The notes under the pieces are model-generated. The model saw only the letters and a program-made list of their open reading frames with translations, was not told the origin of the DNA and did no database searches. A program made the position numbers and the translations under genes. Shown one piece after another: positions 1 through 58,483 of a DNA stretch of 58,483 bases. Numbering within the stretch: the first letter of the stretch is position 1; each line of letters starts with the position of its first letter. Source of the DNA: Eubacteriales bacterium (GTDB taxonomy: Bacteria > Bacillota > Clostridia > Lachnospirales > Lachnospiraceae); the NCBI GenBank assembly GCA_030536755.1, contig JAUNPJ010000016.1, positions 1-58,483 of the forward strand, written 5' to 3'.

Positions 1-2
1 GG

Positions 3-281
3 GCCGATATCAACGAGCTCAAAGCGTCTCAGAAAGAAATGAGAGCCGATATTGACGAACTCAAATCTTCCCAAAAGAAAATGGACACAAATATGTTTTC
101 TCTTAAAGAAGAGATCCATGACCTGAAACGCCTGGTAGACAAACACTACTCTTTGACGGAAGAATTCTATGTTCATCAGAAAGAATACAATACCAGGGAA
201 TCGGATCAGTTCCATTCTCTGCGTCATGATTTCGACAACCACAGACATTACATCTCCATTACGAGTCCGTATGTCGCCTGA
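3..281 (+). CDS. C-terminal part of a coiled-coil protein (5' end outside window)
   Basis: The reading frame is open from the first bases, so the gene starts upstream of the window and only about 92 residues are seen. The first 28 residues are two copies of a 14-residue unit (ADINELKASQKEMR then ADIDELKSSQKKMD). Its heptad-like spacing of Ile/Leu/Met suggests a long parallel coiled coil. The remainder is charged and ends in SPYVA before a TGA stop. There is no membrane segment or catalytic motif. Tandem heptad repeats of this kind occur in phage-tail-like, structural and uncharacterised Firmicutes proteins, so no function is assigned. An ATG at 39 lies inside the repeat and has no ribosome binding site, so it is unlikely to be the true start. 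Confidence 0.55.
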   Translation, partial: ADINELKASQKEMRADIDELKSSQKKMDTNMFSLKEEIHDLKRLVDKHYSLTEEFYVHQKEYNTRESDQFHSLRHDFDNHRHYISITSPYVA

Positions 282-331
282 TTCATGACACCATAGACTT
301 CACGAAGTATCGAATCAACAGTATTACAGAT

Positions 332-369
332 GTGCCGCAAAATCATCAATATAGATGATTCAGCGGCAC
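332..369. terminator. hairpin between convergent genes
   Basis: GTGCCGC (332-338) pairs with GCGGCAC (363-369), with additional A/T pairing inside (AAATCATC against GATGATT). It lies between the convergent coiled-coil gene and the hydrolase gene. Neither side has a strong T tract, so it may be a weak bidirectional terminator or only a stem. Confidence 0.35.
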
Positions 370-403
370 CTTACACTATCATAAATCTGGCTAAAGCAAA
401 TAC

Positions 404-1330
404 TTATCCAAGTAACGCATTCATAAAATCGATAATACCTGCTTCCACTTCACACTTAATCTCTTTGTAATTATGTATCTCATGGCGATATCCGGAGTAA
501 AGCTTTGTTTTTACCTGATGTCCAGTATCCACAAGCCAGTTGGAAACTTCATATACACCCTTTCCATATTCGCCCACAGGATCCTGATCTCCGGCAATAT
601 TGTAAATTGGCAGAGAAACGGGTACTTTGGATGCCCATTCTGTTCCTTCAATCTGAATCATCATCTGGGTAAAATCATACAGCGAACGATTGGATGTTGG
701 CTTTGTAAATGCATCAAACGGATCGTTCGCATGGTCAATCTGCACATACGGATCGGCACAAATCCACTCATTTCCAATTTTAACTTCGCCGCATCGCTCA
801 CACATCCATCCAAGAAGAATTCCTACGCATTCCGCATCAGAATCCATACCACGTCCTTCATCGATTCCTTTCTTTAATGCCTCTGCTGCCTCTCTTGCAT
901 TACGAAAACTTCCCGTTGTTCCACAAATCGTTGCTCCGGCAAGTTCATCTCCATATTTTGCGATAAAATCTCTTGTGATGAAAGAACCCATGCTATGGCC
1001 AAACAAGAAGTACGGAAGATCTGGATATTTTTCACACACAATTTTCTTCAGACTGTACTCGTCTTCCATCATCGTATGAGGACCACTTTCTCCCCAATCG
1101 CCCCATACATTGTTTACCATAGCCGTTTTTCCGTGGCCAACATGGTCATCCGCAGCTACAATGTAATCCGCATCCAGAAAAGCAGAAATCATGTGCAAAT
1201 ATCTTCTGGAATGTTCACCAAAACCATGTATAATCTGAACGATTCCCCTTGGCCTTGAAGCCGGAACATAAATCCATCCCTGTACTTCATCTCGTCCGTT
1301 ATAAGATGGGAAAGATACTTCATGTAACAT
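404..1330 (-). CDS. alpha/beta hydrolase, monoacylglycerol lipase/lysophospholipase-like
   Basis: A 308-residue cytoplasmic alpha/beta hydrolase of the Hydrolase_4 (monoacylglycerol lipase) type. An HGFGEHSRRY segment near residue 35 supplies the oxyanion region. The nucleophile elbow is GHSMGS (Ser near residue 113), and candidate acid and base lie in AGDQDP and GYRHEIHN near the C-terminus. There is no signal peptide. The frame can be extended five codons to a TTG, but ATG at 1330 is preceded by GGAGGTG at good spacing and is the better start. Expected to hydrolyse esters of glycerolipids or other carboxyl esters; substrate unknown. It stands alone, with no obvious operon partner. Confidence 0.8.
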   Translation of the reverse strand: MLHEVSFPSYNGRDEVQGWIYVPASRPRGIVQIIHGFGEHSRRYLHMISAFLDADYIVAADDHVGHGKTAMVNNVWGDWGESGPHTMMEDEYSLKKIVCEKYPDLPYFLFGHSMGSFITRDFIAKYGDELAGATICGTTGSFRNAREAAEALKKGIDEGRGMDSDAECVGILLGWMCERCGEVKIGNEWICADPYVQIDHANDPFDAFTKPTSNRSLYDFTQMMIQIEGTEWASKVPVSLPIYNIAGDQDPVGEYGKGVYEVSNWLVDTGHQVKTKLYSGYRHEIHNYKEIKCEVEAGIIDFMNALLG

Positions 1331-1405
1331 ATATGCCACCTCCAATAATTTGTTATTTTTATTTTAATGCAAATGAACAGAACCTGTCAATCATAGATCT
1401 TATGC

Positions 1406-1437
1406 AAAAACAGAGCCGCAGCTAACCGCTGCGGCCC
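1406..1437 (-). terminator. rho-independent terminator of the lysA-like gene
   Basis: On the minus strand GCCGCAGC and GCTGCGGC form a GC-rich stem with a short loop, closely followed by five T residues. It lies 20 bases past the stop of the decarboxylase gene. Confidence 0.8.
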
Positions 1438-1457
1438 TATTCTTCCATTAAATATTT

Positions 1458-2738
1458 TTATTTTGCATCTTCAATCAGTTTGTTATAAATTGGCAGACAA
1501 TCAAATGTTGCAAAGTAATCCTTGGCTGTCTCTGCGCGGCGGATCAGCTGGTAGCTTCCGTCCTCTTTGAGCAGAATTTCGGAAGATTTTAATTTTCCGT
1601 TGTAGTTGTATCCCATCGCAAAGCCATGGGCTCCTGCATCATGGATAAAGAGATAATCTCCTTTATCAATCTTCGGAAGCTGACGGTCGATTGCAAATTT
1701 ATCGTTATTCTCGCACAGGGATCCTGTCACATCGTACGTATAATCACACGGAGCATCCTCTTTTCCAAGAACGGTAATGTGATGGTAAGCGCCGTACATA
1801 GCCGGACGCATCAGGTTTACTGCGCAGGCATCTACACCGATGTACTCTTTGTGTGTATGTTTTTCATGAATTGCTTTTGTTACCAGACCGCCGTACGGAG
1901 CAAGCATAAATCTTCCAAGTTCTGTGTAGATTGCTACATCTCCCATTCCGGCCGGTACAAGCACTTCCTCGTAAACTTTGCGCACACCTTCTCCGATTAC
2001 CTTGATATCGTTTGGTTCCTGGTCTGGTCTGTAAGGAATACCGATACCGCCGGACAGATTGATAAATTTGATATGTGCACCTGTTTCTTTCTGCAGTTTT
2101 ACAGCCACCTCAAAGAGAACCTTTGCAAGCATTGGATAGTACTCATTTGTTACTGTATTGCTGGCAAGGAATGCATGGATACCAAATTCTTTCGCACCCT
2201 TTGCTTTCAGAATCTTAAACGCTTCAAAGATCTGCTCTGTGGTCATACCATATTTTGCATCGCCAGGGTTATCCATGATATCATTGCTGATCTTGAACAG
2301 ACCGCCCGGATTGTAACGGCAGCTGATCGTCTCAGGAATCTCGCCGATTGCATTCTCAAGGTAATCAATGTGGGTGATATCGTCCAGGTTGATGATTGCA
2401 TTGACTTCTTTGGCATATTTGTATTCTTCTGCCGGTGTATCATTGGAAGAGAACATGATGTCTCCCCACTGGCAGCCAACTGCTTTCGCCATCATCAGCT
2501 CTGTCATAGAAGAGCAGTCACATCCACAGCCATACTCCTGAAGAATGTTGATAATATATGGATTTGGTGTTGCCTTCACAGCAAAAAACTCTTTGAATCC
2601 TTTGTTCCAGGAAAAAGCATCCTTCAATGCCTGTGCATTTGCCCGGATTCCCTTTTCATCATAAATATGAAATGGAGTCGGGTATTCCTGAACAATTTCT
2701 TCGATTTTTTCTTTTGTAACAAATGGTACTTTTTTCAT
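1458..2738 (-). CDS. lysA: diaminopimelate decarboxylase family protein
   Basis: A 426-residue fold-III PLP decarboxylase. The Schiff-base lysine is in FFAVKATPNP (K55), the phosphate-binding glycine loop is SGGIGIPYRPDQ, and a C-terminal segment with GSLCENND supplies the dimer-interface cysteine motif. The family decarboxylates meso-diaminopimelate to lysine; relatives act on ornithine, arginine or carboxynorspermidine, so specificity is inferred. Length is normal for LysA. GGAGG lies eight bases before the ATG. No other lysine gene is adjacent; pyruvate kinase is upstream on the same strand, 51 bases away, so the two could be co-transcribed. Confidence 0.82.
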   Translation of the reverse strand: MKKVPFVTKEKIEEIVQEYPTPFHIYDEKGIRANAQALKDAFSWNKGFKEFFAVKATPNPYIINILQEYGCGCDCSSMTELMMAKAVGCQWGDIMFSSNDTPAEEYKYAKEVNAIINLDDITHIDYLENAIGEIPETISCRYNPGGLFKISNDIMDNPGDAKYGMTTEQIFEAFKILKAKGAKEFGIHAFLASNTVTNEYYPMLAKVLFEVAVKLQKETGAHIKFINLSGGIGIPYRPDQEPNDIKVIGEGVRKVYEEVLVPAGMGDVAIYTELGRFMLAPYGGLVTKAIHEKHTHKEYIGVDACAVNLMRPAMYGAYHHITVLGKEDAPCDYTYDVTGSLCENNDKFAIDRQLPKIDKGDYLFIHDAGAHGFAMGYNYNGKLKSSEILLKEDGSYQLIRRAETAKDYFATFDCLPIYNKLIEDAK

Positions 2739-2789
2739 AATTTTCCTCCTGCGTTTCTATCTCTTGATTTTCATTTGAAATAGAATAAT

Positions 2790-4226
2790 TTATTTTACTT
2801 CAACCACATGCATCATATTGGTCACTGCGCCCTCACCCGTTCTGTTATTGGTAACAGGGTCACCGGCTGTAAATACAAGCAGATCTCCTTTTTTTGCAAG
2901 ATTATCTTTCTTAATTACATTAACAGCAGCCTCAATGATGTGCTCTGTGGAATCTTTCTCATTTCCTTTCAGCGGAATCACGCCCCAGTAAAGCTGAAGT
3001 TTGTGAAGAACAGTCTCATTCGGTGTAACCGCCAGAATCGGAACTTTCGGACGGAAGCTGGAAATCAGTCTTGCTGTCTGTCCGGATACGGTCGGAGTCG
3101 CAATCGCATCTGCCTGCAGATGATCCGCTGTCAAAACGGCTGCTGCTCCCACGGCACTGGATACATTCTGTTTTCTGTACATTCTGCGATGTGCCACAAA
3201 ACGCTCGTTGTCCAGATGTTCCTCCGTGCTGACTGCAATCTCTACCATCATTTTCAGCGCTTCCACCGGATATTTTCCATTTGCGGTCTCACCGGAAAGC
3301 ATAATCGCATCCGTTCCATCGTAAATTGCATTGGCAACATCAGTTACCTCCGCACGTGTTGGTCTCGGATTACGCATCATGGAATCGAGCATCTGTGTCG
3401 CAGTGATAACCGGCACATAACGGCGATTACATTTCGCAATCAATTCCTTCTGGATATGCGGCACACGATATGCAGGGATTTCTACACCCAGATCGCCTCT
3501 GGCAACCATGATTCCGTCCGCTTCTTTGATAATTTCATCAATATTTTCGATACCTTCTGCATTTTCAATCTTTGCAATAATGGCAATCTGCTCACCGCCA
3601 TTTTCATTCAAAAGTGTCCGGATCTCACGGATGACATCTGCTGTACGTACAAAAGATGCTGCAATAAAATCGAATCCCTGCTCAATTCCAAACAAAATAT
3701 CCTGCTTGTCTTTTTCTGTAATACCAGGAAGCTTTACTTTCACATTTGGAACATTCACACCTTTTCTCTCACCAAGTTCTCCACCGTTCAATACTTTACA
3801 GACAATCTCTGTACCTTCGGAAGAAACAACTTCCAGTTCGATCAGACCATCGTCGATCAGAATTCTGGAACCACTGCTCACATCTTCCGGCAGTCCTTCA
3901 TACGTGATGGAAACACGCTGTCCATCGCCCTCGATTTCCTGCGTTGTCAGCGTAAACTGCTGTCCATCGGACAAAGAAACTTTCTTGTGCTCCTTGAGGA
4001 GTCCCGTACGGATTTCCGGTCCCTTGGTATCCAAAAGCAGTGCAATCGGTTTTCCAAGCTCTTCTCTGACACTTTTTACAAGATCTGCTCTTCCCTTCTG
4101 CTCCTCATGGTCTCCATGAGAGAAGTTAAAACGAGCCACATCCATTCCATTCAGCGCCAGCTGTCGAACCACTTCGCGATCATTTGTTGCAGGTCCCATT
4201 GTGCAGATGATTTTTGTCCTCTTCAT
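2790..4226 (-). CDS. pyk: pyruvate kinase
   Basis: A 478-residue pyruvate kinase, converting phosphoenolpyruvate and ADP to pyruvate and ATP in glycolysis. The N-terminus MKRTKIICTMGPATND, the LLDTKGPEIRTG segment, the active-site block IMVARGDLGVEIP and the TATQMLDSM region are all intact. It ends after the usual C-terminal allosteric domain and lacks the extra PEP-utiliser-like domain found in Bacillus enzymes. AGGAGG lies eight bases before the ATG. The next gene upstream on the strand, a rhomboid-like membrane protein, ends 15 bases before this start, so they are probably co-transcribed. Confidence 0.95.
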   Translation of the reverse strand: MKRTKIICTMGPATNDREVVRQLALNGMDVARFNFSHGDHEEQKGRADLVKSVREELGKPIALLLDTKGPEIRTGLLKEHKKVSLSDGQQFTLTTQEIEGDGQRVSITYEGLPEDVSSGSRILIDDGLIELEVVSSEGTEIVCKVLNGGELGERKGVNVPNVKVKLPGITEKDKQDILFGIEQGFDFIAASFVRTADVIREIRTLLNENGGEQIAIIAKIENAEGIENIDEIIKEADGIMVARGDLGVEIPAYRVPHIQKELIAKCNRRYVPVITATQMLDSMMRNPRPTRAEVTDVANAIYDGTDAIMLSGETANGKYPVEALKMMVEIAVSTEEHLDNERFVAHRRMYRKQNVSSAVGAAAVLTADHLQADAIATPTVSGQTARLISSFRPKVPILAVTPNETVLHKLQLYWGVIPLKGNEKDSTEHIIEAAVNVIKKDNLAKKGDLLVFTAGDPVTNNRTGEGAVTNMMHVVEVK

Positions 4227-4241
4227 TTTCTTTCCTCCTGT

Positions 4242-5072
4242 TTATTTGATATGCTTATGAGTAAATAAATGATTCTGGCAGTACTCATAATTACCGTTAC
4301 ACTTTGAACAGAAGCGGAATTCCAGATCCGGATTATCCTCTTCCGTCTGTCCGCAAATTGCGCATTTATGTTTTGTAATTCTCTGCGCCTGCGCCCTGCT
4401 GACAGCTTTCTGATAGGTACGACGGCGGTTGACTTCCTTCGGACTGTATCGTTTCATATTTCTCGTAGAGAAAAAGAATACGATAAAGTTCAGCAGAGAA
4501 GCGACAATCGCCACAATTCTTCCCCAGTATCCCATCCGCGCTGCCGTCACAGCATCATAAATCAAAAAGGCAATGTCGAGATATGCCATCCATTTGATCT
4601 TAATCGGAAACAGGAAATACAGCATGACCTGCATATCCGGATAGGAGGCCGCAAAAGCCAGGAAAATCGACATACTTACGTAATAAGTGGAGAAAAGTCC
4701 CATAACACTCTGACCTGTCAAAAAATACAGGCAAAAGGCACCAATTACTGTAAACAAAAGTCCCGATAAAATATAGAGGGTATAACGAAATTCTCCCCAG
4801 GTACGCTCCAGAGCCGTACCCAGCTGATAATAGAATAACAACATGATAATCGTAAAAATATCAAGATTTCCCGGTGGGACAAGCACCCAGGTAACAATCC
4901 TCCATATCTGTCCCCGCAGAATATAGGCAGGCTCCAGATACAAATACATCAGCATTCCGGGAGCAAACAAAGAAAGGGCATAGCCAATCACATAACAGGT
5001 AATAATATAAACCGTCAGATTGGGAATTCCTTTTCCCCGGAATCTGCGTTCCAAGTCATTTACCACATTCAT
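4242..5072 (-). CDS. rhomboid-like membrane protein with C-terminal zinc ribbon
   Basis: A 276-residue protein with about six hydrophobic segments (roughly residues 18-210), arranged like the rhomboid core, including a WRIVTWVLVPP loop and a TWGEFRYTLYILSG segment. The C-terminus carries two CxxC pairs (CAICGQ and CSKCNGNYEYC) followed by His-rich residues, suggesting a cytoplasmic zinc ribbon. The GxSG catalytic serine motif of active rhomboid proteases is not visible in the expected helix (LFSTYYVSMSIFLAF), so it may be a non-proteolytic pseudo-rhomboid. The zinc-ribbon fusion recurs in clostridial genomes by recollection; function unknown. Confidence 0.65.
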   Translation of the reverse strand: MNVVNDLERRFRGKGIPNLTVYIITCYVIGYALSLFAPGMLMYLYLEPAYILRGQIWRIVTWVLVPPGNLDIFTIIMLLFYYQLGTALERTWGEFRYTLYILSGLLFTVIGAFCLYFLTGQSVMGLFSTYYVSMSIFLAFAASYPDMQVMLYFLFPIKIKWMAYLDIAFLIYDAVTAARMGYWGRIVAIVASLLNFIVFFFSTRNMKRYSPKEVNRRRTYQKAVSRAQAQRITKHKCAICGQTEEDNPDLEFRFCSKCNGNYEYCQNHLFTHKHIK

Positions 5073-5101
5073 AATATATCGATTCGTCTCCTTTTTTTAT
5101 A

Positions 5102-6043
5102 CTAAAACAGCTTTTTCTTGGAAAAAATCAAAGCAACCACCAGACTGATCAGAAGTGAGATCAATATCACAATCCAAAAACCATATGGTGTCATGGAAAA
5201 CGGCATGCCTTTGGCACTCAGGTTCATTCCATACGCACTGAATATCATCGTTGGAATGGACATTACAATGGTAACGGTCGCCAGAAATTTCATCACAATG
5301 TTCAGGTTATTGGAGATAACCGAAGCAAACGTTCCTGTCATTCCATTCAAAATCCCGCTGTAAATATTTGCCATCTCAATGGCCTGCTTATTCTCGATGA
5401 TAACGTCCTCCAAAAGATCTGTGTCTTCCGGATACTGCTTGATTCTCTCGACCTTTAACATCTTCTCCAATACCACCTCATTCGAGCGAAGAGAGGTCGT
5501 AAAGTATACCAGAGATTTTTCCAATTCCAGAAGTTCCATCAATTCCTGATTTCTCTGCGAAGCATGAAGACGCTCCTCCACCTGTTCACTTTTCTTGTCA
5601 ATGATGCGCAGATAATGAAGAAACATACTGGCATTCCGGTACAGAATCTGCAAAATAAAGCGCGTTTTCATATAGGTATAAAAATTACGCACTCTGCCTT
5701 CCATAAATCTTGTCAGTACCGGCGTATCTTCCAGACATACCGTAATCAGCACATCGTCTGCCACGACAATGCCAAGAGGAATCGTTCCATACCAGTCCTT
5801 GTCATTTCTCTCCTCAATCATGGGAATATCCACCAGAATCAGGGTATAATTGTCCTCGACTTCAATACGGGAACGCTCTTCCTCATCCAGAGGTGCCCGC
5901 AGATCATCCAGTTCAATCCCATACTTCTCCGCAATCTGAAACAATTCCGTTGCAGACGGGTTCGTCATGGCGATCCATGCCCCGTCTTGTGGTTCCTCAA
6001 TCTCATGTATCGCTCCTTCTATGGTGCGAAATACTCTAATCAA
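5102..6043 (-). CDS. CorA-family magnesium transporter
   Basis: A CorA-type divalent cation channel of 313 residues. It has a large N-terminal cytoplasmic domain, a long helix, and two C-terminal membrane segments. The signature YGMN between them (YGMNLSAKG) is intact, and a basic SKKKLF tail follows. The family imports Mg2+ and sometimes Co2+ or Ni2+. The frame extends upstream, but AAAGGAG at 6055-6061 (plus strand CTCCTTT) sits ten bases before the TTG at 6043, which gives the usual family length, so TTG is preferred. A GTG eight residues further upstream is too close to that site. It has its own consensus promoter and a leader of about 170 bases with a possible leader peptide and competing hairpins. 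Confidence 0.88.
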   Translation of the reverse strand: MIRVFRTIEGAIHEIEEPQDGAWIAMTNPSATELFQIAEKYGIELDDLRAPLDEEERSRIEVEDNYTLILVDIPMIEERNDKDWYGTIPLGIVVADDVLITVCLEDTPVLTRFMEGRVRNFYTYMKTRFILQILYRNASMFLHYLRIIDKKSEQVEERLHASQRNQELMELLELEKSLVYFTTSLRSNEVVLEKMLKVERIKQYPEDTDLLEDVIIENKQAIEMANIYSGILNGMTGTFASVISNNLNIVMKFLATVTIVMSIPTMIFSAYGMNLSAKGMPFSMTPYGFWIVILISLLISLVVALIFSKKKLF

Positions 6044-6217
6044 AACACTCACAACTCCTTTCACCTGTCTGATTCGGACAGGGAAATTCCGCACGCCTTC
6101 GCCCCTCCTCAGACAGTTCTTTTTTCTTTATTTTCTTTTATCTGAATTGTTCTGGGACTAGGCCCGCTCTCCATGAGCTCTCACATCCTTTCCTCATCTT
6201 TTTCATAAGAATTTGCC
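6044..6217 (-). promoter_or_regulatory. structured 5' leader of corA with mutually exclusive hairpins
   Basis: This is the transcript segment between the predicted start near 6217 and the corA start. The RNA element UCAGACAGG (plus strand 6064-6072) can pair in two ways. It can form an 8-bp long-range stem with CUGUCUGA at 6109-6116, or a local CCUGUC/GACAGG stem with 6077-6082. Both end about three bases from the corA ribosome binding site (6055-6061). The distal arm overlaps the stop codon of a 21-codon open frame. The layout resembles ribosome-position-dependent attenuation. I could not match it to the M-box or another named Mg riboswitch. Confidence 0.5.
6109..6174 (-). CDS. putative leader peptide upstream of corA
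   Basis: A 21-codon open frame from ATG (6174) to TGA (6109), in the leader of the corA-type transporter. The peptide begins MESGPSPR and is otherwise basic and polar, ending KEKRTV. An AAAGGA sequence lies 11 bases upstream of the ATG, a long but usable spacing. The opening resembles the enterobacterial MgtL leader peptide (begins MEPDPTPLPR), which controls the mgtA Mg transporter. That resemblance is short and could be chance. Its stop codon lies in the 5' arm of the hairpin that competes near the corA ribosome binding site. Confidence 0.4.
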   Translation of the reverse strand: MESGPSPRTIQIKENKEKRTV

Positions 6218-6223
6218 TTCTTC

Positions 6224-6252
6224 ATTATAATTTCTAACAAGATTTTTGTCAA
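6224..6252 (-). promoter_or_regulatory. consensus promoter of corA
   Basis: On the minus strand TTGACA (plus 6247-6252) and TATAAT (plus 6224-6229) are separated by 17 bases, a perfect sigma-A-type promoter. Transcription would start near 6217, giving a leader of about 170 bases. Confidence 0.85.
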
Positions 6253-6277
6253 TCAAACATCCATCAGGAAACTTATA

Positions 6278-6306
6278 TTTACAAATATTTCACATTCCAT
6301 TATAAT
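6278..6306 (+). promoter_or_regulatory. promoter of aroC
   Basis: TTTACA (6278-6283) and TATAAT (6301-6306) are spaced 17 bases apart, and the aroC start follows 68 bases downstream. With the divergent corA promoter this accounts for most of the gap 6044-6374. Nothing else is seen there. Confidence 0.75.
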
Positions 6307-6374
6307 GAAACACATCTGAAAAAGGTATGAATCCATTTTTTTACTGAAATTATACAGAACGAAAGGAAGATATT

Positions 6375-7469
6375 ATGAGTGGTTCAACATTTGGAACAAT
6401 TTTCAGCATCACAACCTGGGGTGAATCCCACGGAAAGGGACTCGGAGTCGTGGTAGACGGCTGTCCTGCCGGTGTGCCCCTCTGCGAAGAAGATATCCAG
6501 GTATTTCTGGATCGAAGAAAACCGGGACAGAGCCGTTACACAACTGCACGAAAAGAAGGAGATCAAGTAGAAATCCTCTCCGGCATCTTCGATGGCAAAA
6601 CGACCGGAACTCCTATTTCCATGCTTGTGCGTAATGAAGACCAGCGTTCCAGAGATTACAGTGAAATCGCAAGCTATTACCGTCCCGGACATGCCGATTA
6701 TACATTTGACGCGAAATATGGTTTCCGCGATTATCGCGGAGGCGGACGTTCCTCCGGAAGAGAAACCATCGGACGTGTAGCCGCAGGAGCAATTGCTGCA
6801 AAGGTACTTGGAGAAATGGGGATTTCCTTCTGCACCTACACACGCAGCATCGGACCTGTCACGGCAGAATCCTTCGACTGCAGCGAGATTGCCAACAATG
6901 CTGTCTATATGCCGGACGCCGCTGCTGCTGCACGGGCACAGCAGTATCTGGAAACATGTATGTCGCAGAAAAACTCTGCCGGCGGTGTCATTGAATGCCG
7001 CATCAACCATGTTCCGGCCGGAATCGGTGATCCTGTATTTAACAAACTGGATGCCAATCTTGCAAAAGCAATGATGTCCATCGGTGCCGTCAAAGGAGTG
7101 GAAATTGGCGATGGATTTGCAGTGACACAATCCAACGGACTGGAAAACAACGATGAGTTCTTCTATGATGAAGATCATCAGCTGCAAAAGCGCACCAATC
7201 ATGCGGGCGGTATCCTTGGCGGCATCAGCGATGGAAACGAAATCATTTTGCGCGCTGCTGTAAAGCCTACTGCATCCATCAGCAGTACACAGCACACAGT
7301 AAATAAAACTGGCGAAAATATCGAAATCAACATCAAAGGACGCCACGATCCTGTAATCGTACCGAGAGCCGTTGTTGTGGTAGAATCCATGGCTGCCATC
7401 ACGCTTCTGGACTCCATGCTGATGGGAATGGGTGCAAAAATGGAAAATCTGATCAAAATATATAGCTAA
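6375..7469 (+). CDS. aroC: chorismate synthase
   Basis: A 364-residue FMN-dependent enzyme converting 5-enolpyruvylshikimate 3-phosphate to chorismate, the last shared step of aromatic amino acid synthesis. The N-terminal GTIFSITTWGESHGKGLG, the RRKPGQSRYTTARKE block, RPGHADYTF and FRDYRGGGRSSGRET signatures are all present. GGISDGNEI and the VPRAVVVVE region complete the family. Length is normal. AAAGGAAG precedes the ATG by seven bases. It is transcribed alone, from its own promoter to a strong terminator at 7477. Confidence 0.97.
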   Translation: MSGSTFGTIFSITTWGESHGKGLGVVVDGCPAGVPLCEEDIQVFLDRRKPGQSRYTTARKEGDQVEILSGIFDGKTTGTPISMLVRNEDQRSRDYSEIASYYRPGHADYTFDAKYGFRDYRGGGRSSGRETIGRVAAGAIAAKVLGEMGISFCTYTRSIGPVTAESFDCSEIANNAVYMPDAAAAARAQQYLETCMSQKNSAGGVIECRINHVPAGIGDPVFNKLDANLAKAMMSIGAVKGVEIGDGFAVTQSNGLENNDEFFYDEDHQLQKRTNHAGGILGGISDGNEIILRAAVKPTASISSTQHTVNKTGENIEINIKGRHDPVIVPRAVVVVESMAAITLLDSMLMGMGAKMENLIKIYS

Positions 7470-7476
7470 AAAAATC

Positions 7477-7511
7477 ACGGCAGATGCCTATGCACCTGCC
7501 GTTGCTTTTTT
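7477..7511. terminator. bidirectional terminator
   Basis: ACGGCAG (7477-7483) pairs with CTGCCGT (7496-7502). On the plus strand a TTGCTTTTTT tract follows, and on the minus strand GATTTTTTT follows. It terminates both aroC and the convergent lactonase gene. Confidence 0.88.
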
Positions 7512-7524
7512 GTAAAAGATTCTT

Positions 7525-8597
7525 TTATTTTCTTACCTGTCTTCCGCCCAGTTCAAAGAACTTGATGCAGTTTGGCGTCTCAATCTTCTGAGGTCTTCCC
7601 TTCATGACCAGCAGATTATTCTCATAATCCACTTTGAACGTAGTAATGGTATTGCTCTCATGATTTGCAACCGCAATATGCTGGCTATCCGGGAACACAG
7701 CCAGATCTTTTGGATATTCTCCACTGATCGGCAATGCAAACTTTTTATTCAGAAGACCTGTCTCGTCATCAATCTCATACATAGCAACTGTATTGTCTCC
7801 TGCAGTCGAACAAAACAGATGCTTTCTGTCCGGAGCGAGCACCAAAGCAGATGCTGCGTCATGCATTCTGTCCAGTTCATCGGAAAGTGTATTGACTTTC
7901 TGAACCAGCTCAAACTGCGGATTTTTACCGGATCCATCATAACTGTACACATGAATTTCATTGCTCAATTCATGAAGAATATAGGCAAATCTTCCATCTG
8001 CACTGAAACGGATGATCCTTGGTCCGGACTCTCTTGGAGATCTTAAAATATCCACCAGCTTCAGTTTATTCTGCGGCTTCTGAATCTTGTATATCTTCAC
8101 CTGATCAATTCCATTATCGACTGCACAGATGTATTTTTTGTCCGGTGTCGGTCTCACACAGTTGACATGCGGACGGAAATTGCGCTCCGCAACGCTTCCC
8201 AGACCTCTGTGGTAAACGCCATCGAGTACTTTGTTCAGGCTTCCATCCGGATTTGTAGAAATGAGGGTGACTTTACCATCGTGATAACCTCCTACAAACA
8301 GATATTCACCCTCTGCGTCTGTCGAAAGAAAACATCCTCGCATTCCATCGATATCGATACTATTGATACGTGAAAGATCGCCGTTCTCCGCAATGGAAAA
8401 TACAGCAACGCCCTCGTCCTCAATCGAATACAGATATTTGCCATTGAGTGACATCGTCAGATAGGACGCATTGCTGATCGGTACTTCCGATCTCTTTGTC
8501 AATGTTCCCTCTTCCACATCCACATCATAAATATAAATTCCATTGCCTTTGCCATGCGTATAAGTTCCCACGTATGCTACATACTTTTTTTCCATAA
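7525..8597 (-). CDS. lactonase family protein, beta-propeller (YbhE-type 6-phosphogluconolactonase-like)
   Basis: A 357-residue protein of the Lactonase (Pfam 10282) beta-propeller family. It begins EKKYVAYVGTYTHGKGNGIY, with repeated blade strands such as NASYLTMSLNGKYLYSIED and GPRIIRFSADGRFAYILHE. E. coli YbhE hydrolyses 6-phosphogluconolactone; many Firmicutes relatives are untested. There is no signal peptide. The frame opens upstream, but ATG at 8597 has GGGAGG nine bases before it and begins the conserved domain, so it is chosen. No pentose phosphate genes are adjacent. Confidence 0.8.
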
Positions 8598-8704
8598 GGC
8601 TTATCCTCCCAGCTAAACTTATGTCTGTCTCACTAACCATTATTCTATCACAAACAGAACTTTAACACAATAAAAGATTCGGGTCTGTATGCAGGATTCT
8701 TGTA

Positions 8705-9283
8705 CTAATCCCGGAACACAATCTCACCCGTTTTTTCATCCATACTTTCTACAATAGCCAGAGATTCGAGATGGATTCCTCTGGAGCGAATCAGGTCTCC
8801 GCCCACCTGAAAGCCCTTCTCGATCACAATGCCGGCACCTACCAGAGTCGCTCCGGAATCTTCGATCAGCTTTGCCAGCCCCTCCAGAGCTTTGCCATTT
8901 GCAAGGAAATCATCAATGATCAGCACTTTATCTTCTTTTCCCAAAAATTCTTTCGCAACGATGATATCATAAACACGGCTGTGGGTAAATGATTCCACTT
9001 TTGTGGTGTATACATCTCCGGCAATATTCTTCGTCTGAGTCTTTTTTGCAAATACTACGGGAACATTGAAAACTTCTGCAACTACGCAGGCAATTCCAAT
9101 GCCTGATGCCTCGATTGTAAGAATTTTGTTGATTTCTTCTTCCTCAAATCGGCGCTTGAATTCCTTTCCGATTTCGTGGAAAAGATTTACATCCATCTGA
9201 TGGTTCAGGAAGCTGTCTACTTTTAAGACATTGCCTTCCTTAATCTTTCCATCTTTCCTGATTCTGTCCTTTAATAATTTCAT
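8705..9283 (-). CDS. xpt: xanthine phosphoribosyltransferase
   Basis: A 192-residue type I phosphoribosyltransferase joining xanthine with PRPP to form XMP. Visible features are the EASGIGIA segment, the flexible loop with [22 protein letters not shown], and the PRPP-binding motif [14 protein letters not shown]. It is close in length and order to Bacillus Xpt. ATG at 9283 with GGAGG nine bases upstream is favoured over the ATG at 9301, which has only a poor site. It is the last gene of the yqeC-xdh-mocA direction and has a good internal promoter at 9319. It could salvage xanthine made or spared by the neighbouring purine enzymes. Confidence 0.93.
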
Positions 9284-9318
9284 CCTTCCTGTCCTCCGCA
9301 TTGTTCCTATTGCAAATT

Positions 9319-9347
9319 ATTTTACTTACTTTCTTATATAAATGCAA
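9319..9347 (-). promoter_or_regulatory. promoter of xpt
   Basis: On the minus strand TTGCAT (plus 9342-9347) and TAAAAT (plus 9319-9324) are spaced 17 bases. It lies between mocA and xpt, so xpt can be expressed independently of the xdh operon. No purine riboswitch core was seen in this short gap. Confidence 0.65.
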
Positions 9348-9369
9348 GCAGTTTATGTATGGGATTTTT

Positions 9370-10002
9370 TTAATCATACTCCATCGTCCATACATCCACA
9401 TCCCGCAGCTCATCTTTGTTTTTTATGCCAAAAAATTCCACTTCACTCCAGTGGTCTTTGAGTACCTTTTTTCCACCTCGGTCACCTTCCAGTTTCAAAA
9501 GTTCCGGGAAAAACCGCCTGGAAAACCATACCGGATTTCCGGTTATTTCCCCGCAACAGACACATCCAAGTCCATCGGAACATCGTTTTTCCATATCTGT
9601 CAGAAAACTTTCCGCCGTCTCCTCTGACAGATATGGCTGGTCTGCCACAAAAAATGCACAGGCATCGGCATCCTGCGCCTCGCGAATCGCTGCTTTTACC
9701 GACCACGAAGCTCCCTTGCAGCTGTCCGGCGAAAAAACGGCTCGGACTCCCAGCTTCTCTGCCGTCTCCAGAATCTCGGAATACTGTGTCACCACCAGTA
9801 CTTCCCACTGGGAGTGACGACTGCAGATTCTGATCAGCCGCTTTAGCAGATGCAGATACATGGGCTTTCCTTCTATAGAAAAAAGCAGCTTATTCTCCGG
9901 CATTTTTTCCGGAATAAGATGCTTTTTTTCTTTCAGCAAACGAATGCTTTCTCCAAATCGGCGGCTGTTTCCAGCCGCCAGATAAATCAATGTCACTCTC
10001 AT
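9370..10002 (-). CDS. mocA: molybdenum cofactor nucleotidyltransferase (MocA-like)
   Basis: A 210-residue NTP-transferase (MobA/MocA superfamily). The N-terminal loop LAAGNSRRFGE binds nucleotide, followed by ENKLLFSIEGKPMYLH. A VADQPYLSEET metal-binding Asp motif and a GNPVWFSRRFFPELLKLEGDRGGK block are typical of MocA. MocA adds CMP to molybdopterin to form the cytosine-dinucleotide cofactor used by xanthine dehydrogenase-family hydroxylases. The start overlaps the hydroxylase large-subunit stop by four bases (ATGA), which implies translational coupling. The adjacent xdh genes support the assignment over MobA. Confidence 0.87.
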   Translation of the reverse strand: MRVTLIYLAAGNSRRFGESIRLLKEKKHLIPEKMPENKLLFSIEGKPMYLHLLKRLIRICSRHSQWEVLVVTQYSEILETAEKLGVRAVFSPDSCKGASWSVKAAIREAQDADACAFFVADQPYLSEETAESFLTDMEKRCSDGLGCVCCGEITGNPVWFSRRFFPELLKLEGDRGGKKVLKDHWSEVEFFGIKNKDELRDVDVWTMEYD

Positions 10003-12275
10003 TTTTTCAGCAATCCCATAGCAATCTTCTCACTCGTGATCGGGAGCTCACGGAACCAGAGTCCCGTTGCGTTATAAATCGCATGTGCCAGAGCAGGAGA
10101 AGGCGTGTTGATGACAATCTCACCGATGGATTTTGCGCCAAACGGCCCGGTCGGTTCATAACTCGGTTCAAATTCTACTCTCAATTTCCCCATATCCAGA
10201 CGCGTGGGGACTTTATACTGCATAAAGGACTGGTTCATCATCTGTCCCTTCTGCGTATACTGAATATTCTCGTACAGAGCCATTCCGATTCCCTGCACCA
10301 GTCCGCCCTCGACCTGAACCCGAGCCAGATTTGGGTTGACGACCGTTCCACAGTCCACAACCGCCACATAATCAAGAATCTCTACATGCCCCGTTTCTTT
10401 GTCCAGTTCAATCTCAACCATACCAACCATAAATGGCGGCGGAGAGACAGGTGAACTGTGAGACTCCGTCACCTGAAGCGCACATTCGTTTCCACACATG
10501 GAGGAAGTTCCGATTTCCTGCAGAGTGACAGATTTTCCACTGTCCAGATCTTTGACCACATGTCCGTCAAATTCCAGACCTTCTGCCGAACACTCCATCA
10601 TCTGAGATGCTCTCTGACAGATTTTTTCTTTCAGCTTTTCACATGCCCGCTCCACCGCACGTCCTGTCACATACGTCGTGCTCGATGCATACGAGCCGGA
10701 GTCATACGGAGACGTGTCGGTATCTGCACCGGACACAATGATATCATCAATGCCACAGTCCAGACATTCCGCAGCCATCTGCGCCAGAATCGTGTCACAT
10801 CCGGTTCCCATATCTGCCGCTCCGATCATCAGTGTATAGATGCCATCCTCGTTCAGCTTGATAGTCGCTGACCCCACATCGACACCGGAAATACCGGAGC
10901 CCTGCATCGCCATGCTCACGCCGACGCTTCGAACTTTTCCGTTACCCATGTCACGGCACGGAAACTTCTCATCCCATCCGATCATCTCTTTTGCTCTCAT
11001 CATGCAGCGATCCAGCGCACAGCTTCTCGTTGTCTCGCCGTAATACGCCGGCATCACCTGACCCTCGCGAACCATGTTTTTCATCCGCAGTTCCACCGGA
11101 TCCATGCCGAGTTTAGCGGCAAGCTGACTCACAGCGCTCTCTACCGCAAAAATCCCCTGTGTCGCCCCATAACCTCGGTACGCACCGGCTGACATCGTGT
11201 TGGTGTAAACAACATCGTAGGCAAAGCGGAAAGATTCCAGTGAGCCATACAGAGGAATCGATTTATGTCCGGAAAGTCCGACGGTAGTCGGGCCATGCTC
11301 TCCGTAAGCACCGGTGTTGGACAGCGTGTAGACATCAATGGCACGAATCTTACCATTTTTATCGGCACCGACACGAACGGATACTTCCATTTCATGTCTC
11401 GGAGAGGAAGCAATCTGGGATTCCTCACGGGTAAAAATCATTTTGGATGGCTTTCCTGTCTTCCAGGTGACAAAGGCAGGATAAATCTCTGCAACAGCTG
11501 ACTGCTTTGCTCCAAAACCGCCGCCGATTCTTGGTTTCACAACCCGGATCTTTGATTTTGAAGTTCCAAGCGCCTCCGAAAGAATTCTTCTCAGATGAAA
11601 GACGATCTGTGTCGAACTGAGCACATTCAGCCGCCCATACGCATCCATGTAACAGGTAGTACGAAATGTTTCCATCATAGCCTGCTGATTGGCCAGTGTA
11701 TGATACGTCTCTTCCACAACAACGTCACAGTCCTCCAGAACCGCATCGATATCACCCATTGCATCGCTGCCGCAAGCACACAGATTTCTTTTATTGTCCG
11801 CTCCTACCGGACATTTTGCTTCCCAGTTTTCTTCCGGATGTACCAGAAGCACATTGTCCTTTGACTCATGAAAATCAAGAAGCGCAGGGAGCACTTCATA
11901 CTCTACTTTGATCATCTTTAATGCCTTATCCACACAGGCATCGTCCTCGCCCGCTACGATTGCAACCGGATCTCCGACATAACGCACATGACGATCCAGG
12001 ATCAGCCGGTCATAGGGACTTGGCTCCGGATAGGTCTGTCCCGCCATCGTAAACCTCTGATTCGGCACATCCTCCCACGTATATACCACTTCAATACCGG
12101 CAGCTTTTTTCGCTCTCTCTGTATTAATTGACTTCACCATGGCATTTGCGTGAGGACTTCTCAATACTTTTACGATCAGACAGTCTTTTGGCGCCACATC
12201 ATCCATATAGACCGGTTTTCCTGTCACCAGCGCCATGGCATCTTTTTTTCGGATCGGCTTACCTACTACCCTCAT
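9999..12275 (-). CDS. xanthine dehydrogenase-family molybdopterin-binding subunit
   Basis: A 758-residue large subunit of a three-gene molybdenum hydroxylase. The aldehyde oxidase/xanthine dehydrogenase a/b hammerhead domain occupies about residues 15-125. The cofactor domains carry RIGGGFGAKQ, GAYRGYGATQG, AADMGTGCDT and GPFGAKSIGE, whose Glu is the expected catalytic base. Such enzymes hydroxylate or dehydroxylate purines (hypoxanthine, xanthine, urate) or related heterocycles in the cytoplasm; the exact substrate is not readable. With yqeB and yqeC in the same region, a labile-selenium (selenium-dependent molybdenum hydroxylase) form is likely. The start overlaps the Fe-S subunit gene by four bases. 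Confidence 0.92.
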   Translation of the reverse strand: MRVVGKPIRKKDAMALVTGKPVYMDDVAPKDCLIVKVLRSPHANAMVKSINTERAKKAAGIEVVYTWEDVPNQRFTMAGQTYPEPSPYDRLILDRHVRYVGDPVAIVAGEDDACVDKALKMIKVEYEVLPALLDFHESKDNVLLVHPEENWEAKCPVGADNKRNLCACGSDAMGDIDAVLEDCDVVVEETYHTLANQQAMMETFRTTCYMDAYGRLNVLSSTQIVFHLRRILSEALGTSKSKIRVVKPRIGGGFGAKQSAVAEIYPAFVTWKTGKPSKMIFTREESQIASSPRHEMEVSVRVGADKNGKIRAIDVYTLSNTGAYGEHGPTTVGLSGHKSIPLYGSLESFRFAYDVVYTNTMSAGAYRGYGATQGIFAVESAVSQLAAKLGMDPVELRMKNMVREGQVMPAYYGETTRSCALDRCMMRAKEMIGWDEKFPCRDMGNGKVRSVGVSMAMQGSGISGVDVGSATIKLNEDGIYTLMIGAADMGTGCDTILAQMAAECLDCGIDDIIVSGADTDTSPYDSGSYASSTTYVTGRAVERACEKLKEKICQRASQMMECSAEGLEFDGHVVKDLDSGKSVTLQEIGTSSMCGNECALQVTESHSSPVSPPPFMVGMVEIELDKETGHVEILDYVAVVDCGTVVNPNLARVQVEGGLVQGIGMALYENIQYTQKGQMMNQSFMQYKVPTRLDMGKLRVEFEPSYEPTGPFGAKSIGEIVINTPSPALAHAIYNATGLWFRELPITSEKIAMGLLKK

Positions 12276-12739
12276 ACCGTACCTCCCTGTTTCTTATATT
12301 CCATAAATGCATGAATTGCCCGAAGCTGTCCCTCATATCCGGAACAGCGGCAAAGGTTCCCTGCCAGATATTCTTTGATTTCTTCATCGGATGGGGATGG
12401 ATTTTCCCGAAACAGTGCGATTGCATTCATCACCATTCCCGGATTGCAGAATCCACACTGATCGGCACCCTGGTCGGCGATAAATGCACCAAATTCTGCT
12501 GCCTCCTCCTGCAGTCCCTCCAGCGTATCCACCGCATGGCCATCGGCTCTTGCCGTCAGCACAGAGCACGAGAGAACTGGCTTTCCATCCAGAAATACGG
12601 TACAAAGACCGCAGTTGGAAGTTTCACATCCACGCTTTACACTATAACAGCCATGCTTTCTTACAAAATCAATCAGCAACAAATCTGGATTGATTTCATC
12701 CGTAATTTTCTTTCCATTTAACATCAAACTAATCTGCAT
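12272..12739 (-). CDS. [2Fe-2S] subunit of xanthine dehydrogenase-type hydroxylase
   Basis: A 155-residue iron-sulfur subunit with two [2Fe-2S] clusters. The plant-type ferredoxin cluster is held by C38, C43, C46 and C58 (GCETSNCGLCTV then LSC). The helical-domain cluster is held by C95, C98, C130 and C132 (CGFCNPGMVM and LCRCSGYEG). It passes electrons from the molybdenum centre to the FAD subunit. Its gene overlaps both neighbours: four bases with the large subunit and 11 with the FAD subunit. Confidence 0.95.
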   Translation of the reverse strand: MQISLMLNGKKITDEINPDLLLIDFVRKHGCYSVKRGCETSNCGLCTVFLDGKPVLSCSVLTARADGHAVDTLEGLQEEAAEFGAFIADQGADQCGFCNPGMVMNAIALFRENPSPSDEEIKEYLAGNLCRCSGYEGQLRAIHAFMEYKKQGGTV

Positions 12740-13550
12740 ATCGCTGTCCCCTTTCCTCCAGAAGTTTCAAAATACCTCTTTTGATCAGAACCTCCGCCAG
12801 ACGATGTCTGTACGCAGCACTGGCTCTCGTGTTGCTTCCCGTCGGAATCTGTGCCGCCAGCTCTTGTGCCATCTTTTCAGCCTCGTCCTGTGTGCAATTT
12901 CCAAGGATCATCGACTGTACCCATTCCTCTTTCAGCGGCAGGCACATGGCTTTTGCCGGTCTTGCACCTACAACCACTTTTCCGGCGTTCTCATTCACAG
13001 AAAGCGCGACAGCCAATACCGGAAAATCGGTCTTTGTATTTCTATGTGTCAGATACACATGGCATGCCGGTGTCTTTTTGACAATCAGGCGCACCAGAAT
13101 ATCATTGTCCTTTTTCCTCTCTGCAAATTCTTCCAACGGTATCACTCCGCCTTTATACAGCTCCACATAGGTATCCATGGCCAGAAAGCAGGTCAGGATG
13201 TCCGAAAAGCCGAAACGCCCGAAAATACTGCCTCCCACCGTCGCAAGGTTTCGAAACTGCACGCCCACGATATGTCTGACACTCTCACGAATCGCACCCT
13301 GACTGCATGCATCGAGTCCTTCATGCAGTTCCAGCTGACGCAGACTTACCATGCATCCGATGGAAAATTCTTCCTCATTTTCCTCAATCTGATCCAGACC
13401 CAGGCCAGACAAATCGATGACTGTGTGGACTCTGGTGTTGCTCATTTTCATCCAGAGCATTCCGCCTATGATCCGATTCGCTCTTTTCTGATTCAGCTCG
13501 TAAGCCTGTTCCAGACTTTCTGCCTTCACATACTGCTTTACTTTTAACAT
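12729..13550 (-). CDS. FAD-binding subunit of xanthine dehydrogenase-type hydroxylase
   Basis: A 273-residue FAD_binding_5/CO_dh_flav_C protein. The FAD-contact segments are degenerate but recognisable: RIIGGMLWMKMSN at the first glycine motif, then FRNLATVGGSIFGRFGFSDIL at the second. The C-terminal domain follows (GARPAKAM, GSNTRASAAYRHRLAEVLIKRG). It accepts electrons from the Fe-S subunit and reduces NAD+ or a carrier. ATG at 13550 with GGAGG ten bases upstream is used; the longer frame from 13595 lies inside yqeC. The start overlaps the end of yqeC by seven bases. Confidence 0.9.
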   Translation of the reverse strand: MLKVKQYVKAESLEQAYELNQKRANRIIGGMLWMKMSNTRVHTVIDLSGLGLDQIEENEEEFSIGCMVSLRQLELHEGLDACSQGAIRESVRHIVGVQFRNLATVGGSIFGRFGFSDILTCFLAMDTYVELYKGGVIPLEEFAERKKDNDILVRLIVKKTPACHVYLTHRNTKTDFPVLAVALSVNENAGKVVVGARPAKAMCLPLKEEWVQSMILGNCTQDEAEKMAQELAAQIPTGSNTRASAAYRHRLAEVLIKRGILKLLEERGQRYAD

Positions 13551-14218
13551 TTTCCGTCTTCCTCCATATTTTTTAAAGAAATCATACATCCGCAATCGCT
13601 GTACTTTTGCATTTCTTTTTGCATTTCCTCCCGTTCTTCCTCCGAGAGTACATCTATCTGATTAATCACATAACGATATTCACAACGCACACCTTTTTTC
13701 TGTCCTGTCTCCCGAGTCAAAATTCCTATGATATGGTGCGGTCTGATCACCTCATCCGGGCCACACGATAACTCCCTGCAAACCCGCTCATATCTATGAC
13801 ACGCTTCCTGAAACGTCTTTCCTACGGCGCTTGCTCCGGCCACTCCGATGATTAAATCTGCGTCCATAGGAAGAACCGGCTCATGTTCCGCCGGAACCTT
13901 CATCGGCAAGCAGCGGCTTCCATCTGCCTCGACCAACACAACATCATAGTTTTCGAGTAATGTCCTGGGAAACTCTACGGAGAATCCTTTGATTTTTCCC
14001 TCTTCACAGATCGTCCCCAAAGGAACAAGTCCATATCGTCCTTCCGACTGCATATGCGTAGTCGTTGTAATTGCCACCCGATACCCCTTTTTCGTCAATT
14101 CCTTTGCCAAAAGATAGATCAACGTCGTCTTTCCTCCGGCTCCCACGACACCGATCAGTCTGTGTCTGTCAGGAGAAATTTTCAGATATTCTGTCAGAGT
14201 CTTGCTGCCCTTTGTCAT
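13544..14218 (-). CDS. yqeC: selenium-dependent molybdenum hydroxylase accessory protein YqeC
   Basis: A 224-residue P-loop protein of the YqeC family. The Walker A is GVVGAGGKTTLIYLLAKEL near residues 23-41, followed by ITTTTHM, and a VVLVEADGSRCLPMKVPAEHEP block that is very typical of the family. YqeC and YqeB are the recognised genomic markers of molybdenum hydroxylases that carry labile selenium; the biochemical role is unproven. ATG at 14218 has AAAGGAAGG at good spacing, whereas the frame start at 14305 adds an unconserved tail. It is the first gene of the yqeC-xdh-mocA operon. Confidence 0.9.
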   Translation of the reverse strand: MTKGSKTLTEYLKISPDRHRLIGVVGAGGKTTLIYLLAKELTKKGYRVAITTTTHMQSEGRYGLVPLGTICEEGKIKGFSVEFPRTLLENYDVVLVEADGSRCLPMKVPAEHEPVLPMDADLIIGVAGASAVGKTFQEACHRYERVCRELSCGPDEVIRPHHIIGILTRETGQKKGVRCEYRYVINQIDVLSEEEREEMQKEMQKYSDCGCMISLKNMEEDGKC

Positions 14219-14319
14219 GTTACAAACCTTCCTTTCCCCCACTCTTTTGAAAACATACAAGAATTTTGTAGTATCATTGAAATTATTGTAACATCTCATC
14301 GACAAACAGTAAAGAGCAG

Positions 14320-14354
14320 AAAAAAAGAAGGTGACGCATTCTTTACGTCTCCTT
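14320..14354 (-). terminator. terminator of the M20 amidohydrolase gene
   Basis: On the minus strand AAGGAGACG and CGTCACCTT form a 9-bp stem with one mismatch, followed by C and seven T residues. The stem overlaps the last codons of the gene. Confidence 0.75.
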
Positions 14355-15500
14355 CTCGATCTGTTCCATCAGCTGCCAGAGCACCTTCTCACATCGCTCA
14401 ATATCAGTCATCTCCACAAACTCATCTGGTTTGTGTGCATATTTCAGATTGCCCGGTCCATAGGAAAGGCAGTTTTGATTTCCAGTCATTCCCGCGATCA
14501 CCGCAGTATCCGTATATCCGGGAAATGGACCAACTTGCGGCTTTTCCCCGGTTGCCTCACAGACGGCGTTTTTCAGACTTGCTAACAGCCCGGACTGCTC
14601 ATTTTTTTCGATAAACGGACGATTTCCGGTAACCTTGTATTCAACCTGAACTCCCGGCACCAGACGCTCGGCTTTTTTCTTTGCCTGCTCCATGATCTCC
14701 AGCACCATGGTATCCTTGACCGGCGGGGCAAGACGACAATCAATCCAGAGCCTGCATTCATCCGGCACCACATACGGCTGATAGCCGCCCTGAATCTGTC
14801 CAAACGTAATCGTTGTTTTTCCAAGTTCTTCGTGGACAGGAAACTGCTCAAATGCACGTTTCATCTCACAGATAAGCTCTGCCATCGCAGCAATCGCATC
14901 CGCGCCCTGCTCCGGTCGGCTCGCGTGGGCAGTCACACCGTGTACATCTACTTCCAGCCAGAAACGTCCTTTGTGTGCCATCTGAATCTGTCCATCTGTA
15001 GGCTCCAGATCCATCACCCAGTCTTTGGCGGTCACTCTTTTGTTTCGGATTGCCACCTCGACGCCACGCATATCGCCTTCTTCGTCCACTGTGCAGATCA
15101 GGCGCAGTGAACGTCTCAAACTCATGTTTCCCTGTTGGACTTGTTCAGCAGCTTTGTGAAAAACAGCAAGTGCACAGGCAAGGCCGGATTTCATATCGCA
15201 GGCTCCGCGCCCGTAAATACGGCTTCCTTCCACTTTTGCCCCAAACGGATCACGCGTCCAGTCTTTTCCGGTCACTACCGTATCCATATGACAGATCAGC
15301 ACCAGCGCCGGCTCCTGACTCTCTGCTTCCAGGGAAACTATCACATTGCAGCGATCATCCACAACCAAATCTTCCACGATCACCGCACCTGTATCTGAAA
15401 AAAAGTTCCGGATATATGCAGCGACACCACATTCTCCAGTTCCGGGATTGGTACTGTCAATTCGAATCAGTTCTTTTGTGATTTCATAAACATCTTTCAT
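14343..15500 (-). CDS. M20 family amidohydrolase/peptidase (ArgE/DapE-like)
   Basis: A zinc-dependent M20 enzyme of 385 residues. Metal ligands lie in LICHMDTVV and GRGACDMKSGLA. The catalytic glutamate pair is in CTVDEEGDM, and a dimerisation-domain HGVTAHASRPEQGADAI follows. ArgE/DapE relatives hydrolyse N-acyl or N-carbamoyl amino acids and small peptides. It lies between the two purine operons, divergent from a YheO-like regulator. This suggests (inference) that it handles an acyl or ureido intermediate of purine breakdown. Of the clustered ATGs, that at 15500 is five bases from GGAGG and is the best start. Confidence 0.82.
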   Translation of the reverse strand: MKDVYEITKELIRIDSTNPGTGECGVAAYIRNFFSDTGAVIVEDLVVDDRCNVIVSLEAESQEPALVLICHMDTVVTGKDWTRDPFGAKVEGSRIYGRGACDMKSGLACALAVFHKAAEQVQQGNMSLRRSLRLICTVDEEGDMRGVEVAIRNKRVTAKDWVMDLEPTDGQIQMAHKGRFWLEVDVHGVTAHASRPEQGADAIAAMAELICEMKRAFEQFPVHEELGKTTITFGQIQGGYQPYVVPDECRLWIDCRLAPPVKDTMVLEIMEQAKKKAERLVPGVQVEYKVTGNRPFIEKNEQSGLLASLKNAVCEATGEKPQVGPFPGYTDTAVIAGMTGNQNCLSYGPGNLKYAHKPDEFVEMTDIERCEKVLWQLMEQIEKET

Positions 15501-15522
15501 CATATCCTCCATCATTTTGTAA

Positions 15523-15556
15523 AAATAATTTTTTTGTATATTGAAAAAAATTATTT
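15523..15556. promoter_or_regulatory. perfect 13-bp inverted repeat (candidate operator)
   Basis: The arm AAATAATTTTTTT (15523-15535) is perfectly inverted at 15544-15556, with an 8-base centre GTATATTG. It lies between the divergent M20 gene and the YheO-like regulator, and its right arm covers the -35 and part of the spacer of the regulator promoter. Probable binding site of that regulator, with autoregulation (inference). Confidence 0.6.
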
Positions 15557-15569
15557 ATCATGAGATAAT
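15541..15569 (+). promoter_or_regulatory. promoter of the YheO-like regulator
   Basis: TTGAAA (15541-15546) and GATAAT (15564-15569) are spaced 17 bases apart, 36 bases before the start codon. The -35 lies inside the inverted repeat. Confidence 0.7.
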
Positions 15570-15604
15570 AGTATCAGAAAAGCCAGCCAGAAAGGGGGAA
15601 AACT

Positions 15605-16303
15605 ATGTTGGCTGATATTTTACAACCATACAAGGTACTGGTTGAATTTCTCGGAAAGGCACTCGGACCGGATTATGAAGTCGTCCTGCAGGATCTGACA
15701 GCCGAAAACAGATGCATCGTCGCCATCGCAAACGGTCATATCAGCGGCCGTCAGGTGGGAAGTCCACTCACGAATGCCGGTCTTCAGATGATTTCTTCCA
15801 GACTGTACGAATCCAGAGATTTTCTTTCCAATTATAAGGGAATTGCAGAAAATGGACATGTTCTTCGCTCCTCAACCATGTTTATCAAAGATTCTGCCGG
15901 AAAGCCTGTCGGTCTTCTCTGCATCAATTTTGATGACAATCGTTTTAACGAGCTCAGTGAAAAACTGATGGCTGTCGTACATCCGGAAGTCTTTCGAGGA
16001 GGTACACCTGTTTTAAACAAGACACTGTCTGTCTCTCAGGAAGCACCACTTGAAGAGCCGCTGCAGATCACAGAAAACTTCGCCATGGATATCGGAACTC
16101 TGATGCAGAAAATGTTTGATGAGACTACCGTTTCTCTGGAAACACCGCTTGATCATCTGAATCAGTATGAGCGAAAAGACATTATTACGAAACTGAACGA
16201 AAAAGGACTTTTTCAGCTCAAGGGCGCCATCTCTTTTGTTGCAAAAAAATTTTCCTGCTCCACGGCAACCGTTTACCGCTACCTCAGTGAAATTACCAGC
16301 TAA
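15605..16303 (+). CDS. YheO-like PAS/HTH transcriptional regulator (first copy)
   Basis: A 232-residue protein. A YheO-type PAS-like domain occupies about residues 6-115 (PDYEVVLQDL, ANGHISGRQVG, LRSSTMFIKD, GLLCINFD). A DNA-binding helix-turn-helix lies at about residues 185-230 (KGAISFVAKKFSCSTATVYRYLSE). Family members (YheO, DauR) sense small metabolites and regulate neighbouring amino acid or catabolic genes. AAGGGGG precedes the ATG by six bases. It is flanked on both sides by purine catabolism operons and has an inverted repeat in its own promoter. It is therefore the best candidate for controlling the island. A paralogue lies at 46382. Confidence 0.85.
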   Translation: MLADILQPYKVLVEFLGKALGPDYEVVLQDLTAENRCIVAIANGHISGRQVGSPLTNAGLQMISSRLYESRDFLSNYKGIAENGHVLRSSTMFIKDSAGKPVGLLCINFDDNRFNELSEKLMAVVHPEVFRGGTPVLNKTLSVSQEAPLEEPLQITENFAMDIGTLMQKMFDETTVSLETPLDHLNQYERKDIITKLNEKGLFQLKGAISFVAKKFSCSTATVYRYLSEITS

Positions 16304-16322
16304 CCCAATCGCCATCTACAGA

Positions 16323-16363
16323 AGACAGGAGGAAGATTGTCTCTCCCTCCTGTCTGTTCTTTT
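16323..16363 (+). terminator. terminator after the YheO-like regulator
   Basis: AGACAGGAGG (16323-16332) and CCTCCTGTCT (16346-16355) form a perfect 10-bp stem, followed by GTTCTTTTC. It separates the regulator from the convergent ferredoxin gene. Confidence 0.7.
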
Positions 16364-16401
16364 CTATAAATGATTCCTTTTTCCTTCGTTCTTTTCATCG
16401 T

Positions 16402-16878
16402 TTAATCCGTCAGGATTCCTCGCAAATCCGTAATTGCATGGCGTGGACATTTTACTGCACACATACCGCAGCTGAGGCAAACCGCCTCATCAATCACAGC
16501 GCAGTTATCAACTACTTTTACTGCCTCGGCAGTGCAGGTCTTTTCGCAGATACCGCATCCAATACAGCTGTTTGCACATGCCTCTTTTGCAGCTTTGCCC
16601 TTATCTTTGTTGGAACATTTCACAACAATATAATTTGCACATTCATGAATATGAATGATCTGCTGCGGGCACTCCTTCACACATTTTTTGCAGGCAATAC
16701 AAGCAGCTTCATCCACAACAGCTACGCCGTTTTCCCCGATGGAAATAGCGCCCATTTTGCAGGCTTCCACGCATTTTCCACATCCGATGCATCCATATTT
16801 GCACGTTTTGCCTTCCTCACAATTGCCCTTGCAGTCTACAACTGCCGCACGATAAGGGAATTTCTTCTTCACTGCCAT
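16402..16878 (-). CDS. ferredoxin-like protein with four 4Fe-4S motifs (RnfB-like)
   Basis: A 158-residue iron-sulfur protein with four CxxCxxC motifs: CIGCGKCVEAC, CIACKKCVKEC, CIGCGICEKTC and CLSCGMCAVKC. An additional N-terminal cysteine cluster (CKGNCEEGKTCKYGC) is present. The arrangement resembles the C-terminal half of RnfB, but there is no membrane anchor or N-terminal RnfB domain. It ends the purine operon, three bases after xdhD. It likely ferries electrons between XdhD or YgfK and cellular ferredoxin pools (inference). Confidence 0.85.
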   Translation of the reverse strand: MAVKKKFPYRAAVVDCKGNCEEGKTCKYGCIGCGKCVEACKMGAISIGENGVAVVDEAACIACKKCVKECPQQIIHIHECANYIVVKCSNKDKGKAAKEACANSCIGCGICEKTCTAEAVKVVDNCAVIDEAVCLSCGMCAVKCPRHAITDLRGILTD

Positions 16879-16881
16879 AAA

Positions 16882-19464
16882 TCATCCCTTCCTTTCATAT
16901 GGTGTACCGGAAATCGGCAGAGAAAATCTGCGCTCTCCATCCAGACGATAATAAGCGTCTGTAACTGCCGGTGCCGTAGGAATCGAGGTGATCTCTCCAA
17001 TTCCAATTGCGCCGCAGGCAACCTTTAATCCAGGTTTTTCCACAACTGTCGCCCTCACCTTCGGAATCTCATGTGCGCGGAACAGTCCCAACGCACCATA
17101 CTTCTCAACCGGTTTACAATTTTCATCAATTTCATATTTTTCACGGAGTGCATAGCCCATTCCCATGACTACACCACCCTCAATCTGTCCTTCACAGGAG
17201 AGTGGATTGACTGCTTTGCCGACATCATGTGCGGCGAGCATTTTTTCCACTTTTCCGGTTTTCGGATCCAGAATACATACCTGTGTTGCATATCCATATG
17301 CCACGTGAGAGACCGGATTCGGAACGTCTGCGCCGAGCGGGTCTGTCTTGGCAAGGTATTCTCCGTAAAATTCCTGTCCTTTCAGGTCGGCAAGCGTCAC
17401 ACCGTTTGTTTTTGCCTCCATCAGTTTTTCACAGGCACGGCGGCAAGCCTCTCCGGTAACCAGAGTCTGACGGGAACCGGATGTCGTTCCGGAATCAGGA
17501 GCGATCCAGGTATTGCTTCTCTCATAGACAATGTCCTCACGTTTCAGATCTGTGTTTGACACGATCATCTGTACCAGAACGGTTCCCAATCCCTGTCCGA
17601 TACAGGATGCACCGGAATAAATGTGAAGCTTCTCATCGTCCTCAACGATCAGACGTACGCGTCCCCAATCAGGAAGACCAACGCCGACGCCGGCATTTTT
17701 CATCGCACAGGCAAGACCGACCGGTTTTCCTGCCGCAAGTGCTTCTTCATACTCTTCCTTTACTTCCTCCAATGTCTCCACAAGACCGGTGGAATCGTCT
17801 ACAATCTGGCCGTTCGGAAGTACACCGCCCGGACGGATCGCATTGCGATATCGAATCTCCCATGGCGTAATGCCAATCTCATCCGCCATCATATTTAACA
17901 GTGTTTCTGTCGCAAAACAAGTCTGTGTCACACCAAAGCCACGGTATGCACCTGCCGGCGGGTTGTTCGTATAATAGGAAGTTCCTTCAATCTCAAAGTT
18001 CTCATAAGCATACGGACCTGCCGCATGCGTACATGCACGCTCCAGCACCGGGCCTCCAAGAGACGCAAACGCTCCGGTATCGGAAGCAACCTTCGCTTTT
18101 ACGCCCATGATTTTTCCATTTTCATCGCATCCCATCGTGAAATCCATCACAAAGGAATGACGTTTTGGATGAATCAGAAGAGATTCTGCTCTGGTCAGTC
18201 TGACTTTGACCGGACGTCCCGTCAGATAAGTAATCAGTGCAGCGTGGTGCTGAACTGTCATATCCTCTTTTCCGCCAAAACCGCCTCCGACAAGGCCGTT
18301 CTGTACGCGCACCTTGTCCGTTCCAAGAAGCAAACTGCACTCATGGAACGTACAATAAGCAGACTGATCAGTGGAAATGATCATGACATAGCCATCTTCT
18401 TCCATATAAGCAACTGCACACTCCGGTTCCAGGAAGGCATGCTCTGTCCACGGCGTCTCAAAATGATGGGAAATTACATGTGCTGCGTTGGCAATTGCCT
18501 CCTCAGCATTTCCACGGCTTACATATTTATGTGCCTGGATGTTGGATTCTTCCTCATCAAATACACGCGGTGCATCCGGTGCTGCCGCCTCTTCAATATT
18601 ATGAATGGCAGGAAGAACCTCATACTCTACCTTAATCAGTTTTTTCGCTTTTTCGACCGTTTCCAGGTCTTCTGCCGCTACCAGTGCGATGGCATCGCCA
18701 AGGTAATGCGTCAGTCCGCCTACCGGGATCAACGTATACTGATCATGTTTGATATGACCGATTTTATTCTCACCCGGGATATCGTCTGCCGTAAAGACGC
18801 CAATTACTCCAGGAAGTGCCTTTGCAGCCGTAGTATCAATAGAAAGCACTCTTGCTCTCGGATATTTGCTTCGAAGCGCAGATCCATAACACATATCTTC
18901 CATATAAAAGTCATCCGGATATTTTCCGTATCCCAGTACTTTTTCTTCTACATCCAGTCTGTGCACGCGCGATCCGATTTTCCAGTCATCCGCGCCTTTC
19001 TCCGGAATGTAACTGTCACGCATGATTTTCGCAGCCAGCTTTACAGCGGCAATGATTTTCACATAGCCGGTACAGCGGCAATAATTGTTGCGCAGTGCGT
19101 ACATAATCTCATCCTCTGTGGGATCGGGATTTTTATTCAGCAGCGCTTTCGTGCACATCACCATGCCCGGAATACAGAAACCACACTGTACGGCACCTGC
19201 CTCTCCGTAAGCATATGTATAGACCTGTGACTCCCAGTCACTCAAACCTTCCACTGTGATAATCTTCTTTCCTTCCAGCTTATCTGTGGTCGGAACACAG
19301 GATTTGCAGGTCTCCCCGTCGATAATAACAGTACAGGCTCCGCAAGCTCCCTGACTGCATCCGTCTTTGACCGAAGTCAGATGCAGATCGTCACGCAGAA
19401 AACGAAGCAGCGACTTCTTTTCTTCTGTCGTAACTGTTTTTCCATTTACATTCAATGTATACAT
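16882..19464 (-). CDS. xdhD: selenium-dependent xanthine dehydrogenase, fused Fe-S and molybdopterin subunit (XdhD)
   Basis: An 860-residue fusion. Residues 1-155 hold two [2Fe-2S] clusters (C36, C41, C44, C56; then C94, C97, C129, C131). Residues 165 onward are the molybdenum-binding hydroxylase with VGGGFGGKED, GAYRGFGVTQ, GASCIGQGLGT and a catalytic GIGEIT near the C-terminus. No FAD domain is present, so electrons must pass to another protein; YgfK and the downstream ferredoxin are the obvious partners. It matches E. coli XdhD (YgfN) in architecture, though somewhat shorter. The adjacent yqeB supports a selenium-containing cofactor. Substrate is probably xanthine, hypoxanthine or urate. 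Confidence 0.92.
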   Translation of the reverse strand: MYTLNVNGKTVTTEEKKSLLRFLRDDLHLTSVKDGCSQGACGACTVIIDGETCKSCVPTTDKLEGKKIITVEGLSDWESQVYTYAYGEAGAVQCGFCIPGMVMCTKALLNKNPDPTEDEIMYALRNNYCRCTGYVKIIAAVKLAAKIMRDSYIPEKGADDWKIGSRVHRLDVEEKVLGYGKYPDDFYMEDMCYGSALRSKYPRARVLSIDTTAAKALPGVIGVFTADDIPGENKIGHIKHDQYTLIPVGGLTHYLGDAIALVAAEDLETVEKAKKLIKVEYEVLPAIHNIEEAAAPDAPRVFDEEESNIQAHKYVSRGNAEEAIANAAHVISHHFETPWTEHAFLEPECAVAYMEEDGYVMIISTDQSAYCTFHECSLLLGTDKVRVQNGLVGGGFGGKEDMTVQHHAALITYLTGRPVKVRLTRAESLLIHPKRHSFVMDFTMGCDENGKIMGVKAKVASDTGAFASLGGPVLERACTHAAGPYAYENFEIEGTSYYTNNPPAGAYRGFGVTQTCFATETLLNMMADEIGITPWEIRYRNAIRPGGVLPNGQIVDDSTGLVETLEEVKEEYEEALAAGKPVGLACAMKNAGVGVGLPDWGRVRLIVEDDEKLHIYSGASCIGQGLGTVLVQMIVSNTDLKREDIVYERSNTWIAPDSGTTSGSRQTLVTGEACRRACEKLMEAKTNGVTLADLKGQEFYGEYLAKTDPLGADVPNPVSHVAYGYATQVCILDPKTGKVEKMLAAHDVGKAVNPLSCEGQIEGGVVMGMGYALREKYEIDENCKPVEKYGALGLFRAHEIPKVRATVVEKPGLKVACGAIGIGEITSIPTAPAVTDAYYRLDGERRFSLPISGTPYERKG

Positions 19465-19479
19465 TCATTTCTCACCTTC

Positions 19480-20271
19480 TTACCGGATATCTGGGTTTTC
19501 TTCCAAAAGGGCCTGTTTTACGCCCTGACCGATTTTTCTCGCCTTATCCGAGATGGTATAGCAGTTTTCCAGTACGATTCTTGCGTCCACATCACCGATT
19601 TTGAGTCCCTTTGTCACTTCGACTCCTTCCTGAAGCATTCCTCTGACAATTCCACGCATGAGAGCATAGACAGGAACACCGCCAGTTTTCGCAACCATCT
19701 GTCCTTTTTCCACCACATCGCCAATCTGCACAATGGGTTCCATTTTCCCATCAGACGATGCCCGGATCAAACGTTCTATGGTATAACCTGCAATATTTCC
19801 CGGAATTCCTGTGTTTGGTATCGCACATCCATGCCGAATTACCTCACCGAGGTAAGGTCCTCTCTGCGTCTCAATGACATAATGACAGTCTTCTCCGGCA
19901 CAAAAGCCAGGTCCGATTCCGATTACCACAGGCGCATCTGTTATAGAAGTTCCCAGATTTTTCTTTGCCATAATTGCATCTACCAAAACATCCGGATGAT
20001 ATTTCAAAAGAATCTCAGCCTTCTCATCAACCATTACAGGAATGTTTCTCTTCTCCTGTTCCTGGCAGGCTTCTTCAAGACTGCTGACAAGAACGCCTTT
20101 TGCCCTCTCTACCTTCGCTTTCCCTTCGTATACGGCACGGGAAAACGATACCATTCTCCTGACAGCAAGAGGAATGGCAATTTCCGTCATGAGCACCTCA
20201 TGTCCGGCCAGCCACAATTCATATGCAATTCCTGTTGCCAGATCCCCGGCTCCTTTGATTAATATCCTCAT
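19480..20271 (-). CDS. yqeB: selenium-dependent molybdenum hydroxylase system protein YqeB
   Basis: A 263-residue protein of the EF2563/YqeB family. The N-terminus MRILIKGAGDLATGIAYEL is a Rossmann-like nucleotide motif. The middle carries IGIGPGFCAGEDCHYVIETQRG, and the C-terminal part (VEKGQMVAKTGG, GVEVTKGLKIGD) resembles a biotinyl-like fold. It is needed, by genomic association, for selenium insertion into molybdenum hydroxylases; mechanism unknown. The frame runs further upstream, but ATG at 20271 has GGAGG seven bases before it. It lies between xdhD and the hydantoinase gene. Confidence 0.9.
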   Translation of the reverse strand: MRILIKGAGDLATGIAYELWLAGHEVLMTEIAIPLAVRRMVSFSRAVYEGKAKVERAKGVLVSSLEEACQEQEKRNIPVMVDEKAEILLKYHPDVLVDAIMAKKNLGTSITDAPVVIGIGPGFCAGEDCHYVIETQRGPYLGEVIRHGCAIPNTGIPGNIAGYTIERLIRASSDGKMEPIVQIGDVVEKGQMVAKTGGVPVYALMRGIVRGMLQEGVEVTKGLKIGDVDARIVLENCYTISDKARKIGQGVKQALLEENPDIR

Positions 20272-20314
20272 GCTGTTTCCTCCATCCGAATCTTTTTTTG
20301 AAATACAGCGGAGC

Positions 20315-21682
20315 TTAACGATCCGCTGTAATATAATGTCCTTTGTAAGTTTCCAGTATTGTTCCATTTTCTGCCGCAAGCGTTCCCCTGAGATAGACCT
20401 GCTCGGCACGTCCTTTGATGGCTGTGCCCTCCATTGGACAGTAATCACAGGCGGACTGCTGTGCTTTCGCAGTCATCGACCATGTCGTGTCGGAATTCCA
20501 TACCACGATGTCCGCATCGCTTCCCGGTGCCAGAACACCTTTTTTCGGATAAAGGTGATACAGCTTCGCCGGATTTTCCGAAAGATACGCACACATCTGT
20601 GTGAGACTGATTTTCCCAGAATGAACTCCATACTGATAGATCAGTGCCGGTCGTTCTTCTGCACCCGGCATTCCGCACGGCGTTTTGGAAAAATCTTCCT
20701 TTCCCATATCTTTCTGCTCGATCGTAAAGCTGCAGTGATCTGTGGCAATTGTCTGAATCTGATTGTCTGCCAGAGCCTTCCACAGGACTTCCTGATCTGC
20801 TGGTGTCCGAAGAGGCGGAGCAATCATGTATTTCTTGCCCTCGTTGTCGTCAAGCGCATATCTGCTGTCATCCATCACCAGATATTGCGGACACGTCTCC
20901 ACATACACCGTCTGTCCCTGTGCCCTTGCTTGCTCAATTTCGGCATAGCCTTCCTTGGAACTTAAGTGCACGATGATGACTGGTGTATCGACGCATTTGG
21001 CGATTTTTAAGATACGGCTGACTGCCTCTGCTTCCGCGAGCGCCGGTCTTGTTGCCGGATAGTCCGCCACATGTTTTCTGTCACCCTTTTCCCGGAGGGT
21101 TTCCTCCAGGCGTGCATCGATCAAGCCTTTGTTCTCACAATGCACCCCTGCGATTCCACCAAGCTCCTTTAACCGGGTGAGGATTTCATAAATGCTCTTG
21201 TCATCCACTACCATGGCATCGTAGGTCGTATATAATTTAAAAGAATGAATTCCGCCGGCGACAATCTCGCCAAGTTCTTCGCTGATTTTCTCATTCCAGT
21301 CCGAAAGCGCAAGGTGGAATGCATAATCGCAATTTGCCTTTCCATCTGCCTTCTCATGCCAGTGAGAAAGCGCAAAGGCAAGAGACTCACCCTTATTCTG
21401 CGTAGCAAAATCGATGATGCAGGTCGTTCCTCCGGCAAGCTCGGCTCTGGTTCCCGTATCAAATCCATCAATGGTGACTGTCCCCGATACATCCAAATCC
21501 ATGTGGGTATGAGCATCGATAAATCCAGGGAAGAGATATTTTCCAGCCACATCTACTATTTCAGCCTCCCCATCTTCCAGATTTTCTCCGATTTCCAGAA
21601 TTGTCTCACCGTCCGTCAAGACATCTGCCTGTTTGATTTCACTGCCGCTTACAACGCTGCCGCCGCGGAATAATCGTTTCAT
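20315..21682 (-). CDS. dihydropyrimidinase/D-hydantoinase family amidohydrolase
   Basis: A 455-residue metal-dependent amidohydrolase. Metal ligands are in GFIDAHTHMDLD, the carboxylated lysine in HSFKLYTTYD, the His ligands in GVHCEN and IIVHLSSKEG, and the Asp in TIATDHCSF. These match hydantoinase/dihydropyrimidinase (hyuA/hydA), which opens cyclic amide rings. In this operon it is expected to open a purine-derived or ureido ring; the exact substrate is inferred. Its position between ygfK and yqeB matches the gene set implicated in anaerobic urate degradation by gut bacteria. Confidence 0.9.
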   Translation of the reverse strand: MKRLFRGGSVVSGSEIKQADVLTDGETILEIGENLEDGEAEIVDVAGKYLFPGFIDAHTHMDLDVSGTVTIDGFDTGTRAELAGGTTCIIDFATQNKGESLAFALSHWHEKADGKANCDYAFHLALSDWNEKISEELGEIVAGGIHSFKLYTTYDAMVVDDKSIYEILTRLKELGGIAGVHCENKGLIDARLEETLREKGDRKHVADYPATRPALAEAEAVSRILKIAKCVDTPVIIVHLSSKEGYAEIEQARAQGQTVYVETCPQYLVMDDSRYALDDNEGKKYMIAPPLRTPADQEVLWKALADNQIQTIATDHCSFTIEQKDMGKEDFSKTPCGMPGAEERPALIYQYGVHSGKISLTQMCAYLSENPAKLYHLYPKKGVLAPGSDADIVVWNSDTTWSMTAKAQQSACDYCPMEGTAIKGRAEQVYLRGTLAAENGTILETYKGHYITADR

Positions 21683-21718
21683 TCTACTGACCTTCTTTCT
21701 GTCGTCTTATTCTATGAC

Positions 21719-24703
21719 TTATCCTAACAAATATGTGTAATCACTGCAAACAGTTTCGATTACTTTCTGAAGTCCTGTCGGAAGTTTTGTCTCTTCTCCC
21801 TTTGTCCACAGGAACTCTTCGCCAAGGAATCTCACCTTGCAGCTTACTTTTTCTTTATCTAAAACTGCAAATCCCTGATTCTTGCTGTCTGCCATATCTT
21901 TTTCATTTGCAAATAATGTAAATTTATCCAAATACGGTGCACTTGCGTATGGGCAGAATACAAGACAGTTGCCGCATTCGTTGCACATATAATCTACATG
22001 GATGATCTGTGCCTTTGCCATACCAGGTACTTTGATGGAGATGTTTGCGCGGTTCGGGCAAACATCCACACAGTTCTCACATACGGAAGAACAGCACAGA
22101 CAACGCTCAGATTCTTTCTTCTCGCCCGGCTCATCCAGAATACCTTTCTTCTGATAGAGAACTTCCGGTGCAACGCTCTCGCTCATGCTGTCAGAAATTT
22201 TTCTTCCTGCAATCGCTTCTGCCGCTGTGATCGCATTTGCCATTCCTTTTACAACCAGGGAAGGTCCAAACAGACCATCACCAATGACATAAACACCTTC
22301 CAGATTTGTCTCAAGCTGATCGGAAACAAGCACACGGCCTTTCTCGTCCACGTTGATTCCATTTGCCTGATAGAAGTCGGTCGGAACTTTCTCTCCAACT
22401 GCCGCAATCACGGTATCAGCCGGAACGCTTACTACCTTTCCTGTAGCAGCAACACTTGCTCTTCCGGAAGCGTCTGCTGCACCAAGAGCCATCTCATTGC
22501 ATACAAGCTGTCCGTCTTCCATCTTCACAGGAGCAAGCAGTTCTCTGAATTCTACACCGTCATCAATCGCAAGCAGTAATTCATGCTCATCTGCCGGCAT
22601 ATAACGTTTTGTTCTGCGATATACCAGATACACATGCTCCACGCCTTCGCATCTCTTCGCTGCTCTTGCCGTATCCATCGCAGTATTTCCACCGCCGATG
22701 ACAACTACGTTCTTGCCAAGATCCACTTTTCCGCCTGTTTGGTTGAAGTTTTCCAGAAATTCCAGTGCGTTTACTGCCTGTTTTCCTTCCAGTTCCAGCT
22801 GTCCGCGTTTGTAGGCACCAACCGCAAGAATGACATTGTCATACTGCTCTCTCAATGTTTCTACAGAAGGAGCCTCTGCGCCGCAGAGAATCTTCACGCC
22901 GAGCTTCTCAAGCAGGGAAGCGTCTTTTCCGATTACGTTGTCATCAATACGGAAATCTGGAATCACTGCACTGACAATACCGCCGAGTTTTTCTCTCTTC
23001 TCATAAATCGTCACGTTTGCTCCCAGTCTTGCCAGATAGAACGCTGCTGCCATACCGGATGGACCACCGCCGACTACAGCAACTGTCTTATCGCAGCCAC
23101 CCTCTACTTTCAGAGTCTCTATTGCTTTTTCGTATGCATTTTCTGCACAGGTCAGTTTTGTATCGCGAATCTGAACGGATGTCTCATAGAAATTACGTGT
23201 ACAATGTCCCTGACATGGATGTGCACAGATACTTCCTGTGATAAACGGAAGCGCATTTCTGTTTAAGATTACATTCAAAGCTTCCTCGTATTTACCTTCG
23301 CCTGCAAGCTGCATGTAAGTGGTAATCTCCTGATGGATTGGACATGCATCTTCACATGGCGCTGTGTAGCAATCAAGAAGCGGTACTCTCTCACTGCTCT
23401 TTCTTGATGGCGGAAGTTTTGCGGGTTTTACATGATGCTTGTCTGTGATAGCATCCTCAGCAACCTGATTCAGCGCTGCAACATCAATGCCGGTAAACGG
23501 CTTCTTGCCCTGTGCATCCAGAATCTCAGCCATCTGTTTGAGTCTCTGGTATCCGCCTGGTTTCAGAATCGTTGTTGCAACTGTTACCGGCCACACACCA
23601 GCACCTACAATCTTATCGATGTTAAACGCATCTGCTCCGCCTGAGTAAGCGATACGAAGTTTTCCGTCAAACTCTCTGGACAGTTTTGCTGCCAGGGAAA
23701 TGGACAGTGGATACAGAGATTTACCGGACATATACATCTCTTCACTTGGAAGCTCGTTTCTTGTCACATCTACCGGGAAGGTATTTGTAATCTTCACACC
23801 AAATTCCAGTCCCAGATCGTCAGACAGCTTCATCAGTCTCTGCAGCATTGGAACTGCATCCTTATACTGAAGGTCATCCTCGAAATGGAATCTTCCAAAT
23901 GCAATGTAATCATAACCCATCTGATCCAGAGTTGCGCGTGCAAAATCATATCCCAGAAGTGTTGGATTGCATTTGATAAAAGTATTCATATGTTTCTCTG
24001 TCAGCAGGTAATTCGCAATGCTTTCGATTTCCTGTGGAGGACATCCGTGCAGAGTAGAAATCGTTGCAGAATTACAGATGAGCGGAGAAATGCTCTCGAT
24101 ATCTTCTTTTGTTACATGTTTAAATTCGTCTGCATGTGCAAGAAGTACTTTTTTACATTCTTTGAATGTCTCGGTATCTTCTGCATTCTTCATGCTCTCG
24201 ATAAAGGTATTGATCTTTTCAGATTTGATGCCGGCCAGATCGTATCCGACACTGATGTTGAACTGGAATCCATCCATGCTTCCCAGTCCGTATTCCTTTG
24301 CCATAAAGGACAGAAGGAACCATGCTTTGATATATTCATCCTGTGCCTGCGGTACATACAGCTCTGTCGACCACTCACAGTTGTAACACTCGTCATCTGC
24401 TTTGATACATGGTTTGTTGACACAGGCTGCCAGTTCAGCACCGTCCATAATCTGAACAGTTTTCAGCTCGAAAAAACGCGCTCCTGCATAATAAGAAGCA
24501 ACGATATTCTGTGCCAGCTGGCTGTTCGGGCCTGCTGCAGGTCCGATCGGGGTCTCCAGTTTTCTTCCAAAAATAGTCTGTACCTTCTGTGGATCTGCCA
24601 CGTATGGTCTATGTACTCCAAATACCGTACCTTTGGTATCATGCTCTTCGATTGTCCATTTTAATAACTGCTCAAATGGCATACAGCTCATCATATCACT
24701 CAT
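21719..24703 (-). CDS. ygfK: YgfK, multidomain flavin/iron-sulfur oxidoreductase
   Basis: A 994-residue oxidoreductase. Residues 1 to about 420 form a dihydroorotate dehydrogenase-like barrel (GPAAGPNSQLAQN). A GltD-type helical Fe-S segment follows (CEDACPIHQEITTYMQLAGE). Residues about 540-850 are a FAD/NAD(P) domain with VAVVGGGPSGMAAAFYLARL and VVVIGGGNTAMDTARAAK. The C-terminus holds cysteine clusters CENCVDVCPNRA and CNECGNCLVFCPY. E. coli YgfK is labelled a putative selenate reductase subunit, but in purine clusters it is more plausibly the electron-transfer flavoprotein for the molybdenum enzymes (inference). AGGAGG precedes the ATG. Confidence 0.92.
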   Translation of the reverse strand: MSDMMSCMPFEQLLKWTIEEHDTKGTVFGVHRPYVADPQKVQTIFGRKLETPIGPAAGPNSQLAQNIVASYYAGARFFELKTVQIMDGAELAACVNKPCIKADDECYNCEWSTELYVPQAQDEYIKAWFLLSFMAKEYGLGSMDGFQFNISVGYDLAGIKSEKINTFIESMKNAEDTETFKECKKVLLAHADEFKHVTKEDIESISPLICNSATISTLHGCPPQEIESIANYLLTEKHMNTFIKCNPTLLGYDFARATLDQMGYDYIAFGRFHFEDDLQYKDAVPMLQRLMKLSDDLGLEFGVKITNTFPVDVTRNELPSEEMYMSGKSLYPLSISLAAKLSREFDGKLRIAYSGGADAFNIDKIVGAGVWPVTVATTILKPGGYQRLKQMAEILDAQGKKPFTGIDVAALNQVAEDAITDKHHVKPAKLPPSRKSSERVPLLDCYTAPCEDACPIHQEITTYMQLAGEGKYEEALNVILNRNALPFITGSICAHPCQGHCTRNFYETSVQIRDTKLTCAENAYEKAIETLKVEGGCDKTVAVVGGGPSGMAAAFYLARLGANVTIYEKREKLGGIVSAVIPDFRIDDNVIGKDASLLEKLGVKILCGAEAPSVETLREQYDNVILAVGAYKRGQLELEGKQAVNALEFLENFNQTGGKVDLGKNVVVIGGGNTAMDTARAAKRCEGVEHVYLVYRRTKRYMPADEHELLLAIDDGVEFRELLAPVKMEDGQLVCNEMALGAADASGRASVAATGKVVSVPADTVIAAVGEKVPTDFYQANGINVDEKGRVLVSDQLETNLEGVYVIGDGLFGPSLVVKGMANAITAAEAIAGRKISDSMSESVAPEVLYQKKGILDEPGEKKESERCLCCSSVCENCVDVCPNRANISIKVPGMAKAQIIHVDYMCNECGNCLVFCPYASAPYLDKFTLFANEKDMADSKNQGFAVLDKEKVSCKVRFLGEEFLWTKGEETKLPTGLQKVIETVCSDYTYLLG

Positions 24704-24717
24704 ATCTTCGCTCCTCC

Positions 24718-26049
24718 TTATCCGTTAATGCTCTTCCACAGTTTTGCAGAGGATTCTCTGCATTTTGCGTAAGCTTCTTCTACATCCACAACGGTTACTT
24801 CACGATCTTTCATCAGAACTTTTCCGTTTGCGATCGTTGTCACAACATCTCGTCCTGTCATACCGAACAGAATATGTCCGTTGATGTTGTTTTCATCCAG
24901 ATGTGTCGGTGCAATGTAATCTACCACGATCACATCGGCTGCTGCTCCCTCTTTTAATACACCAAGAGGTGCTTTGAAATAACGGTTTGCAATTGCCGCA
25001 TTGTTCTCAAATAACATCTTCGGAACCTCTCCCCATGCTGCATTTGCATCACACAGATGATGTTTGTGGAGTACGTTTGCCACTTTATAGGACTCTGTCA
25101 TGTCGTGCGTATAACCGTCTGTTCCAAGACCGGTCAGAATGCCTCTGTGAACCAGTTCCATGGTCGGAGGGCACCCGCATGCGTTACCCATGTTAGACTC
25201 TGGATTGTGAACGACCATCGTATTCGTATCTTTGATCAGCTCCATCTCATGAGGATTGATGTAGATACAATGTCCAAGAAGTGTCTTCTCCCCGAGAATG
25301 TTGCAGTCCATCAGTCGGTCTACAATGCGTTTTCCATATTTTTTGAGGCAGTCATGAAGATCTTCAATGCCTTCTGCCACATGAATGTGATATCCTACTT
25401 CCTCAGGCTTGTTCGCAGCTGCCAGTTCCATAGTCTCATCAGAGATTGTAAACTGTGCATGCATACCCATCATGCCGGCCAGCATATCAGAATCATCTTT
25501 TAATGCATAACGGATAAATTCTGCATTTTCCATCACGGCCTCACGAGCCTTATCCATTCCGTCTCTGTCGGAAACTTCATAACAAAGGCAGGAACGAATA
25601 CCCAGCTCTTTTGCTACATCTGCAATCGTAAACAGACTGTCTTTGATATGTCCAAAGCTTGCATGGTGGTCAAAGATGGTTGTCACACCATTTCGGATAC
25701 AGGAAATCATCGTATCCATCGCACTGTATTTTGTCTGTTCCAGTGTCAGCTTTCTGTCGATGGTCCACCACTGGCCATCCAGAATGTCGAGGAATCCTTT
25801 CGGGTTGTATCCCTTGATACTCAGTCCTCTCGCCATGGCACTGTAAATATGCTCATGTGTATTGATAAATGCAGGCATAATCAGCTTGCCTTTTGCATCG
25901 ATATATTCTGCATCTTTGTATTTTTCTCTGATTTCTTTCGTCGTGCCGATCTCGGAAATCTTTGTTCCCTCAATCGCAACCGCACCATTTTCAATATATG
26001 GAAGGTCGTTGTTTCTCGTAATCAGTTTACCATTTCCTACTACTAACAT
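24718..26049 (-). CDS. ssnA: putative aminohydrolase SsnA
   Basis: A 443-residue amidohydrolase of the SsnA/TrzA group. Metal-binding motifs are INTHEHIYSAM near residue 60, YHIHVAEG, LLGHCIYI and GLGTDGYTHDM. Relatives deaminate purines or s-triazines (for example guanine deaminase). SsnA is always found beside ygfK and ygeXYW. Its reaction is not established by sequence; guanine- or aminopurine-type deamination, or ring hydrolysis, are possible. GGAGG lies eight bases before the ATG, and ygfK begins 14 bases downstream of its stop. Confidence 0.9.
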   Translation of the reverse strand: MLVVGNGKLITRNNDLPYIENGAVAIEGTKISEIGTTKEIREKYKDAEYIDAKGKLIMPAFINTHEHIYSAMARGLSIKGYNPKGFLDILDGQWWTIDRKLTLEQTKYSAMDTMISCIRNGVTTIFDHHASFGHIKDSLFTIADVAKELGIRSCLCYEVSDRDGMDKAREAVMENAEFIRYALKDDSDMLAGMMGMHAQFTISDETMELAAANKPEEVGYHIHVAEGIEDLHDCLKKYGKRIVDRLMDCNILGEKTLLGHCIYINPHEMELIKDTNTMVVHNPESNMGNACGCPPTMELVHRGILTGLGTDGYTHDMTESYKVANVLHKHHLCDANAAWGEVPKMLFENNAAIANRYFKAPLGVLKEGAAADVIVVDYIAPTHLDENNINGHILFGMTGRDVVTTIANGKVLMKDREVTVVDVEEAYAKCRESSAKLWKSING

Positions 26050-26083
26050 GATTGTGGCCTCCTTATTTTTTCAATATTTTTGC

Positions 26084-27415
26084 CTACTGTTGTTCATTTT
26101 TCGGTTTGGGAAGCACCAGATTCAAAATAATTGCGGAGATTGTCGCAACCACAACCGGTGATTTACCAAACACAGTTGTTACCCATGCCGGGAAGGAAGA
26201 CAGAGCTGCATTTGCCTGAGTGATACCCATGCCAAGTGCGATGGACAGTCCGACGATGGTTGTATTTCTGTAATCCATCGGTGCTGTTGTGATCAGCTTC
26301 ACACCTGTCATTGCAATCGAAGCAAATACGGAAACCGTAGCTCCTCCTAAAACACAATATGGGATGGTAGTTAAAATAGATGAAAATTTCGGAATCAGTC
26401 CTGCAATCAAAAGGATGCCTGCTGCCATTCCAAATACGCGTTTTGCTACTACTTTTGTTGATGATACAATACCTACATTCTGGCTGTATGTCGCAGTCGG
26501 AAGTCCGCCAAACAACGCACACACAACATTACTGATACCATATGCAACAATACCGCCATTCAGTTCTTCATCTGTCGGCATTCTGTCCAGACCGCCTGTG
26601 GTCGTCGCAGAAAAATCTCCGATCGCCTGAATGGAGTTGATTGCAAACAGTACGCCCAGTGCCACACAGGCAGAAGGCTCAAACGTCACACCAAAATGAA
26701 GGGGACTCGGAAGCTGGAACCAGGCTGCATCTGCAACGGAGGCAAAGCTTACCATACCAAAACACATCGATACGGCATAGCCAACAACAATACCGATCAA
26801 AATAGATGCCAGTTTCCAGATACCTTTTCCATAATGGTTCAATGCAGTTACAATGATTAATGTAATAAATGCTACCAACCAGTTCTGCCAGGAACCATAA
26901 CTGGAATTGCTCGTTCCGCCCGCCATATAATTAATCGCAGTCGGATAAAGAGAAAGTCCAATAGCAAACACTACTGTACCCGTGATCAGCGGTGGGAAGA
27001 ATTTACGAATCTGTTTGATAAAGATTCCTACAAGAACCGCTATTACACCGCCGACAATCTGTGCTCCGAGAATCGTTGCGACATCAAAAGAGCCTGCGAT
27101 TGCCTGCATCGTGGGTACATACGCAAAACTAATCCCCATAATAACCGGAAGACCTGATCCGATTCTGATCTTTCCTTTACCAAGCGGATACAACTGTATA
27201 AATGTTGTAAGTGCCGACATCACCAGTGCAGCCTGAATTAGAATTACAGAATCTCTGGGAGACAGCCCCGCTGCTCCCGCAACAATGATCGCAGGTGTTA
27301 CGCATCCGACGATCATAGCCACTACGTGCTGAAGTGCCAGAGGAAGCGCCTGTGATGCGGACGGCTTTCCCTGAATCTGAAATAGTTCTTCCGATGTTTT
27401 TGCTTCTTTACCCAT
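26084..27415 (-). CDS. NCS2 family purine permease (urate/xanthine type)
   Basis: A 443-residue membrane transporter with about 12 to 14 hydrophobic segments. The NCS2 signature QNVGIVSSTK (Q-N-x-G-x-x-x-x-T-K) is intact in TATYSQNVGIVSSTKVVAKR. The family co-transports xanthine, urate or uracil with protons. Genes of the xanthine/urate branch are common beside purine catabolic enzymes, and the first-gene position in this operon supports urate or xanthine as substrate. The leader between 27416 and about 27564 contains hairpins and a possible 15-residue leader peptide. Confidence 0.9.
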   Translation of the reverse strand: MGKEAKTSEELFQIQGKPSASQALPLALQHVVAMIVGCVTPAIIVAGAAGLSPRDSVILIQAALVMSALTTFIQLYPLGKGKIRIGSGLPVIMGISFAYVPTMQAIAGSFDVATILGAQIVGGVIAVLVGIFIKQIRKFFPPLITGTVVFAIGLSLYPTAINYMAGGTSNSSYGSWQNWLVAFITLIIVTALNHYGKGIWKLASILIGIVVGYAVSMCFGMVSFASVADAAWFQLPSPLHFGVTFEPSACVALGVLFAINSIQAIGDFSATTTGGLDRMPTDEELNGGIVAYGISNVVCALFGGLPTATYSQNVGIVSSTKVVAKRVFGMAAGILLIAGLIPKFSSILTTIPYCVLGGATVSVFASIAMTGVKLITTAPMDYRNTTIVGLSIALGMGITQANAALSSFPAWVTTVFGKSPVVVATISAIILNLVLPKPKNEQQ

Positions 27416-27437
27416 TCTTCCTCCTTACTCTCTTCTG

Positions 27438-27474
27438 ACGGACTTTCCTCTCTTACCCTTATTATGGAAAGTCC
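27438..27474 (-). promoter_or_regulatory. 10-bp perfect hairpin before the permease ribosome binding site
   Basis: On the minus strand CGGACTTTCC and GGAAAGTCCG are perfectly complementary, separated by 17 bases, and end 13 bases before the AAGGAGG of the permease gene. The distal arm overlaps the end of a small open frame. A second stem, ATTGGC with GCCAAT (plus 27495-27523), places that frame's start codon in its loop. Confidence 0.5.
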
Positions 27475-27509
27475 GCCCCGAGAACCGTTTCATCATTGGC
27501 TGGTCCCAT
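27462..27509 (-). CDS. possible 15-residue leader peptide of the purine permease
   Basis: An ATG at 27509 opens 15 codons (MGPANDETVLGADFP) ending in Pro-stop, in the leader of the permease gene. A GAGGAG sequence lies only two bases before the ATG, which is close for efficient initiation. The last codons form the 5' arm of the hairpin next to the permease ribosome binding site. A C-terminal proline before the stop recalls stalling leaders such as TnaC, but the peptide is otherwise unlike it. Chance occurrence is quite possible. Confidence 0.25.
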   Translation of the reverse strand: MGPANDETVLGADFP

Positions 27510-27564
27510 GGCTCCTCGCCAATTTTCTGTCAAATGAAAGAGTCGACAAAAGCTCTGCTTCGTA

Positions 27565-27603
27565 CTGTACATTATATGAATATAATAGAGAGACCCTGTA
27601 CAG
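27565..27603. promoter_or_regulatory. nested palindromes at the putative permease promoter
   Basis: CTGTACA (27565-27571) and TGTACAG (27597-27603) flank the palindrome ATTATAT-GA-ATATAAT (27571-27586). The minus-strand TATAAT at 27571-27576 is a plausible -10 element, but no good -35 is seen at 16-18 bases. A weak promoter overlapped by palindromes is consistent with regulator dependence (inference). Confidence 0.45.
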
Positions 27604-27805
27604 AACTGCGCACTGCTTTCGTTCGATGCAATTGGTTTTTCTTCTATAAGTAGAAATTACCGTCTTCACGAATCCATGCAAACCAACTGCATATCTGAGA
27701 AAAATTTTGCACAAAAACCTCTTCTGTTTTCGTACACTTTTACCAAATCTCTCTTTCGTTGTCACCATATTACCATCATTTTCTCCAATTTGCAATACCT
27801 TTCAT

Positions 27806-27837
27806 AAAAATTTTTTTGTTTGCTAAAAATTTTTTAT
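27806..27837. promoter_or_regulatory. A/T-rich operator-like block upstream of the ygeX promoter
   Basis: AATTTTTTTGT followed after six or seven bases by AAAAATTTTTT resembles the inverted repeat at 15523-15556 (AATTTTTTTGT, then AAAAAAATTATT). Here the arms are imperfect. It lies directly upstream of the ygeX -35. A/T simplicity makes the match suggestive only. Confidence 0.4.
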
Positions 27838-27845
27838 TTTTTCTC

Positions 27846-27873
27846 TTGCATTTTTATTTTTTTCTGTTATGAT
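27846..27873 (+). promoter_or_regulatory. promoter of the ygeX-ygeY-ygeW-arcC operon
   Basis: TTGCAT (27846-27851) and TATGAT (27868-27873) are spaced 16 bases, with a predicted start near 27880, about 64 bases before ygeX. Confidence 0.65.
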
Positions 27874-27943
27874 GGAATCAGAGAGACCGAGAACCACTTT
27901 TTTAAAACGTAAAATCATCACCATATCGAAGGAGGATATGAAC

Positions 27944-29197
27944 ATGGGCAACAAACAAGAAAACATTTTAAAATGGACTCTTAACAATATTGCCAAAAGC
28001 GACGACAAACAGGTACAGAATATGTCTCTGGAAGAAATGGCAAAAGCAAGCAATTTCCATAAAAGCTTTCCACAGTATTCTGTCACACCTTTAACCAGAC
28101 TGCAGAACCTCGCAGACTATCTCGGACTGAAACGTTTATATGTAAAAGACGAATCTTATCGTTTTGGACTGAATGCTTTCAAAGTACTCGGCGGATCCTA
28201 TGCGATCGCAAGATACATCGCACAGCAGCTCGACAAAGACGTAAGCGAAGTTCCATACAACGTACTGACTTCTGATAAATTAAGAGAAGAGTTTGGTCAG
28301 GCAACCTTCTTTACTGCAACAGACGGAAATCACGGACGCGGCGTTGCATGGGCAGCAAACAGACTCGGTCAGAAATGTGTCGTAAGAATGCCGAAAGGAA
28401 CGACACAGACTCGTCTGGAAAACATTGCAAAAGAAAATGCAACCGTTACGATTGAAGATCTGAACTACGACGAGTGCGTAAGAATGGCTGCAAAAGAAGC
28501 CGAAGGTACCGAGCGTGGAATCATCATTCAGGATACTGCCTGGGATGGTTATGAAGAGATTCCTACCTGGATCATGCAGGGATATGGAACACTCGCAATG
28601 GAAACTGACCAGCAGCTCGAAGAAGACCAAAGCCGTCCGACACATATTTTCATTCAGGCAGGTGTTGGTTCTCTGGCCGGTGCTGTTATTGGATATTTTT
28701 CAAACCGCTTCAAAGAAAATCCTCCAATCATGGTTGTTGTAGAAGCCGGTGCTGCTGACTGCCTGTACCGCTCTGCTGTTCAGGCTGACGGAAACCGCGT
28801 AGATGTAACTGGAGATATGCTTACCATTATGGCAGGTCTGGCATGCGGCGAAGCAAATACCGTATCCTGGGATATTTTAAGAAACCATGCAAATGCATTT
28901 GTTTCCTGTCCGGACTGGGTAAGTGCAAACGGAACACGTATTTACGGCTGTCCTCTTCCAGGCGACAAACAGGTAACTTCCGGTGAATCTGGTTCTGTTA
29001 CGATGGGTCTTGTTCATGCAATCATGACAAAACCAGAATACGCTGATTTGAAAGAGGCACTGAAACTGAATGCTGATTCTGAAGTTCTGCTGGTATCTTC
29101 CGAGGGTGATACAGACCCGACTCGCTATCGTGAAATCGTTTGGGACGGACTTTGCGGAACAGACAAACGCCCGTTTGCTGATCTGGAGAACAATTAA
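27944..29197 (+). CDS. ygeX: diaminopropionate ammonia-lyase (YgeX/DpaL)
   Basis: A 417-residue fold-II PLP enzyme. The Schiff-base lysine is in FGLNAFKVLGGSYA, the substrate and PLP loops are TATDGNHGRGVAWAA and a glycine-rich QAGVGSLAGAV. DpaL splits 2,3-diaminopropionate into pyruvate and two ammonia; in purine clusters it is implicated in urate degradation. The frame can be read from 27869, but ATG at 27944 has GGAGG eight bases upstream and starts the family homology. First gene of the plus-strand operon; ygeY follows 38 bases later. Confidence 0.93.
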   Translation: MGNKQENILKWTLNNIAKSDDKQVQNMSLEEMAKASNFHKSFPQYSVTPLTRLQNLADYLGLKRLYVKDESYRFGLNAFKVLGGSYAIARYIAQQLDKDVSEVPYNVLTSDKLREEFGQATFFTATDGNHGRGVAWAANRLGQKCVVRMPKGTTQTRLENIAKENATVTIEDLNYDECVRMAAKEAEGTERGIIIQDTAWDGYEEIPTWIMQGYGTLAMETDQQLEEDQSRPTHIFIQAGVGSLAGAVIGYFSNRFKENPPIMVVVEAGAADCLYRSAVQADGNRVDVTGDMLTIMAGLACGEANTVSWDILRNHANAFVSCPDWVSANGTRIYGCPLPGDKQVTSGESGSVTMGLVHAIMTKPEYADLKEALKLNADSEVLLVSSEGDTDPTRYREIVWDGLCGTDKRPFADLENN

Positions 29198-29235
29198 ACC
29201 ATACATATCTACTTATTATATAGGAGGAAAGAAAC

Positions 29236-30549
29236 ATGTTTGATTTTGATAAAGTAAAAGCTGCTGCTGAAGGATACGAAAAAGATATGACTGCATTCTT
29301 ACGTGCAATCGTAAAAAACCCAGGCGAAAGTTGTGACGAGAAGGCTCATATTGATACCATTGCCGCTGAGATGAAAAAAGTTGGATTTGATGAAGTAGTC
29401 ATCGATCCACAGGGTAACGTCATCGGTTATATGGGAACCGGCGACAAGATCATCGCTTACGATGCACACATCGACACCGTAGGTATCGGAAACATCGAAA
29501 ACTGGACCTTTGATCCATACGAAGGCTATGAGACAGAGACAGAAATCGGCGGACGCGGCGTTTCTGACCAGTGCGGCGGTATCGTTTCTGCTGTATACGG
29601 CGCAAAGATCATGAAAGACCTCGACCTTATTCCGGAAGGATGCAAGATCATGGTTGTCGGAACAGTTCAGGAAGAAGACTGCGACGGACTTTGCTGGCAG
29701 TACATCATCAACGAAGACAAGGTTCGCCCGGAATTCGTTGTATCCACAGAGCCGACTGACGGTGGTATCTACCGCGGACAGAGAGGACGTATGGAAATCC
29801 GTGTAGACGTAAAAGGTGTTTCCTGCCACGGTTCTGCTCCGGAGCGCGGAGACAACGCCATCTACAAAATGGCTGACATTCTTCAGGACATCCGTGCACT
29901 GAACGAAAACGATGCAGAAGACGGAACAGAGATCAAAGGTCTTGTAAAAATGCTGGATCCAAAATACAACAAAGACTGGGAAGAGGCTCGTTTCCTTGGA
30001 CGCGGAACTGTTACAACATCCCAGATCTTCTATACCTCTCCAAGCCGCTGTGCAGTTGCTGACTCCTGCTCCGTATCTCTGGACCGCCGTATGACATTCG
30101 GTGAGACATGGGAAAGCTGTCTGGATGAGATCCGCGCACTTCCAAGCGTTCAGAAATATGGCGACGATGTAAAAGTTTCCATGTACAACTACGATCGTCC
30201 ATCTTACACAGGATGTGTATATGAGATTGAGTGCTACTTCCCAACATGGGCAATTCCGAAGGATCACAAAGTAACACAGGCTCTGGAAGCTACTTACAAA
30301 GGTCTGTACGGTGACAAACGTATCGGTGCTGAGGAAACTCTTGAGATGAGACAGGCTCGCCCACTGACAGACAAATGGACATTCTCCACAAACGGCGTAT
30401 CCATCATGGGAAGAAACGGCATTCCATGCATCGGATTCGGACCTGGTGCAGAGGCTCAGGCTCACGCTCCAAACGAGAAAACATGGAAACAGGATCTCGT
30501 TACCTGCGCTGCTGTTTACGCTGCACTGCCTGCACAGTACTGCAAATAA
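29236..30549 (+). CDS. ygeY: M20 family metallohydrolase YgeY
   Basis: A 437-residue M20 family enzyme. Metal ligands are in [14 protein letters not shown] and [16 protein letters not shown], the catalytic Glu pair is in [11 protein letters not shown], and the dimerisation region contains [20 protein letters not shown]. It belongs to the YgeY group, always linked with ygeX and ygeW. Expected to hydrolyse an amide or carbamoyl bond in a purine-derived intermediate; the substrate is unproven. AGGAGG lies six bases before the ATG. Confidence 0.92.
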
Positions 30550-30628
30550 TTCATTTTGAACATTATTTTCGTTTTTTACCTATAAAAATCTAAAAATATA
30601 AAATATATCATTAGGGGGATATTTAAAT

Positions 30629-31822
30629 ATGAAAACTTTACAGACTTATATCGACAAACTCAACGCTTTAAACTTCAAAGACATGTACAATGGTGACTTC
30701 TTCCTGACATGGGAAAAAACTGACGACGAAATCGAAGCTGTATTCACACTGGCAGATGCTCTTCGCTACATGAGAGAAAACAACATCTCCACAAAAGTAT
30801 TCGAGAGCGGCCTTGGAATTTCCTTATTCCGTGACAACTCCACACGTACACGCTTCTCTTTCGCTTCCGCTTGTAACCTGTTAGGTCTTGAAGTACAGGA
30901 TCTGGACGAAGGAAAATCTCAGGTAGCTCACGGTGAGACTGTTCGTGAGACAGCAAACATGATCTCCTTCATGGCTGACGTTATTGGTATCCGCGATGAT
31001 ATGTACATCGGAAAAGGAAACAAATACATGCATGAAGTTGTTGACGCTGTGACACAGGGAAACAAAGATGGTATTCTTGAGCAGAAACCAACACTCGTAA
31101 ACCTGCAGTGTGATATCGACCATCCGACACAGGCGATGGCAGATATGCTCCACATCATCCATGAGTTTGGCGGTGTTGAGAATCTGAAAGGCAAAAAACT
31201 GGCTATGACATGGGCTTACTCTCCATCTTACGGAAAACCATTATCTGTTCCGCAGGGAATCATCGGTCTGATGACTCGTTTCGGTATGGACGTTGTTCTT
31301 GCTCATCCAGAAGGATACGAAGTATTCCCGGAAGTAGAGGCAGTAGCTGCAGCAAACGCTGAGAAATCCGGCGGTTCCTTCACAAAGACAAACAACATGG
31401 CAGAAGCATTCAAAGATGCTGATATCGTATATCCAAAGAGCTGGGCTCCATTCGCTGCAATGGAAAAACGTACCGAGCTGTACGGAAACGGCGACACAGA
31501 AGGCATCAAAGCTCTCGAGAAAGAGCTTCTTGCTCAGAACGCAGAGCACAAAGACTGGGCTTGCACAGAAGAACTCATGGCTACCACAAAAGACGGCAAA
31601 GCACTTTACATGCACTGCCTGCCGGCTGACATCACAGGCGTAAGCTGTAAAGAAGGCGAAGTAGACGCAAGCGTATTCGATCGCTACAGAGATCCGTTAT
31701 ACAAAGAAGCAAGCTACAAACCATACATCATCGCTGCTATGATCTTCCTCGCTAAATTTGCTGATCCGGCTGACATCCTGAAGAAACTGGAAGAAAAAGG
31801 CACTCCTAGAGTATTCAAATAA
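30629..31822 (+). CDS. ygeW: putative carbamoyltransferase YgeW
   Basis: A 397-residue aspartate/ornithine carbamoyltransferase-fold protein. The carbamoyl-phosphate loop is DNSTRTRFSF, followed by CDIDHPTQAMADM and the MHCLPAD segment. YgeW homologues lack activity with ornithine or aspartate in published E. coli work, so the amine substrate is unknown. Beside carbamate kinase it is most easily read as phosphorolysis of a carbamoylated intermediate to carbamoyl phosphate (inference). GGGGG-type site precedes the ATG; length equals E. coli YgeW. Confidence 0.92.
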   Translation: MKTLQTYIDKLNALNFKDMYNGDFFLTWEKTDDEIEAVFTLADALRYMRENNISTKVFESGLGISLFRDNSTRTRFSFASACNLLGLEVQDLDEGKSQVAHGETVRETANMISFMADVIGIRDDMYIGKGNKYMHEVVDAVTQGNKDGILEQKPTLVNLQCDIDHPTQAMADMLHIIHEFGGVENLKGKKLAMTWAYSPSYGKPLSVPQGIIGLMTRFGMDVVLAHPEGYEVFPEVEAVAAANAEKSGGSFTKTNNMAEAFKDADIVYPKSWAPFAAMEKRTELYGNGDTEGIKALEKELLAQNAEHKDWACTEELMATTKDGKALYMHCLPADITGVSCKEGEVDASVFDRYRDPLYKEASYKPYIIAAMIFLAKFADPADILKKLEEKGTPRVFK

Positions 31823-31842
31823 AAAACAGGAGGCAGATTGCT

Positions 31843-32787
31843 ATGGCTAAGAAAAAACGAATCGTTATCGCCCTGGGCGGTAACGCACTTGGAAACACAC
31901 TTCCGGAACAGATGACCGCAGTCAAGATTACTGCAAAGGCAATCGTTGATCTGATTGAAGAAGGCTGCGAAGTTGTTGTCGCTCATGGTAACGGCCCACA
32001 GGTCGGCATGGTAAACAATGCCATGATCGCCCTGACTCATGAGGATCCGCAGCAGCCAAACACTCCTCTCTCCGTCTGTGTTGCCATGAGCCAGGCTTAC
32101 ATCGGCTACGACCTTCAGAACGCTCTTCGCGAAGAGCTTCTGAACCGTGGCATCACCGATATGCCGGTTGCGACCATGATCACACAGGTTCGCGTGGACG
32201 AAAAGGATCCGGCATTTGAGGCTCCTTCCAAGCCAATCGGAAAGTTTGTCTCTGCTGAACAGGCAAAAATGATGGAAGAAAAATACAATTATATCATGAA
32301 AGAAGACTCCGGACGAGGCTACCGTCGTGTCGTAGCTTCTCCGAAGCCTGTGGAAATCGTTGAGATTGGTACCATCCGCACCATGGTCGATTCCGGAGAC
32401 CTTGTGATCGCATGCGGCGGCGGCGGAATCCCTGTCATCCGTCAGGGCAACCACTTAAAAGGTGCCAGTGCAGTTATCGACAAAGATTTCGCAAGCTGTC
32501 TTCTCGCAAAAGAGCTGGATGCAGATTACCTGATCATTCTGACCGCAGTTGAAAAAGTTGCCATCAACTTCGGAAAACCGGATGAAAAATGGCTCAGCGA
32601 CCTCTCCGTCAAGGAAGCAAGCCAGTACATCAGCGAAGGTCATTTCGCACCAGGCTCCATGCTGCCGAAGGTGCAGGCAGCCGTAGACTTTGCCCAGTCA
32701 AAACCGGGACGCACCGCACTCATTACCCTCCTTGAAAAATCAAGAGATGCCATCCAGGGCAAAACCGGAACGATGTTCCATGCATAA
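31843..32787 (+). CDS. arcC: carbamate kinase
   Basis: A 314-residue amino acid kinase family enzyme making ATP from carbamoyl phosphate and ADP. Motifs are ALGGNALGN at the N-terminus, VVAHGNGPQVG, the CGGGGIPV loop and ASAVIDKDFASCLLA. It is the last gene of the ygeX operon, 20 bases after ygeW, with AGGAGG before the ATG. In this context it provides substrate-level phosphorylation from purine carbon and nitrogen, as proposed for E. coli YqeA. A strong terminator follows. Confidence 0.95.
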   Translation: MAKKKRIVIALGGNALGNTLPEQMTAVKITAKAIVDLIEEGCEVVVAHGNGPQVGMVNNAMIALTHEDPQQPNTPLSVCVAMSQAYIGYDLQNALREELLNRGITDMPVATMITQVRVDEKDPAFEAPSKPIGKFVSAEQAKMMEEKYNYIMKEDSGRGYRRVVASPKPVEIVEIGTIRTMVDSGDLVIACGGGGIPVIRQGNHLKGASAVIDKDFASCLLAKELDADYLIILTAVEKVAINFGKPDEKWLSDLSVKEASQYISEGHFAPGSMLPKVQAAVDFAQSKPGRTALITLLEKSRDAIQGKTGTMFHA

Positions 32788-32806
32788 ATTCCTACCTCTA
32801 ATCTAA

Positions 32807-32848
32807 AAACACCCCCGACAGTTTTGTTGCTTGCTGTCGGGGGTGTTT
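32807..32848. terminator. strong bidirectional terminator
   Basis: A 15-bp perfect stem (AAACACCCCCGACAG with CTGTCGGGGGTGTTT) and a 12-base loop lie between convergent arcC and hemL. T residues follow mainly on the minus strand. Confidence 0.85.
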
Positions 32849-32856
32849 GATTTATT

Positions 32857-34128
32857 CTAATAGTTTTTTACCAGTTCCAGTGTCTTCTCAATATCTTCAC
32901 TGGTATGCGCATCCGAGAGGAACATCGCCTCAAACTGCGCCGGTGCAAGATGCACACCATGGTTCAGCATGTAATGAAAATAATCCGCATAAGCCTTTGT
33001 GTCAGAAGTTTTTGCAGAAGCATAATCCGTTACGTTCTCAGTAGTAAAGAACACACAGCCCAGAGAACCGATATGATTTACGCGACACGGAGCATTCTTC
33101 TTGGCAAGAATTTCTGTGATGCTGCCGTACAGCTTCTCTCCTTTTTCCTCCAGTTTCTGATAGATATCCGGATTCTCGTACAGGATTCTCAGCTGTGTCA
33201 GACCTGCAGCCATCGCAATCGGATTGCCGCTTAAGGTACCGGCCTGATAAACAGGACCTGCCGGGGAAACCATCTCCATAACCTCTTTTCTTCCGCCGTA
33301 AGCGCCTACCGGCATACCTGCTCCAATAATCTTTCCATAAGTAGTCAAATCCGGTGTCACACCAAAACGTCCCTGTGCCCCTGTAAATCCAAGACGGAAA
33401 CCAGTAATCACCTCATCAAAAATCAGCAGCGCACCGTTTTTTGTACAAAGATCACGCAGTCCCTGCAAAAATCCTTCTTCCGGCAGTACCACACCCATAT
33501 TGGCGCCTACCGGCTCCACAATCACGGCTGCTACCTGACCTTCGTTTGCCTCCATAATCTGACGAACATTGTCCAGATCATTGTAGACAGCTGTCAGCGT
33601 ATCCTGTGTACAGCCCTTGGTCACACCGGCACTGTCCGGAACGCCGCTTGTCATCACACCGGAACCGGCGCTGACCAGCATGGCATCACTGTGTCCGTGA
33701 TAACATCCGGCAAATTTGATGATCTTATCTCTTCCTGTATAACCTCTTGCCGCACGAAGCGCACTCATAACCGCCTCTGTACCGGAGTTTACCATACGGA
33801 TCATCTCAATCGACGGAATTCTCTCACAGATAAACTCTGCCATTTCCACCTCAATCTCGGTGGCACATCCAAAACTCAATCCATTCTCGGCAGCTTTCAC
33901 GACAGCCTCACGAATCGCCGGATGGTCATGTCCGAGAATGCAAGGTCCCCAGGAATCAATGTAATCAATGTATTCGTTTCCATCCACATCAAAAATGTGG
34001 CTTCCTTTTGCTTTTTTGATAAATCTCGGTGTGCCTCCGATGGAGCCGAATGCACGCACCGGACTGTTGACGCCTCCCGGAATGCATTTTACGGCTCTCT
34101 CAAATAATGCTTCAGATCTTTCAGCCAT
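32857..34128 (-). CDS. hemL: glutamate-1-semialdehyde 2,1-aminomutase
   Basis: A 423-residue class III aminotransferase-fold enzyme converting glutamate-1-semialdehyde to 5-aminolevulinate. FIKKAKGSHIFDVDGNEYIDYI, the substrate region VNSGTEAVMSALRAARGYTGRDKI, LIFDEVITGFRLG, and the PLP lysine in TTYGKIIGAGMPVGAYGG are present. It is the last gene of the hemA-to-hemL operon. Its start codon overlaps the hemB stop by one base. Confidence 0.95.
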   Translation of the reverse strand: MAERSEALFERAVKCIPGGVNSPVRAFGSIGGTPRFIKKAKGSHIFDVDGNEYIDYIDSWGPCILGHDHPAIREAVVKAAENGLSFGCATEIEVEMAEFICERIPSIEMIRMVNSGTEAVMSALRAARGYTGRDKIIKFAGCYHGHSDAMLVSAGSGVMTSGVPDSAGVTKGCTQDTLTAVYNDLDNVRQIMEANEGQVAAVIVEPVGANMGVVLPEEGFLQGLRDLCTKNGALLIFDEVITGFRLGFTGAQGRFGVTPDLTTYGKIIGAGMPVGAYGGRKEVMEMVSPAGPVYQAGTLSGNPIAMAAGLTQLRILYENPDIYQKLEEKGEKLYGSITEILAKKNAPCRVNHIGSLGCVFFTTENVTDYASAKTSDTKAYADYFHYMLNHGVHLAPAQFEAMFLSDAHTSEDIEKTLELVKNY

Positions 34129-35105
34129 TACCCAATTCTCCCTTCATCCATAAACTTCGCCAGTTCTTTTGCAAAATAAGTCAAATAAATCTCTGCACCG
34201 GCGCGATACGTGCTGACAGCCATTTCACAGATGACGCGATCTTCTTCCATATATCCAAGCTTCGCTGCCGCTTTTGCCATTGCATATTCCCCGCTTACGC
34301 TGTAAGCTGCAACCGGAAGGTTGATTTCTCTCGATACATCGGAAATGATATCAAGATAAGAAAGCGCCGGTTTTACCATAATGATATCTGCACCTTCTTC
34401 CACATCGAGGAGTGCCTCTTTCAGTCCTTCCTTTCGGTTGTGAGGATCCATCTGATAACTCTTTCTGTCTCCAAATGCCGGTGCGGAACCTGCCGCATCG
34501 CGGAACGGGCCATAAAATGCAGACGCATATTTTACTGCATAAGACATGATCGGTGTTTCCTTAAATCCATTTTCATCGAGTTTGTTACGGATCGCCAGCA
34601 CTCTTCCATCCATCATATCGGAAGGTGCTACCATATCTGCGCCTGCCTGCACATGAGACAGTGCTGTTTTTGACAAAAGCTCCAGTGTCTGGTCATTTTC
34701 TACATCATGGCCGCAGAGCACACCGCAATGTCCATGAGAAGTGTACTCACACATACACACATCGGTAATATAATACAAGTCAGGAAAACGCTTTTTACCT
34801 TCGCGAAGCGCGCGCTGTACAATGCCATCCTCCGCGTACGCCTGGGATCCCACCGGATCCTTCACTGCCGGAATGCCAAACAGCATCAGGTTGGATACGC
34901 CCGCCTCAGAAAGCCTCTCCAGTTCATACGGAAGACGGTCCACGCTGTAGCGAAACTGTCCCGGCATTGTAGGAATCTCCTCCTCAATATTTTCTCCATC
35001 TATGACAAATAACGGATAGATCAGCGAAGATTTGTCCATTCTTGTCTCTCTCACCATTCGTCTGACGTGTTCATTTCCTCTGATTCTTCTCGGTCTCTTA
35101 ATCAT
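34128..35105 (-). CDS. hemB: delta-aminolevulinic acid dehydratase (porphobilinogen synthase)
   Basis: A 325-residue enzyme condensing two aminolevulinate molecules to porphobilinogen. The zinc-binding cysteine segment DVCMCEYTSHGHCG marks a zinc-dependent form. The active-site lysines lie in SYAVKYASAFYGPFRDA and IIMVKPALSYLD. ATG at 35105 with AAGGAG nine bases upstream is used instead of the longer frame start. The start overlaps the end of cobA-hemD by eight bases, so translation is coupled. Confidence 0.95.
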   Translation of the reverse strand: MIKRPRRIRGNEHVRRMVRETRMDKSSLIYPLFVIDGENIEEEIPTMPGQFRYSVDRLPYELERLSEAGVSNLMLFGIPAVKDPVGSQAYAEDGIVQRALREGKKRFPDLYYITDVCMCEYTSHGHCGVLCGHDVENDQTLELLSKTALSHVQAGADMVAPSDMMDGRVLAIRNKLDENGFKETPIMSYAVKYASAFYGPFRDAAGSAPAFGDRKSYQMDPHNRKEGLKEALLDVEEGADIIMVKPALSYLDIISDVSREINLPVAAYSVSGEYAMAKAAAKLGYMEEDRVICEMAVSTYRAGAEIYLTYFAKELAKFMDEGRIG

Positions 35106-36618
35106 TTTGTCCATCTCCTTCATTTTTCATATCAATGACCAGCTGTACCAGACTGTCCATGGTCGCCTTCTCGGCCATCCAGGTCTGCATACCATATTTC
35201 TCAGCCTCTGCTCTCGTCTGTTTTCCGATGCAGGCTGCCTTTACCTTACTGAAATCCAGACCTTTTACCGCTTCTGCGAAGCCTCTTACCGTAGATGCGC
35301 TGGTGAAAACTGCGCAGTCAATTTTTCCTTTTTCAAATTCTGCCGCCTCATCAATGATATCCTGACTTTCATAACAGGTGCGGTACGTCGGGATATCATC
35401 CACACAGGCACCAGCCTCTTCCAGAATCTTCACCAGTTCCGGATTCCCGGCTTCTGCTCTCGGAATCAGGATTTTCTCTTTGCCGGATAACTGTGCCGCA
35501 AGTGCTCTTGCGAGATTTTCTCCATCATAAATCTCCGGCATCAGATCCACAAAAAGACCTCTCTCACGAAGTGCTTTCTTTGTCCCCTCGCCAATCGCCG
35601 CAATTTTCACGCTTCCAAGCGCACGGATGTCACAGCACTCCTTCTTCATCTGTTCAAAAAATATTTTCACACCGGTCGGACTGGTAAATACCAGCCACTG
35701 ATACTCATTCATCTGCTTCCATGCACGGCGAAGTGCTTCGTTGTCTTCAATCGCCTCTGTGCGAATAGCCGGAAGCTCCAGCACTTCCGCTCCCTGTGCG
35801 CGCAGCTTCTGTGCCGTAGAGGAAATCAGATCTCTCGGACGAGTCAGAAGCACTTTATAACCGGCCAGAGGAAGCTCCTCATACCATGCAAACTCTTTTT
35901 CCAGACTGCACACTTTGCCCACCACGATAATCGCAGGTGTCTCAATTCCCTGTCGGTCCACTTCTGCCTTCAGCGTTCCCACAGTCGCCACGATCCGCTT
36001 CTGCCCCGCAGTTGTTCCCTGCTGCAGAATGGCGGCCGGCATATCTGCATCCATACCGGCCTTCATCAGACAGTTACAGATATCTTCCAGTGCGCCCACG
36101 CCCATCAGAAACACAAGTGTTCCTTTGGTTCGCACCAGTGCCTCAAAATCAATATCATACTCCATTCCTGCTTTTTTGTGTCCTGTAATGATATGCAGAG
36201 ACGAACAGAAATCTCTGTGCGTCACCGGAATTCCGTTGTAGGCAGGTACCGCCAGCGGGGAAGTCACACCGGGCACGATTTCATAGGGAATCTGATGTTC
36301 CTTCAAAAGTACCAGTTCCTCGCCGCCTCTTCCGAACAGGAACGGATCTCCGCCCTTGAGACGCACAACGCGATATCCTTTCTGCGCCTGTTCCAGAAGG
36401 ACCTGATTGATTCCCTCCTGGGGAAGTGTGTGATTGCCCGCACGTTTTCCCACATTAATGGTAATTGCGTCTTTGGGGATCATCGAGAGTACACCCTGCC
36501 CGACCAGGCTGTCATAGACCACCACTTCTGCATTCTGCAGTACTTCCATTCCTTTTTTGGTAAACAGGCCGATATCTCCCGGCCCGGCTCCCACCAGCCA
36601 TACTTTTCCTGTCGTCAT
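35098..36618 (-). CDS. cobA-hemD: fused uroporphyrinogen-III C-methyltransferase / uroporphyrinogen-III synthase
   Basis: A 506-residue fusion. Residues 1 to about 245 are the SAM-dependent methylase (GKVWLVGAGPGDIGLFTKKG, VVVYDSLV, RLKGGDPFLFGRGGEE, IPVTHRD) making precorrin-2. Residues about 255-500 are the HemD-type synthase (LLTRPRDLISSTAQKL) closing the ring of hydroxymethylbilane. This CobA-HemD order is common in Clostridia and couples two consecutive steps toward siroheme and cobalamin. The start overlaps the hemC stop by four bases. Confidence 0.95.
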   Translation of the reverse strand: MTTGKVWLVGAGPGDIGLFTKKGMEVLQNAEVVVYDSLVGQGVLSMIPKDAITINVGKRAGNHTLPQEGINQVLLEQAQKGYRVVRLKGGDPFLFGRGGEELVLLKEHQIPYEIVPGVTSPLAVPAYNGIPVTHRDFCSSLHIITGHKKAGMEYDIDFEALVRTKGTLVFLMGVGALEDICNCLMKAGMDADMPAAILQQGTTAGQKRIVATVGTLKAEVDRQGIETPAIIVVGKVCSLEKEFAWYEELPLAGYKVLLTRPRDLISSTAQKLRAQGAEVLELPAIRTEAIEDNEALRRAWKQMNEYQWLVFTSPTGVKIFFEQMKKECCDIRALGSVKIAAIGEGTKKALRERGLFVDLMPEIYDGENLARALAAQLSGKEKILIPRAEAGNPELVKILEEAGACVDDIPTYRTCYESQDIIDEAAEFEKGKIDCAVFTSASTVRGFAEAVKGLDFSKVKAACIGKQTRAEAEKYGMQTWMAEKATMDSLVQLVIDMKNEGDGQND

Positions 36619-37514
36619 GATTTTGCCACCTCATATGTTTCTTTCATTCTTTTTGCCAGTTTCTCACCGAGTCTTTCACACTCGCTGCGCTCTCCCTGTA
36701 TCTTTTCCTTAAAATATTCTCCCGTACTCTCCACATAGTACAGCCCTTCCAGAGTCAATGTGTTTCCATCTAATGTTGCGTGCGCTGCCACAGGAGAAGA
36801 ACATCCGCCGTCCAGATAACGCACAAACGCACGTTCTGCCAAGGCAGCGCACGCTCCGTCTGCATCGCCGTAGCCATCCAGATAGGAATAATCCTCCCCA
36901 GCTTTTCCCTGCACGGCAAGAATGCCCTGTCCGGCTGCCGGAAGAATCTCATCCACCTCAAAATAACGACTGATTCTGTGTTCCAAATGCAGTCTCTTCA
37001 CACCGGCCGCCGCCAGCACCAGCGCACTATACTCTCCTGCGTCCAGCTTGCGAAGACGTGTCTGGAGATTTCCACGCACACTTTTGCATTCCATATCCGG
37101 AAACAGTTTCTTTAACTGCAAAACTCTTCGAAGGCTTGAGCTTCCAATGGGCTTGCTTTTGTCCAGTTCTGTCACACCTTCCGGCAGAATCAGGACATCT
37201 CTTGGATCTTCTCTCTTCGAAAATGCCAAAACCGGAAGATCTTCTGACACCTCCATCGGCAAATCTTTGAGACTGTGTACAGACAGTTGACTCCTTCCGT
37301 CAACAAGTGCCTTGTCCAGCTCTTTGACAAATAATCCCTTTCCGCCGACTTTATCCAAAGTCCTGTCTAATATTTTATCCCCGGTCGTTTTCATGGTCAG
37401 AAGCTCCACATCCAGATCCGGGTTATTTTTCGCTATGAAATCACGCACCATCTCACTTTGAATGACTGCCAGCCTGCTCTCACGGCTTCCAATGATAACC
37501 TTTCTTTTCTCCAT
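36615..37514 (-). CDS. hemC: hydroxymethylbilane synthase (porphobilinogen deaminase)
   Basis: A 299-residue enzyme polymerising four porphobilinogens. It begins MEKRKVIIGSRESRLAVIQ, with the dipyrromethane cofactor cysteine in YLDGGCSSPVAAHA. ATG at 37514 starts the conserved sequence; GAGGAG lies 14 bases upstream, an unusually long spacing. A GTG start at 37559 is also open but has no ribosome binding site and adds a non-conserved extension. Preceded by the precorrin-2 dehydrogenase gene. Confidence 0.94.
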   Translation of the reverse strand: MEKRKVIIGSRESRLAVIQSEMVRDFIAKNNPDLDVELLTMKTTGDKILDRTLDKVGGKGLFVKELDKALVDGRSQLSVHSLKDLPMEVSEDLPVLAFSKREDPRDVLILPEGVTELDKSKPIGSSSLRRVLQLKKLFPDMECKSVRGNLQTRLRKLDAGEYSALVLAAAGVKRLHLEHRISRYFEVDEILPAAGQGILAVQGKAGEDYSYLDGYGDADGACAALAERAFVRYLDGGCSSPVAAHATLDGNTLTLEGLYYVESTGEYFKEKIQGERSECERLGEKLAKRMKETYEVAKS

Positions 37515-37561
37515 ATCTTTGCGGTTCTCTCCTCTATAAAATATGTTTCTATATGTCACGA

Positions 37562-38038
37562 CTACTCAACAATTCGTCCCTGCATACATTTTTCAATGGC
37601 AATCCTTGCCTCTTTTGCCTTTCTGTGATTTTTTCCGGAAGCATTGATTCCGATGGTCAGTTCCTCTCTTAGCACCACACCGGGAAAATGAAAATCGCAC
37701 AGCATCTGGTTGCTGCACACATTCACCGGGATTCCTCTCTTTCGGCATTCCTGTCCGATTTCCTCATTCACTGCATTCTGGCTTGTCGCCGCACACACCA
37801 TGTGCATGCCGTCCAGATCTTCCAAAACATACGCACGGATCTCAAGACAAATCTGCCCCTCCTGTGCCCACTGTCTGATTTTTTCAGAACACTCCGGTGC
37901 AACCACGGTAATCGACGACGCAAACTGCAAAAGCGTCTCAATTCTTCGCTGTGCAATCTTTCCTGCTCCTACGACAAGAATTTTCCATTCTGAAATATCC
38001 ACAAACATCGGAAACAGACGCTTTTGACTACTCTTCAT
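37562..38038 (-). CDS. precorrin-2 dehydrogenase / sirohydrochlorin synthesis protein (CysG N-terminal type)
   Basis: A 158-residue Rossmann protein of the Met8/CysG N-terminal family. The NAD motif is WKILVVGAGKIAQRRIETLL, and NVCSNQMLCDFHFPGVV is the substrate-side block. It oxidises precorrin-2 to sirohydrochlorin, which CbiK at 42561 would load with cobalt. It is shorter than typical Met8-like proteins (about 200 residues) because the C-terminal dimerisation part is reduced. ATG at 38038 has GGAG seven bases upstream; it overlaps the hemA stop by 11 bases. Confidence 0.88.
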   Translation of the reverse strand: MKSSQKRLFPMFVDISEWKILVVGAGKIAQRRIETLLQFASSITVVAPECSEKIRQWAQEGQICLEIRAYVLEDLDGMHMVCAATSQNAVNEEIGQECRKRGIPVNVCSNQMLCDFHFPGVVLREELTIGINASGKNHRKAKEARIAIEKCMQGRIVE

Positions 38039-39254
38039 ACACTTTCTCCAATCCAGCCACACATTCCGCAAATGCCTGCTGCTCCAGTGAATCACGCAAC
38101 CCAAAAATCATCTTGTTGACCACTTTTCCTGCTGCTGTATCGATGCACTCCAAAAGCTCCTGCTGCTCTTGCGTGCTCAGCGGAAGTGCACGCATAATTT
38201 TATGTATTCGAAGATTCAGATCCTTCACCGCTTCCGCCTTAATCTCATCGATTCTCGGAAACAGATCTTTTCCGGAATACCAGTTTTCAAATTCAGCCAT
38301 CTGTTCCCGCACGATTGCTCCGGCCTGTGCAAGACTTTCCTCCAGTTCCTTCGGCGTCTCCTTCAACCGAAAACTGTCCATGTCGTACAACGTAATATCC
38401 TCACGTTCCCCAAGCTTCGGCTCGATGTCTCTCGGAACGGCAAGGTCAATCAAAATCAACGGCTTTTCCAGAACAATCTCAGCAAACAGTTCCTCCCGAA
38501 GTGTAAAATTGGGACTCGCCGTAGCACTAACTATAAGGTCACACTGAGGAAGATACTCCATGCGCTCTCCATAATTGATACGCTTGCATCCGACAGGAAT
38601 GTTCACAACACCGCTTCGGTACTGACGGACCGTTACCGTCACATCCGCACCGGCTTCCCGCAGCGTCTGTGCCGCCATTTTTCCCATCTCACCATTTCCA
38701 ATCACCATGCAGGTTTTTCCCCGAACCGTATAATCCTCCTTCTCCAGAAACTGGATTGCCTGATGAATCACGGAAGGATTTCCCCTGGAAAAAGCGACAT
38801 TTGTCTTGATTTTTTTGCCTGCCGTGACAGCCATACGAAACAGTACTTCCAGCACATTGTCTGTTGTATAGTGCTCCCGTGCCAGCGTCAGTGCATCTTT
38901 GACCTGCGTCAAAATCTGATCTTCCCCCAAAATCTGTGACTTTAAGCCACTGGTCAGATAAAACAGATGCTCTACAGCCTCCTCTTCCTGACGCTTTGTA
39001 AAATAGGACTGAAAATCCCCGTCCTCAATTCCCTTTAATTCACACAATTGCTGATACAGATCTCTCTCGCAGTCCTCTGCAGTACTAATCCACAATTCCA
39101 TGCGGTTACAAGTCGAAAGAATCACACACCCCAACACGCCTTCCTGTTCTTTCACACGCTCCATAGCCTCACCGGCATTCTTTTTCGTAAAAGAAAATAA
39201 GGCACGAATGTCCACCGGTGCCCTGCTGTGGTCAATTCCAATCATTGAAATCAC
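38028..39254 (-). CDS. hemA: glutamyl-tRNA reductase
   Basis: A 408-residue NADPH-dependent enzyme, the first step of the C5 tetrapyrrole route. The N-terminal catalytic cysteine is in LSTCNRMELW, with IGIDHSRAPVDIR before it. The NADPH domain follows (MVIGNGEMGKMAAQTL), and a C-terminal dimerisation helix. GTG at 39254 has GGAGGAG eight bases upstream, whereas the ATG three codons later is too far, so GTG is chosen. First gene of the hem operon. Confidence 0.95.
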   Translation of the reverse strand: MISMIGIDHSRAPVDIRALFSFTKKNAGEAMERVKEQEGVLGCVILSTCNRMELWISTAEDCERDLYQQLCELKGIEDGDFQSYFTKRQEEEAVEHLFYLTSGLKSQILGEDQILTQVKDALTLAREHYTTDNVLEVLFRMAVTAGKKIKTNVAFSRGNPSVIHQAIQFLEKEDYTVRGKTCMVIGNGEMGKMAAQTLREAGADVTVTVRQYRSGVVNIPVGCKRINYGERMEYLPQCDLIVSATASPNFTLREELFAEIVLEKPLILIDLAVPRDIEPKLGEREDITLYDMDSFRLKETPKELEESLAQAGAIVREQMAEFENWYSGKDLFPRIDEIKAEAVKDLNLRIHKIMRALPLSTQEQQELLECIDTAAGKVVNKMIFGLRDSLEQQAFAECVAGLEKVYEE

Positions 39255-39335
39255 AATCTACACTCCTCCAGATTTCCTATTCTTCCATAATTGCTCCATA
39301 TTCACGATTTTTCGTGCAATTACGCATCTCTATAC

Positions 39336-39364
39336 ACAATAAAACGCAGACAGATTTTTGTCAA
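39336..39364 (-). promoter_or_regulatory. promoter of the hemA operon
   Basis: On the minus strand TTGACA (plus 39359-39364) and TATTGT (plus 39336-39341) are spaced 17 bases. The leader of about 75 bases has a small CACGA/TCGTG hairpin. Nothing else is recognised between here and the cobalamin riboswitch. Confidence 0.8.
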
Positions 39365-39499
39365 GTAAAGACCGTGTATTCTTTTTCGTTACTGTTCACT
39401 CCGTTCACAGTAACTTAGCCAAAATTCATTCCAGATTGCCTAGGGAATATAATTGACAAAAAAGTGCAATAAGTGTACAATATGAACAAATCAAACATG

Positions 39500-39682
39500 C
39501 AGAGGTCTCCGATGGAGTTAATAGAAAAGCAAGTAGAAGCTTGCACGGTCACGCCGCTGTGAAGGTCGAGTTCATGCAAATATGTCACTGGGAAACTGGG
39601 AAGGCTGTATGAATGATGACGCCGAAGTCAGAAGAACTGCCCTGCATGGAATTACACTGGTTACGAACGATGGCTGAGTGTA
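39500..39682 (+). ncRNA. cobalamin (B12) riboswitch aptamer
   Basis: Characteristic elements appear in order: GGAGTTAATAG (about 39514), CACGCCGCTGTGA (39550-39562), CACTGGGAAACTGGGAAGG (39586-39604), GATGACGCCG, and the B12 box AAGTCAGAAGAACTGCC (39625-39641). It lies upstream of cobalt transporter genes, the usual target. Edges are approximate. Confidence 0.9.
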
Positions 39683-39685
39683 AGG

Positions 39686-39720
39686 CAGTCCTTAAACCAA
39701 ATAGGTTAAGGATTGCTTTT
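39686..39720 (+). terminator. hairpin of the riboswitch expression platform
   Basis: TCCTTAAACC and GGTTAAGGA form a stem with an AAATA loop, followed by TTGCTTTT. It directly follows the B12 aptamer and may be a terminator or an antiterminator competitor. Confidence 0.55.
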
Positions 39721-39724
39721 GTAC

Positions 39725-39746
39725 CCGCCGTTTTGGCGGTTTTTTT
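39725..39746 (+). terminator. intrinsic terminator upstream of cbiM
   Basis: CCGCC-GTTTT-GGCGG followed by seven T residues, 65 bases before the cbiM start. A classical transcription-off switch for the cobalamin riboswitch. Confidence 0.8.
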
Positions 39747-39811
39747 ATGGACAAACGAATGTTTTTCCATATTTGATTTCTCGTTCAAATAATTAAAGAG
39801 GAGGCTTTTAA

Positions 39812-40558
39812 ATGAGCAAATTACAAAAGAAACTGTTAATCGTCAGCGCCATTTTTGCACTGTCCTTCGGGATCACACCGGTAGCATACGGCATGCATAT
39901 TATGGAGGGGTATCTTCCTGTAGGCTTTTGCATCGCATGGGGTATCATCTGTATCCCATTCCTTCTGGCCGGTTTTTTCTCGATTCGAAAAACCATTGAA
40001 GCCAATCGCAAAACACTGGTACTTCTGGCCATGGCCGGCGCTTTTGTATTCGTCATTTCTTCTTTGAAGATTCCGTCCGTTACCGGAAGCTGTTCCCATA
40101 TGACAGGAACCGGTCTTGGTGCGATTCTTTTCGGACCTTCTGCAGTCAGTATCCTGGGAATCATCGTCCTTTTGTTCCAGGCAATTCTGCTGGCTCACGG
40201 GGGACTGACTACTTTAGGTGCCAACACGTTTTCCATGGCAGTCGCAGGACCTTTTGTTTCCTACGGAATTTACCGGCTTGGTGTCAAATGCAAATGGAAT
40301 CGTTACGTCACTGTATTTCTTGCAGCCTGCCTTGGTGATCTGTTTACCTACTGCATCACCGCTGTACAGCTTGCTCTTGCACACCATACCGATACCTCTG
40401 TCACAGTGGCTCTCGGCAAATTCCTGATGGTATTCGCCCCTACACAGATTCCGCTGGCAGTCATCGAAGGTCTGATCACCTGCATGATCGTTATGGCACT
40501 GGAAACTTACGCAAAACCGGAGCTTCGTGCGATTGGATTTATGAAGGAGGTGCACTGA
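39812..40558 (+). CDS. cbiM: cobalt ECF transporter membrane subunit CbiM
   Basis: A 248-residue membrane protein. It has an N-terminal hydrophobic segment with a cleavable-signal appearance, then the diagnostic [17 protein letters not shown], in which the processed N-terminal Met-His-Ile coordinates cobalt. Several membrane helices follow. It is the substrate-specific component of the CbiMNQO importer. AGAGGAGG lies seven bases before the ATG. Controlled by the upstream cobalamin riboswitch. Confidence 0.95.
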
Positions 40559-40559
40559 T

Positions 40560-40865
40560 ATGAAAAAACGTACCATTGTCCTTTTATTAATTGCCTTGAT
40601 TGTTTTGATGGCTTTTGTCCCATTGTTTGCACTCAAAGATGCTGAGTTCGGGGGCTCTGACGATGCCGGAAGCACCGTTGTAGCAGAAGTGGATTCCGGC
40701 TTTCAGCCAATTGCAGAACCAATTGTCGAAAAACTCATCGGCGGAGAGCTTCCGGGAGAAGTAGAAAGTCTTCTCTTCTGCATCCAGACCGGTATCGGCG
40801 TTGGAGTCATCGCTTTCTGTATGGGACGTCTGGTTGAACGAAAAAAACTTGGCCAGGGCGAATAA
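40560..40865 (+). CDS. cbiN: cobalt ECF transporter accessory subunit CbiN
   Basis: A 101-residue protein with two membrane segments (about residues 6-24 and 75-93) separated by an external loop containing AEFGGSDDAG and FQPIAEPI. This is the usual CbiN layout. CbiN supports cobalt loading of CbiM. It starts one base after the cbiM stop, with AAGGAGG in the end of cbiM. Confidence 0.92.
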   Translation: MKKRTIVLLLIALIVLMAFVPLFALKDAEFGGSDDAGSTVVAEVDSGFQPIAEPIVEKLIGGELPGEVESLLFCIQTGIGVGVIAFCMGRLVERKKLGQGE

Positions 40866-40893
40866 CAACCAAGACCGGTGAAAGGAGTTTCCT

Positions 40894-41670
40894 ATGATAA
40901 CCATTGATAAGCTTTGTTATAATTCCAGGCTTAGATATGTAAACGCCGGTGTCAAATTCGGGTACGCAATTTCGACGCTTCTGATCTGTGTCATGAGCCA
41001 TTCCATTGCGATTGCCTGTATTGTATTAGCTGTAAATGGGATTCTGACTGTATACAAGGGCGGAATCCCTTTTTTCCGCTACCGGCACTATATGGCCATT
41101 CCGCTGGCATTTCTTTTTCTCAGCACACTGGCCATCATGTTTAATCTTTCCAGAGAACCGCTGGATCTGTTTGCGATTCCCATCGGCTCCTGGTATCTGA
41201 CAAGCAGCCGCCACGCATTCTTCTATTCCGTTCAGTTGATCCTGACGGCACTTTCCGGAGTATCCTGTCTCTATTTTCTGTCCTTCAACACACCGATGCC
41301 GGATATTCTGGAGACGCTGCGCCGACTGCATTGTCCCAAGATTGTCATTGAACTGATGCTTTTGATCTACCGCTTTATTTTTGTGCTGATGCGTGTGGCT
41401 TCCGCTGTCACCACAGCGCAGAATTCGAGGCTCGGCAACAAAGACTATCGGACTTCGCTGAAATGCTTCAGCAGCATGGCTTCTGTTTTGTTTGTCCGTT
41501 CCTTCAAGCAGGCAAATGCCCTTTACGACGCAATGGAAGCTCGCTGCTACGACGGAACCATCCGTGTTCTGAACGAAAATTACCCGCCTGAGAAAAAGCA
41601 TATCGTTCTGACTGTATGTTTTGAAGTGTTTTTACTTCTCATCCTTATTTTGAAAGGAATGTTCCTATGA
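40894..41670 (+). CDS. cbiQ: cobalt ECF transporter transmembrane subunit CbiQ
   Basis: A 258-residue transmembrane T-component. It has four to five hydrophobic segments and the coupling-helix motifs ARCYDG (in AMEARCYDGT) and a preceding SRLGNKDYRTSLK region, typical of EcfT/CbiQ. It couples the ATPase to CbiM. AAAGGAG precedes the ATG, and the stop overlaps the cbiO-cbiK start by four bases (ATGA). Confidence 0.93.
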   Translation: MITIDKLCYNSRLRYVNAGVKFGYAISTLLICVMSHSIAIACIVLAVNGILTVYKGGIPFFRYRHYMAIPLAFLFLSTLAIMFNLSREPLDLFAIPIGSWYLTSSRHAFFYSVQLILTALSGVSCLYFLSFNTPMPDILETLRRLHCPKIVIELMLLIYRFIFVLMRVASAVTTAQNSRLGNKDYRTSLKCFSSMASVLFVRSFKQANALYDAMEARCYDGTIRVLNENYPPEKKHIVLTVCFEVFLLLILILKGMFL

Positions 41671-43349
41671 AAACGAATACACAAACCACAAAAGAGGATA
41701 TCATCTTAAAAGCAGAAAACCTTTATTTCTCCTACGATGACGAAAACAGCCACTCACTCAACGGTCTGTCCCTGGAAATCAAACGCGGACACAAAGTTGC
41801 CTTTATGGGTGCCAACGGCTCCGGAAAATCGACGTTTTTTCTGTGCTGCAATGGTATTCACCGCCCTTCATCCGGCACACTGTACTTCAACGGAGAACCG
41901 ATCGACTACTCCAAAAAAGGACTTTTAGATCTTCGGGCAAACGTTGGGATTATTTTCCAGGATCCGGACAACCAGCTTTTTTCCGCCAGTGTATACCAGG
42001 AGATTTCCTTTGGTATCCTCAATCTCGGCGTCTCGGAAGAAAAAGCCAAAGAAGAAGTGGAACAGGTGATTGACTACCTGGAAATCACACCGTTTCGCCA
42101 TAAACCGACGCACGCACTCAGCGGAGGCCAGAAAAAGCAGGTTTCCATTGCGGACATTCTTGTCATGCATCCGGAAGTGATCATTCTTGATGAACCGGCA
42201 GCCGCGCTCGATCCCAAACACACCACGATGGTCAACCACATTGTAGACCGGCTGACTGACGAGGGGATCACGGTGCTGATGTCTACACACGATGTCAATT
42301 ACGCCCTCGAATGGGCAGATGATGTCTTTCTTTTTAAAGACGGAAAAGTATTGATGCACGGTACTCCTCTGGAAGTTTTCAGCAACCAGAGTGCTCTCGC
42401 TGAAACAAATCTCGAACAGCCTGCCGTTCTTCAATTGTTCCACAGCCTCTGCCGGAAAGGAATTCTCAAATCTTCCCTTCCTCTTCCTAAAAATCTGGCT
42501 GTGTTGGAAAAATACATAGAAAACATCAATAATCAACCATTTTACGGAGGAAAAGAACTTATGAATCAGGAAAACCGCAAGGCAATCCTTGTCGTCAGCT
42601 TCGGAACCAGCTATGAAGCAACACGAAAAGTAACCATTGAAGCCATTGAAAAAGACATTGCCAAAGCCTATCCAGACTACAAGCTATACCGGGCATGGAC
42701 GAGCAAAATGATTTTGGCAAAATTAAAAAAGAGAGACAACCTTCATATTCATAATGTGAAGGAAGCTATGGAAGAGATGATTGCAGACGGCATCACCGAT
42801 GTCATCATCCAGCCTACCCACGTGATCAACGGAATCGAGAACGAACTGATGAAAGAAGATGCCCTGTCTTACCAGGAATCCTTCCACTCCATCCGCTTCG
42901 GCACACCGCTTCTGACTTCTGAGGAAGACAATCAGACGGTTATCGATACCATTGCAGGAGAATTTTCCTATTTAAAAGAGGATGAGGTTCTGGTTCTTAT
43001 GGGACACGGAACGACTCACTACTCCAATGCAATCTATGCCGCTTTGGATTACGCATTTAAGGATAAGGGACACCCAAATATTTTCCTTGGAACGGTAGAA
43101 GCTTATCCATCCATGCTGTCCCTGATGAAAATGGTAAAGGCCTACGCACCGAAAAAAGTCGTGCTGGCACCGTTTATGATCGTAGCCGGCGATCATGCCA
43201 AAAACGATATGGCCGGAGATGACCCGGAATCCTGGTACTCCCAGTTTGTCGAGGAAGGCTTCCATGTAGAATCTGTACTCAAGGGTCTTGGCGAGTACGA
43301 GGGCATCCGCCGTCTCTTCGTCAAGCATGTGGCCGATACCCTGCAATAG
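41667..43349 (+). CDS. cbiO-cbiK: fused cobalt transporter ATPase and sirohydrochlorin cobaltochelatase (CbiO-CbiK)
   Basis: A 560-residue continuous frame. Residues 1 to about 285 are a complete ECF ATPase: Walker A GANGSGKST (48-56), LSGGQKKQ, and IILDEPAAALD. Residues 299-560 are a complete CbiK-type chelatase (ILVVSFGTSYEATRK, QPTHVINGIENE, LMGHGTTHYSN) that inserts cobalt into sirohydrochlorin. No stop separates them. At the join GGAGG (42546-42550) precedes ATG 42561 by ten bases, so a free CbiK can probably also be made. The fusion links cobalt import to its use. A base-call error removing a stop cannot be excluded. Confidence 0.9.
   Translation: MKTNTQTTKEDIILKAENLYFSYDDENSHSLNGLSLEIKRGHKVAFMGANGSGKSTFFLCCNGIHRPSSGTLYFNGEPIDYSKKGLLDLRANVGIIFQDPDNQLFSASVYQEISFGILNLGVSEEKAKEEVEQVIDYLEITPFRHKPTHALSGGQKKQVSIADILVMHPEVIILDEPAAALDPKHTTMVNHIVDRLTDEGITVLMSTHDVNYALEWADDVFLFKDGKVLMHGTPLEVFSNQSALAETNLEQPAVLQLFHSLCRKGILKSSLPLPKNLAVLEKYIENINNQPFYGGKELMNQENRKAILVVSFGTSYEATRKVTIEAIEKDIAKAYPDYKLYRAWTSKMILAKLKKRDNLHIHNVKEAMEEMIADGITDVIIQPTHVINGIENELMKEDALSYQESFHSIRFGTPLLTSEEDNQTVIDTIAGEFSYLKEDEVLVLMGHGTTHYSNAIYAALDYAFKDKGHPNIFLGTVEAYPSMLSLMKMVKAYAPKKVVLAPFMIVAGDHAKNDMAGDDPESWYSQFVEEGFHVESVLKGLGEYEGIRRLFVKHVADTLQ
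42546..42563 (+). promoter_or_regulatory. internal ribosome binding site and start for CbiK
   Basis: GGAGG, ten bases, then in-frame ATG at 42561, exactly where the chelatase domain begins. It would yield a 262-residue CbiK, the normal free length. Confidence 0.6.
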
Positions 43350-43353
43350 CAAT

Positions 43354-43569
43354 TTGTATGTGCACCACTTTTCTGGTCAACGGAACACTTTCAAACGGCA
43401 AGGTTGGGTTTGGTGCTTCCGAACAGCCATTTGCACAGGGGAGGCTTTCCACATCAAGTGCGATCTCTCCGCTTGTGCAGGTCATGTGGAAAGACTCCGG
43501 AAGTTATCGACCCGAAAACTATGCCGTTGGGAAGTGTTCCGTTGACCAGCAAAAGCGGTGCACATACAA
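43354..43569. repeat. palindromic dispersed repeat, full copy
   Basis: The first about 48 bases (TTGTATGTGCACC...) are repeated in inverted form at the end (...GGTGCACATACAA) with a few differences. An inner 10-bp stem (CTTTCCACAT 43445-43454 with ATGTGGAAAG 43484-43493) also pairs, so almost the whole unit can fold on itself. It lies between convergent cbiK and an ABC permease gene, where it may terminate both. Its left half recurs at 58236-58365. Short frames inside it are not protein genes. No transposase is present; it resembles a MITE or large REP-like element. Confidence 0.75.
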
Positions 43570-43578
43570 CCCTATTTT

Positions 43579-44376
43579 TTATCGTCTTTTCTGATACATT
43601 TTCTCTGTAAAATTCAGCACTCCGTACAGTCCTGTTGCAAGGATGCATAAGATCACAATGGACATGATCACCCAATCCAGTTTGAATACCTGGCTTCCAT
43701 AAATAATCAGATAGCCAAGGCCTTCTCTTGCACCGATAAATTCTCCGATGACAACACCCACGAGACACAGCCCAATGTTAACCTTCATCACGCTCAAAAT
43801 CAATGGTATAGAGGAGGGAAGCACAACCTTAAATAAGGCATCTTTTTTCCCTCCTCCTAATGTTTCAATCAGCTTTAGTTTTTCTTTATCCACCTGAAGA
43901 AAACCAGAATACAGGCTGATAATGGATCCAAAAACAGCCACGGAAATCCCGGCTACAATAATCGTTTTTCTGTTTGCCCCCAGCCATACGATCAGTAAAG
44001 GGGCCAATGCCGATTTCGGAAGGCTGTTGAGTACGACAAGGTATGGTTCCAGGATGCGGGACACTCTTGGAAAGGACCACAGAAGAACAGCCACGGCAAG
44101 CCCCAAAAGCAATACCAGGACAAAGCTTATGAGTGTTTCATAAAGTGTCACACCGATGTGCGAGAACAGCGCATGGCTGCTGCACATGGAGACAAAAGTA
44201 TTCCACACCTGGCTGGGACTGGAGAAAATAAAAGAATCCAGCCATCCTGCCCTCGTACTTCCCTCCCAAGCTCCAAGAAACAGAAGAAACAGGAGGACTC
44301 TCCAGATTGTTACCATCCGTCTGTCATGACTGCGTTTTCTCAAATACGCTTTCTGCGCCTGGGACATCCCGGTCAT
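43579..44376 (-). CDS. ABC transporter permease, SsuC/TauC-type
   Basis: A 265-residue inner membrane permease with six hydrophobic segments and the ATPase-contact loop (LKLIETLGGGKKDALFKVVLPSS). It belongs to the nitrate/sulfonate/taurine-type BPD family. Substrate cannot be read; aliphatic sulfonates, thiamine precursors or other anions are typical. ATG at 44376 has AGGAG ten bases upstream, so it overlaps the ATPase gene by 53 bases, which is unusually long. No substrate-binding protein gene is beside it. Confidence 0.85.
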   Translation of the reverse strand: MTGMSQAQKAYLRKRSHDRRMVTIWRVLLFLLFLGAWEGSTRAGWLDSFIFSSPSQVWNTFVSMCSSHALFSHIGVTLYETLISFVLVLLLGLAVAVLLWSFPRVSRILEPYLVVLNSLPKSALAPLLIVWLGANRKTIIVAGISVAVFGSIISLYSGFLQVDKEKLKLIETLGGGKKDALFKVVLPSSIPLILSVMKVNIGLCLVGVVIGEFIGAREGLGYLIIYGSQVFKLDWVIMSIVILCILATGLYGVLNFTEKMYQKRR

Positions 44377-45136
44377 GATCGTTCAGCTCCTTCCAGATCA
44401 GATTGAAGTAATATTTAAATCTTGGGTCATTTCGGGAAGCAATCGGTGTCCGATCCGGGTTTTCCAGCACAATTTCTACTTCACGTTTCAGTCTGGCCGG
44501 ACGACTGGTAAGTACCAATACACGGTCTGCCATACTGATCGCTTCTGAAATATCATGTGTGACAAGAATGGCCGTCTTTCCTTCTTGTCTGATAATTCTT
44601 CCAATGTCATCGCTGACATTCAGACGTGTCTGATAATCCAGAGCAGAAAAAGGTTCATCCAAAAGCAGCAGATCCGGTTCCAGCGCCAGCGTACGTATCA
44701 GGGCGGCCCGCTGGCGCATTCCTCCAGACAACTGGGACGGATGGGCATTTTCAAATTTATGCAGCCCATACGTCTCCAGCATTTTTTGTACCTGCTTCTT
44801 TTTTTCTTCTGTTTTCTGATGCTGAATTTCCAATCCCAGCATGACATTCCGGTAAATTGTTCTCCATTCAAACAGATGATCTTTCTGCAGCATATATCCA
44901 ATATGCATCAAAGAACCGCTTCCAGGTCTTTTCTGTATACAGATTTCTCCCTGTTCAGGCTGCAAAAGTCCACTGATCAAATTTAAAATTGTCGATTTTC
45001 CGCATCCGCTCGGTCCGACGATTGCAAGAAACTCCCCTTCATTCACAGAAAAAGACAAATCTGAAATCACCGTGATTTCTCCCTGAGGGCTATGATAAGC
45101 GAGACTTACCTGTTTTACCTCCAGCAATGGATTCAC
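44324..45136 (-). CDS. ABC transporter ATP-binding protein, SsuB/TauB-type
   Basis: A 270-residue ATPase: Walker A GPSGCGKST near residue 41, signature LSGGMRQRAAL, Walker B LLLLDEPFSALD and switch His in VTHDISEA. It pairs with the overlapping permease. The start is a GTG at 45136 with GGAGG nine bases upstream; an ATG close to the site is in another frame. An extended C-terminal tail (about 20 residues) encodes the overlap with the permease gene. Confidence 0.87.
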   Translation of the reverse strand: MNPLLEVKQVSLAYHSPQGEITVISDLSFSVNEGEFLAIVGPSGCGKSTILNLISGLLQPEQGEICIQKRPGSGSLMHIGYMLQKDHLFEWRTIYRNVMLGLEIQHQKTEEKKKQVQKMLETYGLHKFENAHPSQLSGGMRQRAALIRTLALEPDLLLLDEPFSALDYQTRLNVSDDIGRIIRQEGKTAILVTHDISEAISMADRVLVLTSRPARLKREVEIVLENPDRTPIASRNDPRFKYYFNLIWKELNDHDRDVPGAESVFEKTQS

Positions 45137-45202
45137 GTTTCATAACCTCCCCATAGTTATCCATAGTTCATTTTATGTTTCCAGAGGAGATTTGACTCTT
45201 TC

Positions 45203-46201
45203 TTAAGCTTCTTTTTCAAACAGAACCTTCACACAGCCTCCGCAGATCATGCCGAGTTTACTGCTGTCTTTGTTCGACAGATCATACTCCCGGATACTCA
45301 TGTGCTCTGCACTGCCAGCCTCCTGAATCGCTCTGTATTCTACCGTTCCGCCGCCGATGGTGCCAATCGCTGTGCCGTCTTCCTTCACCCACATTTTGCT
45401 TCCCTTTCCGCGCGGAGAAGAGCCTGCCTTGTCCATGATCGTGACCATCGTGCCCTTCTCCTGATTCATCACAGCTTCCACAACCGGAGCAGGAAGATAG
45501 GCTGCATGATACTCATTTTTCACCTGCACAATCTCTGCAAGGATGCTGATCATGATTTCCTCCGGGGTCTCACCTCCAAGCTTTAATCCAATCGGGGAAT
45601 GCATCCTGTCCAGCAATTCCTCCGCATAACCCTCCTGGCGAAGTTTCGTCAACGTTGCAGCCACTTTTGATTTGCTTCCGATCATGCCAAGATACGCAAA
45701 CGGACGATTCAGGATCTGTCTCACACAGACACCATCAAAACTGTGGCCTCTTGTAACAATTACATAATAGGTATTATCATAGGAAGGAATTGTCTCTGAT
45801 AATTTCTGAAAATCCAGACAGATTCTCTCATCCGCATCCGGAAATCGCTCACTTGTCACAAATTCTTCTCTGTCATCTACGACAGTCACATAAAATCCCA
45901 ACATTTTTGCTACTTTGCATACCGGCTGCGACACATGACCGCCGCCGCAGATAACCATTCTCGGGTTTTCACGAAACAGTTCTACAAAAAAACCGGTTCC
46001 TGCAATCTCTGTCATCTGGGTATCCGGCACATTTCTCAGCCCTTCCACAAATGGCTGCCAGAATCCTTCCTTTGCTTCCCCCAGAGCAGTCATTTCCCGG
46101 TCACTGTACAAAAGTTTGCTCCCTTTATATTCTCCTTCAAGCACCGTAGCACAGCGCAGCATTCCTTTTTCCTTTAGCTGACAAAATATTTCCTGATACA
46201 T
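45203..46201 (-). CDS. XdhC/CoxI family molybdenum hydroxylase maturation protein with reversed domain order
   Basis: A 332-residue protein with the two XdhC domains. The Rossmann domain comes first (MVICGGGHVSQPVCKVAKML near residues 80-100, VIVTRGHSFDG, YLGMIGSK). The CoxI domain comes last (TIMDKAGSSPRGKGSKMWV, GTIGGGTVEY, GMICGGCVKVLFE). In classical XdhC the order is the opposite. XdhC sulfurates or inserts the molybdenum cofactor of xanthine dehydrogenase. No hydroxylase gene is adjacent; its clients could be the enzymes at 10-19 kb. ATG at 46201 with GGAGG seven bases upstream is used rather than TTG 46207. Confidence 0.85.
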   Translation of the reverse strand: MYQEIFCQLKEKGMLRCATVLEGEYKGSKLLYSDREMTALGEAKEGFWQPFVEGLRNVPDTQMTEIAGTGFFVELFRENPRMVICGGGHVSQPVCKVAKMLGFYVTVVDDREEFVTSERFPDADERICLDFQKLSETIPSYDNTYYVIVTRGHSFDGVCVRQILNRPFAYLGMIGSKSKVAATLTKLRQEGYAEELLDRMHSPIGLKLGGETPEEIMISILAEIVQVKNEYHAAYLPAPVVEAVMNQEKGTMVTIMDKAGSSPRGKGSKMWVKEDGTAIGTIGGGTVEYRAIQEAGSAEHMSIREYDLSNKDSSKLGMICGGCVKVLFEKEA

Positions 46202-46282
46202 ATACAAGCCTCCTCGCTCAAATTTTTTCTCTTATGTTTATAATACCGTATTTTTTCAGATTATTCTACAAAAATGTTCCTC

Positions 46283-46333
46283 TGTCCCCACATGTCCCGC
46301 AATTTGGACAAAATTTTACTTTATAAGTATTGT
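46283..46333 (+). promoter_or_regulatory. promoter and candidate operator of the second YheO-like regulator
   Basis: TTGGAC (46304-46309) and TATTGT (46328-46333) are 18 bases apart. The half-site TGTCC occurs at 46283 and 46293 (ten bases apart) and inverted as GGACA at 46306-46310, overlapping the -35. An 8-base gap separates the inverted pair. Confidence 0.5.
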
Positions 46334-46381
46334 TTTTTCTTTTCACCTGTATTAAGATTAGTAGAAAGAAAGGAGGAGACA

Positions 46382-47008
46382 ATGGGCAGATTATCCACAC
46401 TAAGACAAATTGCTAATTCTATTGCGTCTGCATTTGGTTCTAACTGTGAAGTTGTCATTCACGATCTGAAGAGCCAAAACCTGGAACAGTCTATTGTATA
46501 TATTGTCAACGGTCATGTTACAAACCGCAAAATCGGCGACGGTCCTTCCGCAATCGTACTGAATACACTGCACAAAGATCCAGATTCTCTGGTAGATGAG
46601 CCTGGTTACCTTCTGAAAACCTCAGACGGGCGTATTTTAAAATCCAGCACTTCTTTTATCAGAGATGACGACGGCTCCATTCACTACATATTTGGAATCA
46701 ATTATGACATCACAAAACTCACAATTGTAGAAAGTGCGCTGCATGAGCTGACCACTCCGATAAACAATCAGAAGAAGCCACAGAAAGTCAATCACAGTGT
46801 CAATGAACTTTTAGAACAGCTGATTGAACAATCAGTAGAACTGGTAGGAAAACCAGTTGCTCTTATGAACAAAGAAGACAAAGTAAAAGCAATCCAGTTT
46901 CTCAATGATCAGGGGGCATTCCTCATCACCAAATCCGGTGATAAGGTTTCCAATTATTTCGGCATTTCCAAATATACGCTGTACAGCTACATAGACGTTA
47001 ACAAATAA
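46382..47008 (+). CDS. YheO-like PAS/HTH transcriptional regulator (second copy)
   Basis: A 208-residue relative of the regulator at 15605. The PAS-like YheO domain covers about residues 8-115 (NCEVVIHDLKS, VNGHVTNRKIGDGPS, LKSSTSFIRDDDG), and the helix-turn-helix lies near the C-terminus (GDKVSNYFGISKYTLYSYIDV). The frame is open from 46274, but ATG at 46382 has AAAGGAGGAG just upstream and starts the domain. It is divergent from the XdhC-ABC genes and may regulate them. Confidence 0.85.
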   Translation: MGRLSTLRQIANSIASAFGSNCEVVIHDLKSQNLEQSIVYIVNGHVTNRKIGDGPSAIVLNTLHKDPDSLVDEPGYLLKTSDGRILKSSTSFIRDDDGSIHYIFGINYDITKLTIVESALHELTTPINNQKKPQKVNHSVNELLEQLIEQSVELVGKPVALMNKEDKVKAIQFLNDQGAFLITKSGDKVSNYFGISKYTLYSYIDVNK

Positions 47009-47044
47009 GGAGACAGGCCTTTTGACAGGCTTGTCCCCTTTTTT
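47009..47044 (+). terminator. terminator after the second regulator
   Basis: GGAGACAGGCCT and AGGCTTGTCCCC form a stem with G-U pairs, followed by six T residues, directly after the stop codon. Confidence 0.8.
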
Positions 47045-47045
47045 A

Positions 47046-48290
47046 TCAGCTTAATTTATGTACAAAAATACCACTTCGCAGTTTTGGCTCAAACCAGGTG
47101 GATTTCGGCGGCATGATATGATTCGTATCCGCAATCTCCATCAGATCATCCAGACCGGTCGGATACATCGAAAATGCAACTCCATGTTTCTCATCTGCCA
47201 TATTCTGCAGTTCTTTCAGTCCCCGGATTCCTCCGACAAAACTGATTCTGTCGCTTGTTCTCGGATCCCCGATTCCAAGAATTGGTGTCAGTACGTTTTT
47301 CTGCAGAATCGAAACATCCAGAGACTCCACCGGATCGTTCTCATCAAAAATTCCATTTTTTGCTTTCAGAAGATACCACTGTCCATCCAGATACATACCC
47401 ATCGTATGTTTCTTTCGAGGATGACACATACCCTGATAAAATCTGGAAATCTCAAATTTTTCGGATAATTTCTGCAGAAATTCTTCTGGTGTATTTCCAT
47501 TCAGATCATGTACGACACGATTGTAATCCATGATCCGAAGCTGTGAATCCGGAAAAAGAACCGCAAGAAAATAGTTAAACTCTTCTTTTCCCGTATACTC
47601 CGGATACTGCTTTCTTCTTCTCAGACCTACACGCACCGCAGACGCTGCACGATGATGTCCGTCTGCAATATAAAAATCAGGTATCTCGCAAAACAGATCC
47701 TGAAGTTTTCCTATGACTTCATCGTCATCCAATATCCAAACTGTATGCGTCACACCGTCCTCTTCCAGAAAATCATAGACTGGTTTGTGATCTCTCATCC
47801 AGCCTTCCATAATCTGTGTGACTTCTTCGTGGGAACGATAGGTAAGAAAAATCGGTCCTGTATTGGCATCGCATACATCTACATGATGTATTCTGTCCGC
47901 CTCTTTATCCGCACGCGTCAGTTCATGTTTTTTCACATGATTATTCAGATAATCATCAATCGCCGCACAGCCTACAATTCCAGTCTGCGCACGTCCATTC
48001 ATAATCTGACGATAAATATAAAAACAGGGCTTCTGATCCTGAATATACACGCCGGTCTCTTCCATCTTTTTCAGATTTGCAGCCGCTTTTTCGTAAACTC
48101 TCTCATCATAAATATCAATGGATGGTGACAAATCCACCTCCGCTCTGTCTACGTGAAGAAAAGAATATGGATTTCCCTTTACCATCTCACGCGCTTCCTG
48201 GCTGTTCATTACATCGTATGGTAAGGCAGCAACCTTTGCAGCCAGCTTCGCAGCCGGCCGCACTGCCTTAAATGGTCGAAATACCGCCAT
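47046..48290 (-). CDS. DUF1015 family protein
   Basis: A 414-residue cytoplasmic protein of the DUF1015 family: MAVFRPFKAVRP, AALPYDVMNSQEAREM, HELTRADKEADR and FYIADGHHRAASA are its recurring blocks. No reaction is established to my knowledge. The gene commonly sits with serC and serA in Clostridia, as here with serC 46 bases upstream, so a role tied to serine metabolism is reasonable but unproven. GGAGG lies 11 bases before the ATG. Confidence 0.85.
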   Translation of the reverse strand: MAVFRPFKAVRPAAKLAAKVAALPYDVMNSQEAREMVKGNPYSFLHVDRAEVDLSPSIDIYDERVYEKAAANLKKMEETGVYIQDQKPCFYIYRQIMNGRAQTGIVGCAAIDDYLNNHVKKHELTRADKEADRIHHVDVCDANTGPIFLTYRSHEEVTQIMEGWMRDHKPVYDFLEEDGVTHTVWILDDDEVIGKLQDLFCEIPDFYIADGHHRAASAVRVGLRRRKQYPEYTGKEEFNYFLAVLFPDSQLRIMDYNRVVHDLNGNTPEEFLQKLSEKFEISRFYQGMCHPRKKHTMGMYLDGQWYLLKAKNGIFDENDPVESLDVSILQKNVLTPILGIGDPRTSDRISFVGGIRGLKELQNMADEKHGVAFSMYPTGLDDLMEIADTNHIMPPKSTWFEPKLRSGIFVHKLS

Positions 48291-48336
48291 TTTGTACTTT
48301 ACCTCCGTTCAGTTGGTATGTATGTTTTTTTGCTTC

Positions 48337-49425
48337 TTAAGAATTTTCTTCCTCGAATTTTTTCATAAATGCCACAAGAGCCTCTACGCCTTCGATCGGC
48401 ATTGCATTGTAGATACTTGCACGCATACCACCTACTGTTCTGTGACCTTTCAGGTTCTCCAGTCCGGCAGCCTTGGACTCTGCGATAAATTTCTTCTCCA
48501 GCTCATCATCTCCGATGACAAATGGAACATTCATAAGAGAACGGTCTTTCTTTTCTACCGTTCCTCGGAACATTTTGCTGGAATCCAGGAAATCATAGAG
48601 AATCTTTGCTTTCTTCTCATTATGCTCTTTCATTGCCTGCAGACCGCCCATCTTCTTGATCCACTTAAATACTTTGCCGCACATATAAATGCAGTAACAG
48701 TTCGGTGTATTGTACAGAGAATCCGCATCTGCCTGCGTCTTAAATTTGAGCATCGTCGGAGTTCCAGGAAGTACATCATCTGTAATCAGATCCTCACGGA
48801 TAATGGAAATAACCATGCCTGCCGGTCCGATATTTTTCTGAACACCGCCATAAACAATACCATATTTTGTCACATCGATCGGCTCAGACAGAAAACAGGA
48901 GGAAACATCCGATACCAGGATTTTTCCTTTTGTATTTGGAAGTTCTTTAAACTTTGTGCCATAAATGGTATTGTTCTCGCAAATATATACATAATCAGCA
49001 TCTTCACTGATCGGCAGATCGGAGCAGTCCGGAATATAAGAAAACGTCTTATCCTCGGAGCTGGCAATCTTATTTGCCTTTCCGTATTTGCAGGCCTCCT
49101 GGTATGCTTTCTTTGCCCACTGTCCCGTCACAATATAATCTGCTACACCATTTTTCATCAGATTCATCGGGATAGCCGCAAACTGCTGGGAAGCACCTCC
49201 CTGCAGAAACAACACCTTATAATTATCCGGAATTCCCATCAGATCACGAAGATCCTGTTCTGCTTCGTTTATAATATCCTCAAACATTTTGGAGCGGTGG
49301 CTCATCTCCATCACAGACATCCCGCATCCTCTGTAGTTCATCATTTCATCAGCAGCTTCTCTCAAAACCTCTTCAGGCAATACGGCAGGACCTGCTGAGA
49401 AATTGTAAATTCTTCCCTCAGACAT
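48337..49425 (-). CDS. serC: phosphoserine aminotransferase
   Basis: A 362-residue PLP aminotransferase making 3-phosphoserine from 3-phosphohydroxypyruvate and glutamate. It begins IYNFSAGPAVLPEEVLREA, contains LFLQGGASQQFAAIPMNL, and the PLP lysine is in VYGGVQKNIGPAGM. Length is normal. GAGGAGG precedes the ATG. Upstream serA is not present in this window; the DUF1015 gene follows. The gap 49426-49560 shows no clear promoter. Confidence 0.95.
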   Translation of the reverse strand: MSEGRIYNFSAGPAVLPEEVLREAADEMMNYRGCGMSVMEMSHRSKMFEDIINEAEQDLRDLMGIPDNYKVLFLQGGASQQFAAIPMNLMKNGVADYIVTGQWAKKAYQEACKYGKANKIASSEDKTFSYIPDCSDLPISEDADYVYICENNTIYGTKFKELPNTKGKILVSDVSSCFLSEPIDVTKYGIVYGGVQKNIGPAGMVISIIREDLITDDVLPGTPTMLKFKTQADADSLYNTPNCYCIYMCGKVFKWIKKMGGLQAMKEHNEKKAKILYDFLDSSKMFRGTVEKKDRSLMNVPFVIGDDELEKKFIAESKAAGLENLKGHRTVGGMRASIYNAMPIEGVEALVAFMKKFEEENS

Positions 49426-49561
49426 TTCTTTTCCTCCTCATTTCTTGTGTATGATGCTTTTTCAGCCATACACTTTTGTTATATTTTTATCATTCCTTCT
49501 TATTGTACCCCCTACCTTCCTATCTATCAAGCAGATTTTTCTATTTTTGCCCAAAATATAC

Positions 49562-49610
49562 AAAAAAGACAGCTTCCCGATGTTTCTGCCACCGTTTCAC
49601 TGTCTTTTTT
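49562..49610 (-). terminator. terminator of the C1 peptidase gene
   Basis: AAAAAAGACAG (49562-49572) and CTGTCTTTTTT (49600-49610) form an 11-bp stem. On the minus strand the T tract ends the stem, seven bases past the gene stop. Confidence 0.75.
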
Positions 49611-49616
49611 ATCATT

Positions 49617-51989
49617 TTATTTTGTGATCTTTACGGTCTTAACGCTGCTGTAAGGGCCATAAATACGTCTTCCTGCGGAATCTGTTTTAAATGCTCTCAC
49701 CTTCACATAATAAGTCTTTCCCTTTTTGAGACCGGTAATGGTTTTGGAAGTTCCCACTCTTCCAACCCACTGCTTTGTCGTAAATTTGGAGTTGGTATCA
49801 TATACAATCTGATAACCTCCAGCACCGCTCACCTTGCTGTAGCATACCGTCATTGCTCTGGAAGCAGAATTCTTCACTGCCACATTTTTCACCTGAGCAA
49901 CACTGACCTTGCTCCAGCGCGCATATAAGGTGTAATTCTTCTTCGTTCCCTTCTTAATCGAAGTGATCTTGTTTTTATACTTGCTGTCTGTATACCAGCC
50001 GAGGAAGGCATATCCTTTTCTCTGCGGATTCTTGAAATTGACTGCCTGATCGTAATAAACCGACGGATTGCCGGATACATTCGTTCCTCCATTGAGGTTG
50101 TACGTGATCGTATAGCAGGAGGTTACCTTACAGGAAGCTTTCGCATTGCTTCCATCCTGCGCCTCTGCCGTGATCGTTGCCTGTCCATATCCTTTCAGTG
50201 TCACTTTTCCGTTCTGATCCACCGATACGATGGATGGATTGCTGCTGCTCCACTTCAGATTCTGATTCGATGCATCTGCCGGAGCGACAGAAGCTGTCAG
50301 CTGATAGGTGCTTCCCTTTTTCAATTTCAGGCTGGTCTTGTTCAGCTTGATTGATTCCACCTTTTCCTGTGTATCATCATCGACCGTAAAGCCCTTGATA
50401 CGGGAACAATAGCCTTCGTTGTAATTGTCTGTCCACGCTGTCTTTCCGGCTGCTCTTGTAAAGCTCTGTCCCGGCTGGATATCTGCATGATAACCGTAAA
50501 TATTTCCCTGAGTGGTTTCTTCTGTCAGATATTGAAACGCTGCATCTTCTTTTGATGTAATTACTATTGAATAGTACGTTCCCTCTGACAATATCACGGG
50601 ATCTTTCAGCTCATATGTAACATAGCCACGGAACAGATTTGTCCAGTTTCCATATTTCTCCGAATCGTACGCCAGAGTTCCGCTGGACGGATTGTTTTTG
50701 TCTTTCAAATTTTTGTAGATCTGCACGCGCACCTGTTTCTGCACATTATAGAAATAAAATCCGACTGCCTTCAGAATTTCTCTTCCATCGGGATTTCCCT
50801 TTACTTGATAAACATTGGCAACGGACTCGCCTGATGCAATTGCCCTTGCAGAACTGCTTGCCGTTCCATCATACTGATAATTGTGGTCATACGTGTCTGC
50901 GGAGCGAAATTCAGGAGCTACCAGAGAACCGCTGCTTGCTGACTTGAATACGGCATCTTCATAAGAAAGATAAAAATATCCGCCATCTCCCCAGCTTTCT
51001 CCCCAGCTGTTTTTCACGATCCAGGCACCGTCCTTTTGCACACCCGAGGAAGATAAGAAATTCGTTTTGCTGTAATGATCATCCCAACCCACGATCGTCA
51101 CCGCATGATTGACACTGCTGATTTCTCCAGGATAGCAGTAAGCCGCCTTATCGGGATTGTAATAGGCATCTTTCGCATTATACGTCAACATCAAAGGCCC
51201 ATATTTTGTCAAAGCCAATTTAACATTACTTTGATTGGATTTGGAAATATTGCTCGCAAATCCTGTCAAAATGGCCTGATTGCTGTTATAAGCGTTGCTT
51301 TCATCCGCTTGTGTTCCCTGAGAAGCCGCACCCTTCCACTGGCTGAGCGTCATCGCCGCAATAAAAGGACTGCCTCCTGCCTGCACATAATCCGTCCAAT
51401 CACGATTAAGAAAATAATTGTAATCTCGTACCGAATTTTCCAACGGATCTGTCAGATTGGGGCAAAAACTGTTGTACGCGAGATGAATCTCATCCAAATC
51501 GAGATTTTGCGTCGTATACCGACTGTCATTCATAATCAGATTTGCCTCACCCGCAGCAATCGTGGAATACGTCCAACAAGTCTCTCCTATCTGATTTTTC
51601 ACCGGTGTCATATATGGACGCAGATCATACACAGCCTGGTCTGTAGATGCGCCGACACGTTCTTCACCAGTCGCATCCAGATCGAGTTCCTCTGTCTCCA
51701 TCGGCTCCTCAAAAATCTCTGTCAGGTTCTCCATCGGGGCAAGCTGTTCCTGCCTCTCTTCTTCTGTCATCGGACGACCCAGCACATAATCCAGATCTTC
51801 TGCCTCATTTTCGAAAGAAGCATTCGTCTCTTCCTGGTCTTTTTCCTGTATTGTCACATCCTCCACAACCAGATTTGCGTCACTGTCAACAGCCACGTCT
51901 TCCACAGCAGCCCAGGTTGGCACTCCGGTCGGAACCACCAGTGATGCCGCCAACGCAAGTGCAAGCCATCTCTTTGTATCTTTCTTCAT
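49617..51989 (-). CDS. secreted papain-like (C1) cysteine peptidase with Ig-like, InlB-type and Fn3-like repeats
   Basis: A 790-residue secreted protein. Residues 1-28 are a signal peptide (KKDTKRW then hydrophobic, ending PTWA). After an acidic propeptide the C1 peptidase domain has C138 (QIGETCWTYST), H295 (NHAVTIVGWDD) and N327 (VKNSWGESWGDGG). C-terminal repeats follow: a Big_2 Ig-like domain (about 555-635), an InlB B-type repeat (ITYNLNGGTNV...GWYTD...LYARW) and an Fn3-like domain to the end. There is no sortase signal; repeats may bind the cell wall. ATG at 51989 has AAGGAG six bases upstream. Role may be host-protein or peptide degradation (inference). Confidence 0.88.
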   Translation of the reverse strand: MKKDTKRWLALALAASLVVPTGVPTWAAVEDVAVDSDANLVVEDVTIQEKDQEETNASFENEAEDLDYVLGRPMTEEERQEQLAPMENLTEIFEEPMETEELDLDATGEERVGASTDQAVYDLRPYMTPVKNQIGETCWTYSTIAAGEANLIMNDSRYTTQNLDLDEIHLAYNSFCPNLTDPLENSVRDYNYFLNRDWTDYVQAGGSPFIAAMTLSQWKGAASQGTQADESNAYNSNQAILTGFASNISKSNQSNVKLALTKYGPLMLTYNAKDAYYNPDKAAYCYPGEISSVNHAVTIVGWDDHYSKTNFLSSSGVQKDGAWIVKNSWGESWGDGGYFYLSYEDAVFKSASSGSLVAPEFRSADTYDHNYQYDGTASSSARAIASGESVANVYQVKGNPDGREILKAVGFYFYNVQKQVRVQIYKNLKDKNNPSSGTLAYDSEKYGNWTNLFRGYVTYELKDPVILSEGTYYSIVITSKEDAAFQYLTEETTQGNIYGYHADIQPGQSFTRAAGKTAWTDNYNEGYCSRIKGFTVDDDTQEKVESIKLNKTSLKLKKGSTYQLTASVAPADASNQNLKWSSSNPSIVSVDQNGKVTLKGYGQATITAEAQDGSNAKASCKVTSCYTITYNLNGGTNVSGNPSVYYDQAVNFKNPQRKGYAFLGWYTDSKYKNKITSIKKGTKKNYTLYARWSKVSVAQVKNVAVKNSASRAMTVCYSKVSGAGGYQIVYDTNSKFTTKQWVGRVGTSKTITGLKKGKTYYVKVRAFKTDSAGRRIYGPYSSVKTVKITK

Positions 51990-52079
51990 ATCAATCTCCT
52001 TTTTACAGGTTTTCGTAACTATTTTGTAATAAAAATAACACATTTTTAATATTTTCGCAAGTCTTACCTGTTCAGAATC

Positions 52080-52106
52080 AAAAAAACCAGCCCAACGGAC
52101 TGGTTT
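52080..52106 (-). terminator. terminator of the cob operon
   Basis: On the minus strand AACCAGTCCGTTGGGCTGGTT is a hairpin, followed by a run of T residues, ten bases after the cobC-like stop. Confidence 0.85.
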
Positions 52107-52115
52107 CTTCAAATC

Positions 52116-52709
52116 TCAGGACAGCTGCTCGATGACCTGAACCAAATGGATTCCCTGTCTCCACTGGTTCTCATCGATCTGCAGAACATAGCCGCCGCCA
52201 TTTCCCACATGCCATCCATAATATTCTTTTTTCTCGCTGGCACACGCTTCCAGCACACTCATGATCGTACCTCCGTGGACCACTGCCGCTGCAGAAGAGA
52301 TATCATCCTCCAGACAGCTCTCCACCATCTGCACAAAAGCCGATGTGCTTCGCTTTTGAAATCCCTCCCTGCTCTCTCCATGCGGGAAAGGAAGCATCCC
52401 ATTGCTGTCGATCCACTGCTGATAATGCAAATTATCCGCCAGTTCCAGATAATTTTTATTTTCAAATTCTCCAAAATCACACTCGCGAAAATCTTCGATC
52501 ACCTGCATCGCCTGCCCAGGATAGATCAAAGAAGCCGTCTGGCGGCAACGAAGCATCGGACTGACATACAGCCGCTGCACATCGGGATACGTTTTTCCTT
52601 TCAGAAGCTCTCTCCCGGCTTCGCAAAGCGGTTCATCCGTCCTTCCAATATAACGTTTTTTCTCATTTCCAGCCGTAATCGAATGACGGATCAGCACAAT
52701 CTTACACAT
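52116..52709 (-). CDS. cobC: histidine phosphatase family protein, probable alpha-ribazole phosphatase
   Basis: A 197-residue phosphoglycerate mutase-like phosphatase. The nucleophile motif reads LIRHSITAGNEKKRYIGRTDEPLCEAG, with a Ser replacing the usual Gly after Arg-His. A YVSPMLRCRQTA segment, a central Glu in HGESREGFQKR, and VVHGGTIMSVLE follow. The cobU, cobS and cobT neighbours support CobC, which removes the phosphate from alpha-ribazole 5'-phosphate or the late cobalamin intermediate. It overlaps the preceding gene by eight bases. Confidence 0.82.
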   Translation of the reverse strand: MCKIVLIRHSITAGNEKKRYIGRTDEPLCEAGRELLKGKTYPDVQRLYVSPMLRCRQTASLIYPGQAMQVIEDFRECDFGEFENKNYLELADNLHYQQWIDSNGMLPFPHGESREGFQKRSTSAFVQMVESCLEDDISSAAAVVHGGTIMSVLEACASEKKEYYGWHVGNGGGYVLQIDENQWRQGIHLVQVIEQLS

Positions 52710-53082
52710 CCTTGATCACCGTACCTATTCCGCAGACCACTCTTGTCACTTTGCTGGATTTTGCCGCCAGTTTTGTACAGATGCGCCCAACATTTTCCCG
52801 GTAAACCCTGTCAAAAGCACTCACAGGGACAACACCATAACCGACTTCATTCGAGATGATAATCATATTTGGATTTTTTTCTTCCAAGATATCCGGCAAT
52901 CCAGAGATGTCCTTCCCTTCCATGATCTGTTTTTTAATAAATAAATGCAGATTAAAGATTCCGGGAATCTGACACATTTCCTCCAATGTACAGGATTTCG
53001 CATCTACCCACACAACATCAGGATATAATTCCCTCGCATAATTTAATTTGCCTTGAAAAGCTCCGCCTATAATCAATTCCAT
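52702..53082 (-). CDS. short CobU-like P-loop protein
   Basis: A 126-residue relative of CobU. The P-loop reads GGAFQGKLNYA, lacking the usual Ser/Thr after Lys. The second block IIISNEVGYGVVPVSAFDRVYREN and the following NVGRICTKLAAKSSKVTRVV match the CobU kinase region. About a third of CobU is missing. It may be a paralogue with altered function or a partner of the full CobU at 53855. AGGAG lies eight bases before the ATG. Sandwiched between cobS and cobC. Confidence 0.75.
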   Translation of the reverse strand: MELIIGGAFQGKLNYARELYPDVVWVDAKSCTLEEMCQIPGIFNLHLFIKKQIMEGKDISGLPDILEEKNPNMIIISNEVGYGVVPVSAFDRVYRENVGRICTKLAAKSSKVTRVVCGIGTVIKDV

Positions 53083-53100
53083 ATACTCTTCTCCTGTTTA

Positions 53101-53880
53101 TCAGAAACCAATGATATAACTTGCAAGTACCAACACAAATGGCACCAGAAGCTCACACACCTGCAAAAACCATCCAGCCAGATCTCCAGTGATTCCGCCA
53201 AAATTTTTGTATGCCATATGGCGGTAATACAGAAATCCCAATCCAGCCACCACCAGAGCAACTGCCCCATACACGGGATTAATCCAAAGCATCAGTATCG
53301 CCGCCACTACCATGTAAACACACATCCAGACAGCTACCGTCTTCTTCTGTGCTCCATCCGAAAACGTCGCCGCCAATCCTGTGTTTTTCGCCATCTTAAA
53401 TGTAACAATGGCAAGTCCGCTCAAGGCTCTGGACAACACAAAATTTACGCAGGTAATTTGCAGAAGCCATCTGTTATCCAATGCCGAATAAACTCCAAAA
53501 TCAAGAACAAAATAGCAGCATCCCATCAATACGGCAAATGCTCCCGCTCTGGAATCTTTCAGAATCTCCAGGCGTTTCTCCTGCGTCTGCCAGGAACTTA
53601 AGGCATCACTGGTATCAAGAAAACCATCCAGATGAATACCTCCCGTCACCGCCACGGGAATCAGTATCATCACCGCTGTATAAAAAGCTTTTTCCCCTGC
53701 TATGCCAAGAGCAGATGCCAGAACAGACCAGCCATAGACCAGCCCGCCGATCACCGCCCCGATCACGGGAAGAAAGCACATGACATAGCGCATATTTTCC
53801 TTCGTCCATTCGCTCTGGGGAACCGGAATTTTTGAATACATGGAAAACGCAATTTTAAAACTGTTCCACAATGCTGTCAT
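53101..53880 (-). CDS. cobS: adenosylcobinamide-GDP ribazoletransferase
   Basis: A 259-residue membrane enzyme joining adenosylcobinamide-GDP with alpha-ribazole (phosphate) to give adenosylcobalamin (phosphate). The SMYSKIPVP N-terminal block, HLDGFLDTSDALSS metal-binding motif and several hydrophobic segments mark CobS. ATG at 53880 with AGGA about ten bases before it is preferred over the longer frame. The start overlaps the cobU end by 26 bases. Confidence 0.94.
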   Translation of the reverse strand: MTALWNSFKIAFSMYSKIPVPQSEWTKENMRYVMCFLPVIGAVIGGLVYGWSVLASALGIAGEKAFYTAVMILIPVAVTGGIHLDGFLDTSDALSSWQTQEKRLEILKDSRAGAFAVLMGCCYFVLDFGVYSALDNRWLLQITCVNFVLSRALSGLAIVTFKMAKNTGLAATFSDGAQKKTVAVWMCVYMVVAAILMLWINPVYGAVALVVAGLGFLYYRHMAYKNFGGITGDLAGWFLQVCELLVPFVLVLASYIIGF

Positions 53881-54406
53881 TTTTCTTTTGTCCTTTCTTG
53901 TTCTCGATCGGGATACCATAAACCACCTCTACGACGCGTTCTGCCATCCTTGCAATTTTTATATTAATCTGTCCCAGATAGTTCTGATACAGTTTTGTTT
54001 CTTCTTCGTATTCCATACTGTCTGAAAAAATCTCATTTGTCACAATAAACAAATGTCTGGCCTGTTTTTCGAGCACACGGACTCCCTGTAAAATCTCCTC
54101 CACGGTTCTCTCATGTGCCCCCTTTGGCTGAAACATTTCGTTTGCCACCAGATTCGACATACATTCCAAAAGAACGACCGAATCTTTTGGGACCTGCAAT
54201 TCTTTCAGATTCGTATAACACTCCACTGTCTCAAATCCCTTGCCGGCGCGCATCCTGCGATGCCGTTCAATACGGTGGTGACTCTCTTTGTCATAGGGAT
54301 ACATCGTCGCAACATAAATCCTTCTGGCTTCTCCTTCCAGGAGTACCTGATCTTCCGCATACGCAGATTTGCCGCTGCCGCTGCCGCCTGTAATCAATGT
54401 AATCAT
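53855..54406 (-). CDS. cobU: bifunctional adenosylcobinamide kinase / guanylyltransferase
   Basis: A 183-residue CobU. The P-loop is ITGGSGSGKSAYAED. Further motifs are RIYVATMYPYDKES, the guanylylated His region RIERHRRMRAG, LLECMSNLVANEMF and FIVTNEIFSDSM. It phosphorylates adenosylcobinamide and adds GMP. AAGGTG precedes the ATG. Second gene of the operon after cobT, separated by nine bases. Confidence 0.95.
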   Translation of the reverse strand: MITLITGGSGSGKSAYAEDQVLLEGEARRIYVATMYPYDKESHHRIERHRRMRAGKGFETVECYTNLKELQVPKDSVVLLECMSNLVANEMFQPKGAHERTVEEILQGVRVLEKQARHLFIVTNEIFSDSMEYEEETKLYQNYLGQINIKIARMAERVVEVVYGIPIENKKGQKKNDSIVEQF

Positions 54407-54415
54407 AGTGTCACC

Positions 54416-55468
54416 TTAACTGAGATGCTCGTAAGCATCCATCTCGTATTCCTGGAACGTACTCATGCCATTGTAGATTGCTGCTGCCATATCAAGCAGA
54501 GGGAAAATAGCCACAGCACCTGTACCTTCACCAAGGCACATATGCGCATGAAGAAAAGCTTCTTTGCCCAAAGTCTCCAGAATCAGTTTTCCTGCCGGCT
54601 CCTCTGACACATGCGAAGCAATCATGTAGCCGCCTGCATCCGGACAAATACGCTGTGCCGCCAACGCAGCTACTCCGGAAATAAATCCATCTATCACAAC
54701 CGGTGTGTGCAAAGCTGCTCCTCCAAGATACACACCCACTAATCCGGCAATGTCAAATCCGCCTACCTTAGCCAAGACATCAATCGGGTCCTCTTTCTTT
54801 GGCTGATGCAGCGCAATCGCTTTTTTAATTGCAGCAATTTTTCTTTGCAGTCCCTCAGAAGACAGACCAGCTCCTCTTCCCGTCATCGTTTCCACAGGCT
54901 GTTCCAGAAGAACAGACGCTACCGCACTGCTGGTAGTCGTATTTCCAATTCCCATCTCTCCTGTCGCAATGATCTTATAACCCTGTTCCACCATTTTTTC
55001 AGCTACATGAATGCCCACCTCGATGGCTCTTACGGCCTCCTCGTAAGTCATAGCAGGCTCTTTTACCATGTTTTTTGTGCCGTAGGCAATTTTGTAATCA
55101 CGCGAAAGTTTGGTATCCACCGCAATTCCAATATCTACAGGGAATACATCGGCACCTGCTTCTTTACATAATCTGGCTGCTGCAGACTGATATGTAAGGA
55201 ATGTCTCTGCCACCAGCATCGTGATTTCCTGTCCGGACTGCGTTACTCCTTCCTCCACAACACCATTATCGGCACACATCGGCACAAGGACTTTCTTCTT
55301 GATGTCAATTCCTGCCTGCCCGGTAATTCCTGCAATCTGCACCAGTACATCCTCCAAAAGTCCGAGACTGTGCAATGGATGCGCAATGCTGTCCCATTTC
55401 TTTTTCGCAATTTCCATTGCATGTTCATCCAAAGGATGAATTTTTTTCAATGTTTCCTGCAAATTCAT
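54416..55468 (-). CDS. cobT: nicotinate-nucleotide-dimethylbenzimidazole phosphoribosyltransferase
   Basis: A 350-residue CobT making alpha-ribazole phosphate from a lower-ligand base and nicotinate mononucleotide. MCADNGVVEEGVTQSGQEIT, ATGEMGIGNTTTSSAV, GGFDIAGLVGVYLGGA and the C-terminal HMCLGEGTGAV with its catalytic Glu are present. ATG at 55468 has AAGGAG nine bases upstream; the longer frame adds a non-conserved tail. It heads the cobT-U-S-(U-like)-C operon. No B12 box is visible in its leader. Confidence 0.95.
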   Translation of the reverse strand: MNLQETLKKIHPLDEHAMEIAKKKWDSIAHPLHSLGLLEDVLVQIAGITGQAGIDIKKKVLVPMCADNGVVEEGVTQSGQEITMLVAETFLTYQSAAARLCKEAGADVFPVDIGIAVDTKLSRDYKIAYGTKNMVKEPAMTYEEAVRAIEVGIHVAEKMVEQGYKIIATGEMGIGNTTTSSAVASVLLEQPVETMTGRGAGLSSEGLQRKIAAIKKAIALHQPKKEDPIDVLAKVGGFDIAGLVGVYLGGAALHTPVVIDGFISGVAALAAQRICPDAGGYMIASHVSEEPAGKLILETLGKEAFLHAHMCLGEGTGAVAIFPLLDMAAAIYNGMSTFQEYEMDAYEHLS

Positions 55469-55505
55469 AACATTTTTCTCCTTTGATTCATCTTTTATAT
55501 TCTGA

Positions 55506-55536
55506 CAGTTTAGAGAGCTTTTCCTCTTATAAACTG
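55506..55536 (-). promoter_or_regulatory. leader hairpin of the cobT operon
   Basis: CAGTTTA (55506-55512) and TAAACTG (55530-55536) pair, with GAGAG/CTCTT continuing the stem. It lies 38 bases upstream of cobT. No match to a cobalamin riboswitch. A weak promoter (TTGCAG, TTATAA) may overlap it. Confidence 0.4.
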
Positions 55537-55554
55537 AAAGCAATTCTTATCTGC

Positions 55555-55598
55555 AAAAAAACAGGAACAAAAGTGCTTAAACACTTCTATTCCTGTTC
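55555..55598 (-). terminator. terminator of the surface protein gene
   Basis: On the minus strand GAACAGGAA and TTCCTGTTT, with inner AAGTG/CACTT, form a hairpin ending in seven T residues, 41 bases past the stop. Confidence 0.85.
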
Positions 55599-55638
55599 AT
55601 TTTAAAGCTTATTTTTTACAAAAGCAAGACTCTATCTT

Positions 55639-58050
55639 TTATTTCTGAGATTTTCTTTTGCGTGCCACTAATGCAACAACTGCTGCACCAGCCAATACAA
55701 AAACAGTTGCCACTGCACCTACCGGTGTCTCATCTCCAGTCTTCGCATTCTTGGATTTGCTGCTGGTAGAACTGCTGGAGCTGCTGGAAGTAGAAGAGCC
55801 TGATTTTGTCGTTGTCGTAGTGGTTCTGTTCACTGTTCCTGTGGAAGAAGTAGCATTAATTTTTACAGTCGCAGTCTTGGTATCTGTCGCTCCGTCTACA
55901 TTCTTCCATTTGCCAGACTCTGCATCATAAACCTGCTTCTGGAAAGTAACTGTCAACGTGTATGTTCCAGCTGTTGAAATACGGAAAGACTTCGCTAATG
56001 TTGGATTCTGATTATCCTCAAACTTAAATTCACTGCTGCTGATCTTGTATTTAACCGGTACGTATCTTTCATTGCCTTCCTCTTTCGCATTGTTGGCACC
56101 CGCACCATTCATCGTAAAGGTTACGGTTGCACCTTTGTTGTAGGAAGAACTCAATCCGGTGATTGTGTTGTTGGTTGGAGAAGCAGTCACTGCAGCCTGT
56201 GTCTTCCACGCAACGTATACAACCACGTCACTCTTAGATGCCGACTTCACACCAGGATTATGAGAGTAATTGCTTACTTTCGCATTTTCAGTTGTCGAAT
56301 TGCTGATAAAAGTATCTGTGTCAAATTCATATCCATCTTTCGCTTTCAGATGAACATATGCGTAATAAATCGTATCAGCCTTGAAAACGCCCTCGATGTC
56401 ATTTCCCTTGTTATCCTTCAGCCACTCTACAGACTCTACAGTTGCATGGGTATCAGAAGATACGGTTGCCTTTCTGTCCGGTTTTGCGCCGCGGGAAGGT
56501 TTATTCAAATCCAGAACCTTGATATTTGTAATTTGTTTTGCCTCAGGGGTTGGAGTCGGTGTTACTGTCGGTGTTTCCTTCTCGATCACATAATCAAAAA
56601 CAGCCACTGCACTGGCATTGCCATCTTTATCATAAGCAATTGCCTGGATTTTGGTTGTCTCTTTCACCTCAATCGGATCATTATACAGAATGTCTTTATC
56701 ATCCGGATCAGAACCATCCAGTGTATAATAAATCTTGGCATTCTCTGTGAGAGTAGAAAGTGTTACCTTCTTCGTCTCGTTGTAAGTTCCAGTCGGAATA
56801 TCGGCTGTCGGTCTTGCAACCTTTACTTTGTATGTTTCCGTTGCCTTCTCAACCTTAGACGCAATTCCATTCTTAAAAACAACTCTTGCCTTTACAACGC
56901 ATTCTCCATTCTCATCCTCTTGAAGGGTAATTTTCTTAGCAGGATCATATGTTTCCCACGAAGCATCTCCAAGGCAATACTGCAACAGTTCTGTCTGATC
57001 TCTGTCGGCGGCATTGTAAGATAATTCTACCTGAGTCTCTCCATCCTTAAAGCCGCCAAGCACATCAGCATTCGGAGTAATATTGGGTTCTTCTGCCGGA
57101 GCAGCTGCCTCAAATTCATATGTGCGCTCCAGATCATTCTCTGTCATCGGAGTAACTGGCTTTCCTGACATACCATTGAACGTGAATACTGTTTTGCTGT
57201 CAAAATGGAATCCTTCTATGGCTTTCACACCCAGTGTAATTTTATATTTTCCGCCTGCTGCAATTGCCGTTGAGGAATCAGCAGCTTCCCATTTTATTGA
57301 TTCAACTGTAAAGTCACCCTCTGTTACTTTTACTCCATCTGTCTGATTCAAAGTCTCCAGACTGGTTCCTACTGAAATTTTATTTTCCAATTCCTGCTCC
57401 ATCTTACCGGATGCGATCGCTGTTGTAGCAGCCCCCGGTGTCTCTCCTGCTTTTTCGTCCGTCTCAGATGCAGGCAGCAGCTGTGCTTCTCCCTGCTCCG
57501 CCTGTGTCTGTGCCTGCTCTGGTATCATGGTAGGATCTGCCGCAGGCGATGCAGACGGAGTCTGCTCCGGTGCTTCTGTTGGTGCCGCAGTCTCTGCTGC
57601 CGGTGTTTCCTTGTCATCTGTTTTTTTTGCATTTTCATCGATTTTATAAGTGAAAGATGCAACTTTGCTCTTGCCTGTATCTTTCGCCACCGCAATTGCC
57701 TTAATAGTCGTGGTTTTCTCAATCTGAACAGGTTTTTTCGCATCAAAGCGAGTGCTCTTCTCTGTAGGTTCCTTGCCATCTGTTGTATAGTAGATCACCG
57801 TATCTTTTGTCACACTTTTTAATGTAATCTTCTGTGCAGCAGCATAAGTACCTTCTTTTACATCTGCCGTAGGAGCCGCCGTCTGAGTCTTCTTTTTTCC
57901 ATCTTCTTTCTTTTCTTCGGCTTCTCCCTTCTGTGCATCTTGTTCCGTCTTCTCCTCACCAGCTGCAAACGTCGAGACCATTCCAATGTTGGCTGTCAGC
58001 ATCGCCGATGCAAGAAGAAGGGCGATAATCTTGTTCCGTCTTCTTTTCAT
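55639..58050 (-). CDS. cell-wall-anchored surface protein with chitobiase-type beta-sandwich repeats
   Basis: An 803-residue secreted protein. Residues 1-30 are a signal peptide. Two CHB_HEX_C_1-type beta-sandwich repeats occur (about residues 62-138, with VIYYTTDGKEPTEKST; and about 425-500, with IYYTLDGSDPDDKD). A long Ala/Thr/Pro/Glu-rich linker lies between them, and a Ser/Thr-rich stretch near the end. The C-terminus has NAKTGD (near 768-773), a hydrophobic segment and RKRKSQK, a sortase-type anchor. No enzyme domain is seen. Its role is probably adhesion or display. GGAGG lies seven bases before the ATG, and it has its own promoter. Confidence 0.85.
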   Translation of the reverse strand: MKRRRNKIIALLLASAMLTANIGMVSTFAAGEEKTEQDAQKGEAEEKKEDGKKKTQTAAPTADVKEGTYAAAQKITLKSVTKDTVIYYTTDGKEPTEKSTRFDAKKPVQIEKTTTIKAIAVAKDTGKSKVASFTYKIDENAKKTDDKETPAAETAAPTEAPEQTPSASPAADPTMIPEQAQTQAEQGEAQLLPASETDEKAGETPGAATTAIASGKMEQELENKISVGTSLETLNQTDGVKVTEGDFTVESIKWEAADSSTAIAAGGKYKITLGVKAIEGFHFDSKTVFTFNGMSGKPVTPMTENDLERTYEFEAAAPAEEPNITPNADVLGGFKDGETQVELSYNAADRDQTELLQYCLGDASWETYDPAKKITLQEDENGECVVKARVVFKNGIASKVEKATETYKVKVARPTADIPTGTYNETKKVTLSTLTENAKIYYTLDGSDPDDKDILYNDPIEVKETTKIQAIAYDKDGNASAVAVFDYVIEKETPTVTPTPTPEAKQITNIKVLDLNKPSRGAKPDRKATVSSDTHATVESVEWLKDNKGNDIEGVFKADTIYYAYVHLKAKDGYEFDTDTFISNSTTENAKVSNYSHNPGVKSASKSDVVVYVAWKTQAAVTASPTNNTITGLSSSYNKGATVTFTMNGAGANNAKEEGNERYVPVKYKISSSEFKFEDNQNPTLAKSFRISTAGTYTLTVTFQKQVYDAESGKWKNVDGATDTKTATVKINATSSTGTVNRTTTTTTKSGSSTSSSSSSSTSSKSKNAKTGDETPVGAVATVFVLAGAAVVALVARKRKSQK

Positions 58051-58120
58051 GTTCTATCCTCCATTTCATCTTACATTTTGTCAAATGCAAGTGCAAAAAC
58101 ATGCCCTTTTTCATGAACTC

Positions 58121-58149
58121 ATTATAGCATTCTCCGCTGTCTTATGCAA
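58121..58149 (-). promoter_or_regulatory. promoter of the surface protein gene
   Basis: On the minus strand TTGCAT (plus 58144-58149) and TATAAT (plus 58121-58126) are spaced 17 bases. Together with the repeat and the inverted repeat to its right, this accounts for what is recognised in the 433-base gap 58051-58483. Confidence 0.8.
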
Positions 58150-58235
58150 ACGAAAAGGGGAAAATGAGCATTTCTTAATAAAATATTCATTTTTATCTGA
58201 TTTTCCAACGCTCCCTCAACTTCCTGTTTGTAGGG

Positions 58236-58365
58236 TCGTATGGGCATCACTTTCCCAGTCAACGATACACTTTCAAACGGCAGGGTTTGGTTTGGGCTTC
58301 CGAACAGCCATTTGCACAGGGGGAAGCTTTCCACATCAAGTGCGGTCCCTCCTCTTGTGCAAGCA
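58236..58365 (+). repeat. partial copy of the palindromic dispersed repeat
   Basis: About 130 bases resemble the left half of the element at 43354, including CACTTTCAAACGGCA, GCTTCCGAACAGCCATTTGC and CTTTCCACATCAAGTGCG. The inverted right half is not found where expected before the window ends, so this is a half copy. A 70-codon minus-strand frame overlapping it is spurious. Confidence 0.75.
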
Positions 58366-58401
58366 ACCTGTTGATTTTCTTGTTTGGCTGCGCCGCCTAT
58401 T

Positions 58402-58457
58402 GATTGCTTTTCAAACGAACTCGCGCCCTGCGCTCAAACAGTGTTTTCAAAGCAATC
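58402..58457. repeat. inverted repeat next to the half element
   Basis: GATTGCTTT (58402-58410) and AAAGCAATC (58449-58457) are a perfect 9-bp inverted pair, with GCGCC...GCGC in between. It may be a terminator or part of another repeat truncated by the window end. Confidence 0.4.
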
Positions 58458-58483
58458 GCTCTGCTCGCCAAGCCTGCGAAAAT

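Follow-up and report, generated by a model that had tools for sequence, protein, structure and literature searches.

A probable reductive urate degradation island in a Lachnospiraceae genome with two molybdenum hydroxylases of crossed ancestry and a polyferredoxin gene as candidate electron supplier

The anaerobic degradation of urate has been reconstituted with enzymes from E. coli and C. difficile by Li et al. 2025 (PMC12507026). The route described there runs from urate to yanthine and on through ring opening and diaminopropionate to pyruvate. Reactions are also assigned to SsnA, YgeY and YgeW, so the first-pass annotation of the present DNA, which treated these reactions as open, has been overtaken on this point. 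There is disagreement over the order in which the ureido groups are cleaved, and a 2025 commentary listed the electron donor that the first enzyme uses physiologically as undiscovered (PMC12990295). The pathway is relevant to host urate: E. coli Nissle overexpressing the gene cluster is reported to have lowered serum urate in mice (PMC12507026).

The window analyzed here is a 58,483-nucleotide contig of a Lachnospiraceae genome. The island at 8705..32787 is real, and NCBIfam curated models recovered every gene that the first-pass annotation had named in this 24-kb block at its place. The xpt, yqeC, yqeB, fused XdhD, hydantoinase, ygfK, ssnA, ygeX, ygeY, ygeW and arcC products scored above the curated cut-offs; mocA, the three hydroxylase subunits, the ferredoxin and the permease as a xanthine permease (409.5, cut-off 414.15) scored under theirs yet are clear relatives. 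An M20 hydrolase and a regulator were absent from the earlier list. The features are as follows.

8705..9301, minus strand: xpt, xanthine phosphoribosyltransferase (xanthine salvage); NF006671, 265.3 bits, cut-off 177
9370..10002, minus strand: mocA-like Mo cofactor cytidylyltransferase; TIGR03310, 94.6 bits, below the cut-off of 186.45
9999..12275, minus strand: Mo subunit of the three-subunit hydroxylase (here named xdhA3); NF043082 (XdhA model), 650.4 bits, below the cut-off of 780
12272..12739, minus strand: [2Fe-2S] subunit of the three-subunit hydroxylase; NF041020, 149.5 bits, and NF043084 (XdhC model), 134.6 bits, both below cut-off (217 for NF043084)
12729..13595, minus strand: FAD subunit of the three-subunit hydroxylase, start uncertain; PF00941, 79.3 bits; XdhB model, 51.8, below 310
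13544..14305, minus strand: yqeC, start uncertain; TIGR03172, 170.2 bits, cut-off 73
14343..15515, minus strand: M20 (ArgE/DapE-like) hydrolase; TIGR01910, 220.9, cut-off 217.6
15605..16303, plus strand: YheO-type PAS_6/HTH_22 regulator; Pfam
16402..16878, minus strand: fdx, RnfB-like polyferredoxin; Fer4
16882..19464, minus strand: fused FeS-Mo XdhD of the selenium-dependent XDH family, candidate urate reductase; TIGR03311, 1218.8 bits, cut-off 830.45
19480..20271 (predicted start), minus strand: yqeB, selenium-cofactor maturation; TIGR03309, 322.9 bits, cut-off 220
20315..21682, minus strand: hyuA, hydantoinase/dihydropyrimidinase; TIGR02033, 520.7, cut-off 393.25
21719..24703, minus strand: ygfK, flavin/FeS reductase; TIGR03315, 1341.8, cut-off 835.3
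24718..26049, minus strand: ssnA, aminohydrolase, pathway marker; NF005540, 682, cut-off 444
26084..27415, minus strand: NCS2 purine permease; TIGR00801, 332.4, cut-off 291.8
27416..27868, no strand: divergent promoter region, with weak, imperfect A/T dyads near 27.82 kb
27869..29197, plus strand: ygeX, diaminopropionate ammonia-lyase; TIGR03528, 620.2, cut-off 532.25
29236..30549, plus strand: ygeY, M20 hydrolase; TIGR03526, 657, cut-off 321.5; 61% identity to EcYgeY
30629..31822, plus strand: ygeW, carbamoyltransferase; TIGR03316, 796.4, cut-off 500; 68% identity to EcYgeW
31843..32787, plus strand: arcC, carbamate kinase (EcYqeA counterpart); TIGR00746, 378.8, cut-off 358.25
45203..46207, minus strand: XdhC-family Mo cofactor maturation factor, a satellite outside the island and putative member of the system; PF13478/PF02625
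46274..47008, plus strand: YheO-type regulator, counterpart of one beside ygeX/ssnA in relatives; Pfam

The yqeB reading frame (19480-20448) is over-long; the model match begins at residue 62, which places the probable start near 20271. The length of YgeY (437 amino acids against a 395-position model) was not counted as an oddity, as 45 of 46 YgeY frames (those above 380 amino acids from 80 loci, some over-long through start choice) reach at least 434.

Co-distribution was assessed in 250 genomes of the family with analyst-chosen E-value thresholds (1e-150 for fused XdhD). Fused XdhD was found in 42 of them, all 42 with SsnA, which itself occurred in 43. Chance co-occurrence of the genes is excluded because 42 of the 43 SsnA genomes have fused XdhD and because the core genes from arcC to xpt are arranged alike in G346, of another genus, which has neither the M20 hydrolase nor the 15605 regulator there. 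SsnA, YgfK, HyuA, YgeY, YgeX and YgeW, the set by which clusters for reductive urate degradation are recognized, are all present, and the expected in-cluster XdhA/XdhD homologue is the fused XdhD, though it lies outside the EcXdhD clade. The island is likely to encode a ferredoxin-type form of the reductive pathway by which anaerobes degrade urate. The urate degradation proposed earlier is supported by this gene content together with the published work in which the same genes were reconstituted as a pathway (PMC12507026). This set of genes has already been described and is ordinary as an island; the useful variant is in the electron input. Gene content, order, co-distribution and phylogeny come from this analysis, and the reactions from published work on relatives.

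In the proposed route, urate would enter through the NCS2 permease, and the fused, putatively selenium- and molybdenum-containing XdhD, acting reductively, would remove its 6-oxygen to give yanthine, with electrons most likely supplied by the adjoining RnfB-like polyferredoxin. Yanthine would be reduced by YgfK, the ring would be opened by SsnA to ureidomethyl-hydantoin, and HyuA would yield diureidopropionate. One carbamoyl group would be passed to phosphate by YgeW, with ATP obtained from carbamate kinase, the other ureido group would be taken off by YgeY, and YgeX would form pyruvate and ammonia. The three-subunit hydroxylase, accompanied by MocA, YqeC and Xpt, would be a purine enzyme in its own right that has become attached to the island, and may connect xanthine or hypoxanthine with urate and salvage.

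The ancestry of the two hydroxylases did not follow their names. In a tree built from hydroxylases picked by hand among those fetched, the three-subunit Mo subunit grouped with E. coli and Cetobacterium XdhD and with haloarchaeal and Shinella enzymes (99/98 support), and its grouping with the XdhABC (EcXdhA) clade was rejected (AU p 1e-4; the clades for the AU tests were named after a first tree). Its XdhA, XdhB and XdhC model scores (650.4, 51.8 and 134.6) fell below the respective 780, 310 and 217, and its FAD subunit is closer to EcYgfM (57 bits) than to EcXdhB (39 bits). A common clade of the fused XdhD with EcXdhD, to which it is 26% identical, was also rejected (AU p 1.6e-20), leaving it as a separate, third lineage. 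The homology is crossed, in that it is the three-subunit enzyme and not the fused XdhD that groups with E. coli XdhD. The insertion with E606, the residue proposed to steer E. coli XdhD towards yanthine, is absent from both window hydroxylases in an alignment in which EcXdhD and Cetobacterium XdhD have the aligned E. The fused XdhD belongs to TIGR03311, and yqeB, yqeC, selA and a selD with one in-frame TGA are found in the genome. The fused enzyme also retains the E/R/E residues of xanthine dehydrogenases (motif comparison), which have a known role in the bovine enzyme. The first-pass annotation suggested that one hydroxylase can act oxidatively and the other reductively; this holds for E. coli XdhABC and XdhD-YgfM as published (PMC12507026), but these roles cannot be transferred by name, because here the three-subunit enzyme is nearer EcXdhD and the fused one is a third lineage.

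The distribution of the enzymes bears on their roles. The three-subunit hydroxylase was found in 69 sampled genomes, 22 with SsnA and 47 without, and it is missing from 21 of the 43 SsnA genomes. It is fused XdhD that tracks the pathway; the three-subunit enzyme, with SsnA in only 22 of its 69 carriers, is not dedicated to it. Their joint presence is not unusual: fused XdhD and the three-subunit Mo gene co-occur in at least 12 of 80 SsnA loci (L069, L093, L100, L101, L109, L110, L112, L113, L114, L120, L126 and L132; in two of these XdhD or its partner is cut). If the three-subunit enzyme were the urate-to-yanthine reductase and the fused selenium-type enzyme a xanthine dehydrogenase, the tree, the YgfM-like FAD subunit and the retained E/R/E residues would all be accommodated. 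However, the 47 carriers without SsnA would then be left with yanthine and no known outlet for it, about half of the SsnA genomes would lack the reductase, and fused XdhD is present in 42 of those 43 genomes; moreover, C. difficile has a protein called XdhD that is also reported to be just 25.63% identical to its E. coli namesake (PMC12507026). We consider this exchange of roles unlikely. Another reading is that the main role of the island is to gather nitrogen, and purines for salvage through Xpt, instead of fermenting urate for carbon and ATP. It draws on 6 of 20 fetched contexts in which xpt is close to the three-subunit Mo gene, five of them in genomes without SsnA. Against it, ATP and pyruvate would be obtained through YgeW with carbamate kinase and through YgeX, and pyruvate is the end product of the published pathway; this reading also appears unlikely. 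With the fused XdhD kept as the candidate urate reductase, the crossed homology would mean that the role was probably recruited twice. It is possible, and we propose it tentatively, that urate 6-reductase was invented once as the FAD-subunit type of E. coli and Cetobacterium, NADH-linked in E. coli, and once as the selenium-type fused enzyme of Lachnospiraceae, the latter with a dedicated Rnf-derived ferredoxin in the window lineage. If true, urate removal by these gut bacteria would be tied to the low-potential ferredoxin pool, and the question of the enzyme's physiological donor would be answered. The crossed homology is also a warning against using the E. coli scheme to name xdh genes in such clusters, because co-distribution points to the fused enzyme and not to the kin of E. 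coli XdhD.

The fdx gene starts three bases after xdhD, and no FAD-subunit gene adjoins the fused xdhD. What had been called a ferredoxin is present and is, more exactly, a polyferredoxin with four CxxCxxCxxxC motifs. Among solved structures its best relatives are two RnfB chains, 9eri_B and 7zc6_B, and 19 alignment columns are Cys in 19 of 19 rows, window included. The genome has an rnfCDGEAB operon, with rnfB on contig C22, whose product is 48% identical to Fdx; Fdx, a stand-alone protein of 158 amino acids encoded outside this operon, is not RnfB proper. In the seven named loci with a complete XdhD close to that of the window (more than 1600 bits), fdx is always the next recognized gene downstream of xdhD, with a gap of at most 10 bases in five, overlapping frames in L120 and 340 bases in L070, and the same order occurs in the three further genomes of the sample whose XdhD is 78% or more identical. 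A homologous fdx lies directly upstream in a second XdhD clade (L072, L073 and L086, and seven loci where the locus end cuts xdhD). The linkage needs two changes on the XdhD tree against five on the YgfK tree (41 and 37 rows, non-identical sets), and Blautia sp. L110 combines a Blautia-group YgfK with the window-type XdhD and fdx. From this arrangement, fdx may encode the missing electron supplier of XdhD, with the caveat that neighboring genes co-travel anyway. The polyferredoxin could instead serve YgfK or be a general carrier, placed beside xdhD by chance of operon building. In the same-genus genome G421, fdx follows ygfK (L213) while both XdhD genes are on other contigs, and of these two XdhD loci the one examined (C267, L230) has no such adjoining fdx. 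Likewise, fdx does not adjoin xdhD in 28 of the 38 SsnA loci whose fused XdhD is complete, so it is not required by all members; it is absent in G466 (XdhD 71%) and in the close relatives L065 and L066, which have a different XdhD. Against this, the pair is xdhD-fdx in the seven named and three further sampled genomes nearest to the window's XdhD, the second clade has a homologous fdx directly upstream, fdx tracks XdhD ancestry better than that of YgfK, and YgfK need not have a ferredoxin because the E. coli enzyme is reported to accept NAD(P)H (PMC12507026). This alternative is doubtful, although it keeps an appreciable share of the probability. The xdhD-fdx pair offers a concrete candidate gene for the donor and is also carried by a culture-collection strain, Schaedlerella arabinosiphila DSM 106076 (L133).

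The island had been described as complete, which stands for the catabolic enzymes; the regulator kept beside ygeX or ssnA in relatives sits outside it. The best window match to that regulator is 46274..47008 (58%, against 24% for 15605-16303), with a counterpart in 50 of 80 SsnA loci, and relatives of the neighboring XdhC factor occur in 16 of 140 fetched loci (three of the 140 come from the window's own genome). The usual regulator and the XdhC factor are located at 45.2-47.0 kb, outside 8705..32787. The 15605..16303 regulator is 65% identical to the one after fdx in L119. The ABC transporter at 43579-45136 was discarded as a part of the system, because a search of the 140 loci at E 1e-15 gave no match to its permease. 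Relatives of the M20 hydrolase at 14343..15515 were found in 13 sampled genomes (window included), 13 of 13 with SsnA; for the other carriers this is 12 of 12, against 42 of 249 others, in statistics that ignore kinship. It was not retained as a pathway step and is only a lead, since across the 12 contexts fetched it belongs to the cluster nowhere but in the window and in G480. Tandem A/T dyads 18-21 bp apart, considered as a shared operator, were seen in 16 of the 43 intergenic stretches, where a dinucleotide model gives a mean of 0.3 and a maximum of 2, but 14 of these 16 fall in a hand-picked Mediterraneibacter-like set of 16 loci, and outside it only L123 and the window have them among 27 (expected 0.2, maximum 2); the operator was set aside as a weak lead.

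Compared with known systems, the window shares TIGR03311, yqeB, yqeC and selD with the selenium-dependent Mo hydroxylases (E. faecalis EF2570, clostridial XDH and purine hydroxylase) and differs in having two hydroxylases in one island. The three-subunit enzyme has the make-up of E. coli XdhABC, although the tree rejects that clade for it. Residues 23-150 of Fdx match the ferredoxin domain of RnfB of the Rnf complex, but Fdx stands alone without the RnfB N-terminal part and scores 114.8 against an RnfB-type equivalog cut-off of 437. The urate clusters of C. difficile and C. sporogenes, likened to the window by their description, have XdhD or XdhAC, the latter in C. sporogenes presumably lacking FAD to judge from its name; C. 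difficile has UacX and UacY where the window has YgfK and YgeW, and the available part of the published description suggests a ferredoxin as donor and names no gene. With the E. coli cluster (Li et al. 2025) the window shares SsnA, YgfK, HyuA, YgeW, YgeY, YgeX and carbamate kinase, 33-68% identical. It differs from that cluster in gene order, in YheO-type regulators in place of the sigma-54-dependent YgeV, in an XdhD that comes from another Mo-hydroxylase lineage and has no YgfM next to it, and in the addition of the RnfB-like ferredoxin.

All of the genes that the first-pass annotation had named between 8705 and 32787 were confirmed by NCBIfam and Pfam scans. The scans also found two genes within that range that it had omitted, an M20 hydrolase and a YheO-type regulator. 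The island consists of two divergent gene blocks, and a second regulator lies outside it next to an XdhC-family factor:

Minus-strand block, in order: permease, ssnA, ygfK, hyuA, yqeB, xdhD, fdx, M20 hydrolase, yqeC, three hydroxylase subunits, mocA, xpt
Plus-strand block, in order: ygeX, ygeY, ygeW, arcC
14343-15515, minus strand: ArgE/DapE-type M20 hydrolase (NCBIfam/Pfam scans)
15605-16303, plus strand: YheO-type regulator, between the M20 hydrolase and fdx
45203-46207: XdhC-family factor, adjoining the following regulator
46274-47008: YheO-type regulator, counterpart of a regulator present in 50 of 80 SsnA loci

Two reading frames that may or may not be genes, at 6384-7478 (364 aa) and 4242-5072 (276 aa), had no confident family match.

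The window belongs to a 3.84-Mb draft genome. Among named genomes, its closest SsnA matches are at 93% in one labelled Frisingicoccus sp. and at 92% in one labelled Schaedlerella arabinosiphila, which makes a Lachnospiraceae host probable. The distribution of both hydroxylases was determined in a sample of 250 genomes from the family of the window's genome, which was itself counted. The pathway marker SsnA was found in 43 of them. The fused XdhD (E 1e-150) was present in 42, all with SsnA, and G322 was the only genome with SsnA that lacked it at this threshold. The molybdenum protein of the three-subunit enzyme (E 1e-150) was found in 69 genomes, 22 of which had SsnA. With the window's own genome excluded and the kinship of genomes ignored, the association with SsnA had a Fisher p of 2.6e-46 in the case of the fused XdhD; for the three-subunit enzyme, p was 4.9e-4. 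Among the 68 other carriers of the latter, 52 had yqeB. Twenty contexts of the 69 were fetched, and a mocA relative (11/20), xpt (6/20) or an NCS2-type permease (5/20) lay near the gene, several of these neighbourhoods belonging to genomes without SsnA. Relatives of the M20 hydrolase (E 1e-90) occurred in 13 of the 250 genomes, all with SsnA, and were mostly located away from the urate cluster. A second fused XdhD is encoded in the window's genome (contig C57, locus L058, 2524-8624), next to genes for an FAD oxidoreductase, a ferredoxin of 94 aa and a MobA-like protein. The proteins most closely related to this XdhD belong to the urate clusters of L065 and L066, two MAGs that carry the label Hungatella.

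The ancestry of the two enzymes was analyzed with a maximum-likelihood tree of the molybdenum domain (41 rows, after 7 redundant ones were dropped from a hand-picked subset of 48). The three-subunit enzyme clustered with the XdhD proteins of E. coli and Cetobacterium, two haloarchaeal enzymes and one from Shinella (support 99/98), the XdhABC group was separate (100/100), and every fused XdhD fell in a third clade (100/100). In AU tests of groups that had been named once an initial tree had been seen, joining the fused XdhD to the E. coli and Cetobacterium XdhD was rejected (p 1.6e-20), as was joining the three-subunit enzyme to the XdhABC group (p 1e-4), while the three-subunit enzyme with the E. 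coli and Cetobacterium XdhD was not rejected (p 0.42). The Cetobacterium XdhD gene is part of a cluster on a plasmid, where the annotations of other genes include diaminopropionate ammonia-lyase, YgeY, SsnA, D-aminoacylase and an FAD-binding protein; therefore, the E. coli-type XdhD seems to serve the urate pathway there. If, as its distribution indicates, the fused enzyme has this function in the family of the window's genome, the urate-reductase role was acquired on two occasions. The fetched Cetobacterium somerae locus, on the 664-kb plasmid NZ_CP143320.1, is a urate-type cluster with guaD, D-aminoacylase, an FAD subunit and an E. coli-type XdhD.

The active-site motifs were KED/YRG/GE in the fused XdhD, KQ/YRG/GE in the three-subunit enzyme and KQ/YQG/SE in E. 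coli XdhD. Because Cetobacterium XdhD retains YRG, the glutamine of YQG is not a constant of the E. coli-type enzyme. Residue E606 of E. coli XdhD sits in an insertion absent from both window enzymes.

The fdx gene starts three bases past xdhD. Its 158-aa product has four CxxCxxCxxxC motifs, and 19 columns of a 19-row alignment were cysteine in every row. The best solved relatives are the RnfB chains 9eri_B (E 1.8e-30) and 7zc6_B (E 9.8e-30), and the closest paralogue (48% identical) is the RnfB of the rnfCDGEAB genes on contig C22 of the same genome. A complete fused xdhD was present in 38 of 80 SsnA loci, with fdx downstream in 7, upstream in 3 and absent in 28. Those 7 are exactly the loci whose XdhD scored >1600 bits against that of the window; xdhD and fdx are no more than 10 bases apart in 5 of them and 340 bases apart in L070, and their frames overlap in L120. 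In 7 further loci, where the locus end cuts xdhD, fdx was directly upstream; L061, very close to the window, also has a cut xdhD and was left out of the linkage judgement. Within 30 family-sample loci, fdx was downstream in 4 (window, G317, G346 and G399) and upstream in 2 (G423 and G503). Linkage changed 2 times on the XdhD tree and 5 times on the YgfK tree, the row sets of which are not identical.

Counter-evidence came from G421, a genome of the same genus. There, fdx comes after ygfK, the two XdhD genes are located on other contigs, and the one of them that was examined has no such fdx beside it. Its ssnA-ygfK-fdx locus also contains selD, yedF, a cysteine desulfurase-type gene, yqeB and yqeC. 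In G280, XdhB- and XdhC-like genes precede xdhD in place of fdx. These arrangements indicated that the electron-input part of XdhD seems exchangeable. In a literature search covering RnfB, ferredoxin, xanthine dehydrogenase, selenium-dependent molybdenum hydroxylase and uric acid, one of the 20 papers listed out of 40 matches contained RnfB, a metronidazole proteome study. A double-cubane protein gene also lies in the G421 locus. Close to its start, the selD of the window's genome (L141, contig C44) has a single in-frame TGA, which fits a SelD that contains selenocysteine.

The regulator at 46274-47008 was 49-63% identical to its counterparts in the best 60 loci listed. Of the 65 loci that extend 3.5 kb or more upstream of ssnA, 36 have such a counterpart on the opposite strand within those 3.5 kb. 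In the window, a haem/cobalt block separates arcC from the XdhC-family factor and the regulator, which are 12 kb away from it. In G346, an XdhC-family factor (40% identical) comes shortly after arcC, and the regulator is next to ygeX; the arrangement in the window may therefore have arisen when the island was split secondarily. No paper linking YheO to uric acid came up in a literature search. In 14 loci (L090 and L097 among them), A/T-rich dyads with CTAAAA/TTTTAG arms stand in tandem upstream of ssnA, spaced by about 20 bp; at 27.82 kb of the window they are weak. The YheO-type regulator may have its operator in these dyads. Immediately downstream of arcC, a haem/sirohaem block on the opposite strand (32857-39254) carries hemL, hemB, a cobA-hemD fusion, hemC, a precorrin-2 dehydrogenase-like gene and hemA. 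A cobalamin riboswitch (39485-39658) precedes cbiM, cbiQ and a gene for a 560-aa CbiO-type ATPase fused to a CbiK-type cobaltochelatase (39812-43349). A sulfonate/nitrate-type ABC permease and ATPase follow (43579-45136), with weak similarity to SaoP/SaoA, far under the cut-offs.

The reductive urate pathway was rebuilt by Li et al. in 2025 (PMC12507026). In their reconstruction, XdhD-YgfM converts urate to yanthine, YgfK and SsnA lead to ureidomethyl-hydantoin, HyuA produces diureidopropionate, the ureido groups are removed by YgeW or UacY and by YgeY, and YgeX yields pyruvate. The authors also report that E. coli requires XdhA to use xanthine and XdhD to degrade urate further; for the clostridial enzymes, they suggest that electrons may come from another donor, for instance reduced ferredoxin. 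The commentary by Percudani names two questions as open, namely which donor XdhAC uses physiologically and in what order the ureido groups are cleaved (PMC12990295). Johnstone and Self found that yqeB and selD are important when C. difficile grows on urate and xanthine (PMC11448449). The island represents a variant of a pathway that has been solved; the proposed ferredoxin partner and the proposed double origin of the urate-reductase role are still new and can be tested.
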